Part shown: in pieces, positions 1 through 64,000 of the stretch
Numbering within the stretch: position 1 is the first letter of the stretch
Layout: each line of letters begins with the position of its first letter
Assembly (NCBI RefSeq): GCF_000299335.2
Contig: NZ_CP004387.1
Span: forward strand, 496,001-560,000
Length of the DNA stretch: 64,000 bases
Direction: 5' to 3'
From: Isoalcanivorax pacificus W11-5
GTDB lineage: Bacteria; Pseudomonadota; Gammaproteobacteria; Pseudomonadales; Alcanivoracaceae
The notes under the pieces: model-generated
Seen by the model: only the letters and a program-made list of their open reading frames with translations
Told to the model about the DNA's origin: nothing
Databases searched by the model: none
Translations under genes and position numbers: made by a program

Positions 1-2390
<2,390 letters not shown>

Positions 2391-2401
<11 letters not shown>

Positions 2402-2942
2402 CCCGAACGGAGCCCCTGCCCATGCGGAGAACAGTGTGAGCACGGTCAGACCCCCAGTCGACCGTGGTGACCGGGACGACCTGGCGCAGCGACAGCGATA
2501 CCGCGTCGACCTGCGCGAGATGATGACCCAGTGCGAAGCCAACTATGGCCAGTTGATGCGTCTGATGCGCCTGCTGGGCGATGACGACCAGGCGCATCTG
2601 TCGCTGCCGCACGGCAACCAGGCCTCCAGGCGGCTGGTGCTGCGCGTGCTGGAGCGCTGCCGCTACACCACCATGCTGGAGCTGGAGCAGGAAACCCTGC
2701 ACAGCCTGTTGCCGGGCCCGGCCCTGACCGTGCGCCTGTACCACGATGCACGCAGCGCCGAGGTCACCGCCGCACGTCCCTACCGCCGTGTACAGGCCCG
2801 CCACGACTATCCCAACACCGACATGCACCAGCGCGACGAAAAGCTGCAATGGAACCGCTTCCTGGCCGAATGGCTGCGTCATCTGGTGGAACATGGCGGC
2901 GTGGCCCGCAGCGCCTGGGCGGGACAACCTTCCGGTGCGTGA
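2391..2942 (+). CDS. DUF1249 family protein (YqiB-like)
   Basis: A protein of the DUF1249/YqiB family, function unknown. The family core is clear: a Cys-Glu-x-Asn-Tyr stretch near residue 50, RYTT, the block TVRLYHDA, then YDYPN-like and HQRDEK motifs near the C-terminus. It is 183 residues against about 140 for E. coli YqiB; the extra is a charged N-terminal extension of about 40 residues, so a start downstream of the ATG at 2391 is possible. The reading frame overlaps the end of nudF by 11 bases. Position between nudF and cpdA is conserved in many gammaproteobacteria. Confidence 0.85.
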
Positions 2943-3196
2943 AAATGCGCGCGGGCACGCAGTTTCTGCGTGCGCCAATTCACTTCATGGCAGTGTGCGC
3001 CCTTCGCTAGAAATCAGCGCGGTCTTTGGTTTATAAGTGATGCTTCGGGCTGCGACCACGCAGCCTACTGGTCGTCCTGCGACGCTTCCGGGGGGGAGCG
3101 TGCGACTGGCGCGGGTTTCACTGCGCCGGAGAACAACAGGCACACGCAGCCAGCAGTGACATTGCCAGAACGAAAACGCCGGGAGGGAGCGGGGAC

Positions 3197-4009
3197 TTGA
3201 GCCAGTTGGCCTATCATCATCCTCTGCGCGTGGTGCAGTTATCCGACTGCCACCTGTTCGCGGAGGAATCAGGGAAGTTGCTCGGGCTGGAAACGCAATT
3301 CAGCCTGGACCGGGTGCTTGAACTCATTCGCGCCGAGCAGCCCCGTATCGATCTGATACTGGCGACCGGCGACCTGTCCCAGGACGCCTCGCAGGCGTCC
3401 TACGAGCGTCTGCAGCGCGCCCTGGCCGGCTTCAACACGCCAACCTACTGGCTGGAAGGCAATCACGACAAACCCGCGCCCATGCTTGCCGCGCTGCAGG
3501 CGGATCGCTCCCAGGTCAGCCCCTGCGTGGCCGAGTTCGGGGCCTGGACCTTCGTGCTGCTGGATTCCACCATCCCTGGCGAAGTGCCGGGCGAACTGTA
3601 TGAAGACGACCTCGCCTTCCTGGAGCGGGCGCTGGCCGGGGCGCGTACCGAGCATGTCATGATCTGCCTGCACCACCATCCGGTGCCGATGGGCTGTGCC
3701 TGGCTGGATACCCAGGTGGTGGCCAGTGCAGGGCGGTTCTTCGAGGTCATCGACCGCCATCCGAACGTGCGTGCCGTGATCTGGGGGCATGTGCATCAGG
3801 AGTTCAGCGGCGAGCGCCACGGGGTGAAGCTGTTTGCGGTGCCTTCCACCTGCGTGCAGTTCAAGCCGGGCAGCGATGATTTCGCCGTGGATGATACCGC
3901 GCCGGGTTACCGATGGTTCGACCTGCACGCCGACGGGCGCATTGAGACGGCGGTCTCGCGCGTGGAAGGGGTCGAGTTCGAGGTGGATCTTTCCGTCAAG
4001 GGGTACTGA
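3197..4009 (+). CDS. cpdA: 3',5'-cyclic-AMP phosphodiesterase CpdA
   Basis: Calcineurin-like metallophosphoesterase that hydrolyses cAMP. All five metal-binding blocks are visible in order: LSDCHLF (DxH), ATGDLSQD (GDxxxD), EGNHDKP (GNHD), LHHHPVP and GHVHQE (GHxH). Length 270 residues is typical. The start is TTG at 3197 with a purine-rich GGGAGGGAG Shine-Dalgarno just upstream; the first residues run MSQLAYHHPLRVVQLSD. The 254 bases before it hold no supported gene. Confidence 0.93.
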   Translation: MSQLAYHHPLRVVQLSDCHLFAEESGKLLGLETQFSLDRVLELIRAEQPRIDLILATGDLSQDASQASYERLQRALAGFNTPTYWLEGNHDKPAPMLAALQADRSQVSPCVAEFGAWTFVLLDSTIPGEVPGELYEDDLAFLERALAGARTEHVMICLHHHPVPMGCAWLDTQVVASAGRFFEVIDRHPNVRAVIWGHVHQEFSGERHGVKLFAVPSTCVQFKPGSDDFAVDDTAPGYRWFDLHADGRIETAVSRVEGVEFEVDLSVKGY

Positions 4010-4107
4010 GGCGCACCGCGCAGGCCGGGTTCCGCATTCGCTCTACCCGTCCTGCGGCCCGCCCCGGGGGCGTGGTACCATCGGTCGATTCCCTGACTGG
4101 CCTGGGC

Positions 4108-4695
4108 ATGATGACTTCCGATCAGACCTCACTGGTGTATATCCACGGCTTCAACAGCTCGCCGGATTCCTGGAAGGCGCAACAGCTGGTGCGCTGGTTC
4201 AGTGAGCGCGGCGCGGCGGCGCGGCTGCATGTGCCGGCGTTGCCGCCGGAGCCGCGCCGGGCCATGGCTGTACTGGAGAGTACGCTGGCCGGAGCCGGCC
4301 CGGTGGCGTTGCTGGGCTCCTCCCTGGGCGGCTTCTATGCCACCTGGCTGGCGGCGCACCACGACCTGCGCGCAGTGCTCATCAACCCGGCCGTGCGGCC
4401 GTGGGATCTGCTGCAGGCGCATGTGGGTGAGGTGGCGCACTACCATACTGGCGAGCGTTATCACTTCGACGCCGAATGGGTCAGCCAGCTGCGCCATTAC
4501 GATGCCGGGGATATCGCCCGGCCTGAACAACTGCTGGTGCTGTTGCAGACCGGCGACGATACCCTGGACTGGCGCGATGCCTGGGAGCTGTATGCCGACT
4601 GCCACCTGTACCGTGGCCTGGGTGGCAGCCACGGCTTTGATGACTTCGATGCCTTTATTCCGCTAGTGTTGCGTTTCTGCGGCATCAGCCTGTGA
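4108..4695 (+). CDS. yqiA: YqiA-like esterase (alpha/beta hydrolase)
   Basis: Small alpha/beta-hydrolase of the YqiA family (E. coli YqiA is 193 residues; this is 195 from the ATG at 4108). Seen: the oxyanion-region motif YIHGFNSSP at the very N-terminus, the nucleophile elbow GSSLGG, NPAVRPW, the acid motif QTGDD and the terminal catalytic His in GGSHGFDDF. A GTG at 4072 is in frame, but YqiA relatives start right before the HGFNSS block, so 4108 (or the adjacent ATG at 4111) is preferred. Esterase activity is known for E. coli YqiA; the cellular role is unclear. Confidence 0.88.
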   Translation: MMTSDQTSLVYIHGFNSSPDSWKAQQLVRWFSERGAAARLHVPALPPEPRRAMAVLESTLAGAGPVALLGSSLGGFYATWLAAHHDLRAVLINPAVRPWDLLQAHVGEVAHYHTGERYHFDAEWVSQLRHYDAGDIARPEQLLVLLQTGDDTLDWRDAWELYADCHLYRGLGGSHGFDDFDAFIPLVLRFCGISL

Positions 4696-4744
4696 GTGGC
4701 GTGGCCTCGCCTCGTCACGAAGGACAGTTTCACGAAGGACAGCA

Positions 4745-6631
4745 ATGAGCAATAACTACACTGCCGAGAATATCGAGGTCCTCAGCGGCCTCGACCCGGT
4801 GCGCAAGCGCCCGGGCATGTACACCGATACCTCCCGCCCGAACCACCTTGCCCAGGAAGTGATCGACAACAGTGTTGACGAAGCACTGGCCGGCCATGCG
4901 CGCCGCGTGCGCGTCGTGCTGTACAAGGATGGCTCGGTGTCAGTCGAGGATGATGGCCGCGGCATGCCGGTGGACATGCATCCGCAGATGAAGATGCCCG
5001 GCATCGAGGTGATCCTCACCACGCTGCACTCCGGTGGCAAGTTCTCCAACAACAACTACCAGTTCTCCGGCGGCCTGCACGGTGTGGGTGTGTCGGTGGT
5101 GAACGCGCTGTCGAAAAAACTGGAAGTGCAGGTGCGCCGCGATGGCCAGGTACACCGCATGACCTTCGCCGACGGCCACAAGACCTCCGACCTGGAAGTG
5201 ATCGACACTGTCGGCAAGCGCAACACCGGCACGCAACTGCGTTTCTGGCCGGACGAAAAGTACTTCGACTCGCCCAAAATTTCCGTGCCACGGCTGCGCC
5301 ACCTGTTGCGCGCCAAGGCGGTCTTGTGTCCCGGCCTGGAAGTCATCCTGGAAGATGAAAACAGCGGCGAGACAGAAACCTGGCAATACGCCGACGGCCT
5401 GGTGGAATACCTGGACGATGCGACGCGGGGCTGGGAGAAAATCCCGTCGGCACCCTTCACCGGCGCCATGCACGGCAACACCGAAGTGGTGGACTGGGCC
5501 GTGGTGTGGATGCCGGAAGGTGGCGAGCTGGTCACTGAATCCTATGTGAACCTGATTCCCACCGCGCAGGGCGGCACGCACGTTAACGGCCTGCGCGCCG
5601 GGCTGCTGGACGCCATGCGCGAATACTGCGAATTCCGCAACCTGTTGCCGCGTGGCGTGAAGCTTTCTCCGGAAGATATCTGGGACCGTGCCAGCTACGT
5701 GCTCAGCGTCAAGATGCAGGACCCTCAGTTCGCCGGCCAGACCAAGGAACGCCTGAGTTCACGTGCCACGGCAGCGTTCGTCTCCGGTGTGGTCAAGGAT
5801 GCCTTCAGTCTGTGGCTGAACCAGCACACGGACGAAGCCGGTCAGCTGGCCGAGCTGTGTATCAATAACGCACAGAAACGGCTGCGCGCGGCGAAGAAAG
5901 TCGCGCGCAAGAAAATCACCAGCGGCCCGGCATTGCCCGGCAAGCTGGCGGACTGCGCCAGCGATGATCCGGCGCGGACGGAAATCTTCCTGGTGGAAGG
6001 GGATTCTGCCGGCGGCTCCGCCAAGCAGGCGCGCAGCCGTGAGTTCCAGGCGATCATGCCGTTGCGCGGCAAGATCCTGAATTCCTGGGAAGTGGAGTCC
6101 ACCGAAGTGCTGGGCTCGCAGGAAATCCACGACATTGCTGTGGCGCTGGGCATCGAGCCGGGTCTGGATGATCTGTCCGGCCTGCGGTACGGCAAGGTCT
6201 GCATCCTCGCGGATGCGGACTCCGATGGCCTGCATATCGCGACGCTGCTGTGCGCGCTGTTCGTGCAGCATTTCCCGTCACTGGTGCGCGAAGGGCATGT
6301 GTTCGTGGCGATGCCGCCGCTGTTCCGGATCGATATCGGCAAGGACGTCTACTACGCGCTCGATAACGAAGAGAAGCAGGGCATTCTGGACCGCATCGCG
6401 GCGGAGAAAAAGAAAGGCAAGGTGCAGGTTACCCGCTTCAAGGGCCTGGGTGAAATGAACCCGCTGCAACTGCGCGAGACCACCATGGCCCCGGATACCC
6501 GCCGGCTGGTGCAACTGTCGATCACGGGCGATGACGACACACACCAGATCATGGACATGCTGCTGTCGAAGAAACGCGCGGGCGACCGCAAGGATTGGCT
6601 GGAAACCAAGGGTAATCTGGCCGAGATTTGA
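4745..6631 (+). CDS. parE: DNA topoisomerase IV subunit B
   Basis: ATPase subunit of topoisomerase IV, which decatenates daughter chromosomes with ParC. At 628 residues it is ParE-sized and far shorter than GyrB. The GHKL ATPase motifs are present (EVIDNSVDEAL, VEDDGRGMPVD, GLHGVGVSVVNALS), as is the TOPRIM domain (LVEGDSAGGSAKQAR, PLRGKILN, and the metal site DADSDG). A short spacer holding a strong hairpin separates it from parC, so the two are probably one transcription unit. Confidence 0.98.
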   Translation: MSNNYTAENIEVLSGLDPVRKRPGMYTDTSRPNHLAQEVIDNSVDEALAGHARRVRVVLYKDGSVSVEDDGRGMPVDMHPQMKMPGIEVILTTLHSGGKFSNNNYQFSGGLHGVGVSVVNALSKKLEVQVRRDGQVHRMTFADGHKTSDLEVIDTVGKRNTGTQLRFWPDEKYFDSPKISVPRLRHLLRAKAVLCPGLEVILEDENSGETETWQYADGLVEYLDDATRGWEKIPSAPFTGAMHGNTEVVDWAVVWMPEGGELVTESYVNLIPTAQGGTHVNGLRAGLLDAMREYCEFRNLLPRGVKLSPEDIWDRASYVLSVKMQDPQFAGQTKERLSSRATAAFVSGVVKDAFSLWLNQHTDEAGQLAELCINNAQKRLRAAKKVARKKITSGPALPGKLADCASDDPARTEIFLVEGDSAGGSAKQARSREFQAIMPLRGKILNSWEVESTEVLGSQEIHDIAVALGIEPGLDDLSGLRYGKVCILADADSDGLHIATLLCALFVQHFPSLVREGHVFVAMPPLFRIDIGKDVYYALDNEEKQGILDRIAAEKKKGKVQVTRFKGLGEMNPLQLRETTMAPDTRRLVQLSITGDDDTHQIMDMLLSKKRAGDRKDWLETKGNLAEI

Positions 6632-6632
6632 A

Positions 6633-6670
6633 AAAGCGTCGGACGTCCGACGTCCGACGTCCGACGCTTT
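6633..6670 (+). repeat. 15-bp perfect hairpin made of GTCCGAC repeats between parE and parC
   Basis: Arms AAAGCGTCGGACGTC (6633-6647) and GACGTCCGACGCTTT (6656-6670) pair perfectly around an 8-base loop. The element is also a tandem array: one GTCGGAC followed by three GTCCGAC heptamers. It begins two bases after the parE stop and ends about 40 bases before parC. There is no following T-run, so it is not a standard intrinsic terminator; an mRNA stability or attenuation element is possible. Confidence 0.8.
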
Positions 6671-6711
6671 AAAGAAACTGCCGAAAAGTGATGCCGTGAA
6701 GGCGTCTGAGA

Positions 6712-8955
6712 GTGACCAAGATGGCTGACGATTTCGAAAAGATTTCCATGCGCGACTATACCGAGAAGGCGTACCTGGATTATTCCATGTACGTGATTCT
6801 CGACCGCGCGCTCCCGCACATCGGCGATGGCCTGAAGCCGGTGCAGCGCCGCATCGTCTATGCGATGAGCGAGCTGGGGCTGAAGAACACCGCCAAGTAC
6901 AAGAAGTCCGCGCGTACCGTCGGTGATGTACTGGGTAAATACCACCCGCACGGCGACTCGGCCTGCTACGAAGCCATGGTGCTGATGGCGCAGCCGTTCA
7001 GCTACCGCTATCCGCTGGTGGATGGCCAGGGCAACTGGGGCTCGCCGGACGATCCGAAATCCTTCGCGGCCATGCGCTATACCGAATCCCGGCTGGCGCC
7101 CTATGCCGAGGTGCTGCTGTCCGAGCTGGGCCAGGGCACGGTGGAATGGGTGCCGAACTTCGACGGTACGCTGGATGAGCCGAAGCTGCTGCCGGCGCGT
7201 TTGCCGAACGTGCTGCTTAACGGCACCACCGGCATCGCGGTGGGCATGAGCACGGATATTCCGCCGCACAACCTGCGCGAAGTGACCAGCGCCTGTATTC
7301 ATCTGCTGAAAGACCCGGGCGCCTCGCTGGATGACCTGATGGAATTCATCCAGGGGCCGGATTTCCCCACCGAGGCGGAAATCATTACCCCGCGCAACGA
7401 CATCATCCGCATGTATGCGGAAGGGAAAGGCAGCATCAAACAGCGTGCTGTATGGGAGCGCGAGGAAGGCGACATCGTTATCACCGCGCTGCCGTACCAG
7501 GTGTCCGGCGCCAAGGTGCTGGAGCAGATCGCCGACCAGATGCAGAAGAAAAAGCTGCCGATGGTGAGCGACCTGCGCGATGAGTCGGATCACGAGAACC
7601 CGACCCGCCTGATCATTACGCCGCGCTCGAACCGGATCGATGTCGAGCAACTGATGGGCCACTTGTTTGCCACCACCGATCTGGAAAAGAACTACCGCGT
7701 CAACCTGAACATGATCGGCATCGACGGCCGCCCACGGGTGAAGTCGCTGGATACCATTCTCAACGAATGGCTCCAGTTCCGCATGATCACCGTGCGCCGT
7801 CGCCTGCAATTCCGGCTGGAAAAGGTCGAGGACCGGCTGCATATTCTCGAAGGCCTGCTGGTGGCGTTCCTGAATATCGACGAAGTGATCCGCATCATCC
7901 GCTTTGAAGACGAGCCCAAGCCGGTACTGATGGAGCGCTTCGGCATCAGTGACCGTCAGGCTGAAGCCATTCTCGAGTTGAAGCTGCGTCATCTTGCCAA
8001 GCTTGAGGAAATGAAGATCCGTGGCGAGCAGGACGAGCTGTCGAAAGAGCGTGACTGGCTGAACGAAACCCTGGGTTCCATGGCGAAGATGAAGAACCTG
8101 GTGGCCAGGGAACTGAAAGAAGACGCCGAGAAATTTGGCGACGACCGCCGTTCACCGCTGGTGCGGCGCGAAGAAGCCAGGGCGCTGGATGAAACCGAAC
8201 TGATGACGGCAGACGCCATCACCGTCGTGCTGTCGGAAAAAGGCTGGGTGCGTGCCGCCAAGGGCCATGACGTGGACCCGACCTCGCTGAGCTACAAGAC
8301 CGGGGACAGCTTCCTGTCCGCCGCGCTGGGCAAATCCAACCAGCCTGCCTGTTTCCTCGACAGCACCGGGCGCAGTTATTCACTGCCGTCCCACACGCTG
8401 CCCTCTGCGCGGGGGCAGGGGGAGCCTCTGTCCGGCCGCCTTAGCCCGCCCAGCGGCGCACACTTCGTTGCCGCCCTGATGGGGCAGGACAAGGAAGCCT
8501 GGCTGCTGGCGACGGATGCAGGGTACGGCTTTATCGCCCGTCTGGGGGACCTGCAGGCAAACAAAAAGGGTGGCAAGACCGTGCTGACCGTGCCGAAAGG
8601 CAGCCGTGTCCTGCATCCGCAGGCGGTGACTGACATGGAACAGGCGCTGATCGCCGTGCTGTCCAACGAAGGGCGGCTGCTGGTGTTCCCGGCAAAAGAG
8701 TTGCCGGAAATGCCGCGTGGCAAAGGCAACAAGATGATGTCGATTCCCTCGGCGCGGGTACAGGACCGGGTGGAGTTTGTGCAGGCGGTCCAGGTGCTGT
8801 CGCCGGAAGATACGCTGACCATCCATGCCGGCCGCCGTCACCTTAACCTGAAATCATCTGATCTGGAGCATTACTTCGGGGAGCGTGGTCGCCGTGGCGC
8901 GAAGCTGCCGCGCGGGTTCCAGAACGTTGACAGTATGGCGATCGAGAAGAAGTAA
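6712..8955 (+). CDS. parC: DNA topoisomerase IV subunit A
   Basis: DNA-cleaving subunit of topoisomerase IV. The catalytic tyrosine is residue 123 in AMRYTESRL. The quinolone-determining loop reads [12 protein letters not shown], with the Ser and Glu equivalent to E. coli Ser80 and Glu84, so it looks wild type for quinolone sensitivity. Length 747 residues matches ParC, and the C-terminal beta-pinwheel region is shorter than in GyrA. The frame opens with GTG at 6712; an ATG at 6721 (MADDFEK) is an equally possible start. Confidence 0.97.
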
Positions 8956-8976
8956 AACGGCAGATTGTCGGGGCAT

Positions 8977-9009
8977 AAAAAACGCGGGCACGAAGCCCGC
9001 GTTTTTTTT
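8977..9009. terminator. Bidirectional intrinsic terminator between parC and fadL
   Basis: A stem AACGCGGGC / GCCCGCGTT with loop ACGAA is flanked by six A's on the left and eight T's on the right, so it reads as a rho-independent terminator on both strands. It lies between the convergent parC and FadL-like genes and would serve both. Confidence 0.9.
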
Positions 9010-9018
9010 GGCGACAGC

Positions 9019-10293
9019 TCAGTATTTGTAGGTGAACTGGGCAGAGACGCCGTGTGCTTCCGTTTCATAAGTGGCCGCATAGCCAGGCCGCAGGTTTTCC
9101 GTCGGCTGATTGACGTCCGCCTCGCTCTCGCGCAGGTAGGCGTAGGCCACATCGACGGTCAGGTGCCGTGTCGGCGACCAGCCTGCGCCCAGCGATACCA
9201 CCTTGCGGTTACCGTACGGCGTGCGCACGCTGCGGAACTCGTTGGTGGCCGGCGCTTCATCCAGTGCGACACCGGCGCGCAGTACCCAGTTCGGATTGAC
9301 CTGGTAGGCGGCACCCACTGCATAAGCCCAGGTGTTGCGCCACTGCACTTCTTCATTCAACTGCTCCAGCGCGCCCACAGCGCCACTGTTGTTGATCACG
9401 ATGCGGTCCAGGCGATCCCAGCGGGTCCACACGGCACCACCGTGCAGGGTCCACTGATCTGTCAGGCGATGGGTGACAGAAAATTCAGCCGTTTCCGGTG
9501 CCGTGAAATCCAGCTTTCCGCGATAGTCGCCGTTGATCAGACCCAGGCCAGCACCTGCCGGGGGCAGATCCCGCGCCTTGGTTTCGCCGCGCAGCTCGAA
9601 ATCGGTTTTGGAGCGATAGGTCAGGCCAACCGTGGTGTTGTCGGTCACGTCGGCGATAACGCCGATGTTGTAGCCGACGCCGTAGTCGTGGCCGGAACTT
9701 TCCACTTCCGCATCACCGCCGCCGAGCAGGGTGGTATCGAGGTTGAAGCCGAGCGTGCCATCGATGCGGCTGATGGTCGGGCCCGCGCCGACGGAGACGC
9801 GATCATTGATGCGGTAGCTCAGCGTCGGTTGCACGGTCACCACCTGAATTTGGGTGGTGGTGCCCTTGTAGCGGCCCTGGAAAGTACTTTCGTAGTCGGC
9901 ATCGCCACCGAACGGCGCGTAAAGTCCGATACCGAAGTGCCAGTCATCATTCAGCGGGTTGACGTAGTAACCGAACGGAATGGTCTTGAACGGGACCATG
10001 TCGCCCTTGTTGGTGCCTGTCGCGGCGCCACTCGCATCCTTAATGTCGATATTGGCGTCAATAAAGGCGAAACCGCCGCTGGCCTGCGCCGTGAGCCGCG
10101 ACATGCCGGCCGGGTTGCCAAACACGGTGCTGGCATCCAGCGCGGAAGACGCGCGGCCGGCGTAGGCGGTACCCATGCCGCTGGCGCTTTGTTCGTTGAG
10201 CGACAGGCCACCGGCCATGGCCGGTGCGCTGAGCGCGGTGGCGATGGCGGCGGAGATCGCTGTAACCGTGGGTAGCGAGAAAATTCTTGTCAT
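9019..10293 (-). CDS. FadL-type outer-membrane hydrophobic-compound transporter
   Basis: A 424-residue outer-membrane beta-barrel of the FadL/OmpP1 family, which passes long-chain fatty acids or other hydrophobic substrates. A signal peptide runs to about residue 27 (APAMAG). The mature N-terminus has the family pattern GLSLNEQSASGMGTAYAG and the conserved NPAGMSRL. The chain ends in FTYKY, an aromatic C-terminus typical of Bam-inserted barrels. The start is ATG at 10293, directly before the signal peptide; the frame stays open further upstream but that stretch is not credible protein. Substrate cannot be read from sequence. Confidence 0.92.
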   Translation of the reverse strand: MTRIFSLPTVTAISAAIATALSAPAMAGGLSLNEQSASGMGTAYAGRASSALDASTVFGNPAGMSRLTAQASGGFAFIDANIDIKDASGAATGTNKGDMVPFKTIPFGYYVNPLNDDWHFGIGLYAPFGGDADYESTFQGRYKGTTTQIQVVTVQPTLSYRINDRVSVGAGPTISRIDGTLGFNLDTTLLGGGDAEVESSGHDYGVGYNIGVIADVTDNTTVGLTYRSKTDFELRGETKARDLPPAGAGLGLINGDYRGKLDFTAPETAEFSVTHRLTDQWTLHGGAVWTRWDRLDRIVINNSGAVGALEQLNEEVQWRNTWAYAVGAAYQVNPNWVLRAGVALDEAPATNEFRSVRTPYGNRKVVSLGAGWSPTRHLTVDVAYAYLRESEADVNQPTENLRPGYAATYETEAHGVSAQFTYKY

Positions 10294-10817
10294 CGGTATT
10301 GTCCTGATAGCTTCCGAGAGCGGGAGAGCCCGCGATGTGGGTTTTCTGACGCAATGCGAAATACAGGGGACATCCTGTACCGGTCTTCTTCCGTGGCAGC
10401 GTGGCCCGAACTCCGCAGAGTCGTGATGCCGTACTGTGACGTGCTGGTCCGCGTACAACGGGGCAGAAATCCGTTGTGGCGGAGGCATGCGGCGAGTGTT
10501 CCACCCTGGCCCGAGCAGTGCTGGTGAAACGCGGCAATTGTACCTTTCTGAAACCGTATGTCAGCGTCCATTGCTGAAAAATCTCCGCGTAATTTGCGCG
10601 GACTAATCGGTCACTGCCGATGCGGCCTGCAGCATGCACTGAGTGTCACTCTACTATGCGGCATGACGTGTCGGTCATAGGGGGAAAGTGCAAATTTACA
10701 CTTTTTACCAAGTGAACTTTTATCTATACGGTTGTGCAAAGGCGACAGAAAAAAGTGAAGGGCAGAGCGTCGACATGTGAGGAACGTATTTTCAACTCAA
10801 AGAAAACAGGGTGTGCT
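10294..10817. other. Gene-free stretch between rsuA and fadL
   Basis: About 520 bases without a supported gene. The part near 10680-10760 is clearly AT-richer than its surroundings and carries a short inverted repeat, AAAGTG (10685-10690) and CACTTT (10699-10704), followed by T's. This is where the promoter of the FadL gene most likely lies, but I cannot assign -35 and -10 boxes with confidence. Confidence 0.5.
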
Positions 10818-11516
10818 TTACGCAAGTGCTGCCACTTCGCTGTCCGTGAGCGCGCGGAACATCGCCGGTGACAGATCGGCCTCCAGTGTCAGTGGCCCGA
10901 TTGCTTCCCGATGCAGTGCAACGACACGATTGCCCACCGCTGCCAGCATGCGCTTGACCTGGTGGTAGCGCCCTTCGGTGAGGGTGAGCAGCAAAACGGT
11001 GTCGTCGATCATTTCGGCCAGTGCAGGGCGTGTCGGTGTCGGGTCGTCGTGCAGTACGACACCGTCGCGCAGTTGCTGCAGTGCGTGTTCGTTCAGCGGC
11101 GCCGCGAGCGTGGCACGATAGCGCTTCGGGCAATGGGTGCGCGGCGAGGTAATGCGGTGTGACCACTGGCCGTCGGTGGTGAGCAGCAGCAGGCCGGTGG
11201 TGTCGATATCCAGGCGGCCGACGATGCGCAGGTCGCGACGTTGATCCGGCGGCAGCAGCGTGAGGACGGAGGCATGCTGTGGATCATCCGTGGAGCAGAC
11301 CACGCCGGCGGGTTTGTGCAGCATCAGATATCGCTCGCCGGGCAGGCGCACGAGCTCGCCGTGCAGGCGCACGGATTCGCCTCGCAGCAGGTGGCCGGAT
11401 TTTGGCCGGGCGATGCCTTCGACGGTCACGGCGCCGCTGCTGATGAGCTGTTTCACCTGTTTGCGGCTGAGGCCGGTGGCGTGGGCGAGAAAATAATCAA
11501 GGCGCATGGGGGGCAT
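10818..11516 (-). CDS. rsuA: 16S rRNA pseudouridine(516) synthase RsuA
   Basis: Isomerises U516 of 16S rRNA. It has an N-terminal S4 RNA-binding domain (RLDYFLAHATGLSRKQVKQL), HKPAGVVCSTDD, the catalytic-Asp motif GRLDIDTTG, SHRITSPR and the RsuA-family block TEGRYHQVKRM. Size and order match E. coli RsuA. Two starts are possible: the ATG at 11516, which overlaps the stop of the upstream gene as TAATG, or the ATG at 11507, which gives the usual MRLD beginning. No good ribosome-binding site separates them; the overlap suggests translational coupling. Confidence 0.93.
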   Translation of the reverse strand: MPPMRLDYFLAHATGLSRKQVKQLISSGAVTVEGIARPKSGHLLRGESVRLHGELVRLPGERYLMLHKPAGVVCSTDDPQHASVLTLLPPDQRRDLRIVGRLDIDTTGLLLLTTDGQWSHRITSPRTHCPKRYRATLAAPLNEHALQQLRDGVVLHDDPTPTRPALAEMIDDTVLLLTLTEGRYHQVKRMLAAVGNRVVALHREAIGPLTLEADLSPAMFRALTDSEVAALA

Positions 11517-11959
11517 TATAGCGAGCGCAGCAGGGAAACCACGACTGCGCGGCCTTCAGGAAAAAGCAGTAACAGCGCGCCAAGCAGGTTCAGGGCCACC
11601 ATGCCCCAGAACAGGCGCTGGAAGGAGGCCTTGCGCGATTTGTGCCGCAGCAGTTTTTGCGCCAGCAGGGCACCGGGCCAGCCGCCGAGCAGGGCGAGCA
11701 GTTGCAGGTGTTTTTCCGGTGTGCGCCAGCCGCCCTGGCGGGCGGCATGTTTGTCGCGGGCGTAGAGCAGAAAGCACAACAGGCTGCTGGCGCCATACAG
11801 CATGGCGATCAGCAGGCCGCGATCCAGTCGCGGTGAAAAGTGCAGTGTCCATGCACTGCCCAGTGCCGCCAGCACCAGCAGTGAAAGCAGCGTCACGCTG
11901 GTGACGGCGGGCCACAGGGGTGGTTCGCGGCGGGTCTGGTTCATCCGGTATCCGTGCAT
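11516..11959 (-). CDS. DUF1294 family small membrane protein
   Basis: A 147-residue protein (or 142 from the ATG at 11944) with three to four hydrophobic segments and the family block YARDKHAARQGGWRTPE, LGGWPGA and QKLLRHKSRKASF. This pattern is DUF1294 (E. coli YsdA-like); in some bacteria the domain is fused to a cold-shock domain, but not here. Function is unknown. It shares a TAATG junction with rsuA and probably forms a two-gene unit. Confidence 0.85.
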   Translation of the reverse strand: MHGYRMNQTRREPPLWPAVTSVTLLSLLVLAALGSAWTLHFSPRLDRGLLIAMLYGASSLLCFLLYARDKHAARQGGWRTPEKHLQLLALLGGWPGALLAQKLLRHKSRKASFQRLFWGMVALNLLGALLLLFPEGRAVVVSLLRSL

Positions 11960-12078
11960 TGGGAGTTGGGCGTCATGCTGCCCCGGTTCGATCGAGTGAG
12001 CAATGCACGGCGGCCAGTTGGGCCAATCGTGCTGGTCCGTCTTGCCGCGATGAGTGCATTCTCATACTGTTTTCGCCC

Positions 12079-13014
12079 ATGACGACTGCAGAAACTGCCG
12101 TGGCCCAGTTGGCCACCCCTCCACGCAGCGGCCGCATCACTACGCCGCAGGGTATCGAACTCTTTTATGACGAGCGCGGGCCGGTCGACGGTACGCCGCT
12201 GCTGTTCATCATGGGGCTGTCGGCCCAGATGGTGTTCTGGCCGGCGCCACTATTGGACCAGCTTGCGGCGCAGGGCTTCCGGGTGATCCGGTTCGATAAC
12301 CGGGATGTCGGCCTGTCCACGCACCTGCGCGCGCCGATCCGGCATTCACCGCTGGCGGCTATTGCCCGCTCCATGCTGGGCCTGAAACTGACCGTGCCGT
12401 ACACGTTGCACGATATGGTGGACGACACCTGCGCCCTGCTGGATGCCCTGGGTATCGACAGGGCACACCTGATCGGCGCGTCCATGGGCGGCATGATCGG
12501 CCAGCTGATGGCGGCCACGCGGCCGGAGCGGGTGCTCAGCCTGACCTCGATCATGTCCGGCACCAACAGCCGCTGGCTGCCGCCGCCGAAACCGGCCGCG
12601 CTGAAAGGGCTGGTGGCGCCGCGCGTGCGTATCGAAAACCGTGAGCAGTACATCGAGTTCGGGCGGCAGATGATGCGTACCATCGGCGGCCGGCTGCCGC
12701 AGGGCGATGCGCTGATGGAGCAGATGTTCGGCGAGAGCTGGGAGCGGGGCCTGCACCCGCGCGGTATCCGCCAGCAGTTCATGGCGATCCTGGCCACCGG
12801 CGACCTGACCCGCTATGTGAAGAAGATTCGCTGCCCTGTGACGGTGATCCACGGCAGTGTCGATCCGCTGATCCGCCCCGCCGGCGGTCGTGCCTCGGCA
12901 CGACACATTCCGGGGGCGAAACTGGTCATGATCCCGAACATGGGCCATGACATGCCGGAGTCGCTGCTGCCGCGTATTGCGCAGTTGATCGAGGAGACTG
13001 CGCGGCGGGCCTAG
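12079..13014 (+). CDS. Alpha/beta hydrolase
   Basis: A 311-residue alpha/beta-hydrolase. Visible motifs: LLFIMGLSAQM (oxyanion region), the nucleophile elbow GASMGGMIGQ, the acid region HGSVDPLI, and the catalytic His in NMGHDMPE. The substrate is not predictable; esterase/haloalkane-dehalogenase-like folds share this layout. The start chosen is ATG at 12079 because the frame upstream (from 11920) is not protein-like. Its TAG stop (13012-13014) lies inside the CTAG that borders a MITE-like element. Confidence 0.85.
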   Translation: MTTAETAVAQLATPPRSGRITTPQGIELFYDERGPVDGTPLLFIMGLSAQMVFWPAPLLDQLAAQGFRVIRFDNRDVGLSTHLRAPIRHSPLAAIARSMLGLKLTVPYTLHDMVDDTCALLDALGIDRAHLIGASMGGMIGQLMAATRPERVLSLTSIMSGTNSRWLPPPKPAALKGLVAPRVRIENREQYIEFGRQMMRTIGGRLPQGDALMEQMFGESWERGLHPRGIRQQFMAILATGDLTRYVKKIRCPVTVIHGSVDPLIRPAGGRASARHIPGAKLVMIPNMGHDMPESLLPRIAQLIEETARRA

Positions 13015-13280
13015 GGAACCTCTGAATAACTCCCCGGTGGTTCTGCGGGCGCTACAGCATGCAGTAGCAAGGCGCGGCGCGCCGGCAATGGCATCGCCCT
13101 TGCCAAGCGACGCAACGCGGCTAATGCGTGCTGTAGCGCCCGCCCTGCGGGGCTGTCCGGGCGGCACCTGCTCCGCGTTGCGACTTCTCGACGTAGCCCG
13201 CTATGCCTTCGAAGTCGCGCCTTGATCAGGTGCCGCCCGGAAAGCCAGAACCACCGGGGAGTTATTCAGAGGTTCCCTAG
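13011..13280. mobile_element. MITE-like palindromic element with CTAG target duplication
   Basis: A 270-base unit ends in 35-base perfect inverted repeats: the left arm 13011-13045 begins CTAGGGAACCTCTGAATAAC and the right arm is 13246-13280. The palindromic outermost CTAG is best read as a duplicated target, leaving 31-base inverted repeats. Inside are more nested inverted repeats: GGGCGCTACAGCA against TGCTGTAGCGCCC, and CCGGGCGGCACCTG against CAGGTGCCGCCCGG. There is no transposase frame. IS5-group elements are known to duplicate YTAR targets, so mobilisation by an IS5-type transposase is a plausible inference. Confidence 0.85.
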
Positions 13281-13861
13281 CGCAGCGCCTCGGCGACAAA
13301 GTCGAGGCGGTCCTGCCCGAAGAACATTTCCCCTTCGACAAAAAACGTCGGCGCGCCAAACGCGCCGCGCGCCACCGCGTCGTCGGTAAAGTCCCTGAGC
13401 CGTGCCTTGAACTGTTCATCCCCGATGCGCTGCTGGAAATCCGCCACATCCAGCCCGGCTTCTGCCAGCACGCTGGCGATCACTTCGGGCTGGCCCATGT
13501 TTTTCTGCGTCACCCACATGGCCTCGTAAACGGCTTTCATATACGTCTCGAACTCCGGCGTGCCGAGATAGCCTGCGGCACCACGCATCAAGGGCAGCGT
13601 GTTGATCGGGAAATTCGGATTGAACGCCAGCGGCACGCCATAGCGCCGCGCAAAGCGCGCCAGGTCCTGTGTCATGTAACGGCCCTTGGCCGGGATCATC
13701 ACCGGCGACTGATTGCCGGTGGCCTTGAAGATGCCGCCGAGCAGGGCCGGCCGCCAGACAATCTCCGCGCCGGCCTCCCGGGCAATGCGCGGGAGCTGCG
13801 TCCAGGCCAGATAGGCGGTGGGGCTGCCGAAATCAAAGAAGAATTCCACCTGTTTGCTCAT
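13277..13861 (-). CDS. 2-hydroxychromene-2-carboxylate isomerase / DsbA-like thioredoxin-fold protein
   Basis: A 194-residue protein of the HCCA isomerase/kappa-GST family. It starts VEFFFDFGSPTAYLAW, where the Ser-Pro replaces the thioredoxin CxxC and binds glutathione in characterised relatives. RPALLGGIFKATGN and the C-terminal GAFGAPTFFVEGEMFFGQDRL are also typical. The family acts in aromatic catabolism, but no pathway genes adjoin it. The next gene, an SDR, is 15 bases upstream in the same direction. Its TAG stop lies in the right-hand CTAG of the MITE-like element. Confidence 0.9.
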   Translation of the reverse strand: MSKQVEFFFDFGSPTAYLAWTQLPRIAREAGAEIVWRPALLGGIFKATGNQSPVMIPAKGRYMTQDLARFARRYGVPLAFNPNFPINTLPLMRGAAGYLGTPEFETYMKAVYEAMWVTQKNMGQPEVIASVLAEAGLDVADFQQRIGDEQFKARLRDFTDDAVARGAFGAPTFFVEGEMFFGQDRLDFVAEALR

Positions 13862-13876
13862 GCCTGAGGCTCCGTA

Positions 13877-14611
13877 TCAGAAAGTTTCCTGCCAGGGTCG
13901 CAGGTCGAGTTCGTGTACCCAGCAATCACGAGGCTGGCAGTGAATCTGCCAGTAGGTGTCGGCGATATGCTCGGGGTTGAGGATGCCGTCCTGCGCTTTC
14001 TTGTTGTACAGGTCGGGAAAGGTGTCGCGGATGAAGGCGGTGTCGATGGCGCCGTCGATGATCGGGTGCGCCACATGGATGCCCTGCGGGCCGAGTTCGC
14101 GCGCCATGCTCTGGGCCAGCGCGCGCAATGCGAACTTGGCGCCGGAAAAGGCGGCGAAATGGGCGCGCCCGCGCAGGGAGGCGGTGGCGCCGGTAAAAAT
14201 AATGGTGCCGCGTTGCCGTGGCAGCATCACCCGCGCTGCTTCGCGGCCGGTGAGGAAGCCGGCCAGCGCGGCCATTTCCCAGACCTTGCGGTAGACCCGC
14301 TCGGTGGTTTCGGTGATCGGGAACCAGACGTTGGCGCCGATATTGAAGATCACGGCCGCCAGTGGGCCGACATCCTGTTCGATGGTCGCGAACAGGGCCT
14401 GGATGTCTTCTTCGCGGCGCGCATCGCAGGCGAACGCCCGCGCTTGGCCGCCGTCTGCCTCGATGCGGTTCACCAGCGGGGTGAGCTTGTCGGCGCTGCG
14501 CCGGGCCACGCAGGCGATGTAGCCTTCGCGGGCAAAGCGGCGGGCGATGGCGGCGCCGGTAGCGTCACCGGCACCGACCACCAGAATGGCTTCGCGTGCG
14601 GAGTCTGTCAT
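13877..14611 (-). CDS. SDR-family oxidoreductase lacking the catalytic tyrosine
   Basis: A 244-residue Rossmann-fold SDR with a dinucleotide motif VVGAGDATGAAIA near the N-terminus and ARRFAREG. The usual active-site YxxxK is FSGAK here: the Lys is kept, the Tyr is Phe. The catalytic Ser region reads FTGATASLRG. Such FxxxK members occur as a recognisable SDR subgroup, so this is likely a family trait and not decay, but a classical dehydrogenase mechanism is doubtful. It sits just upstream of the HCCA isomerase-like gene and probably shares its transcript. Confidence 0.85.
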   Translation of the reverse strand: MTDSAREAILVVGAGDATGAAIARRFAREGYIACVARRSADKLTPLVNRIEADGGQARAFACDARREEDIQALFATIEQDVGPLAAVIFNIGANVWFPITETTERVYRKVWEMAALAGFLTGREAARVMLPRQRGTIIFTGATASLRGRAHFAAFSGAKFALRALAQSMARELGPQGIHVAHPIIDGAIDTAFIRDTFPDLYNKKAQDGILNPEHIADTYWQIHCQPRDCWVHELDLRPWQETF

Positions 14612-14805
14612 GGAGTTCCCCGGTCTTGTGGCGAGTGTCCTGATAGTCAGTTCCTAAAAAGAACCTGTCAAGCCTGACCTGCCCCGGAACGCAAAGGGTG
14701 GCGGAAGGGCGCATCACGCCGGCCACTGGGGACTGGAGAGGAACCTGGCCGGGTGATGCGCAAGAGCGGTTATGGCGAAAACGCCATTTTTGCGGAAAGA
14801 AAAGC

Positions 14806-15327
14806 TCAGCGTGGCGGTTTGTGCAGGCCGTCGTCGCGCCAGCCCCGGTCGGACAGGCTGACCGAGCTGTCGCGGCACATGACCAGATGATCGACGATGC
14901 GCACATCCACCAGGGCGAGGGTGTCGCTGATACGTCGGGTGATCTCGTAGTCCATCATGCTGGGCTCTGGATCGTTGGAGGGATGGTTGTGGGTGAGGAT
15001 CACTGCCGCTGCATTCAACTCCAGCGCACGCCGGGCAATTTCGCGCGGGTGCACGGTGGTGGAACTGATGGTGCCCTGGAACATGATCTCGAAGTGCAGT
15101 AATCGGTGCCGGTTGTCGAGGAACGCCACACCGAACACCTCGCGGGTCTGGTTGGCGACGCGCAAGCGCAGGAATTCCCGCGCTTCGACCGGGTCTTTCA
15201 GGCTGCGGCGCTGGCGCAGGTCAGCGCACAGCAGGTCGCCCGCGTAATGGATCAGTTCATCCGGCGTGACCGGACGGGTGGTCTGTACCAGACCAAGCTC
15301 GTTTCGCCGAAACGGTGGTGCATGCAT
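14806..15327 (-). CDS. Short RadC-family JAB-domain protein
   Basis: A 173-residue RadC-like protein. The JAB metalloprotease-like motif is intact: HNHPSNDPEPSMMD (HxHPS...D), preceded by VHPREIARRALE. The N-terminal helix-hairpin-helix region of housekeeping RadC (about 220 residues) is missing, a short form often met on plasmids and genomic islands. The start is ATG at 15327 with a GGGAG ribosome-binding site. Despite the name, no repair role is established for this family. A well-formed promoter and palindrome precede it. Confidence 0.88.
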   Translation of the reverse strand: MHAPPFRRNELGLVQTTRPVTPDELIHYAGDLLCADLRQRRSLKDPVEAREFLRLRVANQTREVFGVAFLDNRHRLLHFEIMFQGTISSTTVHPREIARRALELNAAAVILTHNHPSNDPEPSMMDYEITRRISDTLALVDVRIVDHLVMCRDSSVSLSDRGWRDDGLHKPPR

Positions 15328-15440
15328 GGTTTTGACTCCCTGACAGTTCATTGCCGGCGGCCGGCTTCCCTGATCATCACGTCCGGGTGGTTGTTGTTAT
15401 CGTCAGAAGCATGTCCCGGGTGACGCCGTGCCGCAGGGTC

Positions 15441-15485
15441 TATTTTGCGCAGAGAGCAAAATATCTCAACATAAATTTGATGCAA
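15441..15485 (-). promoter_or_regulatory. Promoter of the radC-like gene overlapped by a 23-bp palindrome
   Basis: On the minus strand TTGCAT (15485-15480) lies 16 bases from TATTTT (15463-15458), a good sigma-70 promoter pointing to the radC-like gene. The -10 is part of a perfect palindrome: TATTTTGC (15441-15448), a 7-base spacer, GCAAAATA (15456-15463). A repressor bound there would block the promoter. The regulator is unknown; it is not a LexA box. Confidence 0.6.
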
Positions 15486-15524
15486 AAACGCCAAGATTGC
15501 CCTTTGGCGGAGGCGATGATGCCG

Positions 15525-16514
15525 CTACAGACGCGGCAAGGGATGCTCGTTCAGTTCCGCCATCTGGTTGCGCAGCGTCAGGATCTGCTCGCCCCAGTAG
15601 CGTGGGCTGTCGAACCAGGGAAAGGCTTTCGGGAACGCCGGGTCGTCCCAGCGGCGCGCGATCCAGGCGCTGAAATGCAGCATGCGCAGGGTGCGCAGGG
15701 CGTCGATCAGGCGCAGTTCGATGTTCTGGAAGTCGCGGAATTCTTCATAGCCTTCGAGGATTTCCGCCAGTTGCCGGGCCTGCTGGTCGCGCTCGCCGGA
15801 GAGCAGCATCCAGATATCCTGCACCGCCGGCGCCATGCGGGCGTCGTCCAGGTCGATGAAATGCGGGGCATTGTCTCGCCAGAGCACATTGCCGACATGG
15901 CAGTCGCCGTGCACGCGCAGCCGCTGCACCGGCCCGACGCTGGCAATGACCGCATCAACGGCCTGCAGCAGGTCGCGGGCGAGGGAATCGAACGAGGTCT
16001 TCAGGTCGCTCGGCACGAAATGCTCGCTCACGTACGCCACGGCCTCGTGGCCGAATTCCTGGCTGGTCAGCGTCGGGCGGTGTTCGAACGGGCGGATGGC
16101 GCCGATGTTGTGCAGCCGGCCGAGAAAGCGGCCGAGGATCAGCAGATGGTCAGGATTGGCCAGCTCTGGCGCGTGGCCGCCCTTGCGCGGATACAGCGCA
16201 AACCGGAAATCGCCATGCCGGAACAGGCTGTCGCCGGCCTCGTTGCGCAGCGGCGCCACCACGGGCATCTCGTGTTCCACCAGCTCGAAGCTGAAGGCGT
16301 GTTCTTCAAGAATCTGCGCCTCGCTCCAGCGCTGCGGGCGGTAGAACTTGGCGATGATCGGGGTCTGGTCCTCCAGCCCGACCTGCCAGACGCGGTTTTC
16401 ATAGCTGTTCAGGGCCAGCAGGCGGCCATCGGTGACGTAGCCGAGGCTTTCCACCGCATCCAGCAGCACGTCCGGTGAGAGGGCATCGAACGGGTGGGAA
16501 ACGGGCTGATCCAT
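15525..16514 (-). CDS. srkA: Stress response kinase A (YihE/SrkA)
   Basis: A 329-residue protein kinase of the SrkA/RdoA family, aminoglycoside-phosphotransferase fold, known in E. coli to counter MazF-linked cell death. Seen: the N-terminal block NSYENRVWQVGLED, KFYRP with the ATP-binding Lys, the catalytic loop RLRVHGDCHVGNVLW and the metal site FIDLDDARMAP. Length equals E. coli SrkA (328). The start at 16514 follows CAGGTGA. It stands alone between radC and the cbb3 genes. Confidence 0.95.
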   Translation of the reverse strand: MDQPVSHPFDALSPDVLLDAVESLGYVTDGRLLALNSYENRVWQVGLEDQTPIIAKFYRPQRWSEAQILEEHAFSFELVEHEMPVVAPLRNEAGDSLFRHGDFRFALYPRKGGHAPELANPDHLLILGRFLGRLHNIGAIRPFEHRPTLTSQEFGHEAVAYVSEHFVPSDLKTSFDSLARDLLQAVDAVIASVGPVQRLRVHGDCHVGNVLWRDNAPHFIDLDDARMAPAVQDIWMLLSGERDQQARQLAEILEGYEEFRDFQNIELRLIDALRTLRMLHFSAWIARRWDDPAFPKAFPWFDSPRYWGEQILTLRNQMAELNEHPLPRL

Positions 16515-16565
16515 GGTGTCACCTGCGGGGCAGAAAGCGAGGCGCCGATGATACCTGATAGGCCT

Positions 16566-17300
16566 TCAATGATGGTGGTGTTCCATGCCCGGCAGCGCGG
16601 GTGGGGCAGTGTGCGGTGCGGCAAGGCCCTGCCAGAAGAACAGCATCGCCACGCCAAGGCTCATGGCCGCAGCGAGGTGTTTCACCGGCTTCTGCCTGAG
16701 GCGGCTGATCTGGCCGGCGAACACGCCGGTACTGGCCACCGGGGCCAGGGTCACCAGCCCGAATACCGCCATGGCCAGGGCGCCGCCGGGGGCGCTGCCG
16801 GTCGCGGCGGCCAGCAGCAGGGCGGAATACAGCAGGCCGCAGGGCAGGAAACCCCACAAGGCACCAAGCGCCAGTGCCTTCAGGGGGTGATCCAGTGGCA
16901 GCAGTGGCCGCGTCAGCGGCGACAGCCGCCGCCACACTCTGGCACCGATGCGTTCCAGCGCCCGCATCGGTGCGCTCAGGCCGAGCAGGTGCGCGGCCAG
17001 CAGGATCATCAGTACACCGGACAACAACGCCGGCCAATGCAGGTGGCTGCCGCCGCCGAGCCGTGCCAGCAGGGAACCGCCCAGAGCGCCGGCCAGGGCG
17101 CCGAGCAGGCTGTAGGTCAGCACCCGGCCGGCGCCGAGCAGGCCCTGCCAGTACCACAGGCGCGCGCCGCGCCGCTGTGTGTCGGGAATGGCAAAAGTGA
17201 AGGTGGCGGCCAGCCCGCCGCACATGGCAGCGCAGTGCAGGCCGCCGGCGAGGGCCAGCAGGGCGGTGGCGGAGAGCGTGGCGAGCAGTGTTGCGGTCAT
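16566..17300 (-). CDS. Sulfite exporter TauE/SafE-type membrane protein of the cco locus
   Basis: A 244-residue polytopic membrane protein with about six to seven hydrophobic segments. The N-terminal motif GGLHCAAMCGGL (His-Cys, Cys-Gly-Gly) marks the CcdA-like/SafE relatives that follow ccoS in many gammaproteobacterial cbb3 loci; a role in cytochrome or copper-site assembly is inferred from that linkage. The chain ends in GMEHHHH, a four-His tail that could bind metal. The start overlaps the ccoS stop (ATGA), so it is the last gene of the cco cluster. Confidence 0.85.
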   Translation of the reverse strand: MTATLLATLSATALLALAGGLHCAAMCGGLAATFTFAIPDTQRRGARLWYWQGLLGAGRVLTYSLLGALAGALGGSLLARLGGGSHLHWPALLSGVLMILLAAHLLGLSAPMRALERIGARVWRRLSPLTRPLLPLDHPLKALALGALWGFLPCGLLYSALLLAAATGSAPGGALAMAVFGLVTLAPVASTGVFAGQISRLRQKPVKHLAAAMSLGVAMLFFWQGLAAPHTAPPALPGMEHHHH

Positions 17301-17470
17301 GGCTGTGGGTCCTTGTGGCGGCGCTGTTCGTCGCGGTCATCGAACACGACTTGCCAGGCGGGGCGGTCGAGATCATCGAACTGGCCATCGCTCAGGGCAC
17401 GGAACAGCAGCCACAGCGCCAGGCCCAGAAACAGCAGGCCCACGGGAATCAGCAGGAAGATACTTTCCAT
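17297..17470 (-). CDS. ccoS: cbb3-type oxidase assembly protein CcoS
   Basis: A 57-residue single-pass membrane protein beginning MESIFLLIPVGLLFLGLAL, followed by the cytosolic LSDGQFDDLDRPAW block diagnostic of CcoS. CcoS is needed to insert haem and copper cofactors into the cbb3 oxidase. Its start lies 22 bases inside the end of ccoI, and its TGA overlaps the next ATG (ATGA). Confidence 0.92.
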   Translation of the reverse strand: MESIFLLIPVGLLFLGLALWLLFRALSDGQFDDLDRPAWQVVFDDRDEQRRHKDPQP

Positions 17471-19836
17471 CGGTTCATCCGGTTGGCGTTGAGGGTCACC
17501 AGCAGTGACGAGCCGGCCATGCCCAGGGCAGCAGCCCAGGGCGCCACCAGGCCTGCCATCGCCAGCGGTACGGCGATCAGGTTGTACCCCAGCGCCCAGC
17601 CGAGGTTCTGCAGGATCAGCCGGCGGCTGTGCGCCGCCAGAGCCGGCAGGGCCGGCAGTTCATCCAGACTGTCGCCGAGCAGGTACAGGCCGGCGGCGTG
17701 GCGAGCCAGGCTGGTGGCATTGGCGGGTGCCACGGCGACGGCGGCGTGCAGCAGGGCGGGGGCGTCGTTGATGCCGTCGCCGACCATCATCTGCGGGCCT
17801 TCGTCGAGACTGAGCTGGTGCAGCCAGCGGGCCTTGTCGTCCGGGCTGAGCTGGCCGCGCGCCTCGGGCAGGCCAAGCTGTTGTGCCAGGGCATCGACGC
17901 TGGCCTGGGCGTCGCCACTGGCCAGCCGCAGGCGCAGCCCGCGTGCGCGCAATGCGGCCAGCACGCGGGGGGCTTCCGGGCGCGCGGTGTCGCACAGCCA
18001 CAGACGCAGGCTCGGCGCGCCGTCCCGGCTCAGCAGCAGGCAGGTGCTGTCGCTGCGCGCGCGCGCCGGGTCGCCGCTGATGCGCCAGTGGTGCCCCAGC
18101 CGGCGGCCTTCGGCGCCGTCGCGGGTGACGCGCAGCTCGGTCATGGCATTGTCTGCCGCCAGGGTATCGAAGGCGCGGGCGAGCGGGTGCGGGTGCCGGC
18201 GTTCGAGCGCGGCGGCGATGGCCAGCCGCTCGGTGAGGGTTTCCGGTTGCGCACTGACGGCGACATCCCGGTATTCGTGCAACTGGAAACGGCCCTGCGT
18301 CAGCGTGCCGGTTTTATCGAACAGCACGCCGCGTACGTTGTTTACGGCCAGCAACTGTGTTGGCGAGGCGATCAGGATGCCTTCGCGCAGGCCGGCGGCC
18401 AGCGTGGCGGAGACGGTCATCGGCACCGCGAGCGCCAGAGCGCAGGGGCAGGTGATCACCAGCAGCGCGAGCATGTGTTCAAAGGCGATGGCGGGCCCGC
18501 TGGACCAGTGCAGCATCAGCGTGGCCGCCGCCAGGATCAGCGTGCCGGAAATAAACAGGGGGGCGACACGCTGCCAGTCGCGCACGACGGTCACCCGCTC
18601 ACCGGCGGCGCGCGCCACCTGTTCAGCAATGCGCGCCACCAGGCTGGTGTCGGCGGTGCCGGTGGCGCGCAGGGAAAACTGGCCTTCCAGGACGTTGGCG
18701 CCGGCGCTGAGTGTGTCGCCTTGGTGGCGTGTCAGGGGCCGTGCTTCGCCCGTGAGCGCGGCTTCGGAGATGTCGCCCTGGCCGGCATGCACGGTGCCGT
18801 CCACGGGCACGGTGTCACCCTGGGCCAGCCACAGCAGGTCACCGGGCTGGACTTCGCGCACGCTGATCCACACGCGCTGATCATTCTCCAGCCGCTGCAC
18901 GACGCGCGGCAGGGTGTCCTGCAGTTGCTGCCAGGCGCGCTGGATGCGGTGCTGCTGGCGCTGTTCCAGCGTGCGGCTGATGAGCAGGAAGAACACGAAC
19001 ATGGCGGCGGATTCGAAATACACATGGCTGCCACCGAGTGCCATGTTCACCACCGAGCCGCCCCAGGCCAGTGCCAGCGCCAGCGCTACCGGCAGGTCCA
19101 TGGTGAGCTGGCCGTGGCGCAGGCCGCGCCAGGCACCCTGGAAAAACGGCCAGCCGGCATAGAACACCACCGGCGTGGCAATCAGCAGGCTGGTGGTGCG
19201 AAACAGGGTCTGGAACACCGCGTCGCTGCCATCGAAAACATCCAGGTACAGCACGGCGGCGTACATCATCGCCTGCATGGCGCCGACGCCGGCGAGGATC
19301 AGCCGGCCGAGCATCTGCCGGTGTTCGCGTGCAAGCTGCCGGTCGCGGTGCGGGTCGCCGGGCAGCGACACCTGATAACCCAGATTGAGCAGCCGTTCGG
19401 CAGCCTGGCGGGGAAGGTGGGCGGTGTCGGCGGCAAAGGTCAGTGTGAGTTGCATCGTGGCGAGATTGACCCGTGCGTCCTGCACGCCGGGTATCGCCAG
19501 CAATACTTTTTCGATCAGCCAGCAGCAGGCCGCGCAGTGCAGACCGCCAAGTTGCAGTCGCAGTCGCCGGGTGTCGTCACCGGCGGGTTCGATGTGCGGC
19601 GCGACCAGTGCCGGCAGGCTGAACAGCGCCAGCGTGCGTGCCTGGTCTTCGCTGCCCGCCAGGGGCGCGGTGTCGGTGCGCAGCCGGTAGTAATCTTCCA
19701 GGCCCATCTGGTGAATCATTTCGACGGCAGCGGTGCAGCCGGCACAACAGGTGTCGCGCTCGCCCTCCGGAGTGCGGGCGCGAAACGGGGCGCCGGACAG
19801 GATGTCGGCGCCGCAATGCCAGCAGGCCATGGTCAT
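17449..19836 (-). CDS. ccoI: Copper-translocating P-type ATPase CcoI/FixI
   Basis: A 795-residue P1B-type ATPase that exports copper for assembly of the cbb3 oxidase. In order: an N-terminal Cys-rich segment (CWHCGADI, DTCCAGCTAAVEM), a heavy-metal domain with GGLHCAACCW, transmembrane helices, the transport motif ITCPCALALAVP, the phosphorylation site DKTGTLT, and the hinge VGDGINDAPAL. The N-terminal CCAGC extension separates CcoI from housekeeping CopA. It sits between ccoH (4-base overlap) and ccoS. Confidence 0.96.
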   Translation of the reverse strand: MTMACWHCGADILSGAPFRARTPEGERDTCCAGCTAAVEMIHQMGLEDYYRLRTDTAPLAGSEDQARTLALFSLPALVAPHIEPAGDDTRRLRLQLGGLHCAACCWLIEKVLLAIPGVQDARVNLATMQLTLTFAADTAHLPRQAAERLLNLGYQVSLPGDPHRDRQLAREHRQMLGRLILAGVGAMQAMMYAAVLYLDVFDGSDAVFQTLFRTTSLLIATPVVFYAGWPFFQGAWRGLRHGQLTMDLPVALALALAWGGSVVNMALGGSHVYFESAAMFVFFLLISRTLEQRQQHRIQRAWQQLQDTLPRVVQRLENDQRVWISVREVQPGDLLWLAQGDTVPVDGTVHAGQGDISEAALTGEARPLTRHQGDTLSAGANVLEGQFSLRATGTADTSLVARIAEQVARAAGERVTVVRDWQRVAPLFISGTLILAAATLMLHWSSGPAIAFEHMLALLVITCPCALALAVPMTVSATLAAGLREGILIASPTQLLAVNNVRGVLFDKTGTLTQGRFQLHEYRDVAVSAQPETLTERLAIAAALERRHPHPLARAFDTLAADNAMTELRVTRDGAEGRRLGHHWRISGDPARARSDSTCLLLSRDGAPSLRLWLCDTARPEAPRVLAALRARGLRLRLASGDAQASVDALAQQLGLPEARGQLSPDDKARWLHQLSLDEGPQMMVGDGINDAPALLHAAVAVAPANATSLARHAAGLYLLGDSLDELPALPALAAHSRRLILQNLGWALGYNLIAVPLAMAGLVAPWAAALGMAGSSLLVTLNANRMNRWKVSSC

Positions 19837-20378
19837 GGCTGCTCCGGTGCACTGTGGATCAGCGTACGGTGGTCATCCAGCCGTGCGCGCTGTTGCAGGC
19901 GCCAGAAGCCGTCGGCGGGTGTGACGGTGACGATCATGTCTGATTCCGGTGTCAGTGCCTGTTGGCCCAGATATTCGCCCTGGCCCTGATGGTGCAGGGT
20001 GATCTGCTGATCGCGGGCGGCCACGGTCGGATGGCGCAGCGAGACCTTCAGCGTCTGAGGCCAGGGCAGGGCAATGTCGCTGTGCAGTGTGGCGTGGGGC
20101 AGTGTGCTGAAATCCAGCGCCACGCTCAGGCCAAGCCGGCGCGCCTGTTGTTCGTCGGCCATGGTGCGGTTGATGGTGCGCCCCTCGCGGTACCAGTTGT
20201 CGGCGACGGTGTCGTCGGCGTTTTTCAGCGCCACCGCCAGGGTCGACAGGCCCGCGACTACGGAACTGGCGGGTAACAGGATTACCAGCCAGACCAGAGG
20301 ATGGCGATACCAGGGCGCCTCGACTGGCCGTGCCTCGACTGGCCGTGCCTCACTGCGGCGTAATGAAACGGGATTCAT
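19833..20378 (-). CDS. ccoH: cbb3 oxidase accessory protein CcoH/FixH
   Basis: A 181-residue FixH-type protein: one N-terminal transmembrane helix (WLVILLPASSVVAGLSTL) followed by ADNWYREGRTINRTMADEQQA, the family signature, and a periplasmic beta-rich domain. It is needed for a stable cbb3 complex. The start at 20378 overlaps the end of ccoG. The N-terminus contains a duplicated RPVEARPVEA, produced by a 15-base tandem duplication at about 20319-20348. Confidence 0.9.
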   Translation of the reverse strand: MNPVSLRRSEARPVEARPVEAPWYRHPLVWLVILLPASSVVAGLSTLAVALKNADDTVADNWYREGRTINRTMADEQQARRLGLSVALDFSTLPHATLHSDIALPWPQTLKVSLRHPTVAARDQQITLHHQGQGEYLGQQALTPESDMIVTVTPADGFWRLQQRARLDDHRTLIHSAPEQP

Positions 20379-21753
20379 GCCGGACCTCCAGGGTCGGGTC
20401 GTCCAGAGACTGCACGCGGAACCAGATGCTGTGGCTGGCGGGCGGGTCCTGATACGGGTCAAAGCGCACGGTCACTGGCAAGGCGCGATGTGTGCCGCCG
20501 GGCATGGCAAATTCGATTGGCGCGGCGATCATTGTCAGCACGTCCGGGCCTTCCAGTGTCAGGCGATAGCGTTGCGGGGTCTGGCTCTTGTTGAGCACTT
20601 CCAGGCGATAACTGTTTTCGACAAAACCGTCGCTGGTGACGCGATAGAGTTGATGACGGTCGCGCAGTACATCCAGTTGCAGCGGGACGCGATCAACCAG
20701 TTGCCACACGAACAGCACTGACAGCACAACGAGCACGATGCCGTAGCCGATCAGGCGCGGGCGCAGCAGAGTCTGCCGTGCACCGGCCAGCGCGTGCCCG
20801 GTGGTGTAGCGGATCAGCCCGGTCGGCCTGCTGACGCGCTGCATCACGTCGTCACAGGCATCAATGCAGGCAGCGCAGGTGATGCAGGCGTATTGCAGGC
20901 CATCGCGGATATCGATGCCGGTCGGGCAGACCTGCACACACAGGTTGCAGTCGATGCAGTCGCCGGCGGATGTGGTGCCGTTGTCTTTGCGTACGCCGCG
21001 CCGTCGCGGTTCGCCGCGCCCAGCGTCATAGGAAACGATCAGCGTGTCGGCATCGAACATCACGCTCTGGAAACGCGCGTAAGGGCACATGTACAGGCAC
21101 ACCTGCTCGCGCATGAAGCCGGCGTTGCCGTAGGTGGCAATGGTGAAAAAGCCGATCCAGAACAGCGCCCAGCCACCGACGTGCCCGGCGAAGAACGCCG
21201 GCACCAGTTCGCGCACGGGCGTGAAATAACCGACGAAGGTGAGGCCGGTGGCGACCGCCACGGCCAGCCAGCCGCTGTGCTTGGCAGCACGCCGCCACAG
21301 TTTGTTCAGCGACCAGGGGGCGGCGGCCAGTTTCTGGCGCTGGTGGCGGTCACCTTCGCTCCAGCGTTCGATGGCGGAAAACAATCGTGTCCAGGTGGTC
21401 TGCGGGCACACGTAGCCGCAGTAGACACGGCCGGCCAGCACGGTGAAAAAGAACAGCGCGAAGGCGGCCAGCATCAGTGCCCAGGCCAGGAACAGAAAAT
21501 CCTGCGGCCAGAAGGACAGCCCGAAAATATCGAAGCGGCGCTGGGGCAGGTCGAACAGCACCGCCTGGCGACCGTCGTACTGCACCCAGGGCAGTAGAAA
21601 GTACAGCCCGAGGCTGCCACCCATGCCGATATCGCGCAGCCTCTGGTACAGGCCAGTGACATGGCGCACCTGAATCGGTTCACGCCGGGCGTACAGGGCG
21701 GTGCCGGTGGCGGCCGGCACTTGCTGCACGGGAATGCGCTCCCGCTGCGTCAT
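20350..21753 (-). CDS. ccoG: cbb3 oxidase accessory protein CcoG (RdxA/FixG)
   Basis: A 467-residue membrane iron-sulfur protein. It has several transmembrane helices in the first half, the motif YCGYVCPQTTW, then two ferredoxin clusters CIDCNLCVQVCPTG and CITCAACIDAC, and a C-terminal immunoglobulin-like domain. CcoG is a cupric reductase that supplies Cu(I) for the oxidase in studied species. It starts four bases after ccoP ends. Confidence 0.96.
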   Translation of the reverse strand: MTQRERIPVQQVPAATGTALYARREPIQVRHVTGLYQRLRDIGMGGSLGLYFLLPWVQYDGRQAVLFDLPQRRFDIFGLSFWPQDFLFLAWALMLAAFALFFFTVLAGRVYCGYVCPQTTWTRLFSAIERWSEGDRHQRQKLAAAPWSLNKLWRRAAKHSGWLAVAVATGLTFVGYFTPVRELVPAFFAGHVGGWALFWIGFFTIATYGNAGFMREQVCLYMCPYARFQSVMFDADTLIVSYDAGRGEPRRRGVRKDNGTTSAGDCIDCNLCVQVCPTGIDIRDGLQYACITCAACIDACDDVMQRVSRPTGLIRYTTGHALAGARQTLLRPRLIGYGIVLVVLSVLFVWQLVDRVPLQLDVLRDRHQLYRVTSDGFVENSYRLEVLNKSQTPQRYRLTLEGPDVLTMIAAPIEFAMPGGTHRALPVTVRFDPYQDPPASHSIWFRVQSLDDPTLEVRHESRFITPQ

Positions 21754-21756
21754 GCG

Positions 21757-22674
21757 TTACTCCTCCGGCGAGGCCGGCTGCGACAGGCTGTAGACGTAAC
21801 TGGCCAGGACATGAATCTGTTCTGGCGACAGGATGTGGTCGTGTGCAGGCATGTGGCTGTTGCGGCCTTCGCGGATCAGGGTTTCGATGTCCGCCAGGCG
21901 CGGGCTGTGCAGCCAGATACGATCGGTCAGGTTGGGCGCGCCGAACAGCGGATTGCCGGTTGCATCATTGCCATGGCAGGCGGCGCACATGGCGAACTTC
22001 GGCCGGGCGCGGCTGATGGCATCGGCGTAACCCGTGTTGTCGCGCATGGCGGGGTTGCTGAGGCTCTGCACATAGATCGCCATGTCTCGCACGTCGCGGT
22101 CGGTGTTGCCGATTAGCGCCATCATCGGGGGCATGGTCCCGCGCCGGCCCTTGGCGATGCTTTCCTTGATCGCCACCGGGCTGCCGCCATAGAGCCAGTC
22201 GTTGTCGGTCAGGTTCGGGTAGCCGCGCGCGCCGCGTGCATCGGAGCCATGGCAGATGGCGCAGTGGTTGGCGAACAGGCGCCCGCCGACGGCGAGCGCC
22301 TCCGGATAGCGGATCAGTTCTTCCATCGGCACTTTCGCGTATTCGCGGAACAATGGCTCGCTCTCGCTGGTGGCGAGGTCCACCTCCTGCTGCCACTGGC
22401 CTTCGCTGGTCCAGCTCAGTGTGCCGGCGAAATTGCCGAGCCCCGGGTACAACACCAGATAGGCAGCGGAAAACAGCAGCGTGCCGACGAACAGGAACAG
22501 CCACCAGCGTGGCAACGGCTGGTTGCGTTCTTCAATGCCGTCGAAAACGTGGCCGGTGGTATCGCGGCGGGCTTCTTCCGCGCTCAGCCGTGAATTGGCC
22601 AGTAGCAGGACCGCACAGCCGACCAGATTGAAGACCACGATGGCGATGACATACAGGCTCCAGAACGTGCTCAT
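21757..22674 (-). CDS. ccoP: cbb3-type cytochrome c oxidase subunit III (dihaem)
   Basis: A 305-residue dihaem c subunit. Two N-terminal hydrophobic segments anchor it (the second, about residues 55-75, WWLFLFVGTLLFSAAYLVLY). Two haem-binding sites follow: CAICHGSD and CAACHGND, each with downstream Met ligands such as GTMPPMMAL and SHMPAHDH. It passes electrons from soluble cytochrome c to CcoN. The ATG overlaps the ccoQ stop (ATGA). Confidence 0.97.
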   Translation of the reverse strand: MSTFWSLYVIAIVVFNLVGCAVLLLANSRLSAEEARRDTTGHVFDGIEERNQPLPRWWLFLFVGTLLFSAAYLVLYPGLGNFAGTLSWTSEGQWQQEVDLATSESEPLFREYAKVPMEELIRYPEALAVGGRLFANHCAICHGSDARGARGYPNLTDNDWLYGGSPVAIKESIAKGRRGTMPPMMALIGNTDRDVRDMAIYVQSLSNPAMRDNTGYADAISRARPKFAMCAACHGNDATGNPLFGAPNLTDRIWLHSPRLADIETLIREGRNSHMPAHDHILSPEQIHVLASYVYSLSQPASPEE

Positions 22675-22820
22675 CGTTGCGCTCCCCGTGCCGCGTCATC
22701 GTCGACGGCCTGTTGTGCCAGTGACTGGTAATGCTGTTTGCGGCCCGGGCGGTAGACCCAGCAGGCCATGGTCAGGAAGGCGCCAAAGAACACCAGGGTC
22801 AGTACGGCGTGGTAACTCAT
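22671..22820 (-). CDS. ccoQ: cbb3-type oxidase subunit CcoQ
   Basis: A 49-residue single-helix protein read directly from the sequence: MSYHAVLTLVFFGAFLTMAC, then WVYRPGRK and a charged tail. It lies between ccoO and ccoP with four-base ATGA overlaps on both sides. CcoQ stabilises the complex. Confidence 0.92.
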   Translation of the reverse strand: MSYHAVLTLVFFGAFLTMACWVYRPGRKQHYQSLAQQAVDDDAARGAQR

Positions 22821-23464
22821 CGGGCAGGCTCCTCGCGCTGTTCGGTGCGCTCACGACCGAGCGACATCAGGTAGGCGACCAGCGCATCCTCCTCGGTGGC
22901 GTTGGCCCATTCGCCGTCGATCTTCTCAAGCTGTTCGTTCAGGTCGTCGTCGGAATAGGGCACGCCGAAGATATCCTTGAAGGTACGCAGTGTGGCCGGC
23001 ATGGTGCGCCAGTCGACGCGATTGCGTTGCAGCCAGGGATAGGCGGGCATGTTCGATTCCGGCACCACATGACGCGGGTCGCGCAGATGTTCGCGATGCC
23101 ATTGTTCGGTGATCGGGCGCAGGCCAACGCGGGCCAGGTCCGGCCCGGTGCGCTTGGAACCCCACAGGAACGGGTGCTCCCAGACATCTTCGCTGGCGAC
23201 ACTGTAAGCACCATAGCGCTCGGTTTCCGCACGCAGAGGACGCACCATTTGTGTATGGCATACATGGCAACCCTCGCGGATATAGATGTCGCGCCCGGCC
23301 ATTTCCAGCGCGTTATAGGGCCGCAACGTGGCAAGTGGTTCCGTGGTGCTCTTCTGCCAGAACAGCGGCACGATTTCCGCCAGCCCGCCGAAGCTCACCA
23401 CCACCAGGATCAGCACGATCATCAGGCCGATATTTTTTTCGATGACTGCGTGTTTGCTCGACAT
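22817..23464 (-). CDS. ccoO: cbb3-type oxidase subunit II (monohaem)
   Basis: A 215-residue monohaem subunit: one N-terminal transmembrane helix after MSSKHAVIEKN, then the haem c site EGCHVCHTQM and the conserved MVRPLRAETERYG and WGSKRTGPDLARVG. The start is ATG at 23464; the open frame 11 codons upstream is not family-like. It is four bases behind ccoN. Confidence 0.97.
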   Translation of the reverse strand: MSSKHAVIEKNIGLMIVLILVVVSFGGLAEIVPLFWQKSTTEPLATLRPYNALEMAGRDIYIREGCHVCHTQMVRPLRAETERYGAYSVASEDVWEHPFLWGSKRTGPDLARVGLRPITEQWHREHLRDPRHVVPESNMPAYPWLQRNRVDWRTMPATLRTFKDIFGVPYSDDDLNEQLEKIDGEWANATEEDALVAYLMSLGRERTEQREEPAR

Positions 23465-23468
23465 GGTG

Positions 23469-24899
23469 TCACTCCCCGGCCATCTGGTTGTCGGCACCGG
23501 TATCGGTGCGGGTCTCGCGCAGGGTGCGGTAAACGTTCAGCGCCATCAGCAGCATGCCGACAAAGAACAGCAGGCCGCCGAGCAGCCGCACCAGATAAAA
23601 CGGCTGCCGCTCGGCCAGTTCCTGGATGAAGTTGTAGGTGAGCGTGCCGTCATTGTTGACGGCCCGCCACATCAGCCCCTGCATGATGCCGGACACCCAC
23701 ATGGCAGCGATGTAGAGCACGGTGCCGATGGTCGACAGCCAGAAGTGCAGGTTGATCCAGCGGATCGAATACATCTGCCTGCGGTTGAAAATGCGCGGCA
23801 CCATCACGTACAGCGCACCCATGGAAATCATCGCCACCCAGCCCAGGGCGCCGGAGTGCACATGGCCGATGGTCCAGTCTGTGTTGTGACTCAGCGCGTT
23901 GACGGTCTTGATCGACATCATCGGCCCTTCAAAGGTGCTCATGCCGTAGAACGACAGGGCAACGATGAGAAAACGGATGATCGGATCAGTGCGCAACTTG
24001 TCCCAGGCACCGGAGAGGGTCATGACGCCGTTGATCATGCCGCCCCAGCTCGGCGCCAGCAGCACGATGGAGAACACCATGCCCACTGACTGCACCCAGT
24101 CGGGCAGCGAGGAGTAGTGCAGGTGATGCGGTCCGGCCCACATGTAAACGCCGATCAGTGCCCAGAAATGCACAATGGAAAGGCGGTAGGAATAAATGGG
24201 CCGCTGCGCCTGGATCGGCACGTAGTAATACATCATGCCGAGAAAGCCGGCGGTCAGGAAAAAGCCCACCGCATTGTGCCCGTACCACCACTGCACCATG
24301 GCATCGATGGCACCGGAATAGAGCGAATAGGATTTGGTCAGCGACACCGGAATGGCCGCGCTGTTGACGATGTGCAGCAGCGCCACGGCAATGATGAAGG
24401 CGCCGTAAAACCAGTTGGCGACATAGATATGGCTGGTCCTGCGCCGGGCGATGGTGCCGAAATAGACGATGGCATAGGCTACCCAGACCACCGCCAGCAG
24501 GATGTCGATGGGCCACTCCAGCTCGGCGTATTCCTTGGCACTGGTGAACCCCAGCGGCAGCGTGATGGCCGCCAGCACGATGACCAGTTGATAACCCCAG
24601 AACACGAAACCGGCCAGGCGCGGAAACGCCAGCGTGGTGTGGCAGGTGCGCTGCACCACATAAAAGGATGTGCCGATCAGGGCGCAACCGCCGAAGGCAA
24701 AGATCACGGCGTTGGTGTGCAGTGGCCGCAGGCGGCCGAAGCTCAGCCAGGGGATGTCAAGGTTCAGGGCCGGCCAGGCAAGCTGGGCGGCAATCCAGAC
24801 ACCGACCAGCATGCCGACAATGCCCCACACCACCGTCATGATGGTGAACTGGCGAATCGCTCGGTAGTGGTAGGCCGGGGGCGCGGTGGAAACGGGCAT
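23469..24899 (-). CDS. ccoN: cbb3-type cytochrome c oxidase subunit I
   Basis: Catalytic subunit of the high-affinity cbb3 oxidase, 476 residues with about twelve transmembrane helices. Haem and copper ligands are visible: [12 protein letters not shown], the CuB His pair in WAGPHHLHY, the cross-linked Tyr/His region [11 protein letters not shown], and the paired ligands in [10 protein letters not shown]. It is the first gene of an operon reaching to the SafE-like gene and is preceded by an ANR/FNR promoter. Confidence 0.98.
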
Positions 24900-24929
24900 G
24901 CGGGAGTCCTTGCAGAATGAGGCGATTGC

Positions 24930-24970
24930 AAGGTAGCAGCGTGGGGAAAAAGCCTGTTGATGTGGATCAA
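24930..24970 (-). promoter_or_regulatory. ANR/FNR box and class II promoter of the cco operon
   Basis: TTGATGTGGATCAA at 24957-24970 is a perfect TTGAT-N4-ATCAA FNR/ANR site. Counting from its centre as -41.5, the -10 hexamer should lie at 24935-24930, where the minus strand reads TACCTT (match at the key T, A and last T). This is the geometry of an oxygen-limitation-activated class II promoter about 57 bases before ccoN. Confidence 0.88.
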
Positions 24971-24992
24971 GAGTGTGGACAGGCCACGGGAA

Positions 24993-26042
24993 CTATCGCA
25001 GCCAGTCGCGCAATGCCTTGCGGTATTGGCGGCGCAGCAACTCGCGCACCGGCTGGGTCTCGGCAGCGGTATCGTGCTGCTGGTTGAAGGCCAGGTGCCA
25101 GCTGTCGAGCTGGTCGAGCAGGTGCGAGGCCTGTTCGCGCAACAGGCGGCGCACCAGTTTTTTGTTCACGCCGGTGTCGTGGGCCAGTGCCTGCCAGTCG
25201 GGGCCGCCGAGCTGATGCGGGTCATGGTTGCTGCCCACGGGCAGCGGCAGGTGCGTGGTGCCGGGCGTGGCCGTGAAGTGGGCGAACGGCGCCAGCCGCC
25301 AGCCATCGTCGGCACGGCGCAGGGCCAGGTGCTCAAGCGCGTTGTGATCGTTACCGATCAGTGCATTGAAGATTTGCCACTGCACCAGCGCACACAGATC
25401 AATGACCGGTTGCAGGGTGTGGCGGCGCAGCAGGTCGGCGACGGCGCCGAGCGTGGTGTCGGGCTGATGCGGTGACAGGCCCAGTGCCTGCCGCAGCGTT
25501 TCGGCGTGCAGGCGTGCGCCGTTGTCGTCGCAGTCCGTGCGGCGGCTCAGCAGTGCCCAGCCGGTGTCCGTGCGCAGCAATTGCGAATCGGTCACCGGCA
25601 GGCCCAGTTGGCGCGCCAGGTCGTGCGCGTAGGCGGCGCGAACGGGCTGGTCGCCATGTGTGCAGGTCAGCCAGTGCGTGGCCGGTGTGTCACCGCCGGT
25701 GAGAAAGCGGTGCGGGTGTGCCGTCAGGCGCACTGAGTGGGTGCTGGCCAGCGCATTGCTGGTCAGCGGGTGTTCGGCGGGCGCGGTGGTGTGGCAGGTG
25801 AGGGCACCAAAAAGGTCGTGGCCCTGTGCGGCGAGATGGGCCAATGAGGCACCGGGCTCTGTTGATAATTGCGCAAAAAAGGCATGGCCGTCGTCGCCGG
25901 CGGTGTCCAGCGGCAACGCACAGGAAATCGGCCAGCCCCCGGCGCGCCAGGTGTCGTCGTAGCAGAAACTGAAGCGTCCCCCGTCGTCATGCAGGGTGCC
26001 GACAGTGTGCGCGCCGTGCCGTACCCGCAGCATGTCACTCAT
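24993..26042 (-). CDS. Degenerate HipA-like protein
   Basis: A 349-residue HipA relative (typical HipA is about 410-440). The N-terminal HipA couple domain is seen in VGTLHDDGGRFSFCYDDTWRAGGWPIS with CALPL. The kinase core is altered: the catalytic GNxDxHxKN segment is GNDHNALEHLAL, and the metal-binding Asp segment (normally LAPxYDL) is LAPFAHFT. A HipT-like ATP lysine is not evident either. It therefore looks like a pseudokinase. It overlaps hipB by four bases (ATGA), the usual antitoxin-first toxin-antitoxin arrangement. It may now act as a regulator or be decaying. Confidence 0.75.
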   Translation of the reverse strand: MSDMLRVRHGAHTVGTLHDDGGRFSFCYDDTWRAGGWPISCALPLDTAGDDGHAFFAQLSTEPGASLAHLAAQGHDLFGALTCHTTAPAEHPLTSNALASTHSVRLTAHPHRFLTGGDTPATHWLTCTHGDQPVRAAYAHDLARQLGLPVTDSQLLRTDTGWALLSRRTDCDDNGARLHAETLRQALGLSPHQPDTTLGAVADLLRRHTLQPVIDLCALVQWQIFNALIGNDHNALEHLALRRADDGWRLAPFAHFTATPGTTHLPLPVGSNHDPHQLGGPDWQALAHDTGVNKKLVRRLLREQASHLLDQLDSWHLAFNQQHDTAAETQPVRELLRRQYRKALRDWLR

Positions 26043-26266
26043 GCCTGGCCACCCCGCATCCGGGCCTGCAGGTCGATGCCGAGCAACTGCAGCACATGCA
26101 TGGTCAGCCCCAGCCGGGCGCTGGCCTTGCCACGTTCCAGCTCGGAGATGAAGCGCTGGCCGGTGCCGGCGATTTCCGCCAGCTCGGTCTGGGTCAGCCG
26201 CAGGGCCTTGCGCGCCTGCCGGATGCGGGCGCCCAGTGCGGCGGGAGTGTGAAGTGTCTGGTCCAT
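26039..26266 (-). CDS. HipB-like helix-turn-helix antitoxin
   Basis: A 75-residue XRE-type DNA-binding protein: LGARIRQARKALRLTQTELAEIAGTGQRFISELERGKAS is the HTH core region, followed by a HipB-like tail. The ATG at 26266 has a GAGGG ribosome-binding site six bases ahead; the longer open frame is not protein-like. It is the first gene of the pair with the HipA-like gene and probably represses it. Confidence 0.85.
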   Translation of the reverse strand: MDQTLHTPAALGARIRQARKALRLTQTELAEIAGTGQRFISELERGKASARLGLTMHVLQLLGIDLQARMRGGQA

Positions 26267-26333
26267 GGCAGCCCTCGGCGATGCCTGATCGGTATTACCT
26301 TGATCGGCAGGCCGGGGCTGTTCTTGAGGGCGG

Positions 26334-26675
26334 TCAGAGAGGCGGTTCGACCAGGGTGACCCAGATGTCGCCGTCACGGATCTCGTGCGGTACCGGCACG
26401 AGGGATTCCCCCTGGCAGGGGCCGGACAGGCATTCGCCGGTCTCGATCTCGAACAGGGCGCCGTGGTTGGCGCACATCAGGAACTGGCGATCCATGTCGA
26501 GGAACTCGTCCGGCATGAAGTTCAGATCAATGCCCAGGTGGGGACACCAGTTCAGATAGGTGCGCAGTTGCCCGTCACGGACCACCGCCACCACGGATTT
26601 GCGGCCGAACTCGAACCCGCGCGCTTCCCCTTCGGGAATATCCGCCAGCGGGCACAGGCGTTGCTGCTCGCTCAT
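26334..26675 (-). CDS. Rieske [2Fe-2S] domain protein
   Basis: A 113-residue single-domain Rieske protein. The two cluster motifs are CPHLG and CANHG, followed by the loop ETGECLSGPCQGESL. It resembles small Rieske ferredoxins (NirD/BphF-like); an electron-transfer role is likely, the partner unknown. The start is ATG at 26675, two bases after the stop of the PfkB kinase gene, so they are co-transcribed. Confidence 0.9.
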   Translation of the reverse strand: MSEQQRLCPLADIPEGEARGFEFGRKSVVAVVRDGQLRTYLNWCPHLGIDLNFMPDEFLDMDRQFLMCANHGALFEIETGECLSGPCQGESLVPVPHEIRDGDIWVTLVEPPL

Positions 26676-26677
26676 GT

Positions 26678-27682
26678 TCAATACCCCAGCACGTCCCGGC
26701 GCACCTCGGCATGCTCGGCGGGTGCCAGGCGCGGGCCGAAGTCGCTGACCACCCGGGCCGCTGCGGTGCAGGCCAGCCGGCCGGCGGTGGGAAAGTCCAG
26801 GTCGTGGGTGATGCCGTACAGGAACGCGCCGGCGAACATGTCGCCGGCACCGTTGGTGTCCACGGGCTTGACCCGTACACCGTCGATCCAGTGGGTGTCG
26901 GTGCCGTCGAACGCCACTGCGCCGTCGGCACCACGGGTCATGGCTATCTGTCTGGCGTACTGCTTCAGGGCATCCAGGGCGGCTTCGGGGCTGTCGGTGC
27001 CGGTGAATTCCATCGCTTCGTCTTCGTTGCAGAACAGCAGGTCGACGCCGTCGCCGATCATCTCCAGCAGACCGTCGCGGAAGAAGCGCACCATGGCCGG
27101 ATCAGAAAAGGTCATCGCCACCTGGATGCCGTGCTGGCGGGCCATTTCGCGCAGGCGGATGCTGGCGGCGCGGGCGCTGGGGGAGGTGACCAGATAGCCT
27201 TCGATGTAGACATAACGGGAGGCGAGCAGCGCGGCCTCGTCGATTTCAGCTTCGCCGACGGTTTCCGATATACCGAGAAAGGTGTTCATGGTGCGTTCGG
27301 CGTCGGGGGTGATCATCACCAGGCAGGTGCCGCTCATGCCGGCTTCGCGCGTGCCATTCATATTGGTGTCGACGCCGGCGGCGAGCAGGTCGCGTACGAA
27401 CAGGGCGCCGGTGTCGTCATCGGCCACCTTGCAGGTGTAGTAGCAATTGCTGCCGAAGTAGCGGGCGGCGATGGTGGTGTTGGCGGCGGAACCGCCGCAG
27501 GTCTGCTTGTGGGGCTCGGCTTCGTCGCGCAGGGCCTGGATCAGTGCGACCTGACGCTCCCGGTCCACCAGCGACATCATGCCCTTGCCGATCTCCATTT
27601 GCGCGAGGAAGGCATCGCTGACTTCGATCTCGGTGTCCACCAGCGCGTTGCCGATGGCGTAAACGTCGTATTGCCGTGTCAT
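26678..27682 (-). CDS. PfkB-family carbohydrate/adenosine kinase
   Basis: A 334-residue ribokinase-family enzyme: N-terminal YAIGNALVDTEIEV, the substrate loop TCGGSAANTTIAARYFG, and the catalytic motif DTNGAGDMFAGAFLYG near residue 280 with its Asp base. The closest pattern I recognise is the bacterial adenosine-kinase-like branch, but the substrate is not certain. A good promoter precedes it in the 89-base gap shared with mrcB. Confidence 0.88.
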   Translation of the reverse strand: MTRQYDVYAIGNALVDTEIEVSDAFLAQMEIGKGMMSLVDRERQVALIQALRDEAEPHKQTCGGSAANTTIAARYFGSNCYYTCKVADDDTGALFVRDLLAAGVDTNMNGTREAGMSGTCLVMITPDAERTMNTFLGISETVGEAEIDEAALLASRYVYIEGYLVTSPSARAASIRLREMARQHGIQVAMTFSDPAMVRFFRDGLLEMIGDGVDLLFCNEDEAMEFTGTDSPEAALDALKQYARQIAMTRGADGAVAFDGTDTHWIDGVRVKPVDTNGAGDMFAGAFLYGITHDLDFPTAGRLACTAAARVVSDFGPRLAPAEHAEVRRDVLGY

Positions 27683-27711
27683 CTGGGACTGCTCCAGGCC
27701 GAAAGCGAACC

Positions 27712-27740
27712 ATTATGCGGTTGGTGATGTCTGTTGCCAA
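27712..27740 (-). promoter_or_regulatory. Sigma-70-type promoter of the PfkB kinase gene
   Basis: On the minus strand TTGGCA (27740-27735) and CATAAT (27717-27712) are exactly 17 bases apart, and lie 30-58 bases before the kinase ATG. The divergent mrcB side has only a lone -10-like TATACT (27760-27765), which would start transcription almost on its ATG. Confidence 0.65.
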
Positions 27741-27771
27741 ACCGCCCATTGAATTCATCTATACTCCGCGC

Positions 27772-30057
27772 ATGCCAAAAAAAGCCCGCCGTTCGTTCAT
27801 TTCCAAGAGCCTGATCCTGAAGCTGGCCGTGGTCGCGCTGGTCGTGATGCTGGCCGGCCTCGCCTGGCTGGATGCCCGTGTACGCAGCCGCTTCGACAGC
27901 CATCAGTGGCAGTTGCCGGCGCGAGTGTATGCGCGTCCGGTGGAGCTGTATGCCGGACGGGTGCTCAGCCAGCGTCATGTGGACCAGCTGCTGTCCCTGC
28001 TGCGCTACCGTGAGCAATCCGGTGCCCCGACGCCGGGTTCCTATTCCCGCAGTGGCGGCACCTATCTGATCCACACCCGCAGCTTCCGTGACAGCGACGG
28101 CGGCGAGCCGGCGCGGCAGATCCGCCTGCGGCTGGCCGATGGCCGGATCAGCGCCCTCACCCGCAGTGACGGCGCCCGGTTGCCGGTGGCGCGGCTGGAG
28201 CCGATGCAGATCGGCAGCATCCATCCGGGCCACAGTGAAGACCGCATTCTGGTGCGGCTGGCCGACACGCCGCCGATGCTGCACGACATGCTGCTGGCGA
28301 CCGAGGACCGGCAGTTCTACGAACACCACGGCCTGTCGTTCCGTGGCCTGGCCCGCGCCATGGTGGCCAATCTGCGCTCCGGCGGCCTGAGCCAGGGCGG
28401 CAGCACCCTGACCCAGCAACTGGTGAAGAATTTCTGGCTCACCCGCGACCGCACGCTGTCGCGCAAGCTGCTGGAAATGCCGATGGCCGTGCTGCTGGAG
28501 CTGCATTACGAAAAACCGCAGATCATCGAGACCTACCTGAACGAGGTCTACCTGGGCCAGGACGGCTCGCGCGCCATCCATGGCATGGGGCTGGCGGCCC
28601 AGTTCTATTTTGGCCGGCCCCTGGAAGAGCTGGAGCCTCACCACTTCGCCCTGCTGGTGGGCATGCTCAAGGGCCCGAGCCTGTATGACCCGCGCCGCCG
28701 CCCGGAGCGGGCGCTGGCGCGGCGCAATGTCGTGTTGCAGGTGTCGCACGAACAGGGCCTGCTCACCGACAGCGAATACCAAGCCTACAGTGCCCGCCCG
28801 CTGGAAGTGGTGCCCCGTGGCGGCGCTGCGCTGTATGCCTTCCCGGCCTTCGTCGACCTGGTGCGCCGTCAGTTGGCCCGGGATTACCCGCCGGCCGTGC
28901 TCTCCAGCGAGGGGCTGCACATTCATGCCACGCTGGATGTCCTGGCGCAGCTGGCGGCGGAAGACGCGCTGGCACGGGTATTGGAACAGCGTGATCCGAA
29001 GGCGGCCAACAAGCTGAACGGCGCGGTGGTGATCACCGCGCCGGACCAGGGCGACGTGCTGGCGGTAGTCGGCGACCGCGTACCGCGCAGCACCGGCTTC
29101 AACCGGGCGTTGGATGCAGTGCGGCCGATCGGCTCGCTGGCCAAGCCGGCGGTGCTGCTGACCGCGCTGGAACAGCCGAAACGCTACTCGCTGGCGACGC
29201 TGGTGGAGGACGAGCCGATCGAGGTGCCACTCGCCCATGGCGATGTCTGGGCACCGCAGAACTTTGACAAGCAATCCCGTGGGCCCATTCCACTGGTGCA
29301 GGCCCTGGCGCAGTCGCGCAATCAGGCGATGGCGAAACTGGGCATGGACGTGGGGCTGCAACCGCTGATCCTGACGCTCAAGCGCCTCGGCGTGCAGGGC
29401 AATATCCCGGCCTACCCGAGCATCATCCTCGGCAGCCATCCGTTGTCACCGTTTGAAGTGGCGGTGATGTACCAGCCGCTGGCGACGGGTGGGTTCCGTA
29501 CGCCACTGCGCAGCATCACCGACGTGCTCGATCTTGCCGGCGAGCCCCTGGCCCGCTACCCGGTGTCTGCCGACCCGGTGATCGACCAGGGCCCGGCCTT
29601 CCTGACCCAGTGGGCCATGATCCAGGTGATGCGTGCCGGCACCGGACAGAGCATGCTCGGCGTGCTGCCGCCGGATATCGTGGTGGCCGGCAAGACCGGC
29701 ACCAGCGACGGTTACCGTGATGCCTGGTTTGCCGGCTTCAGCGGCAATCACCTGGCAGTGGTCTGGGTGGGGCGCGACGATAATCAGCCGGCCGGTGTGG
29801 CCGGCAGCAGCGCCGCACTGCCGGTCTGGGGCGCGCTGATGGCGGCCCTGCCACAGCGCAGCCTGCGCGAGGATGTGCCGCCGGGTGTGGAATGGGTCTG
29901 GATGGATGCCGACGGGCAGCGTCGCAGTGCCGAAGGTTGCGACGGCGCCCTGCGATACCCGATGCTGACCACCTCGATCCCCGAGGCCGCCAGCGATTGC
30001 GGCGAAGACGTTTCACAGGGAGGTATCAAAGGATGGTTCCGTCGTATCTTCGATTGA
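27772..30057 (+). CDS. mrcB: Penicillin-binding protein 1B (bifunctional)
   Basis: Class A PBP that polymerises and cross-links peptidoglycan, 761 residues. A short basic N-terminus leads into one membrane helix (ILKLAVVALVVMLAGLAWL), then a UB2H-like segment (PARVYARPVELYAG). The GT51 glycosyltransferase shows ATEDRQFYEHHG and GGSTLTQQLVKN. The transpeptidase shows SLAK (SxxK), SRN (SxN) and KTGTSDGYRD. No ribosome-binding site is evident before the ATG at 27772, and the TATACT -10 just upstream would give an almost leaderless message. Its end overlaps the lipoprotein gene that follows. Confidence 0.96.
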   Translation: MPKKARRSFISKSLILKLAVVALVVMLAGLAWLDARVRSRFDSHQWQLPARVYARPVELYAGRVLSQRHVDQLLSLLRYREQSGAPTPGSYSRSGGTYLIHTRSFRDSDGGEPARQIRLRLADGRISALTRSDGARLPVARLEPMQIGSIHPGHSEDRILVRLADTPPMLHDMLLATEDRQFYEHHGLSFRGLARAMVANLRSGGLSQGGSTLTQQLVKNFWLTRDRTLSRKLLEMPMAVLLELHYEKPQIIETYLNEVYLGQDGSRAIHGMGLAAQFYFGRPLEELEPHHFALLVGMLKGPSLYDPRRRPERALARRNVVLQVSHEQGLLTDSEYQAYSARPLEVVPRGGAALYAFPAFVDLVRRQLARDYPPAVLSSEGLHIHATLDVLAQLAAEDALARVLEQRDPKAANKLNGAVVITAPDQGDVLAVVGDRVPRSTGFNRALDAVRPIGSLAKPAVLLTALEQPKRYSLATLVEDEPIEVPLAHGDVWAPQNFDKQSRGPIPLVQALAQSRNQAMAKLGMDVGLQPLILTLKRLGVQGNIPAYPSIILGSHPLSPFEVAVMYQPLATGGFRTPLRSITDVLDLAGEPLARYPVSADPVIDQGPAFLTQWAMIQVMRAGTGQSMLGVLPPDIVVAGKTGTSDGYRDAWFAGFSGNHLAVVWVGRDDNQPAGVAGSSAALPVWGALMAALPQRSLREDVPPGVEWVWMDADGQRRSAEGCDGALRYPMLTTSIPEAASDCGEDVSQGGIKGWFRRIFD

Positions 30058-30494
30058 TCACCGTGGCCGGCTTGCTGGCGCTGGGCGCCTGCGCCGTCAC
30101 GCCGTTGGCGCCACAAAAAGATTACGCCCCGGTGGCGATCCCCGACAGTTCGCCCGCGCACAGCCTGCTGGAATCTGCCCGCAGCGCGCGTAGCCGGGGC
30201 GACACCGGCGCCGCAGGACGTTATCTGGAACGCGCCCTGGGCATGGCAGGCACCAATGAGGCGACCGTGCTCTACCGCGAACTGGCCGACCTGCGCCTGG
30301 CCGAAGACAAACCGCGCGACGCCGAAGGGCTGGCCCTGCGTGCCCTCCGCGAAGCGCCGGAAAACCCCGAATGGCGTGCGGGGCTGTGGGAGTTGCTGGC
30401 GACAGCGCGTCAGCGCCAGGGCAATGCCGAGGGCAGCGCGGCGGCACGCGCCGAGGCGGACCGGCTTCGCGGCGAGGCGGTCAGCAGCCGGTAG
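30033..30494 (+). CDS. Small lipoprotein with TPR-like helices
   Basis: A 153-residue predicted lipoprotein: signal sequence LRLITVAGLLALGAC with a lipobox ending in GAC, then two to three TPR-like helix pairs (SLLESARSARSRGDTGAAGRYLERALG; ATVLYRELADLRLAEDK; AEGLALRALREAPENPEW). It starts inside the end of mrcB (25-base overlap) with an AAAGG just before the ATG. Partner lipoproteins of PBP1b (LpoB in enterics, LpoP in Pseudomonas, which carries TPRs) make an LpoP-like activator the best inference. Confidence 0.8.
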   Translation: MVPSYLRLITVAGLLALGACAVTPLAPQKDYAPVAIPDSSPAHSLLESARSARSRGDTGAAGRYLERALGMAGTNEATVLYRELADLRLAEDKPRDAEGLALRALREAPENPEWRAGLWELLATARQRQGNAEGSAAARAEADRLRGEAVSSR

Positions 30495-30586
30495 GGAGGG
30501 GCCGGTGTTTGCGGCGTCCCTGCGACATCCGCTCGCCCAAGGCGTCCTCAAAAGGATTACTGCAATACGCGACTTGCACAGCTTTT

Positions 30587-30619
30587 TGTACATGTTATTC
30601 TTGTGCTGTTTTCTGTACA
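30587..30619 (+). promoter_or_regulatory. YefM-type operator: two TGTACA boxes
   Basis: TGTACATGT occurs at 30587-30595 and again at 30614-30622, each containing the TGTACA palindrome known as the core of yefM-yoeB operators. The boxes are 27 bases apart and lie just before the yefM start, over the presumed promoter. Confidence 0.75.
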
Positions 30620-30637
30620 TGTATAGGTGCCCGGATC

Positions 30638-30892
30638 ATGCGAGTCATCAGCTTTTCTGATGCCAGAAACAAGCTAAAAAGCGTTCTGGATCAAGTGGTT
30701 GGCGATGCTGACTACACGATTATCACCCGCAGGGATGCGGAAGACGCGGTGGTGATGTCCCTGGATCAGTTCAATGGTCTTATGGAAACGGTCCATCTGC
30801 TCAAAAGCCCGGCCAATGCGGCGCATCTTTCAGAGTCCATCAGGCAGTACCGGACAGGCAAACTGGAGCAACATGGGCTGACGGATGATTGA
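30638..30892 (+). CDS. yefM: YefM antitoxin
   Basis: An 84-residue Phd/YefM antitoxin. The N-terminal fold is typical: MRVISFSDARNKLKSVLDQV, then TIITRRDAEDAVVMSLDQFNG. The C-terminal half (HLLKSPANAAHLSESIRQY) is the toxin-binding tail. It overlaps yoeB by eight bases and follows the TGTACA operator boxes, consistent with autorepression by the YefM-YoeB complex. Confidence 0.93.
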   Translation: MRVISFSDARNKLKSVLDQVVGDADYTIITRRDAEDAVVMSLDQFNGLMETVHLLKSPANAAHLSESIRQYRTGKLEQHGLTDD

Positions 30893-31151
30893 GGTTCTCT
30901 CATGGACCCGCGCAGCCTGGTCGGATTATCTGTATTGGCAAACACAAGACAAGAAAACCCTGAAGCGCATCAATAAGCTTGTTCAGGATGCCCAGCGATC
31001 CCCTTTTGAGGGGTTGGGGAAGCCTGAGCCGCTGAAAGAAAATCTGACGGGGTTTTGGTCCCGGCGTATTGATGATACGAATCGCCTGGTCTATGCCGTT
31101 GATAATAAGCAGCTAATAATCATTTCCTGTCGTTATCACTATGAAAGGTAG
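30885..31151 (+). CDS. yoeB: YoeB mRNA interferase toxin
   Basis: An 88-residue RelE-superfamily ribosome-dependent endoribonuclease. It carries GLGKPEPLKENLTGFWSRRI, then DTNRLVYAV and the terminal SCRYHYER; the Arg of RRI and the His/Tyr of the last residues are the known catalytic positions. All are present, so the toxin appears functional. Confidence 0.95.
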   Translation: MIEVLSWTRAAWSDYLYWQTQDKKTLKRINKLVQDAQRSPFEGLGKPEPLKENLTGFWSRRIDDTNRLVYAVDNKQLIIISCRYHYER

Positions 31152-31268
31152 TGCAAAAGTAAACGCGCCCGGCTGCACCAGTGCCGGAAGAGGCTCATTT
31201 TGCCAGGCCACATGGCTGAATCGGGGCCGAGAAAGGCCATTTGGGGACATCTATCGGGGGGAACAGGA

Positions 31269-31631
31269 ATGCGATTGCTCATGCTGGTCATTGCCGTGCT
31301 GGCCGCCTGGCAATACGGCCCGACGCTGTACAGCGCCGGCAAGACGCAGCTGGTCGAGGCGGGCATCATTCGCGGTGCGCTACCCGGCGCGCCGCGTGAA
31401 CGCCCCGCCGTCGTGATGTACGCCACCCGCAGTTGCGGCTACTGCGCCCGCGCGCGCAAATTCTTTGCCGAGCACAACATTCCCTACACCGAACGCAATG
31501 TCGAGGGCCGCAGCCCGTATCGCGCTGAATGGGAGCGCGTGGGCGGCACAGGCGTGCCGACCTTCGTGCTGGGGGGTGAAGAGGTGATCAAGGGCTGGAA
31601 CGAGCGGCGGCTGCGAGAGCGGTTGCTCTGA
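31269..31631 (+). CDS. Membrane-anchored glutaredoxin
   Basis: A 120-residue protein with an N-terminal hydrophobic segment (LLMLVIAVLAAWQYGP) and a glutaredoxin/NrdH-type domain: VVMYATRSCGYCARARKFF with a dithiol CGYC site, then GGTGVPTFVLGGEEVIKGW for glutathione binding. The start is ATG at 31269, behind AACAGGA; the frame is open upstream but not protein-like. The domain probably faces the periplasm or is tethered to the membrane. Confidence 0.88.
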   Translation: MRLLMLVIAVLAAWQYGPTLYSAGKTQLVEAGIIRGALPGAPRERPAVVMYATRSCGYCARARKFFAEHNIPYTERNVEGRSPYRAEWERVGGTGVPTFVLGGEEVIKGWNERRLRERLL

Positions 31632-31650
31632 AGGCTGCACGGAAAGGAAG

Positions 31651-31694
31651 GCGACCTATGTACTTAAAAAATGCATATAGGTCGCTTTATTTTC
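31651..31694 (+). terminator. Terminator-like hairpin after the glutaredoxin gene
   Basis: GCGACCTAT (31651-31659) pairs with ATAGGTCGC (31677-31685) across a 17-base AT-rich loop and is followed by TTTATTTTCT. It starts 20 bases after the glutaredoxin stop. Confidence 0.6.
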
Positions 31695-31996
31695 TGACGG
31701 CTTGATTGAGCTGTCAGCACAGGCTGTTTTCAACAGCCTGTGCATTGCGGCAGTGATTCCCGATGGCGCCGCCACTGTCGTCCTGGGTCATCGTTGCAGG
31801 CCTGTCGTTGCCGGAATGGCTGATTGAAATCGAGGCAGAAGCCATGTTGCCGGACGGCCACCCCATGGTGGATGCGGTGTCTCCGTGCGCCTCGGTAGCG
31901 CGTCGCCAGACAAGCAGGGCGTGTGGGTGTATAGGAGGCCGGCGTCGGGCCAGGTTCCACCGGGTTAGAGCTTCGGTGGAACACTGAGCAGAATAC

Positions 31997-32033
31997 GGTG
32001 GAATATCCGCCACAACGTGGCGGATATTCCACC
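31997..32033. repeat. 17-bp perfect hairpin with 3-base loop
   Basis: GGTGGAATATCCGCCAC (31997-32013) and its exact reverse complement (32017-32033) surround the loop AAC. It lies about 50 bases before the remnant of the DUF4143 ATPase. Partial copies of GGTGGAA occur just upstream. No T-run follows, so it is not an obvious terminator. Confidence 0.75.
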
Positions 32034-32082
32034 ATGTGCTCTCGTAATATTGCACCCCTTGCGCTGAGAGCCGCCGCGCCTG

Positions 32083-32676
32083 ATGCAACTGCTTGCCGTC
32101 CGCAGCGGAGGTTTATTGAACGGCGCCGAACTGTCGCGGACCTCCGGCATTACGCAGACGACCTTGAGGCGCTACCTGACTTTGCTGGAAACCCTGTTTC
32201 TGGTGCGGTGGGTGCCGGCCTGGGCATCGAACCTTGGCAAGCGGCTGCAAAAATCCCCCAAACTGTTTCTTTCCGATCACGCTTTGATGGCGCATTTGCA
32301 GGGGCAGGGTGAAGCTGCCCTGCTGCCCGGTGCGCTGGTGGAAGCCTTCGTGCACGCGGAACTGGCCAAGCACCAGGGTTGGGCCGCGATGCGCACGCAA
32401 CTGATGCACTATCGGGCGTTCACCGGCATGGAAGTGGATTTTGTGCTGGAGAACCGTCGCAGCGAACTGGTGGGTATCGAAGTGAAAGCCGCCTCCACCA
32501 TTACCTCCAAAGACCTTAAAGACTTGCGCCATCTGCGCGACACCACTCCCCGGCAATTCAGGCGAGGCATTTAGTTCTATACCGGAGAGCGTGTGGTGCA
32601 CTTCGATGAGCAATTGATGGCCGTGCCGATCAGTATGTTGTGGGCGGGGGCAGCGGCAGGGCTTAATGTTTGTTGA
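32083..32676 (+). pseudogene. Remnant of a DUF4143-type AAA+ ATPase
   Basis: Matches only the C-terminal half of the bacterial AAA/DUF4143 ATPases (family length about 380-420): SGITQTTLRRYLTLLETLFL, ANLGKRLQKSPKLFLSD, then FTGMEVDFVLE and VGIEVKA. The ATP-binding half is absent, and recognisable family sequence (EPPRL) precedes the first ATG. After RRGI a TAG (32572-32574) interrupts the frame, yet the same frame continues with FYTGERVVHFDEQLMAVPIS to a TGA at 32674, the normal family ending. So it is doubly broken: 5' truncated and with an in-frame stop. Confidence 0.85.
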
Positions 32677-32725
32677 TAAAGCACCTGTGGCACCCTGATC
32701 AAGCCTGGAAAGTGTTTCAGCACGG

Positions 32726-32941
32726 CTATAGGCGAGAGCGAGGATACCCGAGATCACGCCGTAGTTCGGCCATGATGGCCTGCATCCGAGAAGGCGTACC
32801 CCGTTGCAACGCGGGGTTCTTGCAATTGGGGCAGTAGTTGTAGATCTCATGCGGTCTTAACGCATCGGAGACCGGCGCCACCGTGGTACACCAGCCACAG
32901 TCGGCGCAACGATAAGTAAAGGGGCGCGGGCGAATGGGCAT
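32726..32941 (-). CDS. Small zinc-ribbon protein
   Basis: A 71-residue protein with two cysteine pairs, CADC and CPNC, about 30 residues apart, giving a zinc ribbon, with a short basic C-terminus. The function is not recognised. The ATG at 32941 lies one base after the stop of the 42-residue gene upstream (TGACATG), so they form a two-gene unit. Confidence 0.65.
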   Translation of the reverse strand: MPIRPRPFTYRCADCGWCTTVAPVSDALRPHEIYNYCPNCKNPALQRGTPSRMQAIMAELRRDLGYPRSRL

Positions 32942-32942
32942 G

Positions 32943-33071
32943 TCATGCCTCCTCGTGCGCGGGATCGCGCGGTTCCGCGCGGGCCTTGAGTGCCTGGTAA
33001 TCCCGGTAATGAGTGTAGGCGTGCCGTGACACAACCCAGAAACCGATGGCTGCCAATACATTCTTCACCAT
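32943..33071 (-). CDS. Hypothetical 42-residue protein
   Basis: A very small frame, MVKNVLAAIGFWVVSRHAYT and a charged tail ending AHEEA, with a hydrophobic start that could be membrane-associated. It is supported by an AGGAG ribosome-binding site seven bases before the ATG at 33071 and by its tight junction with the zinc-ribbon gene. Function unknown. Confidence 0.55.
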   Translation of the reverse strand: MVKNVLAAIGFWVVSRHAYTHYRDYQALKARAEPRDPAHEEA

Positions 33072-33178
33072 GTGCTGCTCCTGCCGAGTGGTGGTGTGGC
33101 GGGGTTGCATCCGGGGGAGGGGCATTCCCTGCCTTATGCATCCCTGTCCCCGCCACGCAAACAGTATTGGCGACCCGC

Positions 33179-33198
33179 GCGACAGATTGCGTCGCAGG
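33179..33198. promoter_or_regulatory. Palindromic motif shared with the WYL-gene promoter region
   Basis: GCGACAGATTGCGTCGCAGG, with inverted arms GCGAC/GTCGC. It is the same as 60119-60138 except for one base, in the same orientation. Here it lies in the gap between the divergent 42-residue gene and the HEPN-like gene, 66 bases before the latter's ATG. A binding site for the WYL regulator is an inference. Confidence 0.5.
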
Positions 33199-33263
33199 TG
33201 AGAGAAATTTGCCGTGCAACAGACAAGCCGGTAAAAACAATCGCTAGGAAAGGGAGTGATTGC

Positions 33264-33929
33264 ATGTTGACCTACACGGAACTCAAGGCGCGCCACCGGG
33301 GTGTGCGCGATACACACCATGAAAACCTGCGCGTACGGGTGCATCGCGCACTGAGCTGGCTGCATCGCGCCGAGCAGGCCGAGGATGTGGATGCACGGTT
33401 TCTGTTTCTCTGGATTGCCTTCAACGCGGCGTACGCCCAGGAACTGGATGAACGGCATCGGTCATCCGAGCAAGCCATGTTCCGCCAGTTCGTGAAGAAG
33501 CTGTGTGGTCTGGACAGTGAAAAACAACTGGAGCAACTGCTCTGGAAGGATTTCTCAGGGCCGATACGCACATTGCTGGATACCCCCTGGGTATTTCGCA
33601 GCTTCTGGGAATGCCAGCGGGGTGAGCTATCCGAAAGTGAATGGCAGGCGCGTTTTACTGCCGGTAAGCACGCTGCCAACAGGGCGCTGGCGAAAGGCAA
33701 TACGGCCACGCTGCTGGATATCGTGCTGCAGCGTATTTATGTCCTGCGCAACCAGATCATGCACGGTGGCGCGACCTGGAATGGCCAGGTCAATCGCCGG
33801 CAACTGGAAGAGTGCACCAACCTGATGGGCAGGCTGGTGCCGGTGATCATACTGCTGATGATGGATAACCCGCGCACCCTGTGGGGCGACCCCTGCTTCC
33901 CGGTCGTCACGCTGCTGGCGGCGGAGTGA
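33264..33929 (+). CDS. HEPN-domain-like protein
   Basis: A 221-residue, mostly helical protein. It contains LRNQIMHGG, an RX4H motif (R, then N, Q, I, M, then H) of the kind found in HEPN ribonucleases and minimal nucleotidyltransferase partners, followed by two more helices. The N-terminal half has FLFLWIAFNAAYAQE, also typical of HEPN helices. The start is ATG at 33264 with AGGAAAGGGAG ahead. It is alone on its strand, behind the palindromic motif, 2.5 kb from the island operon. A defence role is inferred from fold and context only. Confidence 0.7.
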   Translation: MLTYTELKARHRGVRDTHHENLRVRVHRALSWLHRAEQAEDVDARFLFLWIAFNAAYAQELDERHRSSEQAMFRQFVKKLCGLDSEKQLEQLLWKDFSGPIRTLLDTPWVFRSFWECQRGELSESEWQARFTAGKHAANRALAKGNTATLLDIVLQRIYVLRNQIMHGGATWNGQVNRRQLEECTNLMGRLVPVIILLMMDNPRTLWGDPCFPVVTLLAAE

Positions 33930-34042
33930 GGGCATCCACCTCAGCAGTGGCCGGGCGGCCAGCGCAGCGCCACAACAAGGTGTTCCCCGTTGCGGACCTG
34001 TGCAGCAAGGCGGCTTGAAAAAACACCGTCCATATCCTGGCA

Positions 34043-34067
34043 GAGGAAGTACATGGTGTACTTCCTC
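34043..34067. terminator. Hairpin between convergent genes
   Basis: GAGGAAGTACA (34043-34053) pairs perfectly with TGTACTTCCTC (34057-34067) around TGG. It lies between the HEPN gene and the convergent PKD lipoprotein gene. There is no strong T-run, so terminator function is only likely by position. Confidence 0.5.
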
Positions 34068-34078
34068 TCGCCGTGGGG

Positions 34079-36013
34079 CTATCTCAACGTCAGCGTGTAG
34101 GTGGACTGGAATGTGGCGCCCGTTTCAGCCACGGTGAAGGTGAAAGAAACCTGCCGATTGGTGACGGTCACATAAGTGACGTCCAGCCCAAACGTGACAC
34201 TCTCGCCGGCCTCGATCACCTGCCCCGATGCCAGCCCCGCAAAACGCGGTGCAAGGGAATCGCCGGCGGGCGCTGCCTGAAGCGTCGCAATGGTGAAATC
34301 CTGCCCGTGCGCCGTCAGGCGATACTCTGCCAGCCGCTCCGTTCCGCTGTGGCTGCCCGTGACGGTCTTGCTGAGGCTGCTGCTGGCAGCATGAGGCAGA
34401 TTGACCGGCCACCATTCTGCCGGGTCGAACGGACTGGCAGGGGTATACCGTTCAAGCGTCAGGACAGGCTGTATCGCCGTCACCACCACACTGGCCGGAT
34501 CACTGCTGCGCTCGCCATCGGAGACAGCCAGGCTGAACACGTAATCACCGGCCACATCAGGCGTGAAGCCGGGGCTGGCGGCCTGATCATCGTCCAGAGC
34601 GGCCACACTACCCGCCGGACGGCTTTGCAAGGTCCAGGCATAAGTGAGCAGGTCCATGTCGGGATCGTAGCTGCCGCTGCTATCCAGTTGTGTCGTGTCA
34701 CCGAGATAGAGCGTCTGGGAGTGGCCGGCATCCGCCACGGGGGCGCTGTTGGCCGTTTCGGCGGTGACAGTGATGCGGGTGGGCTGGCTGTCCAGCAAAC
34801 CGTCGTTGACCACCAGTTCCAGCACATAGGTGCCGTCCAGATCGGCGGTAAAGGCAGGCCAGGCGGTGGTGCTGTCCGCCAACACAGCAGCGCTGCCATC
34901 CGGGCGGGAGACAAAGCGCCAGGCGAACAATAGTGCGTCACCATTGGCGTCCGAGCTCAAGGTGCCATCGAGCATGACGAGCGTGCCGGTGGCGACGTTC
35001 ATGTCGCTGCCAGCGTCAGCGACGGGGGCGGCATTGGCGCGCGTCGCAGAGACCGTGACACGATCTCCCTCACTGTCCAGTTCGCCATCGCTGACAATCA
35101 GTTCAATCACATAAGTGCCTTCCTGATCGGCCACAAAAGTCGGCGCTACGGCGGCGTCGTCGAAAAATGCGGCGGCACTGCCGGCTGGCACAGACACAAA
35201 GCGCCAGCGGTAAGTGATGAGGTCGCCGTTCGGATCATGGCTGGCGCTGCCATCCAGCAGAACCGTGTCGCCTGCGATCACGTTTTGGTCTGCACCGGCT
35301 ACGGCAGTGGGGCGTACATTATCCACCTCGGCCAACACCATAATGGTGACGGGCGCACTGTCCAGCTCACCATCACTGACCACCAGACGAATGATGTACA
35401 CCCCTTCTGCCTCCGCCAGAAAAGTGGGGCGCACCGTGGCAGCATTGGAAAGTGCCGCGAGGCTGCCCGAAGGCTGCTCAATGATTTCCCAGTGATAAAC
35501 CAGCAGATCCCCGTCCGCATCCCGGCTGCTGCTGCCATCCAGCGTCACAGTGGTGCCGACCTTGACGAACTGATCCTCGCCGGCCCTGGCGACCGGCGCA
35601 CTGTTGGCGAGCTCCGCATGAACGCTGATGGTGTCGGCAGCGCTTTCCAGTTCGCCATCGCTGACGACCAGTTCCACCACATACACACCTGCTGCATGGG
35701 CCACAAAGCTGGGGCGGACGGTGGTGTCGTTTTCAATCGTTGGCCAACTGATGGACGGGGCGGAGACCATGCGCCACTGGTAAGTGAGCGTGTCACCGTC
35801 TGCGTCCTGGCTGGCGCTGCCGTCCAGCGTGACCGTGTCGCCGGATTTGACATGTTGCGTGGTGCCAGCGTTGGCGGTGGGGGCGGTGTTGTCGATGACC
35901 GGAGGGGGCGGTGTGCCTCCTCCGCTGCTGCCTCCGCCGCCGCAGGCGGACAATATGATGGAGAGGATTACAAAAAAAATGCCGTGGGTGATGGTGGGTT
36001 TGTGATAGATCAT
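34079..36013 (-). CDS. PKD-repeat surface lipoprotein
   Basis: A 644-residue predicted lipoprotein. The signal peptide ends at the lipobox ILSAC, followed by a Gly/Ser/Pro linker (CGGGGSSGGGTPPPP). Five PKD-like beta-sandwich repeats of about 95 residues follow, each with an APxAxAG start, a GDTVTLDGSAS-type strand and a DxDGDxLTYxWR motif. The last 130 residues form a different, beta-rich C-terminal domain with no recognised catalytic motif. It is probably exposed on the cell surface and binds protein or polysaccharide. Composition is like the host genome, not like the AT-rich operon next to it. Confidence 0.85.
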   Translation of the reverse strand: MIYHKPTITHGIFFVILSIILSACGGGGSSGGGTPPPPVIDNTAPTANAGTTQHVKSGDTVTLDGSASQDADGDTLTYQWRMVSAPSISWPTIENDTTVRPSFVAHAAGVYVVELVVSDGELESAADTISVHAELANSAPVARAGEDQFVKVGTTVTLDGSSSRDADGDLLVYHWEIIEQPSGSLAALSNAATVRPTFLAEAEGVYIIRLVVSDGELDSAPVTIMVLAEVDNVRPTAVAGADQNVIAGDTVLLDGSASHDPNGDLITYRWRFVSVPAGSAAAFFDDAAVAPTFVADQEGTYVIELIVSDGELDSEGDRVTVSATRANAAPVADAGSDMNVATGTLVMLDGTLSSDANGDALLFAWRFVSRPDGSAAVLADSTTAWPAFTADLDGTYVLELVVNDGLLDSQPTRITVTAETANSAPVADAGHSQTLYLGDTTQLDSSGSYDPDMDLLTYAWTLQSRPAGSVAALDDDQAASPGFTPDVAGDYVFSLAVSDGERSSDPASVVVTAIQPVLTLERYTPASPFDPAEWWPVNLPHAASSSLSKTVTGSHSGTERLAEYRLTAHGQDFTIATLQAAPAGDSLAPRFAGLASGQVIEAGESVTFGLDVTYVTVTNRQVSFTFTVAETGATFQSTYTLTLR

Positions 36014-36421
36014 CCTTGCCTCTTTTTATGGTGCCGAGCTGGTGATAAATGCCGGAAACAGCTTTTCAGGGTGGAGGTTGGTCAATATCCGTCGTGATTT
36101 GGGTTGTGCTGTTGGCGGCTTCGTGGGAGGGGAGTATTGGTGGTGGGGGCGTCAGATGGTGTCGGAGGTGCTGTAGAAGGCTTAGCTACATTCAGTTTCC
36201 GAGCCGTCATGCTGTCGCTACTATCAGCTGTGCATCACCAGTTCCGCCAGCTGACCAAGACCCAATGTGGCCTGGCCTGGGAAAACGCCTCAGAGCAAGG
36301 AACCTCCCTGCCATACTTATTCATGATGTCTAGTTGAGCGAAAAAGCCTCATCTCGGATTCGTTCAATCTCAAATTGATCATGGGTAAAATATCGACGAG
36401 GAAGTTTTTTCAATATGTGCC
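36014..36421. other. Junction region left of the island
   Basis: About 400 bases between the PKD gene and the last island gene; composition shifts here from GC-rich to AT-rich. On the minus strand, directly behind the island operon, a stop-terminated frame (about 36419-36330) reads like a natural protein fragment (starting HILKKLPRRYF and ending DEAFSLN) but has no ATG. The plus-strand frame at 36104-36337 has a protein-like tail (HHQFRQLTKTQ) I cannot assign. Both may be scraps left at the insertion boundary. No T-rich terminator was found. Confidence 0.4.
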
Positions 36422-39400
36422 TCAATGTCCATGACTTACCCCTGAAATCGAGATTGTGTTCGCTCCCGAGTCACCGGTGAGGTACATCCGCAATGCGTAT
36501 AGCAGATCCGGTGTATTGCGGAACATTTCCGGTTTATCAATTTGTAGGCTGATTCGGGATTTAAGTTCAATATCTTTATCGATCACTATCCTTGAAACCT
36601 TGTCTACCAAGGTCACATACTTTTTGGTCACATCCTTGTCGGGGGCTAAAATCATTCTGAAATTTCCACCCTCAATCCCCCGGCTTCGAAGGAGCGCAAG
36701 AAGAAGTTCCAAATGCTTACAAAGGGTTGCTATCTGATAGCTTTCGCCGTCAGCAACAATCTTATGGAAGTCAAACTCGAGACAACCATATAAGTTCCTG
36801 GTTAAAGCCCCGAGCTCCTCTTCAGTCAATTTGTTGATCAGCGTTTTAGAACGCCAAAGGGCTATCGACAAAACCTCCATGGTAATGGATCTGGTCAGGC
36901 CCTCATTATCAATGGGGTCGATGACATTCTCCAACAGCTCTTGTTGGTATGGCAGTTCGGCATTACCGATGGCGAAAGCAATATTCTTGTGGTACCTCCG
37001 CAAAAGCTTTTTATCCTTCACAGCATCAAGGAGCCGGGAACCAACAATCCCGGGGGCATCCTTATGTAGACAACACAGAAAGAAGAAAAGCTCCTCTTTA
37101 AGGGTGTCCGGCATATTTTCTGACTCAATTATTGATATGATTTTTTGAGTACCTTCGAATATCGCGTTTCTAAAATGGTCAGGCACATCTGACTCTGAAA
37201 GGGAGTGGCCATGATTCCAGATGGTTAATGCTGGAAATCGGAGGCTGAAGATTCCTTTTTCAGCATACTCCATGGTTCTGGAAAGCTTCCGATTGATGGT
37301 ATCCTGTGCCTTCTCCTGGAGCCGCGAGGGTAAGCTCTCTGAAAATGATATATTTGACCCGGAAGGACCTTTTTCATTAGCAAAAACATCCAGATAAACC
37401 GGGCATCCTTCATATAGGGAATTTTCATCAACAGCGTCAATAAATTGAGAACTGTGGCAAAACACACTCTCTCCATCAACATTGACTCGGCAATAGTATT
37501 TCCCGGTACGGTCAGTGGTTCCCCATTCCAAATAGCCGACTTTTCTTTTATTCAGGATAGATTTAAATTCCTGTTCATAATCGAACGAGATCAGATCATT
37601 CAAGCCTGCAATTTTGGAGCAACACCAGTCCAGAAGGTCAGAGAAGCTTTTGCCGTCTTCTTTCGGGAATTGCTGAAAATCGGACCAGCTTCTACGGGCT
37701 GGAAAATCTGGAACCGGCAAATTCTCAAGATCGGCTGCCTCACCCTCTGATGCTGAGCGCCATTCAACCCGAATAGATTTAAAACCTGCTTCCGCTGAAT
37801 CCAACGGAATGAATTTCAATTCGTATGGATCATCCGCTCCATAGGTGTAGGTCATCTTCAGCTTGCAGGCCGTGGCCTTCTTCAAAGGGAATGCTGGCGA
37901 TTTCAGGTATGCAACAAACTGCAGCTCTTTATTGCCTTCTCCCTGCTGCAGAGGAAAACTGTAATGCGTTTGTCCGGCTGGAAGAGTAAATGACTCTTCT
38001 ACTGGTATATTCACAGTTCTGCCACGTTGCGGTGTTACTGTCGCATCTTTTACCAAATAGAAATTTTCAAAGTGCCCATCACGTACAATTCGGATCGACA
38101 GCTCTGGAAGATGATCACGCCAAAGGGCAATGTCATCAACTTCCTCCTGCCATCTGTTTAAAGTCTGGCAGCCTTTAATTGGTGACCATGCAGACCCCAG
38201 CCACTTGTAATCCATTCGCACATCAGGTTTCCTGATTGTATCCTCAAGAGGCAGGATAAAGACACCAACTCCACGACAATCCCTGTTTGTAGAGTTCAGG
38301 CAGTCACTGATAGAGTAGTTTGATAATATGTTGAGATCTAAATCCTGAGTCAGAGCCTCCCGAATAGAACCTGGTAAGTGATACCAGTGGTCATCTTTCA
38401 CAAAGGATACTTCCCCTGAATCACTAGCTAAACCATCGAAGCCGAACAAATGGAGGAGTTCTTCAGAAGTCTGGCAGCCATTACGGTCAAGATTGCGGGC
38501 CATGGCAGCATGAATGCCTCTGTTTGGCACAATAACCGTAGGATGTCTTTCCCAGCTCATTCCTTGTGTCTCAGGCAATATTTCGTCCAGCTCTTTTTGG
38601 TATATTGCCTGAACTGGGGTTATTGAAATGCCGCCGTCAAATGAATCAACCACCAGCACAAAATCATTCTCTCGGACTCTGTCCTGTACAAATTTCTTCG
38701 ATGATTGCCATGCAAAGATAGCAGCTATGCTTTTGGGAAGCGGTGTCGATTCATCAAAATAAAAATTGACGCTTTTTCTTATTCCCTCCAGATCGAAGTC
38801 ATTGCCCCAATCAGGGACAAGATAGGTCAGCTTGTCTGCCTTGATATAGTCACTCAACTTTTTAGTAAAAAACATCGATGCACTGCTTTTGGTGGCATCG
38901 GGCAGTGTTGAGCTATGTGAAAAGAGGCTCCTCATGCTGACCGTTTCAATATCGGAATGCAGGGCGATTGATTTTGCGTAACCGCAGTCTATTACCACCC
39001 CTCCATTAATATTTAAAGGCCAGTGCTGCTGAAGCAACCTGAACGGCAGGTGCGCCTGAGAGCCTGTATTATTCGTGAAGGTCGGACGGATAGAACACAG
39101 GTCAACAACAGAGCTATCCATCCGTATTGGACCACTTTGATTATTTGTCGGCGCAGAATATTCAAACGGGGCATCCGAGACTAATGACAGTATCGTCTTC
39201 GGTATCTCTTTGAGAGTTGTTGGCTCTATTTTTAATTTCTTTTTTGCGCCCTGAGCTTGCTCAATAACAAGATTCCCGGAAACGATCTGTAATAAATACT
39301 TATCCTCACCGACTTGTATCTTCCATTTATCACCCGTCAAATTGAAATCGACAGGGATGATTCCTGCTGGAAGGGTTATGTCGTCAGCACATTTGCCCTG

Positions 39401-40561
39401 TCGGTTACTGCCGATAACAAAAGAAACTTCATCTCCAGCGGATAGTGAATTGATGTCTAATTTTCGGGATAGATTGTCTGGTTTGAAATACAGGTCTCTT
39501 CCATCATCAGAGGTGATAAACCCGAATGACTTATCGGGCTTTATGAACTTTATCTTCCCATTGATATTTGAGTCGAACGCAGGAAACAAATATCCCCGAA
39601 CGGGCAATTCTGGAGCTATAGAAAAATTATCATAGTCGAGACCGACCGGCTGCTGAACTGTTCGAAAACGACCACTATCGTTAAGCAAGGAAAGGGTATT
39701 CCAATAAATAACGCTGAGGATATCGCTATGGACTCTTTTGCTGTCCCCTGTGATCTGCTCGTCTATGGTTTGGAGCCAGAGCCAACCATCCCAGACTTTT
39801 CGATAACGCTTATCCTGAAGAAGCGTGTTGTTGGGCGGAAGATTGCCCCAATTGCCAATTTCAGCGGCATCTTCAGTTCTAAGCCAGCGCTGGAGGGAAA
39901 CAAGCAGTTCCTCACAGGTCTCTTCTGTCGCTGCAGACAAAGCATACTGTCTTTCAATCAGAATCTGCTCCAGCCGGAATAGAAAAGCTCTTAATAGTCG
40001 GTTTTCTGCCGCATCAACACTGGATCTCCGCCTGACAGCCTTCATATAAGGTTTACCGGAAAGCTTCTCGCGGAGTGTTCTTCCCGGCTGACGGCTGAGC
40101 CATTGAACACTGTTGCTGTCAACCTCTCTTGCCGCATGTATTGGCAGCATGGCATGCTCTCGTAATATCTTATCCCGAGTATGCTCCATGATTGCCAGAA
40201 CAGCTTCCTTCGTATGCGACACAATTCGATAGATACGGTCTTTTATCTCACCCTCAGGTGACGCATCCTGCAACGATTTCGCCACAGCATCCAAAAAGTC
40301 GACAATGCCGGTATGTAGGGCAGGCCCGGAAACAGGGTCGAAGCTCGATACTTCCGTCAGCCAGCTGCGCAGCATCAGCATCAAAAGAGCCTTGGCCTTT
40401 ATCTCATCCTGACCGTTTAACGCCTTGTAAATAGACTCGACAGAATCAATAGCACCGATGGATGGTTCAACAGTCTGGGCAGTCGCATGTTGACGTTGAT
40501 GGTAATCGGACAGCATGCGCTTCTGTCTGGCTGTTAGCTTATATTTCTGCGGTTCCGCCAT
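36422..40561 (-). CDS. 1379-residue multidomain protein with cold-shock-like and Hsp70/actin-like segments
   Basis: Last gene of the island operon, starting three bases after the AAA-ATPase stop. No family is recognised over the full length. Residues about 160-205 hold a helical block with RRRSSVDAAENRLLRAFL, a motif also seen in DUF2357-type proteins. Residues about 334-397 read as a cold-shock/S1-like beta barrel (GKIKFIKPDKSFGFITSDDG). Residues about 515-660 resemble an Hsp70/actin-type ATPase: GGVVIDCGYAKSIAL fits phosphate loop 1 and LVVDSFDGGISITPVQAIY fits phosphate loop 2. A beta-rich region and a second barrel-like stretch (YLEWGTTDRTGKYYCRVNVD) follow, then a helical C-terminus. A scaffold or chaperone that binds nucleic acid is an inference. 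Confidence 0.75.
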   Translation of the reverse strand: MAEPQKYKLTARQKRMLSDYHQRQHATAQTVEPSIGAIDSVESIYKALNGQDEIKAKALLMLMLRSWLTEVSSFDPVSGPALHTGIVDFLDAVAKSLQDASPEGEIKDRIYRIVSHTKEAVLAIMEHTRDKILREHAMLPIHAAREVDSNSVQWLSRQPGRTLREKLSGKPYMKAVRRRSSVDAAENRLLRAFLFRLEQILIERQYALSAATEETCEELLVSLQRWLRTEDAAEIGNWGNLPPNNTLLQDKRYRKVWDGWLWLQTIDEQITGDSKRVHSDILSVIYWNTLSLLNDSGRFRTVQQPVGLDYDNFSIAPELPVRGYLFPAFDSNINGKIKFIKPDKSFGFITSDDGRDLYFKPDNLSRKLDINSLSAGDEVSFVIGSNRQGKCADDITLPAGIIPVDFNLTGDKWKIQVGEDKYLLQIVSGNLVIEQAQGAKKKLKIEPTTLKEIPKTILSLVSDAPFEYSAPTNNQSGPIRMDSSVVDLCSIRPTFTNNTGSQAHLPFRLLQQHWPLNINGGVVIDCGYAKSIALHSDIETVSMRSLFSHSSTLPDATKSSASMFFTKKLSDYIKADKLTYLVPDWGNDFDLEGIRKSVNFYFDESTPLPKSIAAIFAWQSSKKFVQDRVRENDFVLVVDSFDGGISITPVQAIYQKELDEILPETQGMSWERHPTVIVPNRGIHAAMARNLDRNGCQTSEELLHLFGFDGLASDSGEVSFVKDDHWYHLPGSIREALTQDLDLNILSNYSISDCLNSTNRDCRGVGVFILPLEDTIRKPDVRMDYKWLGSAWSPIKGCQTLNRWQEEVDDIALWRDHLPELSIRIVRDGHFENFYLVKDATVTPQRGRTVNIPVEESFTLPAGQTHYSFPLQQGEGNKELQFVAYLKSPAFPLKKATACKLKMTYTYGADDPYELKFIPLDSAEAGFKSIRVEWRSASEGEAADLENLPVPDFPARRSWSDFQQFPKEDGKSFSDLLDWCCSKIAGLNDLISFDYEQEFKSILNKRKVGYLEWGTTDRTGKYYCRVNVDGESVFCHSSQFIDAVDENSLYEGCPVYLDVFANEKGPSGSNISFSESLPSRLQEKAQDTINRKLSRTMEYAEKGIFSLRFPALTIWNHGHSLSESDVPDHFRNAIFEGTQKIISIIESENMPDTLKEELFFFLCCLHKDAPGIVGSRLLDAVKDKKLLRRYHKNIAFAIGNAELPYQQELLENVIDPIDNEGLTRSITMEVLSIALWRSKTLINKLTEEELGALTRNLYGCLEFDFHKIVADGESYQIATLCKHLELLLALLRSRGIEGGNFRMILAPDKDVTKKYVTLVDKVSRIVIDKDIELKSRISLQIDKPEMFRNTPDLLYALRMYLTGDSGANTISISGVSHGH

Positions 40562-40564
40562 CTA

Positions 40565-43060
40565 TCAGTTCTCCGCATTTTCCTGACCGTTCACAGCCTC
40601 ATCATCTTTTAAGTAATTGGCGCTGTTCCAGATGAACTGCCCGTAACCAAACTCACAAGCCAAATCAAAGTCATCGATTATTGTATAGTCGTCATTCACC
40701 AGCTGAGTTCGAATTTTATCAAGGCAGTCCGATTTGGATTTACCTCGGGTTTCAATGCCGCGCAACTTAGGCATGACCTTCTGAACAAGCTGGTCTTCAA
40801 ATGCGACTTTCATCGCTTTGACCAAGCTTGCGTCATCGTTGTTTCTCTGAGCTTCCAGCACATCAGGATAATTGGACATGTAGTATTCGATGGATTGCCA
40901 CACCCTGTGCCCCAGAGCTCTGCCAACCTTGGACAGCGAGGTGTTCATGTCTTCGATGAACCCCTTGAATGGCAAAATCTGATCGTCGTTGAATTTACTT
41001 TCTCTGCACCACCAACTCTCCCACAGTTTACGAGACAGCAGAGGAGCTTGATCGCCCAACGGTTTCAGCTGACGGCGTCTTTCAAGGGTGGTCGGCCGGG
41101 GGAAGTTGATTACAATCCCTCGATCAAGGACCTTGTCTGAGAGGGATTTGGTTGTCTCGTCCTGATTCATTGTTCCAGCCCAGAGCACATTTCTCCCCAG
41201 GGGCAGATCATAGTGTTGGATACCTGCGCCCAGCTTAACTTCAAGGCTCGGCACCTCATTGCCTTTGCGACCGCGCCGCAGCTCAAGCTTGCTCAAGAAT
41301 TCCGCAAAATAGAGTTCGACATGGGCAAGGTTCATTTCATCCATCAAAATCAGACTCATGACATCTTCAAGGCCGAGAGGATATCCTTCAGCTTGAGCCT
41401 TTTGACTTTGTGCCAATAAACGCAGAACAGGCTGGGCATCAAACTTGTTATCGATAGAGTTGAAGAAACCAAGCATGGATTCCTGACTGTCCCAGTTCGG
41501 TTGCACGGACAGACTCAAAAAGTTTATGCCGCCAAAATGTGAATATAGCCTTGGCAGCTCGGACTTTCCGGTTCCGCTTACGCCTGCCAGAACAGTCATA
41601 GGAGACCACTCTGAAGTTTTTAGAGCGGTGTGGAATGCGTGTAAAATTCGCCGTGGGAATCTCAGCCCATAATCGATGCAGGATTTACTGATCCCGTCCA
41701 GCCATTGAAGCTCTTCAACTTTATCCACCGCACGGGGCAGTTCCTTTTGAATGTATGGAGTTTCAATGTCCCGAATCCTTGCCTCACGGTCCTGTGCCCG
41801 TTCGTACGAGGACTGTAAACGTTTAAGTTCCTCCATCAATCGGTTATTGTCGGCATCCACTGATTCAAACCGCCTCAGCAGAGATTTGTTTTTATCGGTC
41901 AGTTCCGCTACCTGCATTTCAAGATCCGACTGTGCGCGTGCTGAACTTCTGAGAGCCTCATTTTCTTCAGAGAGTCGCTCACAGGCCAGCTGCAGTTCGC
42001 TCTGTTCGGACTTCAAGCGATCAAAAGCTTCCCGCATCTCCTGTGTTGGGCGTGTGGCAAGGTCATCGCGCAGCTTTTTAATTTCCTCTTCATAGGTTTT
42101 CAGTTTCAGTAAAACATCGGCTGGGTCTTCATCACCGAGCTTATGCTTCAATTCTTCAAAGTTTGAAATTAGAGCACTGCTCGTTTTGATAGATTCTCTC
42201 AAACGTGCAATTTCATCATTAAGCGCAGACTTCTCATTCTCGAAAGATTGCTTCCGTTCAACAACCTTGGCATCCACCTCAACGTTCAAATTAGCTTCTC
42301 GTTCCTCAAGGCGGTTTTTGCTGGATTGAAGGCGCTGCTTTTGATACTCAAGCTCATCCTTGAGTTCATCAAGCTCAGCCTGATCCTTCAGGAGAGCCTT
42401 TCTTTTTTGTTCGAGCTCATCCTTTTCCTGTTGAATCGCCGCCTCATGAACTTTCAGTCTATCAGCTATCTCTTTCTCCAAGCTTGCTATTCTGGATGTC
42501 CTCTCCTCCGAAAGTTCTTTTTCAATGGCAGTCAGAGCGTTTGCCCGTTTTGACTCCAGCTCCTTTTCCTGTTCTTTCCGAAGATTGAAGAGCTCGTCAT
42601 CAAGCTTTGCCCGGGCATCTGCATACCCATTGTCCCTTTGGATTTCAGCCTTTTGTACCGCCATCTCTCTCTGTCGCAATTTTTCCTTTTCGCTTTCAAG
42701 AGATTCCAGCTCGCCCACGCACTTAGCTTCCCGCTGTTCCAATTGTTTTTTGAATGCTGCGAACTTTTCCTCAAAGAGTTGCGGAAAGCCGTTTTTTGCC
42801 TGAAGCTCCATCTCTTCAAGATGAACGCGTTTGTCATTCAGCTCCGCTTCTTTTTTGGCTGTCGCGTCTTTAGCGGCCTTTAACGCCTGTTCCCTTTGGG
42901 CAATAACCGTTTCTTTTTGAGTCAGAGAGTCTTCCAATTCCTTCAGTTCCTGCTGTTTATTCAGGAGGCCAGCCTCTGTGACATTCATTGTTTTATCGGC
43001 CTGATCTGCCTGTTCATTATCGGCAGAAGACTGGGCGCTCTGCTTGTTCTTGTTGCCCAT
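40565..43060 (-). CDS. Coiled-coil McrB-like AAA+ NTPase
   Basis: An 831-residue protein. Residues about 30-430 are almost continuous heptad-rich coiled coil (Glu, Lys, Leu, Gln). From about 450 comes an AAA+ domain of the McrB/MoxR kind: Walker A GVSGTGKSE (493-501), Walker B LILMDEMNLAHVE (570-582) and the phrase FAEFLSKLELRRG, close to McrB-type GTPases. The sensor/arginine region WAGTMNQDETTKSLSDKVLDR is also McrB-like. No McrC is encoded nearby, so the coiled coil may take over subunit bridging. The ATG overlaps the previous stop as TAATG. Confidence 0.88.
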   Translation of the reverse strand: MGNKNKQSAQSSADNEQADQADKTMNVTEAGLLNKQQELKELEDSLTQKETVIAQREQALKAAKDATAKKEAELNDKRVHLEEMELQAKNGFPQLFEEKFAAFKKQLEQREAKCVGELESLESEKEKLRQREMAVQKAEIQRDNGYADARAKLDDELFNLRKEQEKELESKRANALTAIEKELSEERTSRIASLEKEIADRLKVHEAAIQQEKDELEQKRKALLKDQAELDELKDELEYQKQRLQSSKNRLEEREANLNVEVDAKVVERKQSFENEKSALNDEIARLRESIKTSSALISNFEELKHKLGDEDPADVLLKLKTYEEEIKKLRDDLATRPTQEMREAFDRLKSEQSELQLACERLSEENEALRSSARAQSDLEMQVAELTDKNKSLLRRFESVDADNNRLMEELKRLQSSYERAQDREARIRDIETPYIQKELPRAVDKVEELQWLDGISKSCIDYGLRFPRRILHAFHTALKTSEWSPMTVLAGVSGTGKSELPRLYSHFGGINFLSLSVQPNWDSQESMLGFFNSIDNKFDAQPVLRLLAQSQKAQAEGYPLGLEDVMSLILMDEMNLAHVELYFAEFLSKLELRRGRKGNEVPSLEVKLGAGIQHYDLPLGRNVLWAGTMNQDETTKSLSDKVLDRGIVINFPRPTTLERRRQLKPLGDQAPLLSRKLWESWWCRESKFNDDQILPFKGFIEDMNTSLSKVGRALGHRVWQSIEYYMSNYPDVLEAQRNNDDASLVKAMKVAFEDQLVQKVMPKLRGIETRGKSKSDCLDKIRTQLVNDDYTIIDDFDLACEFGYGQFIWNSANYLKDDEAVNGQENAEN

Positions 43061-45204
43061 TAGAAGACCTCCGTTATTATCTTGATTGCTTTGAATACAT
43101 TGTTTTTCAACGACTCCATGTCGTCCCGTGAAAAGTCAGATTGCTGTTTATTGCCGTGTCCACGCAGTTGGATCAAATTGGCAACAAAATCAACGAATTT
43201 TGAATCTGATTTTTGCATATCGATCAGTTCACTTTCTGATCCCAATAGGAAAACCGCAAGAAGGTGAGCTCCCAGAGTTGTGCTTGAGCCCTGAACAGCA
43301 CGATAGAGTCGTTTGGTATTTACGGTGCTGATTTGTTCGGGGATGGCATCAGGCGCAGGATAAAACCCGGATTGAACGATTTTTTCAATCGCATCATCCC
43401 TCAGGTTTGTTCGATTTTTGACTGATGATCTCCGGTCCTTGGCGACTTCAAACAACGACAGCTGCATAATGGACGCCAACAAATTTATGTAGCGCTGAAG
43501 CTGCTCGTTATCCAGATTCGTCCTCTGGCTTAAGATCGTTACTTTGACCAACTCTTCCCGTAACGACGGGGAAACAGCTTGAACAAATCCAAGCCCCAAT
43601 GACTTGTCCAGTTCGATCCTGGCCTTCAATCTGACCTGATCAATATCTCTTTCCTGCTTTGTTTTGGCTGTATAGGCATCTTCGGTTATATCCGGTATTA
43701 GCGACTGGATGAGCCGAGTGGTTCTATCGCGATAGCCCTCAAGGGTTTCCGGTGAAAGTTCAACATCGGTTGAGCTTCCATGGGATACCGGGTCCCTGAC
43801 TTCTTTCAGCGCATTTATAAAGGAGAGACATCCAGAGTCTTCAATGGCCAGATGATTCAGCGGATGGTTGGGATCATTTATCGCCCCGGCTATTGCCAGA
43901 GCCAGTAGCGGCTGCATCTCGGAAACACCACGGTCAACGGCTCTGATTTTGCCGGATTTCACTTGAAGAAGGGCCTTCACACTGTCCGAAACATCAAACC
44001 CAATCTTGGTGGCAAACGAGCGCAGTATCTTGTCATTTTCCCGGTAGGATTGTGACGAGAACAAGCGCTCCCAGTGAGTCACAGGGTTATCAGATACAAC
44101 AAATCGCAGCGCCCATTCTATGGCTTCATACAAGGCGACTACCGCCAAGCCGGTCAAACGGGCGAATTCCTGCTCATCATTGGATGAATCAACCTCAATT
44201 TTTTCAGCGTCTGACAGATACTCTTGTGCGCGTCGAAGTGGGCGTGCTATCCGTGGATATTTCTTCAATCCGTCCGTCGCTGAAGATTCATCCTCAGCCT
44301 CTTCATTGCTTTGGTCGGAACTCAGTCGGTCGATAACGCCTTTATTCTTCAAATCTATGACCCACTTCCAGTCCTGAGAAGTAAGGTAATTGGCAAAGCT
44401 TTCAGAGAAGCCAAAGCCGCATCCATCCGTCACCAAAAGGTCAGAATTGCCTATCTGGATAAGGACATTGCAATGCAAGTAAACCAGTTCCGGATTCTCA
44501 TGTAAGGATATGGCTTCAGCCATTGGCACCGGAGGCGGGTACTGATCGACACCTTGGTTCAACAGGGCATGCCGCTTATATTTCTTCTTAAACTCCCTGA
44601 TGGCTCTGATGATATCGTTGGAATCAGGAACTGCTTTCCAGAAAGAGTCTTTTGATGGTCGTATCTGTCTTGCACTGACCCTCGACTTCTCATTGGTTGG
44701 ATTGATTAGAAAATCAATAAATCCGTTGTCACCAATACTTGAGATTTTTTTATAGCTCAGCTGCTCCGTGCTGACATAGGGAAGAAGCTTCCCGGACAGC
44801 AGATCTACAAACACTGTGGCCACGGTGTATTCCAGATTTCCGTCTGATTTATTCTGCCACTCGTTCAGAAGCTCCTGTCCATGCTCAGACAACTCATAGC
44901 GGTCATTTAAAAGGCCTAGCTGGTTGAGGCGATTCTGAATGAAGGCCACCAGTTCATTTTCCAGACAAGTGAGCAGCGCAATATTTTCCGTGTCGCCGGA
45001 TTCTATCTCGGTTATTTTCAAGACAGTTTCTTCAAACACATTGAGGCCGCTCTTTTTCTTTTGCGGAATAGAGATGTTGAAGGCGTGACATGGCCATAGA
45101 ACACTTTGTCTGGCGGCGATGTTCAATCCATCCAATCCTGTGCGGAAACTGATTACTTTAGGACGATGGTCTTTTGCTGATTTTTTTGTAGAGGGCGCAC
45201 TCAT
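43060..45204 (-). CDS. Island protein with HEPN-like RX4H motif
   Basis: A 714-residue protein with no family I recognise. The N-terminal third may be a nucleic-acid-binding or protease-like domain (KVISFRTGLDGLNIAARQS). The region about residues 350-500 is helical and contains LTGLAVVALYEAIEWALRF and, at 468-476, EVRDPVSHG, an RX4H motif as in HEPN ribonucleases. The remainder is helical (KARIELDKSLGLGFVQAV; LYRAVQGSSTTLGAHLLAVF). The start overlaps the helicase stop by four bases. An RNase toxin or an RNA-binding adaptor is possible. Confidence 0.65.
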   Translation of the reverse strand: MSAPSTKKSAKDHRPKVISFRTGLDGLNIAARQSVLWPCHAFNISIPQKKKSGLNVFEETVLKITEIESGDTENIALLTCLENELVAFIQNRLNQLGLLNDRYELSEHGQELLNEWQNKSDGNLEYTVATVFVDLLSGKLLPYVSTEQLSYKKISSIGDNGFIDFLINPTNEKSRVSARQIRPSKDSFWKAVPDSNDIIRAIREFKKKYKRHALLNQGVDQYPPPVPMAEAISLHENPELVYLHCNVLIQIGNSDLLVTDGCGFGFSESFANYLTSQDWKWVIDLKNKGVIDRLSSDQSNEEAEDESSATDGLKKYPRIARPLRRAQEYLSDAEKIEVDSSNDEQEFARLTGLAVVALYEAIEWALRFVVSDNPVTHWERLFSSQSYRENDKILRSFATKIGFDVSDSVKALLQVKSGKIRAVDRGVSEMQPLLALAIAGAINDPNHPLNHLAIEDSGCLSFINALKEVRDPVSHGSSTDVELSPETLEGYRDRTTRLIQSLIPDITEDAYTAKTKQERDIDQVRLKARIELDKSLGLGFVQAVSPSLREELVKVTILSQRTNLDNEQLQRYINLLASIMQLSLFEVAKDRRSSVKNRTNLRDDAIEKIVQSGFYPAPDAIPEQISTVNTKRLYRAVQGSSTTLGAHLLAVFLLGSESELIDMQKSDSKFVDFVANLIQLRGHGNKQQSDFSRDDMESLKNNVFKAIKIITEVF

Positions 45205-48200
45205 AGGATCACCCCCTTTTCATGGCACAAATCATAAAAGTTTTTCAGAGCCGGAACTGCATCCACAGCTATCTGGCTGTTTGCAAGAACGCCGTCTCCC
45301 ACAATGGCTAAGACCTTCTTCTGGCGACTCATGCTCACACATAGGCGGTTTTCCGACATGAGATGGCCGAATAGTTTTTGCTGCTTCTTTTTGTAATCCT
45401 CCTCGTTGCGTATATGAGGCGGCAAGGTGTTCATATCCTGAGACCTCACCATGGAAAGAAACACAATATCGAATTCCATCCCCTGAAAGGCATCAACAGT
45501 GCCGATGCGGAGCCGCTCTTCACCATTTTCAAGAAAGCGGTATTCCTGACATCTCTGCCATGCACCATCCTGTGCCCGTTCCGTGATTCCGAATTTTTGC
45601 AGGGCTTCATAAACAGCAAATACCTGCGCCTTATAAAAACTGATTACACCAAAACTCAGCTCGGAACCTTCTTCAGAGCCAATCCACTTGTTCACGTGCT
45701 CTGCTATAACCTTGGCTTCAGATACTCTCTGCCTGCTTCGGCTGGGCAAGACAGCTTCCTTCCCTTGACTGTTAGGAACATCAATCCAGATAGCGGCTTT
45801 GTTTTCTATGCCCTGAAGGCGTTGCTCAAAGTGGCTCTCAGATAATGGAGACCGGTAACCCTCGTTATATTTCTGATAGAAATTATTGCTGGCAAAATCT
45901 CCCAACAGCGGGTGTGTTCGGTACTGAGCATCCAGCGTCACTGTTCGCTTGATGTCATCCTTCTCCTCCAGTTTTTTCAGGCGGTTGAACAGATACTCAA
46001 ACATACTTTTCTTCACAAAATCGACATCAACCGGCGGGCCGGATGAATCGTCACCTTCCAAAGCTCTCGCGACCTCTTCATCAATCAAATGAGGCAACTG
46101 CCTGTGGTCCCCGACAAGGATTATTCTTTTTTCCGCCTGAGACATCGGAATAAGCAGATCTCGCGGGCTGGTTCTCGCTGCCTCATCTATGATCACCGTA
46201 TCGTACTTGACCATTTCTGTTCGCTGATCATATCGGACGTTTTTATTCTTTGAGCGGATGATATCTTTCCCGACCGCCTGTTGAGTGGTTGCAGCATACA
46301 CAAAGTTGTAGTCCTCTATGGCCTCACGAACGCCATCAGGATTGTCTTCAAGCTCATGTAAAAACTCAGCCAGAATTGCATCCCGTTTATTGGTTGAATT
46401 GAGTTTTTTCTCCAGAAGCTGAGATACCGCTGCCACCAATCTCAAAACATCTTCTCTTGGTTTTTCAGTTCTGAAATCGGGAGAAGGCAGATATCTATAG
46501 AGCAGCGCTTCTTTCAGTTCTCTAAGCTCTGGAAGAAAACTCAGCGGCTTACCGCTGCGCCAACGGGCCGCTTTTTCAAGAACGCTTAAATCTAAATTGG
46601 CAGGTTCGTCTTCGATCTTATCCAGCAAATCGACAGCTCTTGCGGCACCGTCGTCTTCAAAGGCTGCTTCACTGACACGAAGGGCTCGAACGAGCCGCAA
46701 GGTGGAAGGATCATTCGGCTTCAGTTCCGTTTGCAGGGAATTGATGATTTCTTCAGCCTCACTGGTGATATCCTCAGAAATCACGTCTCTGGGCAAATCC
46801 AGAATACGTTTCATTAAACTGACTGTGTTGTTCTTCGAAGGACACAATGAATATGCGACAAACAGCTCTGCGAGTCTTACCTGATCCTCAGTCTGAGCAA
46901 TTTGAGGATTTTTGTTTCGAATATTCTCGGCGACATTGGAGCACCATTTGTTAATTTTTTCAGTGACGGCATCTTCCGTAAATTCCGAGTCACCGGACCT
47001 TCTGCCGAACTTAACTGCCGGAAGTGCATTAACACTCAGCCTGGCAACGATATTCTCAACGGCATCATGCTGAAAACCGGAGACAAGTATCTGACCTCTT
47101 ATAGACTTGGTTTTGTCATATTCCTCATTGAGCCTTTCAAGAATTGCTGTAACTACAGTTGTTTTTCCTGTACCCGGCGGCCCATGAATAAGAGCGATGT
47201 CCGGGGTGTTTAATGCGACTTCGATGGCTTCCACCTGCCTGTCTGTGGGTGGATGCTTAAAAATCTTCTCTTTTACGAAGGACGTTAAAGGCTTCAGTTT
47301 GGTGACGCGCTGTATCTCCGGAAGGGTTCCTCCTTCTTCTATCAGTAGACCGAGAAGCGGATTAGCACAGCGTCCTTCCAGAATGGCTGAACGTGCCCGC
47401 ATTCGTCTTTCAATCTGAATCTTGTCGCCATTGATGGACAGAATCAAAAACATCTGACCAGACGGAATTGACGGCAGATCCAATTCAATGCTGGTTCTTG
47501 AAATTTTAAGGATCGGGGCATAAACAGAAGCTGGCATTTCAGCATCGTTCTTTTTATGATCCTTTTTGGTTGCGAATTCTTCTTCCAGAGCCTTGCTGTA
47601 GGCTTCCCATGTAAGATCAGGATTCTTGAGGTATAAAGGCTCCTCGGAGGTGATCTCTATCTCATCACCTTCGGTAAGTTGGTCCGGAATAGACGACACA
47701 AAGAACTTAACACCTTTTGTTGTCTGTTCAGTGCCATGATAGTCTATTCTGCCAACGGCTTTGGCCCTTGCCAGCAGCATTTCACCTTCAATTGCACCGT
47801 ACTCGTCCCACTGTTTCAGGTAGCTCCCGGTCTCCTTGGTAAGCTGACTCATCGCTCCTGCGGCTAAAGCACGAATGCGACCTGTCTTGGTGTAGTCAGA
47901 AAACTGGACAGCACCCCTTGCCAGACGCAATGATCCTTCACTCTTCTGGTTATCCTTAAAGACCGCTTTAGTCGCAAAATAGATGTCCTTTGATTTATCG
48001 ACATTGCGCCTTTCAACCGGGATGCGAACCCTCTCACCATATATAGAGAATTCCCGGTATTTCTCCTGCACAACGCCCCCCGACTCAGGCGAGTCTTCAT
48101 CCTCGGGACTATCCGCTTCAAAGTCAGCCTTGGCGGATGGACCACTCATAAGTAGAAAGAAATCTTCACCGCCAACGCTGATTTTGCATTTATCGTTTAA

Positions 48201-48593
48201 TACGCTCCCCAGCTCTTCAGCTCCATTAAAGCGAATGCCATTTCTTTTAGCCGTTGATTCTATGCGCTCATCAATGCCGATCTCCACGTCGCCAATTTCA
48301 ACGATTTCGCCATTGAAAAAGACAATTTTTACAAGCGCACTACCGTCCTTTGCAACCTGCAATACCTCGGCAAGATGCGCACAGCCTCTTTTCAGATGAA
48401 AATTCAGATCTTTTCCGGCCGAGGGATCACGAATCAGCACGTTCCACTGCTGGCCATTGATTCTTAATCTGTATGCCTGTCTGACATTATTGGGTGCGAT
48501 ATATCCAACACCCATTTGGGGCGTCTCTCCGGCCAGCTCAGGTTTCATCCATAATTCAAAGGTGATGTCAGCATTTATATCTTTCAGTCTCAT
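45201..48593 (-). CDS. SF1 helicase (UPF1/Dna2-like)
   Basis: A 1130-residue protein from the ATG at 48593, chosen because GGAGGTGG lies just before it and it overlaps the kinase stop as ATGA. The first 440 residues are beta-rich and unassigned. The SF1B helicase core follows: motif I HGPPGTGKTTV (470-480), motif II YDTVIIDEAARTSPRDLL, motif III LVGDHRQLPHL, motif V/VI GTVDAFQGMEFDIVFLSMVRS and ENRLCVSMSRQKK. Such helicases act on RNA or DNA and are frequent in bacterial conflict systems. No nuclease motif is visible at its end. Confidence 0.92.
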   Translation of the reverse strand: MRLKDINADITFELWMKPELAGETPQMGVGYIAPNNVRQAYRLRINGQQWNVLIRDPSAGKDLNFHLKRGCAHLAEVLQVAKDGSALVKIVFFNGEIVEIGDVEIGIDERIESTAKRNGIRFNGAEELGSVLNDKCKISVGGEDFFLLMSGPSAKADFEADSPEDEDSPESGGVVQEKYREFSIYGERVRIPVERRNVDKSKDIYFATKAVFKDNQKSEGSLRLARGAVQFSDYTKTGRIRALAAGAMSQLTKETGSYLKQWDEYGAIEGEMLLARAKAVGRIDYHGTEQTTKGVKFFVSSIPDQLTEGDEIEITSEEPLYLKNPDLTWEAYSKALEEEFATKKDHKKNDAEMPASVYAPILKISRTSIELDLPSIPSGQMFLILSINGDKIQIERRMRARSAILEGRCANPLLGLLIEEGGTLPEIQRVTKLKPLTSFVKEKIFKHPPTDRQVEAIEVALNTPDIALIHGPPGTGKTTVVTAILERLNEEYDKTKSIRGQILVSGFQHDAVENIVARLSVNALPAVKFGRRSGDSEFTEDAVTEKINKWCSNVAENIRNKNPQIAQTEDQVRLAELFVAYSLCPSKNNTVSLMKRILDLPRDVISEDITSEAEEIINSLQTELKPNDPSTLRLVRALRVSEAAFEDDGAARAVDLLDKIEDEPANLDLSVLEKAARWRSGKPLSFLPELRELKEALLYRYLPSPDFRTEKPREDVLRLVAAVSQLLEKKLNSTNKRDAILAEFLHELEDNPDGVREAIEDYNFVYAATTQQAVGKDIIRSKNKNVRYDQRTEMVKYDTVIIDEAARTSPRDLLIPMSQAEKRIILVGDHRQLPHLIDEEVARALEGDDSSGPPVDVDFVKKSMFEYLFNRLKKLEEKDDIKRTVTLDAQYRTHPLLGDFASNNFYQKYNEGYRSPLSESHFEQRLQGIENKAAIWIDVPNSQGKEAVLPSRSRQRVSEAKVIAEHVNKWIGSEEGSELSFGVISFYKAQVFAVYEALQKFGITERAQDGAWQRCQEYRFLENGEERLRIGTVDAFQGMEFDIVFLSMVRSQDMNTLPPHIRNEEDYKKKQQKLFGHLMSENRLCVSMSRQKKVLAIVGDGVLANSQIAVDAVPALKNFYDLCHEKGVIL

Positions 48594-50086
48594 TTGCCAC
48601 CTCCGCTGATCATGCATTTGACCAACCGAGGACTATTCAAATGTACAAACATCCAAAATTGAACATCCGGCGTTACCTGGTCTATTTTCATCTGTGAATA
48701 AAGCTTTTGAAAACCACTTTGCAGGTGACTGGCAGCAGCAACGGATAATTCGGCTTTGCAATGGTCTGATTTTTTAATCAGAATTCCTTTGGCGGTTGAA
48801 GAGATGAGCACCTCTGCTGTATCCGAATCAAGCATTGCAAACTCATCAAAAACTCGCCTCGGTATCGTCAGTTCGGAGCCCTGAGCGATCTCACGTACAT
48901 ACTGCCAGGATGGCGAGTTTAAGGGTTTGTCTGGCCCATTCCATCGATAAGACTCAAGAATGAGCACCTGCGGCCTTTGTGTTTTACAGTAAGGGCAATT
49001 GTGACCCTCTGTTTCCGGGTGAATGAAGTCGTAGTAATAGTTCATGGAGCAGCCCGGGCATGTGACGGTTATATCCGCCGCCTGAGCGAGAGCCTCAGGC
49101 CAGTGATAGATGGTCGGTCGCAGCAAAGGGGATGTCCTGCCCAAGCCGAATGTGCCCTCAAATAAAGTAATCAGTTTCTCTGTCAGGAGAAGGGATCTGG
49201 GCAGACCGCTGTCGGAAGAGTTGGAATCATCATCTTGGTCATCAACCCAAGGGAACAGTCCGGCATAGGCTTTATCTTCAACATCCTCGCCATCATTTTC
49301 CTCATCAGCCCAGTCGCCTTCATCCGTTCCATCCACCTTTTTTCCGACAAAAGGGTGAATCAGCGAAAGCAAGTAGAAAGCCACGACCGCGAACGCATGA
49401 CAATCGCTTGAAGGTCTTCCACCGTCTTTGCCCTGCACCAGCTCGGGGGCACCGCATTTGGGTGTGTAAACAACACTTCCGCCTGCGGTAATTTCAAATC
49501 GAATATTGTCGGCATCAATAAGCCAGACAGATGAATCATCAAGCCCCTCTGAAATAAAGATATTGTTGGGAGAGATATCACCATAGACCATGCCATTACC
49601 GTGAAGGCGTGCCAGCAATGATGCGCATTTGTAGAGCGCATGAAGCCTGCGTCTGAGCCCACCGGTTCTATAATAATGAACAATCTTTTTAGCTTCGTTC
49701 TCCGGCATTGCCGAAAGCCATGCCGGGATATCGTCTGGACCAATATTTTCTGCGGACTTGCCATCGAGCCAGAAATGACTGAACGGAACCATTTCACTCA
49801 AAAGCTGCATCACATAACCGGCATTGTTTTGAAGCAGAGCTGCCGGTACGGATATATTCAGGTTCTCTGGCAGAGGCAGGAGCCGGACGCGCTTAAAGCG
49901 CTTTGAATACCGTTCCACCGACTCCTCATCGGTGACCGGAGTTCCGCTTTCATCTGTAACAAGCTTGATCGCCAGATCAGGGTCCTTGGTACGGAAAACG
50001 ACCCCTTGGCCTCCTTGACCGAGCACCTTGTCCTGAATGTATACATTCTGATATTCATCCACATACTCGTTGAATCTTTGACTCAT
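48590..50086 (-). CDS. Ser/Thr protein kinase with C-terminal zinc ribbon (TerY-P type)
   Basis: A 498-residue eukaryotic-like kinase. Glycine loop VLGQGGQGVVFR and ATP-binding Lys in LAIKLV; catalytic loop HGNGMVYGDISPNN with Asp and Asn kept; metal motif LIDADN instead of DFG. After an acidic insert (about residues 255-280) comes a treble-clef-like ribbon, CPGC and CPYC. Kinase plus PP2C plus VWA protein is the 'TerY-P' triad described by comparative genomics in tellurium/stress and DNA-processing systems. It overlaps the phosphatase gene by four bases. Confidence 0.92.
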   Translation of the reverse strand: MSQRFNEYVDEYQNVYIQDKVLGQGGQGVVFRTKDPDLAIKLVTDESGTPVTDEESVERYSKRFKRVRLLPLPENLNISVPAALLQNNAGYVMQLLSEMVPFSHFWLDGKSAENIGPDDIPAWLSAMPENEAKKIVHYYRTGGLRRRLHALYKCASLLARLHGNGMVYGDISPNNIFISEGLDDSSVWLIDADNIRFEITAGGSVVYTPKCGAPELVQGKDGGRPSSDCHAFAVVAFYLLSLIHPFVGKKVDGTDEGDWADEENDGEDVEDKAYAGLFPWVDDQDDDSNSSDSGLPRSLLLTEKLITLFEGTFGLGRTSPLLRPTIYHWPEALAQAADITVTCPGCSMNYYYDFIHPETEGHNCPYCKTQRPQVLILESYRWNGPDKPLNSPSWQYVREIAQGSELTIPRRVFDEFAMLDSDTAEVLISSTAKGILIKKSDHCKAELSVAAASHLQSGFQKLYSQMKIDQVTPDVQFWMFVHLNSPRLVKCMISGGGK

Positions 50087-50811
50087 TGGGAACCTCCTTT
50101 CTTAAACAGACAAGCAATCGTCTTGTCATCGGAGTGTCCCGGAACCGGCCATTCATTGAGCCAACGTTTAAGATCCCTCTTTATTTCCTCCGACTCCAGG
50201 TCTGCATAAGTGGAGTAGAGTTCCTGTGCAAAGGTCATCTGCTTTTCAGGTAACAGGTCATCGGATATGCCATCCGTGCATAGCACAACTGCATTGCATG
50301 CCGTGCTTTCAATCGTCGCGGTTTCCCACTGATCTGGCTTAAACTCCTGTTGAAGGCTGTTTGTGTAGTTTGAGAAGGAAGCCTGTTTGTTATCACTGAG
50401 AATAAGGTGGTTTTCGCCAGTTTCTCCAAGGGCGGCAATCATTCCGTCACCAAGGCGGCCAAGAGTAATAATCCCTTCGATCTGGATGGCGAAAAGGCAT
50501 GTGGCCGAACAATCTGTTGAAGAGTACGGAGCTATTTTCACGAGCCAGTTGGCATGGATCAGCCTTAAAATATCAACGATATTGGCATCAGGGGTATTCT
50601 GGTAGCTCTTGGCTGCCTCAAACACAGCCAGACAGGCGGCTTTTGAACCGTGATCTGAATGTGCCTTACTGCCCAGTCCGTCCGATACAACAACGACATT
50701 TCCCCATTTATACCGGCGAGCCATCCAAGAATCCTGATTGGGAATCCCGGCTTTAACATGTAGGGGGCCGATTACTGAGGCACCCCAGCTATTCCAGAGT
50801 TGATCAAGCAT
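50083..50811 (-). CDS. PP2C-family Ser/Thr phosphatase
   Basis: A 242-residue PP2C (PPM) phosphatase, metal-dependent. Seen: GIPNQDSW, VVVSDGLGSKAHSDHGSKA, CSATCLFAI, LGRLGDGMIA and LCTDGISDDL with the metal-binding Asp residues, and GHSDDKTIACL at the end with the final metal Asp. All residues needed for activity appear present. It would reverse phosphorylation by the neighbouring kinase. Overlaps are 8 bases with the VWA gene and 4 with the kinase gene. Confidence 0.92.
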   Translation of the reverse strand: MLDQLWNSWGASVIGPLHVKAGIPNQDSWMARRYKWGNVVVVSDGLGSKAHSDHGSKAACLAVFEAAKSYQNTPDANIVDILRLIHANWLVKIAPYSSTDCSATCLFAIQIEGIITLGRLGDGMIAALGETGENHLILSDNKQASFSNYTNSLQQEFKPDQWETATIESTACNAVVLCTDGISDDLLPEKQMTFAQELYSTYADLESEEIKRDLKRWLNEWPVPGHSDDKTIACLFKKGGSQ

Positions 50812-51391
50812 CCCAATCCTCCTCTGGTTCTTCTGTTTCAGCCGGTGCGGATTCCAGAATCCGGGCTGTGGATACTGGCGCGGTCAACGGCTCATCAGAA
50901 CCAAAGATTGTGCTGTCAATCGCTGAAGCTATGTTCTCCGAAAGGTAAACAGTGTTATTTGTGGAAATTTTCTTCAACTTAAACAGGTCAGCATCAGCGC
51001 CGACGGCAACTGTCCGGATGATCAGGTCGCTGAATGTGCCCAGTTGGTTCTGAAAGCTTACGATGTCTGAATTGGGGAAATTTCCGTCAGACAGGATGAG
51101 AGTCCTCGCGCTTCCGGCATCATTCAGATGCTGGGAGAGGAAATCAGAGAGATCACACAGGTTCGAGGAGCCCTCAGCATTTAAGGCAGGAATATCCCCG
51201 TCGCTTTGCAAAGCGACATCGGAAACATTCTGTGCCCATTGATAAAAGCGGATGTCAGAGCCTGAGTATTTTTCCTGATCTATGAGCCGCAGCTGAGCCG
51301 CATAACGGCACAAATTCCGCTGAAGATGGATTTTGCCCATCTCATTCATACTGCCGGAAACATCAACAATGATATAGAGGGGTACTTTCAT
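50804..51391 (-). CDS. VWA-domain protein 2
   Basis: A 195-residue von Willebrand A domain. The MIDAS motif is complete in VDVSGSMNEMG at the N-terminus (DxSxS) and LILSDGNFPNSD supplies the later Asp. It resembles TerY. A Pro/Glu-rich tail (AETEEPEEDWDA) follows and could be a peptide ligand for another component. Next to the PP2C and kinase genes it completes a second VWA in the system. Confidence 0.9.
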   Translation of the reverse strand: MKVPLYIIVDVSGSMNEMGKIHLQRNLCRYAAQLRLIDQEKYSGSDIRFYQWAQNVSDVALQSDGDIPALNAEGSSNLCDLSDFLSQHLNDAGSARTLILSDGNFPNSDIVSFQNQLGTFSDLIIRTVAVGADADLFKLKKISTNNTVYLSENIASAIDSTIFGSDEPLTAPVSTARILESAPAETEEPEEDWDA

Positions 51392-53148
51392 CGATGACGC
51401 CCTCCAGGTTGAATCATTTCTTCCAGCTGCCTGAACAGATTGTTACCCGATACCAACTGGAGGTTTTTCGAGTCGTCAATCTTCTTTCTTACGACTTTGT
51501 TTTTCGGGTAGAAACATGAGGCCAGAACGGCTCGGCCTTCAATTCCGCCAAAATAACGGACAATATTCTGGAGCTTCATGACATGCTCACTGTTCACATT
51601 GCCCGCCTTGCATTCGATGACATAGAGACGTCGCCCATCCGTGAAAGTAATATCAAGCTCCTGATAAGTATCCCCAAACAGGCTGCTCAGTTGTGCGCTA
51701 AAGCTTGATGAACTCTTGTCGGCAACGTCTTCTTTGAATGAGACCTCAAGGCCAATGCGCATATCCTTGATCAGGCCGACATCAACAAGGGGTTGAAGCT
51801 TCATGAAGGTGTATTCTTCAAACCATCCACCTGAAAGATATTGAGCAAAATCCGGCCAGTCTTTGAACTCAAAGTGTTTGGTGCCGACACTTATCTTCGC
51901 ACTTTTATCCTTGGAGAGCTTTGCGTAGATGTCGCCATTATGCAGTTCAAATGGCTGAAAGCTGTCGTTATAACGAGACAGCTCTCTATAGAGCCGTGAA
52001 ATTTTGGAACGCGCCTGCCAGAGCTCATTGGTCAGATTTTTCCGGTCAGGAGATTCAATGTCGGGTATATCAGCCCAATGGCCAGCCTTCGAAATAAACA
52101 GATTATTGCCGTTGAGCTGGATAAAGGTCTCTACCGATGGAATCAGTTTTGTCTCAACGGTCTTAAAGTCATTGAGATAAACCACCTGATTGTTCCGGCT
52201 GTTAAAATAGAATGGCGTCGCATTCACCTTGCGACAGGCGGCAAGAGCCCCCGCATACATCAACTTGGTTCCGCCCGTTAAGTTGAAGCCGATCTTCGCA
52301 TCGGCAGGCATTTTCGCGATCAGATCCAGAATCGTGGTTCGGACATTTTCAGGGTCATATGGGTCCACCGCAATTTCACCGTACTCAGCTTCTCCAAGAA
52401 ACTGTTTCATGACATCGGCAGGGAACTGTGCGGAATTCACAAAGATGTGTTTCCTGCTTGAAAACTGGATCACGCCAAGCAGGTTCGGCACCCGTTGTTC
52501 GCCGAACAGGTGAAAAATGGCATCATACTGATCAGGTTCCGCATCAGTTGTTCGAACCTGTCTTCCGTGCCATTCTAGCCACTCGTTCGGCAGTGCGATT
52601 CTTTCCGGAGGTCTTCCGGGTTGAGAAGATGCTATAAGGCGTTTTTTGAGAGTCGGATGCCTCAGGGCCGCAAAAGCCCAAACAAAAGCCATAACGGGAG
52701 TGCCCGGGCTAAGGTAGAGCGTAACCAGTTTTTCACCTTCAGATGCTGCGACCGTATTCAAAGATTGAGTCGCAGCCTCATATATGCCTTCTGTGTCATT
52801 GAGATGCTTCAGGCCCACGGGGTGAAAATGTACATTGACCTTTTTACCGGCATCCCGAAGCTGCTTTTCCAGCCATTGAGTAAAGTGGTTGTGTGCCTCA
52901 ACTGAGTTCGAGAACAAATCAATAATCTCTCTCGCAGCAGCAGGGTCAGAACCATCAGTGTTTTCTATTTTTTGTTGAAACCCATCTTTTCTGTTTGCGG
53001 TTTTATCCGGGTGCGTAAAGCCAAGGATGACCACATCGGTGTAGTCTTCCGCCAGCAAAGCTCCCAGAACGGGTCCGGTTGTCTGTTCCAGTCCAATTGA
53101 GGCCCTGAAATCAGTTATTCCGTACCATGTCATTAAATATTTATTCAT
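51388..53148 (-). CDS. CARF-domain PD-(D/E)XK nuclease (Card1/Can2-like)
   Basis: A 586-residue protein. Two Rossmann-type halves cover residues 1-345: LYLSPGTPVMAFVWAF (145-160) and FNLTGGTKLMYAGAL (288-302), the second being the ligand-loop signature of DUF1887/CARF proteins. The C-terminal nuclease has GGWFEEYTF (440-448), ELDI (497-500) and IECKAG (511-516), the same triad as in Card1/Can2 effectors. In type III CRISPR systems such proteins cut nucleic acid when bound to cyclic oligoadenylate; here no cas gene or CRISPR array is in the window. It overlaps its neighbours by four bases on each side. Confidence 0.88.
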   Translation of the reverse strand: MNKYLMTWYGITDFRASIGLEQTTGPVLGALLAEDYTDVVILGFTHPDKTANRKDGFQQKIENTDGSDPAAAREIIDLFSNSVEAHNHFTQWLEKQLRDAGKKVNVHFHPVGLKHLNDTEGIYEAATQSLNTVAASEGEKLVTLYLSPGTPVMAFVWAFAALRHPTLKKRLIASSQPGRPPERIALPNEWLEWHGRQVRTTDAEPDQYDAIFHLFGEQRVPNLLGVIQFSSRKHIFVNSAQFPADVMKQFLGEAEYGEIAVDPYDPENVRTTILDLIAKMPADAKIGFNLTGGTKLMYAGALAACRKVNATPFYFNSRNNQVVYLNDFKTVETKLIPSVETFIQLNGNNLFISKAGHWADIPDIESPDRKNLTNELWQARSKISRLYRELSRYNDSFQPFELHNGDIYAKLSKDKSAKISVGTKHFEFKDWPDFAQYLSGGWFEEYTFMKLQPLVDVGLIKDMRIGLEVSFKEDVADKSSSSFSAQLSSLFGDTYQELDITFTDGRRLYVIECKAGNVNSEHVMKLQNIVRYFGGIEGRAVLASCFYPKNKVVRKKIDDSKNLQLVSGNNLFRQLEEMIQPGGRHR

Positions 53149-55847
53149 AATTTTTCACCATTTACGTACGGACGGAACCAACTGACCTGATTCTTCAAGC
53201 GATCGGCAAAGACGGCGCGGTTGTCTGTATCGAGTCCTTTAAATTTTCCAATTGCTCCACTGACAAATGAGCCCGCATCGTCTTCATTCATGCAGAATCC
53301 GATGCGCATTTCAAAGAAGCTCAGAAGGTCTTTGCATGATGAATTGCAGCGCTTCCAGTTATCCGCAAAGGCGATCACAAATGTCCCATGCAGGGGGCCA
53401 TCCTCCAGGATTTTCTTTATGCTCTCTTGTGGTGAGGGCGGCTCATCTTTCTTCACCGGTCGAAAGCTCGCCGGTCCGGAGTGGAATTCCTTTGTAGAAT
53501 CCAGGCCGTCTATGATCAGGATTCTTTTGGATTTGTGTAATTCGTCGGGGATGTCGGTAAGGTTTAGCGAGGTAACACACTCGTGTTTTGAAACGGGTCT
53601 TTTCCCGGAGCCATCGAGATATTTTGAAGCACCAGCCGATACAATGGAGCGCCCGTTAAAGTAGATGATTTCATCGATGCCATTCTGAGCATCCAAGCTT
53701 TGAAGGATGGAGGCGAGCAGACCGTCGTGGATTGCATCGTTATAGCCGGATATCAGTAAATTCGATGACGGTCGGTTAACCAGTGTCAGTGAGAGCGGCT
53801 CAGCTTCAAAACTCAAACGCTCACCAAGGTGCAGTTGCACCGCCTCATGGCTTTTTGAGTTGAACCAATCAGCAGCAGGCATTTCCGGCAGACGCGAACC
53901 GTTGAATATTCTTGTTGAGCCGCAGTAACCACGCTGGTCTGCGATCTGAGTAATCTTGTTAATGTGATCCTTGCACAGCCCACGATCGGCAAATGGAATC
54001 AGAAACCGTTGATTTGCCGATTTTGCCCCGTTGGAATTGTTAATGATCCCCTCCGGAGGGCTGCTCAATTTGGAAGCCTCCCAGTTGCTATTGCCAAGAA
54101 TCATCGCGGAATCTTCCTCGCTGCAGGCAAGGGCAATCCGGCAGCCGATCTGGCTTATCAGCTGGCCCATTGAAAGAGACTGGATTCCTTTCAGTGTCTG
54201 GGTGGCCAGCAGCACATGTATGCCGTAGGCCCGTCCTTGCCTCAGCAGCTGGTTCAACATTTTCTCTGCGGGTTCGGCCACTTGCCGCCCCTCAGAAAAC
54301 AGGATCTGAAACTCATCGATAATCAGCAGGACACGCGGGAGCTCGGCTGCTGAAGATTCCCTGTATTCATAAAAATCGCGGACAGACCGGCTTTTGAACT
54401 CCTGAGCCCGTTTTTCAAGCTCCTCGGTCAAATGCGCCAGAACAGTTACCCCGTATTCAGGGTCACTCTCTGTTGCCACCAGTTTTGCCTGAGGAAGCGG
54501 AGGGGAAGCATAAACACTGAATTCCGTACCCTGCTTGTAATCCAGCAGGTAGATATTCAACTCCGAGGGTGAATAGGTGTGGCAGAGGCTATGAATCAGA
54601 ACATGGAGTAAATTTGATTTTCCGGAGCCTGAACGCCCCGCCAGAAGAACATGGTGCTCTGTATTCACCCCGCCGATAGAGAAAGGAACGATCTCGCCTT
54701 CCGAAGTCCAGCCGATCGGCACCTGTACACCCTGAACAGCGTCGTGACCCCAGTAGTCCGAATTGCACCAGAGGTCAGTCAGACTCTTGCTGAATTTCGC
54801 GCTCTGTTCATATCGGTCCGATATGGATGCCAGAAAGTCGGTCAGCTCAGAACGTCCGGGCCAGAACTCCTGTTCCTCCACAACACTGATTTCAGAGACA
54901 TGCTTGGTCAGTATCTCTGCCGGAACAATGGAATCCATTCTCTTGGAATATTTGTCTATCGCGGTGCGCAGCCCCGTAAACTTGCGGTCCTCCAACCGAC
55001 TTTCATCAATGGTCAACACCGGAAGCACGCCGCAGGCAGGTCCATGTTCCAGAAGGCGGCCAAGGTACCAGAGGCTTTTGTCCGTCAACTGTTCCGGCAC
55101 TCCGAAAATGAGCAACAGTTTATATGGTATGGGATTGCTGCTGTTTGCCTCGTTGTAGGCAGACCAGCTCTTGATCTCTCCCTTGAATTTATTCTGAAGC
55201 AGATCCTCAACATAGTCCGTTAACCGGGCCAGGGCATTTTCCAGTTCGTCCGACCGGGTCAGCAATCGCTGCTGGGGAAAGAGCCGTTTTACTTTCAACA
55301 GAGAAAGGAACGGGTCCAGAGACGTGCCCAGTCTCAGCGGATCTGCAGCGGTAATTTCAACATTGCCGACCGGCATGCAGTGCATCAGCCGAAGCATCAG
55401 CTGGTGAATTAACCGGTGTCCTGTAGTCTGGTCAGGCAGCCAGAGCGATTTCTTAAAAGGGAAAGGGATCAGCCGTGGGATATAACCTTTCCAGTTCTGA
55501 TAGGTAAGATACATGCGCCCGAATGCCAGGGCGTCAGGGAAACGCGTGCCCGTGTTGATATTTTCGACTGTTAAATCATTCAGATGCGGCTGGCGCTGGC
55601 GGACCTTTTTGCATAGTTCATCAAGATGTTTCAGGGCCGAAACCCATTCCTTCTCAAACTCCTGATTGACAGTGGCAAGCCGCTGTTTTCTGGTGTTGTA
55701 AGCTTCCGTTTTGAGTTTTTCGCCCGGGTAGTCTTTCTCAATGCGGTCAACCTTTTGAGCCCTTTGAGCAACGGCATGATTCAATGCACCAACTGCATCG
55801 AACAGACGTTTAAGCATGGACTCCCTGTTATTCCGACTCTTACTCAT
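53145..55847 (-). CDS. Soluble FtsK/SpoIIIE-type ATPase with three ATPase modules
   Basis: A 900-residue protein. The central module is intact FtsK/HerA type: Walker A AGRSGSGKSN (403-412), YLLDYKQGTEF, Walker B VLLIIDEFQIL (506-516), LLATQTLKGI. A degenerate module precedes it (residues about 130-330; YKLLLIFGVPEQL and LLEHGPACGVLPVL without a P-loop) and another follows (about 680-890; SNLLISGYNDAIHDG and RILIIDGLD). This three-module plan is that of EccC/EssC of type VII secretion, but there is no transmembrane segment. With the WXG100-like gene nearby, it may be a pump or translocase repurposed inside the cell. Overlaps are 8 bases upstream and 4 downstream. Confidence 0.9.
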   Translation of the reverse strand: MSKSRNNRESMLKRLFDAVGALNHAVAQRAQKVDRIEKDYPGEKLKTEAYNTRKQRLATVNQEFEKEWVSALKHLDELCKKVRQRQPHLNDLTVENINTGTRFPDALAFGRMYLTYQNWKGYIPRLIPFPFKKSLWLPDQTTGHRLIHQLMLRLMHCMPVGNVEITAADPLRLGTSLDPFLSLLKVKRLFPQQRLLTRSDELENALARLTDYVEDLLQNKFKGEIKSWSAYNEANSSNPIPYKLLLIFGVPEQLTDKSLWYLGRLLEHGPACGVLPVLTIDESRLEDRKFTGLRTAIDKYSKRMDSIVPAEILTKHVSEISVVEEQEFWPGRSELTDFLASISDRYEQSAKFSKSLTDLWCNSDYWGHDAVQGVQVPIGWTSEGEIVPFSIGGVNTEHHVLLAGRSGSGKSNLLHVLIHSLCHTYSPSELNIYLLDYKQGTEFSVYASPPLPQAKLVATESDPEYGVTVLAHLTEELEKRAQEFKSRSVRDFYEYRESSAAELPRVLLIIDEFQILFSEGRQVAEPAEKMLNQLLRQGRAYGIHVLLATQTLKGIQSLSMGQLISQIGCRIALACSEEDSAMILGNSNWEASKLSSPPEGIINNSNGAKSANQRFLIPFADRGLCKDHINKITQIADQRGYCGSTRIFNGSRLPEMPAADWFNSKSHEAVQLHLGERLSFEAEPLSLTLVNRPSSNLLISGYNDAIHDGLLASILQSLDAQNGIDEIIYFNGRSIVSAGASKYLDGSGKRPVSKHECVTSLNLTDIPDELHKSKRILIIDGLDSTKEFHSGPASFRPVKKDEPPSPQESIKKILEDGPLHGTFVIAFADNWKRCNSSCKDLLSFFEMRIGFCMNEDDAGSFVSGAIGKFKGLDTDNRAVFADRLKNQVSWFRPYVNGEKL

Positions 55848-56061
55848 GAGCCATGCTTCCTATCGATTGCAGTTCACCTGTTAGCTGATCAATCTCGGCG
55901 GCTCGGGTCTGAAACAATTCTCCCATTTGCTGAAGGCCGGAGATGTCCTGCAAAATGGGCTCGAAAACGTCTGAGACAATAGACTGGCCAAACTCGTCTC
56001 TGACTGTATCGGAAAATTTGCCCATCTGCTGTGAAGTCACATTAAAAAGATCATCAAACAT
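55840..56061 (-). CDS. Small helical protein (73 residues)
   Basis: A short protein from the ATG at 56061, which has GAGGAGG five to six bases ahead and sits in an 8-base overlap (ATGTTTGA) with the previous gene. The sequence (MFDDLFNVTSQQMGKFSDTV, then helical QMGELFQTRAAEIDQLTGEL) suggests a helical hairpin. It could be a second, divergent WXG100-like partner of the FtsK-type ATPase whose start it overlaps, but no WXG is present. Function unknown. Confidence 0.7.
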   Translation of the reverse strand: MFDDLFNVTSQQMGKFSDTVRDEFGQSIVSDVFEPILQDISGLQQMGELFQTRAAEIDQLTGELQSIGSMAHE

Positions 56062-56431
56062 TGGTATCCTCCTCTTCAAACGGTAGCTGGAGGACGACAC
56101 TATCAGTCTTTAATGCCTGCTCAACAACACCTGTAACGTCCGCAAACGATTCAGCCACATCGGCTGCAATAACCGTTTCGAGTTGCGGCTTGGCCATAAT
56201 GTAGTCGGACTTGAAATCGTCATCAGAGCATCTGACCTTTTCAATCAGCTTATGCCAGTATTCTTCCGACAAGGACAGGGAATACTCGCTACCTGTTAGC
56301 GAGATCAGTTCTTCTGTGAGCTGGTCAACAGAACTCATCTCACCTGCCTCCATCGCGTTCTGGAGCTTTGAGGAAAGATCCTGGGCCTTGCTGGTGTGTT
56401 CACTTGGTATCAGAGCAATTTTAATTTTCAT
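56054..56431 (-). CDS. Island protein of 125 residues, unknown
   Basis: A 125-residue acidic protein beginning MKIKIALIPSEHTSKAQDLS, with a short strand, two to three helices and an acidic end (PFEEEDTNV). I do not recognise the family. It overlaps the coiled-coil nuclease gene by 11 bases and the small helical gene by 8. The position between nuclease and FtsK-type genes makes an adaptor, chaperone or immunity role plausible. Confidence 0.65.
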   Translation of the reverse strand: MKIKIALIPSEHTSKAQDLSSKLQNAMEAGEMSSVDQLTEELISLTGSEYSLSLSEEYWHKLIEKVRCSDDDFKSDYIMAKPQLETVIAADVAESFADVTGVVEQALKTDSVVLQLPFEEEDTNV

Positions 56432-57749
56432 GAGTTACTCCGTTATTTGCATTAGAACCGGTCACCATGTCCCAGCAGGCTTTGTCGATCTCGTCTTTTG
56501 TCGGGAGCATGCCTATTAATGGCGATCCGGCACTCCGAAGGGCTTCACGCAGCTCTTCTTCCTGTTCTGGAGTTAAATCCTTGATGTCGCGTGAACATAC
56601 CGTCATCGACGCATTGGCTTCCTGATGTCCACCGGACTGGAATACCATGTGGTCTTTCTGAGAATAGAGATACGAAGCCCGGCCGCATTTCACTTCAATG
56701 GCGATGGAGCCTCCGGCCGGAGCACTCATACCTTCACCACGACCGAGAATAACCGGCACTTTGAGATCTTCGATGATCAGGTCGGTTTTGGTGAATCTGC
56801 CGTCCTCAAATGTGGTCCGGGCCTGCGTGTCCGCTTTATGTCCGAGGGGACTCAGCGCCTGTTCCACAATTTTTTCGCCACAATAGCCGCTCAGATTTCG
56901 GCGGATCTTAAGCTGAACCGCATGCCTTTCAGCAGGACCGTTGGCGGCTTCGAGCTGGCTTCTGTAGTCGGCAATCTTGGCTCTGAATGCCGGGTCACGA
57001 TCGGCGAGATATTCAAAATAGTAGCGCTGCTGTTCAACGGATAGATTCAGCCGTGAATGCAGCTCTTTTGGCGTAACCGGTTTATTGGGGTCCGGAGTCC
57101 ATTTCAACCATGAATAAAATTCTGCTGCTTGCGGGTGCGTATCGAGGTAGGCGTTGAGAGCTGCCTTGGCGCTTTCCAGTCGGGCTTTTCCTGTTTCAAG
57201 GTGAGCCGCAGCACTGGCAAGCCGGGCTGCACACTCCGTTTGAACTGTTTCCGCCAGCTGCGTTGCCATATCAAGACACTGCCGGGCCATTTCATTTCGC
57301 TGCTCCATCTGCATGCGATGGTCTTTTGCCGCTTCCAAAGCTTCCTCAGAAGCCGCAACAACAGATTCCGCTTCGGCGACCGAAGATTCTGCGGCGGCTA
57401 CATCGGCCTCTTCAGATGAACAGTTGGGCGGTTCATAGTTGCCGTCCTCATCATAGTTGCCACTCGCTTCGCAGGCGGAAAGAGATGAACAAGCGGAACT
57501 CAACTGCTCATTGGCTGAAGCAAGCTGCTCATTAGCCTGTTGCAGCTGCTGCCCGGCCTCCATTTCAGCTTCCATCGCAGCATCCAGCAGTTGAGCGCTG
57601 TTGTCGGCCTCCTGCTGTGCTTCGGCCAACTTGGCTTCAGCCGCAGCAATCTGGGCCTGACAGGCGCTCTCCATGGAGTCATAGGCCGACTGAAGTCCGG
57701 CAATTGCCTCCTCGAGATTCTCAACTTGTCCAACGGATACGTACGCCAT
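56421..57749 (-). CDS. Coiled-coil protein with C-terminal PD-(D/E)XK-like nuclease
   Basis: A 442-residue protein. Residues 1-200 are Ala/Glu/Gln-rich helices forming long coiled coils, broken near 92-115 by a Cys/Asn/Pro-rich loop. The C-terminal part (about 285-400) has a nuclease-like layout: YCGEKIVEQAL with a Glu, FTKTDLIIED with Asp323, and GGSIAIEVKCG with Glu352 and Lys354. The plan of helical presentation region plus nuclease tip recalls polymorphic toxins of WXG/LXG loci. It directly follows the WXG100-like gene (8-base gap). Confidence 0.8.
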   Translation of the reverse strand: MAYVSVGQVENLEEAIAGLQSAYDSMESACQAQIAAAEAKLAEAQQEADNSAQLLDAAMEAEMEAGQQLQQANEQLASANEQLSSACSSLSACEASGNYDEDGNYEPPNCSSEEADVAAAESSVAEAESVVAASEEALEAAKDHRMQMEQRNEMARQCLDMATQLAETVQTECAARLASAAAHLETGKARLESAKAALNAYLDTHPQAAEFYSWLKWTPDPNKPVTPKELHSRLNLSVEQQRYYFEYLADRDPAFRAKIADYRSQLEAANGPAERHAVQLKIRRNLSGYCGEKIVEQALSPLGHKADTQARTTFEDGRFTKTDLIIEDLKVPVILGRGEGMSAPAGGSIAIEVKCGRASYLYSQKDHMVFQSGGHQEANASMTVCSRDIKDLTPEQEEELREALRSAGSPLIGMLPTKDEIDKACWDMVTGSNANNGVTHEN

Positions 57750-57757
57750 TCCCCACC

Positions 57758-58027
57758 TTAACTCTGTAAATAATCTCTTAAACGTGAAGCCAGAGCGTGA
57801 AGATAAGGGACCTGTTCCGATGCGTTCGCCTCAAAATGAGACAGCTGCTGCACCAGCGCGTTATAGTCCTCTTCAAAACTCGCTCGCTTTTCATCCTGCC
57901 AGGTATCCCCAAGGGCACCAAAGCTATGATTCAAAACGTTAACCGCTCCATTCAACGTGTCGATGAACTGCGTCAGAGACTGCGCGAAACGGTCAAGTTC
58001 ATCAGGGTCGCCAATTGCCTGTGGCAT
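57758..58027 (-). CDS. WXG100-like small protein
   Basis: An 89-residue helical hairpin: a helix (DELDRFAQSLTQFIDTLNGA), a turn with DTWQDEKRASFEEDY in which W-x-D stands for the WXG turn, then a second helix. This matches the WXG100/YukE pattern of type VII substrates and partners. It lies second in the operon, 21 bases after the TerY-like gene. No other type VII membrane component is in the window. Confidence 0.82.
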   Translation of the reverse strand: MPQAIGDPDELDRFAQSLTQFIDTLNGAVNVLNHSFGALGDTWQDEKRASFEEDYNALVQQLSHFEANASEQVPYLHALASRLRDYLQS

Positions 58028-58048
58028 GATTTACCTCCAAATTTTTGT

Positions 58049-58759
58049 TTACCAGTAACCTTCATCGTCGGACGGAGCGGTTGTATTCCCGGCTGTGGCC
58101 GACTTGACACTGCCACCGTCCAGTTTGATCTCCGACGGGGCCGGTACCACGTTGGGGTTCTTGGACTGAGTACGCATGGTCACCGACATGGTCACTCGCT
58201 GGAAAAACTCATGCAGCTGCCCGGCGTTTTCCGCATAGAAAAGGTCATGGGGCGTGCCCTCGATAAAACGCTTCAGAACCGTCTCATCCGCATCACGTCC
58301 GATAGCCATTGCCATGCGGTCACATTTGGAAGAGCGTCCTTCGGAAATAAAGTCCTCCAGCGGCCTTTCCCAGCTGTCATTAGGCTGCCCGTCTGAAACA
58401 AGAACGATCGTCGGCCGGTAGGCACGGGACGGAGTGGTCTCCTTGTCCTCAATCATGGCCTTGGCCATCTTGAGGGCGGTTCCCATCGGGGTCATGCCGT
58501 TAGCCTGCAGACCTTGCCACTGCACCTGAGAAGCCTTGGTGTAGGGAACATGCAGTTCCACTTGGTTGCCGAAAGTGATGACGGAAACAAGAATCTCAGT
58601 CTCCATCTTTTCTTCCTGCGCAAAGGTATCCAGCATATCCTCGACGGCTTTGTTAAGGTTCTCGATTTTATCTCCGGACATACTGGAGCTGACATCCAGA
58701 AGCAGAACAACGGGAAGCGGTTTGGCGGTCGGGGTGGTGAATTCTTTAGGGTTGAACAT
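58049..58759 (-). CDS. TerY-like VWA protein 1
   Basis: First gene of the island operon, 236 residues. A complete MIDAS: LLLDVSSSMSG (DxSxS), GMTPMGTAL (Thr) and LVSDGQPNDSW (Asp). TerY signatures such as EKMETEILVSVITFGNQVE and MAIGRDADETVLKRF are clear. The C-terminal 45 residues are flexible. TerY-like VWAs bind or scaffold phosphorylated partners. Its start is preceded by CAGGACG and the 219-base region that must hold the operon promoter. Confidence 0.93.
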   Translation of the reverse strand: MFNPKEFTTPTAKPLPVVLLLDVSSSMSGDKIENLNKAVEDMLDTFAQEEKMETEILVSVITFGNQVELHVPYTKASQVQWQGLQANGMTPMGTALKMAKAMIEDKETTPSRAYRPTIVLVSDGQPNDSWERPLEDFISEGRSSKCDRMAMAIGRDADETVLKRFIEGTPHDLFYAENAGQLHEFFQRVTMSVTMRTQSKNPNVVPAPSEIKLDGGSVKSATAGNTTAPSDDEGYW

Positions 58760-58978
58760 GGATAATCGTCCTGTTATTTTTCGTTTGGATTCTGGATAAG
58801 TGCAGGTATAACTGTTTTTTCGGTAGAGAGAGAAGCAAGCTGTCGATGATATGGTGATAGGGGATGCACTGTTGTGGGAGACGCGCTGGGTGCCTATGAT
58901 TTAGAATGCTAACCCTACTTAGTAAAGGCCGTTGCTTGCTGGTATTCAAAGATGAGGCGCGATGTCTTGTATATCGCA
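58760..58978 (-). promoter_or_regulatory. Probable promoter region of the island operon
   Basis: An AT-rich gap between the WYL gene and the operon. On the minus strand TTGAAT and TTTACT are 17 bases apart (about 58948-58920), a candidate promoter that would leave a leader of about 150 bases. A weak inverted repeat GCGAT/ATCGC (58959-58977) lies upstream of it. Confidence 0.45.
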
Positions 58979-59992
58979 TTAGTAAAGCATCACCATTCCT
59001 GTGGATTTAGACTTCAGATCCTCAGCCCACTCCTTTGGTTTATGCACTTTAATCTGACAGTTCAACCCAAATATCCACCACAACGTCTCCTGATCCTTCG
59101 GCACAGTCGCACACAGTCGCTGCCAGTCCGTATCAGGCTGTGCCTCAAGTCGCTGATCGCCAGACAGCGGCGTCTCACTCAGCAGCCACGCCACTTGCGG
59201 GCTAACATCCGCCACCAACTCTGTGGTTTCAGCGTTACCCTGGTGCCAACCAAATACACCGGACTCAATATAGGCATCAATATCAAAGCCCGCAGTTTCC
59301 CCGCACGACGCATCCAACACATCACACTGACCAATCCGGTGCAAAGCAAAGTGCCGCAGATCGCTATAACCCTCTACGGTCGCAACCAGATAGGTGATAC
59401 TGTGCCGGCTGACCAACCCCAATGGATTCAGGGTCAGCGTTTTCTGCTCCCCTTTGCTCCGGCTGGTGTAATCCACCGCCAGCTTTTTCTGCTCCATCAA
59501 CGCGATGGAAACATTCTCCCAGACGCCCGGCTTCAGCGGGGCGGGAATGAGCGTCTTGCCGGGTGGCAATGCACGAACACGCTTGGCCCAGTGCGCCAGG
59601 CTGTTGGTGCCGAGCGACTCAAGATAACGCTTCGCCTCCTGAAACCGTGGCGCCATCTGATCCAATACGGTCTGCGGCAGCAACCCGGTCAGGTACTGTT
59701 CCACCAGATACAATGCCAGCGCGCCGGGCGGGTTCTCGGCGATCAGCGGGTCGTCTTTGGGGCTGCCTGGCATGCGATACCAGCGGTAGGGCGGTGTCTC
59801 GTCGTCGCAACCTATCGGGAAATGGGGTGACAGCTTGCCAGCGAGGTCCCGTTGCAGAGTGCGTTCGCTGATATTGAACCCGCGCTCGCGCAATTTCTCG
59901 TGCAGTGTCGAGGTGGCGACGCGCTGCGGATAATGCGGGATCAATGAATAAAGCACTAACAACCGGGCAAGCGGATCCTTGGGATCAGACAT
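58979..59992 (-). CDS. WYL-domain transcriptional regulator
   Basis: A 337-residue regulator. The N-terminus is a winged helix (ARLLVLYSLIPHYPQRVATS, LRERGFNISERTLQRDL). The WYL-type domain follows at about 175-260: VDYTSRSKGEQKTLTLNPLG, SITYLVATVEGYSDLRHFALHRI; the C-terminal extension is also standard. WYL regulators (BrxR, CapW kinds) repress phage-defence operons and can respond to ligand or DNA damage. It lies 219 bases upstream of the island operon, same strand, with host-like composition, so it is the prime candidate for its control. Confidence 0.9.
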   Translation of the reverse strand: MSDPKDPLARLLVLYSLIPHYPQRVATSTLHEKLRERGFNISERTLQRDLAGKLSPHFPIGCDDETPPYRWYRMPGSPKDDPLIAENPPGALALYLVEQYLTGLLPQTVLDQMAPRFQEAKRYLESLGTNSLAHWAKRVRALPPGKTLIPAPLKPGVWENVSIALMEQKKLAVDYTSRSKGEQKTLTLNPLGLVSRHSITYLVATVEGYSDLRHFALHRIGQCDVLDASCGETAGFDIDAYIESGVFGWHQGNAETTELVADVSPQVAWLLSETPLSGDQRLEAQPDTDWQRLCATVPKDQETLWWIFGLNCQIKVHKPKEWAEDLKSKSTGMVMLY

Positions 59993-60391
59993 CGTTTACT
60001 GTCCATGTTTTTTTAGGAAATCCGGCTCCCTCCTCCCCCGATTTGGGATGCCGGTCACGATTCTAGCCGCAAAATGACACGGTGGGCCATTGCGTTGCCG
60101 CATTTATAACGGTGTGGTGCGACAGATTGTGTCGCAGGGCGTGTTTGCGCCCTGAGGCGTGCCCCACACGTTGCTTACATGGATAAATCTGGAGAAAGGC
60201 AACATTTCAGAAAAGCTTCTTCGAATGAGGCCGGGCTTCATTGATGGAAGTGTGTCGGGGTGAGAGAGCGGTGGCTTTTGGGCGGGAATTGATAGCCAAA
60301 GCAGTGATGTCAAAATGAAATCATATCGATCAATACCTGATCCTGTTTGCTGTAGGAGAGTTAGCCGCCGGGCAGTGGCCGAAGGACGCCA
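59993..60391. other. Gene-free stretch between the WYL gene and vapC
   Basis: About 400 bases. It holds the palindromic operator candidate, then a short hairpin AGGGCG/CGCCCT (60136-60153), and no convincing gene; the short minus-strand frame at 60104-60313 lacks a ribosome-binding site and protein-like composition. Confidence 0.5.
60119..60138. promoter_or_regulatory. Palindromic operator candidate upstream of the WYL gene
   Basis: TGCGACA, a five-base spacer GATTG, TGTCGCA (60118-60136) is a perfect 7-bp inverted repeat. On the minus strand a TATAAA -10-like box follows about 18 bases later (60110-60105), so the palindrome covers its -35 region. A second copy with one change is at 33179-33198. 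Autorepression by the WYL protein would fit. Confidence 0.55.
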
Positions 60392-60790
60392 TCAGGCCCA
60401 GTTTTCGACTCGCAATCCTGATACGCGGCTGAATTCACTGACGTTATTGGTGATGACGATGAGCCCGGCGGAACGGGCGTGGCCAGCAATCATCTGGTCG
60501 TACGGGCCTATGTTTTTTCCTGAGAGTCTCAGCTCGTTGCGGATCTGGCCGGTATGCGCGGCCGCTTCGGTGTCGTAGTCAAAAACATCCAGGCGGGCGG
60601 CAAACTGTTCGATTTCTGCGATATTGCGGCCAGGGTTATTGGACTTTTCCGCGCCGAAATAGAGTTCCATCATCGTCACGGAAGACACGCACATTTGGCC
60701 ATCGTGAGCAATGAAGCGGCCCCGAACGTGGCGAGGACGGTTGTTCAGGGTGTAGATCACGATGTTGGTATCCAGCATATACCGGATCAT
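60392..60790 (-). CDS. vapC: VapC ribonuclease toxin (PIN domain)
   Basis: A 132-residue PIN-domain endoribonuclease beginning MIRYMLDTNIVIYTLNNRP, with the first catalytic Asp in LDTN, a Glu in MMELYFGAEKS, and Asp residues in NIGPYDQMIAGHA and VITNNVSEFSRV near the end. All four acidic positions appear present. It overlaps vapB by four bases (ATGA). Confidence 0.93.
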   Translation of the reverse strand: MIRYMLDTNIVIYTLNNRPRHVRGRFIAHDGQMCVSSVTMMELYFGAEKSNNPGRNIAEIEQFAARLDVFDYDTEAAAHTGQIRNELRLSGKNIGPYDQMIAGHARSAGLIVITNNVSEFSRVSGLRVENWA

Positions 60791-61023
60791 TCCAGCGCAT
60801 CCCGTTCCTGATCATCCGGCTGTTCCCGCTCGGCCATGAAATCATCCGTGACACGGGCATCCCGGTCGAACCACGTAGCCCAGCCCTGTCCGGCCGGTAC
60901 GATGATGCGCGTATTGCCGACGCGAATAATGTCCACCTCCTGGACATCCAGTGAAAAGTCCAGTGCCTTGGGCAATCGAATGGCCCGACTTTGATTGTTC
61001 TTGAAGATACGCACGCGTTCCAT
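60787..61023 (-). CDS. vapB: VapB antitoxin
   Basis: A 78-residue AbrB/SpoVT-type antitoxin: MERVRIFKNNQSRAIRLPKA forms the swapped-hairpin DNA-binding domain, and the C-terminal tail (TDDFMAEREQPDDQERDALE) inhibits the toxin. The start is ATG at 61023 with an AGAGG site; earlier in-frame ATGs lie inside the operator. It is preceded by two copies of an operator palindrome. Confidence 0.92.
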   Translation of the reverse strand: MERVRIFKNNQSRAIRLPKALDFSLDVQEVDIIRVGNTRIIVPAGQGWATWFDRDARVTDDFMAEREQPDDQERDALE

Positions 61024-61044
61024 GGTTTGGCCTCTGCAAGAGCT

Positions 61045-61106
61045 TGTATATGTTTTGAGCATATACATTGTTGGTGTGGCGTCCTCCATATGTCAATAGC
61101 ATATAC
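61045..61106 (-). promoter_or_regulatory. Duplicated VapBC operator
   Basis: TGTATATG, seven bases, CATATACA at 61045-61067 is a perfect 8-bp inverted repeat. A second copy with ATATG, seven bases, CATATAC lies at 61088-61106. The centres are 40 bases apart, about four helical turns, so two VapBC complexes could bind the same face. Both lie just before vapB. Confidence 0.75.
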
Positions 61107-61224
61107 ATCATCGTTGATGCCCGCTCTCCGCCTGAAAGCGGCCTGTGAGGGCAGGCGCTGTGTCTGATACGCCGGGCTTCTTAACGGAGAGGGGGGGGGC
61201 GTATGGGCGGCCCCAGTTTGCAGG

Positions 61225-62511
<1,287 letters not shown>

Positions 62512-62578
62512 GGGTAACCTCTTGCTGGCAGGCCGGCGTCGCGCGGGTCTGGAATGGTTGAGAAAACAGAGCGGGCAG

Positions 62579-63196
62579 TCAGAACAGCTCGGCGAGCTGG
62601 CGCGCTGCAGCACGTATATCGGTGGTGCCGAACAGCGCGTGGATGACCGCCAGAATATCGGCGCCGGCATCAATCAATGCCGGCGCATTATCCGCGTTCA
62701 CGCCGCCGATCGCCACCCGCGGCAGGGTCAGTGCTGCGCGGGCGGCGCGCAGCACGGCAAGGTCCGCCGGCGGCGCCTGTGGCTTGGTACGGGAAGGGAA
62801 AAAGCGGCCAAAGGCTACGTAGTCGGCTCCGTCCGCCTGGGCCTGACGGGCCATATCAAGGCTGGCGTGGCAGGTGACCCCGACAATGGCATCGGCGCCC
62901 AGCAGGGCACGGGCGCGAGCGATGCCGCCATCACCCTGGCCGATATGCACACCATCGGCGCCGCAGTCGGCGGCCAGTTGCGGATCGTCGTTGATGATCA
63001 GCAGTGCGCCGTGATCGCGGGTCAGCGCACGCAGCGCCCGAGCCCGTGTCAACCGGGTGGCGGCGTCGGCGGGTTTGTCGCGGTATTGCAGCAGGCGTGC
63101 ACCACCGGCCAGCGCCTCGGCACAGGCCGGCAGCAGCCGGTCGCCCGGCAACAGGTGCGGGTCGGTGATGGCGTACAGGCCGCGTTGCGGGGTCAT
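62579..63196 (-). CDS. thiE: Thiamine-phosphate synthase
   Basis: Joins HMP diphosphate and the thiazole phosphate to make thiamine phosphate; TIM barrel of 205 residues. Motifs: [64 protein letters not shown] and [11 protein letters not shown]. The start overlaps thiD by four bases. Confidence 0.95.
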
Positions 63197-63954
63197 GGTC
63201 TGCGGTCGGGGATCAGTTGGCCTTTGCCGGCTTGCCAGGCACGGCGCAGGCTCGCGTGGACATAGCGTTGTGCGTTTTCCAGCGCCTCGGGCAGCGGCTG
63301 GCCCAGGCCTATCAGGGTGGCGCAGGCGCTGGCCAGGGTGCAGCCGGAGCCGTGGAAGCTGCCGTCCAGGCGCGGCCAGGCCCAGTGCTGGCGGCCGTCC
63401 GCCGTGAACAGGTGGTTGCGGACCTCGGGCGTATCGTCGTGGGTGCCGGTGATCAGGACCGCCGGGCAGCCGGCCTCCAGCAGCCGCTGGCCGCAGGCAT
63501 CGATATCCGCCGTGCCGGCAAGTCGCTGGGCCTCCGGCAGGTTGGGGGTGGTCAGGGCCGCGCGCGGCATCAGTTCGCGCAGCATGGCTTCGGGCACGGT
63601 GTCGCCGGAGAGGCTGCCGCCGGCTTCGGCGGCCAGCACCGGGTCGAGTACCACCGGGACGCCGGGCAGGCGGTCCAGCACGCTGGCGATAAAGCGGATC
63701 ACGCCGGGGCTGCCGGTCATGCCGATCTTGACGGCAGAGAACGTCATGTCGGCGAGCAGCGCGTCAGCCTGGCGGGCCAGCAGCGTCTCGGACACCAGTT
63801 CGAAGCCGAGCACGTTCTGGCTGTTCTGGATCGTCAGCCCGGTAATCAGCGTGGCGGCGAAGCCGCCCAGGCTGTGGATCGCCTCAATGTCGGCGTGGAT
63901 CCCGGCGCCCCCAGACGGGTCGTGCCCGGCAATCACAAGAATGTTCGGTTTCAC
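63193..63954 (-). CDS. thiD: Hydroxymethylpyrimidine/phosphomethylpyrimidine kinase
   Basis: Phosphorylates HMP and HMP-P for the thiamine pathway; ribokinase fold, 253 residues. Motifs: VIAGHDPSGGAGIHADIE, TLITGLTIQNSQ, VVLDPVLAAEAGG, TPNLPEA, and the catalytic GSFHGSGCTLASA. The start codon is GTG at 63954 (GTG AAA CCG AAC). The last 46 bases of the window hold nothing recognisable. Confidence 0.95.
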   Translation of the reverse strand: MKPNILVIAGHDPSGGAGIHADIEAIHSLGGFAATLITGLTIQNSQNVLGFELVSETLLARQADALLADMTFSAVKIGMTGSPGVIRFIASVLDRLPGVPVVLDPVLAAEAGGSLSGDTVPEAMLRELMPRAALTTPNLPEAQRLAGTADIDACGQRLLEAGCPAVLITGTHDDTPEVRNHLFTADGRQHWAWPRLDGSFHGSGCTLASACATLIGLGQPLPEALENAQRYVHASLRRAWQAGKGQLIPDRRP

Positions 63955-64000
63955 AGCGTTCTCCGGGCTTGGGCGGTAGGGTGGGTAGAGCCAAAGGCGA

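Follow-up and report, generated by a model that had tools for sequence, protein, structure and literature searches.

Bell et al. 2024 (PMC11090510) described the closest known counterpart of the locus analysed here, the Type III-A CoCoNuT in the first of its compound forms, which carries an EssC-like 5′ extension. According to the main text of that paper, two VWA genes flank the extension of this form, which also includes a CARF-D-ExK protein, a WXG pair, a coiled-coil D-ExK protein followed by a DNA-mimic-like protein, a TerY-P triad, and CnuH, CnuE, CnuB and CnuC. Other CoCoNuT features given there are HEAT-like repeats in CnuC and SmpB-like, RelE-like and OB domains in CnuH. Counterparts of all 14 components listed in the text are present in the window, that is, in the whole stretch of 64,000 nucleotides of Isoalcanivorax pacificus W11-5 analysed here; the motifs agree, and the gene order is that of the compound form as far as the main text gives one. 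The operon almost certainly belongs to the Type III-A CoCoNuTs, predicted antivirus systems, in the version that has this extension. Because the text of Bell et al. matches the set, the label of an undescribed system, put forward in an earlier note that knew no named system with this set, is rejected: the operon type is already known. The same note would have taken it as a refutation if the set proved to be that of an already named system whose function is known; this holds for the name and not for a proven function. A literature search found no experiment on a Type III-A CoCoNuT operon with the extension, and the window provides a complete example of this published system. Assignment to a simple Mokosh or TerY-P system was rejected, as these have too few parts.

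The operon consists of 14 minus-strand ORFs running from position 58759 of the window down to 36422, all starting with ATG if the start of WXG2 is placed at 56061 (its longest ORF has a GTG start at 56100). The 13 junctions measure, in bases, +21, +8, −11, −8, −8, −4, −4, −8, −4, −28, −4, −1 and +3; the −28 junction reflects the longest CnuH ORF and becomes −4 if the ATG at its ninth codon, found by eye, is used. The tight, same-strand arrangement described earlier is thereby confirmed, as is the AT-richness of the DNA: G+C per kb is 0.45–0.54 between 36 and 59 kb, versus 0.59–0.71 before 36 kb and 0.62–0.71 after 61 kb, with values of 0.55–0.57 at 59–61 kb. The insertion bearing the operon (31855..61224, about 29.4 kb) has no counterpart in a sister genome, where the matches to the window, at or below 31854 and at or above 61225, are only 20 bases apart. 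The WYL regulator noted beside the operon is real (58979..59992, minus strand; Pfam WYL, E 1e-13) and lies upstream, outside the conserved set. A single-sequence phmmer search, which distant WYL genes would escape, covered the 33 CoCoNuT loci having over 1.5 kb of upstream sequence and matched its protein in 2 of them; the gene was rejected as a component and seems not to belong to the operon unit.

The domains that the earlier note had read from the letters (VWA, kinase, PP2C, CARF-nuclease, coiled-coil nuclease, SF1 helicase, McrB-like, FtsK-type and WXG100) were all recovered. The first gene, VWA1 (58049..58759), encodes a TerY-like protein with a complete MIDAS (DxSxS, T and D present; Pfam VWA, 4e-16). 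Of the two TerY-type VWA genes claimed, only this one is supported by Pfam, and VWA2 (50804..51391), which is shorter and lacks the middle threonine of the MIDAS, is recognized by motif without a Pfam match; in some relatives VWA2 has a threonine near that place. The two genes bracket the ATPase gene. WXG1 (57758..58027) is a WXG100-family helical hairpin (Pfam WXG100, 2e-6) with a W-x-D motif instead of the W-x-G described by Bell et al. (PMC11090510) for one of the two WXG100 proteins: the tryptophan is present in 75 of 75 aligned sequences and the aspartate at W+2 in 74 of 75, in a set that counts the window and duplicate loci and omits L012, L032, L044 and proteins of at least 120 residues. 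WXG2 (55840..56061), a putative second WXG-like small helical protein, likewise precedes the ATPase in relatives.

The ATPase (53145..55847) is an EssC/EccC-like member of the FtsK superfamily with a putative N-terminal coiled coil. It has a single GxxxxGK[ST] (Walker A) at 404 and IDEF at 510 and no second pair, in agreement with the EssC-type extension, where only the central ATPase site is intact. Type VII EccC/EssC proteins surpass DNA pumps as matches in the PDB and NCBIfam; the PDB sequence matches are 4nh0 (1e-33; deposited title FtsK/SpoIIIE, and which we take to be EccC), EccC5 (2e-23) and the DNA translocase FtsK (6.5e-9). Compared with close relatives, the ATPase of the window lacks about 160 residues, in the coiled-coil region. 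Its maximum 19-residue hydropathy is 1.12, in a check run without a positive control; a segment above 1.6 occurs in 5 of 44 relatives, and the window kinase itself reaches 1.83. The export motif YxxxD/E was found in none of 75 WXG1 proteins (last 28 residues) and none of 40 slot-3 proteins (last 30), again without a positive control, and no Type VII membrane partner family is among the Pfam matches of the 14 genes. Hallmarks of Type VII systems, namely a membrane-anchored ATPase, membrane partners and an export motif, were thus not found, with the stated limits on the motif and hydropathy checks. The next gene encodes a Can2/Card1-like CARF-D-ExK effector (51388..53148; PADLOC CARF4--CARF_PDDEXK, 2e-291; PDB Can2 7bdv, 2e-11) with IECK at 511; it fits the expected 2×CARF form, with the first CARF as a putative domain.

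Downstream lie genes for a PP2C-family phosphatase (50083..50811; Pfam PP2C_2, 4e-42) and a Ser/Thr kinase (48590..50086; Pfam Pkinase, 5e-8) with a C-terminal zinc ribbon (CPGC at 343, CPYC at 364) whose cysteines are conserved in relatives. CnuH (45201..48617) is an SF1, UPF1-like helicase (Pfam AAA_11/AAA_12, about 1e-30; PADLOC MkoA, 1e-78) and adjoins CnuE (43060..45204), which has a wHTH-like N terminus and in fact two HEPN motifs where one HEPN-like motif had been proposed: RDPVSH at 470 and RGH at 681, the wHTH and HEPN Pfam matches being below cut-off. The first, RxxxxH (R470–H475), is kept in 27 of 33 aligned relatives and absent from L050–L054 and L064, and the second, RxH (R681-G-H683), is kept in 29 of 29 relatives covering the site. 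CnuB (40565..43060) combines a long coiled coil, assigned by eye and by weak SMC matches, with an McrB-like GTPase domain that has no Pfam GTPase match (Walker A at 493, NQDE at 632); the N-x-D-E motif is kept in all six relatives covering it, five others ending earlier. CnuC(D) (36422..40561) contains DUF2357, cold-shock domains (Pfam DUF2357 and CSD; the second CSD, at 7e-4, was located from its profile position) and an Hsp70-like unit at residues 470–1000 (Hsp70 fold, DnaK 3e-13). No PD-(D/E)xK nuclease was matched in CnuC by Pfam or PADLOC, as expected for Type III-A. Most of the defining features examined are present, including NxD, RxxxxH with RxH, and the Hsp70 fold of CnuC. Stand-alone Hsp70 genes of Helicobacter or Rhodococcus found no support as relatives of this unit.

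The order is not unique to this strain, a finding that the earlier note had said would refute its reading: it is also seen in E. coli, Caballeronia, Vibrio, Pseudomonas, Erwinia, Lentisphaera and Planctomycetes, among others, and chance is no concern because the same order recurs across so many genomes. Many relatives' contigs stop before CnuB or CnuC. Across 23 operons (the 27 loci with D-ExK and acidic genes, minus L034, L046, L047 and L061), pairwise identities of the ATPase and of CnuH correlate at 0.97, a value reached in none of 999 permutations; the extension cassette and the core are inherited together. Stand-alone cassettes occur in Helicobacter. In the class of L054's genome 1 of 391 genomes matched, this being the L054 centre itself; in the phylum of L041's genome 36 of 343 matched, and the three opened besides the centre held no integrated operon; in the phylum of L059's genome the 2 matches among 167 were both stand-alone. 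Among viral contigs none of 47 pattern matches was confirmed, and 194 phage records with a match included none covering 80% of the ATPase.

The third and fourth genes (slots 3 and 4) differ between relatives. Slot 3 (56421..57749) has a coiled-coil N-terminal domain (residues ~1–200) and a D-ExK nuclease-like C-terminal domain (D323, E352-V-K), and slot 4 (56054..56431) encodes a small acidic protein (25 D+E versus 10 K+R), a probable immunity protein or inhibitor of slot 3. A total of 44 loci were counted, omitting L077, L082 and L092 (no CoCoNuT core) and L001, L097–L101 and L143 (duplicates or short copies); they are partly dependent, L011 resembling L017 and several Pseudomonas-type loci likewise being nearly the same. 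The N-terminal domain of slot 3 is constant, while the C-terminal domains vary among D-ExK, colicin-DNase/WHH, LHH, UDG-like and no known type. A profile of the N-terminal domain built from 35 domains, all of the D-ExK type, retrieved 18 further ORFs at E<1e-3 (13 loci without duplicates), though coiled coils tend to inflate such scores; all 18 adjoin WXG and ATPase genes, and most Helicobacter stand-alone proteins miss 1e-3 (L013, 0.002). Colicin-DNase/WHH domains occupy slot 3 inside the CoCoNuT operons L058 and L124 (9e-21 and 3e-20), with a SUKH-family slot 4; LHH domains do so in L125 and L126 (9e-23 and 7e-23), where slot 4 is SUKH_5; and a UDG-superfamily domain is found in L059, with L056 below cut-off.

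An HNH slot 3 is followed by a SUKH-like gene in five of five CoCoNuT operons (four by Pfam, L127 by eye); SUKH and SuFu proteins predominate in polymorphic-toxin immunity (PMC3482391). With the window excluded, a D-ExK slot 3 is followed by the acidic gene in 27 of 35 loci (L061 weakly, E 6e-5), and the remaining eight (L050–L054, L060, L064 and the Planctomycete L039) have no slot-4 gene, so an inhibitor is not obligatory. The single locus whose slot 3 lacks a known domain has no slot-4 gene either. The DNA of L020, one MAG contig, resembles the window up to 57152 (slot-3 codon ~199) and again from 56079; the C-terminal part of slot 3 and slot 4 have thus been replaced in an otherwise 84–89% identical operon that has no slot-4 gene, and the new domain has no Pfam or plasmid match. 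In the 23 operons the D-ExK domain has a mean identity of 0.69, versus 0.52 for its own N terminus, which is unlike a fast-swapping toxin. These comparisons indicate what appears to be new here, that slot 3 exchanges nuclease domains, usually along with slot 4; Anantharaman et al. 2012 may already cover part of this, and none of the terms HNH, LHH, SUKH, immunity protein and polymorphic occurs in the main text of PMC11090510.

Slots 3 and 4 are likely to represent an effector and its dedicated inhibitor. In the mechanism envisaged, infection would be sensed in two ways. One would be a CnuB/CnuC/CnuH/CnuE complex, whose helicase, GTPase and Hsp70-like parts may act at ribosomes or aberrant RNA; the other would be the CARF protein, through a cyclic nucleotide. 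A switch of the TerY-P type (VWA, phosphatase and kinase-zinc ribbon) could set the threshold, and the HEPN RNases of CnuE would act as effectors together with the CARF nuclease. The slot-3 coiled coil and the WXG proteins would dock the nuclease on a hexamer of the EssC-like ATPase, which is probably cytosolic, while the slot-4 protein would block the nuclease. Upon activation the ATPase would strip or thread the complex, and the freed nuclease would cause DNA damage and abortive infection. Release of the nuclease inside the cell by the ATPase is put forward tentatively. The explanation as a whole, a CoCoNuT with an EssC-like extension, an effector-immunity module and intracellular release, is modestly favoured. 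The chances are evenly balanced that the extension is an intracellular polymorphic toxin-immunity platform, in which a coiled-coil/WXG/ATPase dock receives exchangeable DNA-attacking domains, each accompanied by a specific inhibitor or lacking one; the antivirus operon could then renew its killing domain by cassette exchange.

Slots 1–6 might instead form a Type VII-like contact weapon, an export apparatus travelling with CoCoNuT, with slot 3 as the exported toxin and slot 4 as kin protection. Secretion was suggested by Bell et al. (PMC11090510), Type VII toxin loci comprise WXG proteins, an FtsK-like ATPase, a toxin and SUKH immunity (PMC3482391), and the Helicobacter cassettes stand alone. 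However, no strongly hydrophobic ATPase segment or export motif was found in the window (in checks without a positive control), Type VII membrane families are absent from the Pfam matches of the 14 genes, the hosts include Gram-negatives, and the extension genes share their inheritance with a nuclease system predicted to be intracellular; export seems quite improbable. A similarly low probability is given to the ATPase acting as a DNA pump, by which invader DNA would be captured and passed to the slot-3 nuclease, following the HerA/FtsK capture idea. Such systems are on record (PMC12839542), and the ATPase belongs to the FtsK superfamily and has a core similar to SspH and mad8 (PADLOC), but it is closer to Type VII EccC/EssC proteins, and DNA capture needs neither WXG100 partners nor SUKH genes.

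It is unlikely, if less so, that slot 4, acting as a DNA mimic, targets HU-like proteins or phage factors rather than slot 3, and that the slot differences are independent old acquisitions. The protein is acidic, was likened to HU-binding DNA mimics by Bell et al. (PMC11090510) and is missing from 8 of 35 D-ExK loci; against this, an HNH slot 3 is followed by a SUKH-like gene and not by the gene for this protein in all five CoCoNuT operons, and the AlphaFold model of slot 4 (pLDDT 88) has no PDB match at E≤0.001 by Foldseek, to a DNA mimic or to any other protein. Because the model lacks a match, an immunity fold and DNA mimicry are both unconfirmed. That the operon is a Ter unit for responses to metal or stress rather than an antiphage system is the least probable reading, and very much so: TerY-P triads are tied to tellurite resistance (Bell et al., PMC11090510), but the operon has an McrBC-like core and three predicted nuclease genes, and its E. 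coli copy adjoins a BREX island. The conflict or defence role proposed in the earlier note fits this gene content and context, from which it is inferred.

If slots 3 and 4 are an exchangeable effector-inhibitor pair, the presence of a secretion-like ATPase and WXG proteins in an antivirus operon becomes directly testable, and the question narrows to whether the ATPase frees the nuclease inside the infected cell or exports it. The locus is practical for a first experiment because of its one-contig genome, the empty sister site and a relative in sediment E. coli (ET734) that is 90–94% identical.

Among known systems, Mokosh consists of MkoA and MkoB. PADLOC relates CnuH to MkoA (1e-78), CnuE to MkoB (3e-9) and, weakly, the kinase to the kinase part of MkoA (1e-4); unlike Mokosh, the window has kinase and helicase as separate genes and an additional McrBC-like core. 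The Helicobacter pylori cluster (PMC4978471) shares the TerY-P triad, WxG, FtsK, LHH nuclease, McrB-like and DUF2357 genes; that paper reports every H. pylori cluster to be incomplete, and an immunity partner is not named in the text examined. Type VII-linked polymorphic toxin systems (PMC3482391) share WXG proteins, an FtsK-like ATPase, a variable nuclease C terminus and SUKH immunity; unlike in those systems, the window cassette, for which no membrane part was found, lies inside a predicted antivirus operon.

The operon consists of 14 consecutive minus-strand genes (58759 to 36422), whose neighbors lie no more than 21 bases apart or overlap slightly, and its stretch is AT-rich relative to both flanks in the G+C content along the window. 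The ORF map and base composition thus bear out the tightly packed, same-strand unit, AT-richer than its flanks, that an earlier note had described. A sister genome from the same genus matches the left flank at 91% (81–88% close to the junction) and the right one at 98%; its matches to positions 31854 and 61225 lie 20 bases apart, which places the operon on an insertion of about 29.4 kb. A comparison of 31501–32100 with 60901–61400 found no direct repeat of 11 bases or longer. A whole-length match to the EssC/EccC-like ATPase of the operon was confined to its own genome among 57 related genomes (own counted; the runner-up covers residues 356–583), and at E 1e-40 matches occurred in 2 of 369 genomes of the class, own counted. 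The insertion also encodes a PKD-repeat protein (34079–36013) and a PIN-domain protein (60392–60790). The last 30 bases of the window (63971–64000) are an element with dozens of full or partial copies in its own genome and a sister genome, often in opposed pairs about 150–200 bases apart.

The operon parts were assigned by Pfam, PADLOC, NCBIfam and PDB searches. In the sections of Bell et al. 2024 used here (PMC11090510), the description covers a CoCoNuT core of CnuH, CnuE, CnuB and CnuC and a TerY-P triad. Of three compound Type III-A forms, the first adds a second VWA gene, a CARF-D-ExK protein, two WXG100 proteins, an EssC-like ATPase with an N-terminal coiled coil and only its central ATPase site active, and a coiled-coil D-ExK protein followed by a DNA-mimic-like protein. 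The gene set of the window operon is the one described in those sections, so the earlier statement that no named system has this set does not hold. CnuB carries the NxD motif, CnuE both RxxxxH and RxH, the kinase a zinc ribbon and the ATPase a single Walker A/B pair; the MIDAS is complete in VWA1 and lacks the threonine in VWA2. A second cold-shock domain in CnuC is weakly indicated by profile (E 7e-4), and residues 470–1000 have a predicted Hsp70 fold (pLDDT 82; Foldseek to DnaK, E 3e-13). Pfam assigns WXG1 to the WXG100 family, yet its motif is W-x-D.

A genome-collection scan with an alignment of three ATPases yielded 272 relatives. The best 80 of these were combined with matches from E. 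coli, plasmids and further genomes, giving at least 44 loci with ATPase, kinase and CnuH on one contig, except that the L046 contig has no CnuH. The gene set recurs in other genomes, as a synteny check proposed in the earlier note had asked, including E. coli ET734 (one of 5426 complete E. coli genomes; 90–94% DNA identity to the window over aligned stretches) and a Caballeronia plasmid (ATPase 48% identical). Beside the ET734 copy (L011) lie a BREX island and a MobH relaxase gene that is incomplete; within L011 2796–12812 and 33282–35982, the annotation marks neighboring BREX genes as incomplete near IS1 and IS3 elements and splits CnuB into two pieces. CnuC was matched in 25 of 25 searched records behind integrated loci, the Comamonas match being confined to an ORF of 280 residues. 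Across 23 operons, protein identities of the ATPase track those of CnuH with a correlation of 0.97, which indicates that the EssC-like 5' extension was inherited together with the core.

Outside complete operons, PP2C or kinase genes accompany a related ATPase and WXG protein in three Bacteroidota loci (L077, L082 and L092), two of which (L077 and L082) have a candidate effector nearby, transglutaminase-like or lipase-like (below cut-off). In the phylum of L041 (Planctomycetota by its title), an EssC-like ATPase occurs in 36 of 343 genomes, mostly as a 1200–1500-residue open frame, and L190 encodes WXG proteins and a slot-3 protein reduced to its N-terminal domain. In the phylum sample around the Campylobacter locus L058, several ATPase copies (L101, L111, L112, L113, L116, L118 and L120) contain internal stops, in line with the fragmentation reported for Helicobacter in the sections of Bell et al. 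used here (PMC11090510).

Slot 3, encoding a coiled-coil N terminus and a nuclease-like C terminus, lay within the contig in 41 of 44 loci. Its C-terminal domain is D-ExK followed by a small acidic slot-4 gene in 27 of these 41 and D-ExK without slot 4 in eight; colicin-DNase/WHH (two) and LHH (three, L127 by eye) are followed by a SUKH-like gene, and one domain of no recognized type (L020) lacks slot 4. Stand-alone cassettes combine WHH and SUKH in Helicobacter (Pfam for L013 and L063, the rest by eye) and, in two Fibrobacter genomes, have the ATPase followed by a UDG-superfamily domain; in L048 and L190 the N-terminal domain has no C-terminal partner. A profile built from the N-terminal domains of 35 D-ExK-class proteins recovered 18 more ORFs at E<1e-3 (13 loci without duplicates), all adjoining WXG and ATPase genes, and most Helicobacter stand-alone slot-3 proteins miss this threshold. 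In L020, aligned DNA flanking the slot is 84–89% identical to the window, and blastn found no match from slot-3 codon ~199 to the WXG2 start. The slot 3/4 differences among relatives are an exchange of parts.

The CARF gene (51388–53148) has a second break of this kind, another exchange point: window and E. coli share 62–92% identity per 50 residues as far as residue 300 and 19–44% past residue 350. Against L011 and L019, close relatives whose C-terminal half is a different allele, identity is 84–98% ahead of residue 300, apart from one block at 54–62%, and 19–44% past residue 350. L017 and L023 show overall similarity (64–65%), and L020 has the window's allele. The coiled-coil region of the window ATPase (at 55663–55779) has about 160 fewer residues than those of L011 and L017, relatives that are otherwise about 90% identical.

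We propose that slot 3 may be a DNA-attacking effector kept in check by slot 4, and that it would dock onto an EssC-like hexamer by way of its N terminus together with the WXG proteins. Infection would be sensed by the core and the CARF protein, and release gated by the TerY-P switch. Classical export is disfavored because hydropathy and motif scans, both run without a positive control, found neither a strongly hydrophobic segment in the window ATPase nor YxxxD/E in the WXG1 or slot-3 tails. Several points count against this proposal: eight of 35 D-ExK loci lack slot 4, the D-ExK domain is strongly conserved across the 23 operons compared, a fold search with the slot-4 protein gave no match, five of 44 relatives have a more strongly hydrophobic ATPase segment, and the L020 exchange comes from one MAG contig.

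Operons of this type were reportedly examined by Anantharaman et al. in 2012. In the section used here, a Helicobacter pylori pan-genome study places an LHH nuclease, WxG and FtsK alongside the TerY-P triad (PMC4978471). PADLOC likens the window kinase, CnuH and CnuE (43060–50086) to MkoA (kinase-helicase) and MkoB of Mokosh, a name not used by Bell et al., whose main text never contains the terms immunity protein, SUKH, HNH, LHH or polymorphic (PMC11090510). Within open-licence papers, no statement of the slot-3/4 exchange was recognized. How slots 3 and 4 vary is an observation that we have not met in print; the operon type itself is already known as Type III-A CoCoNuT.
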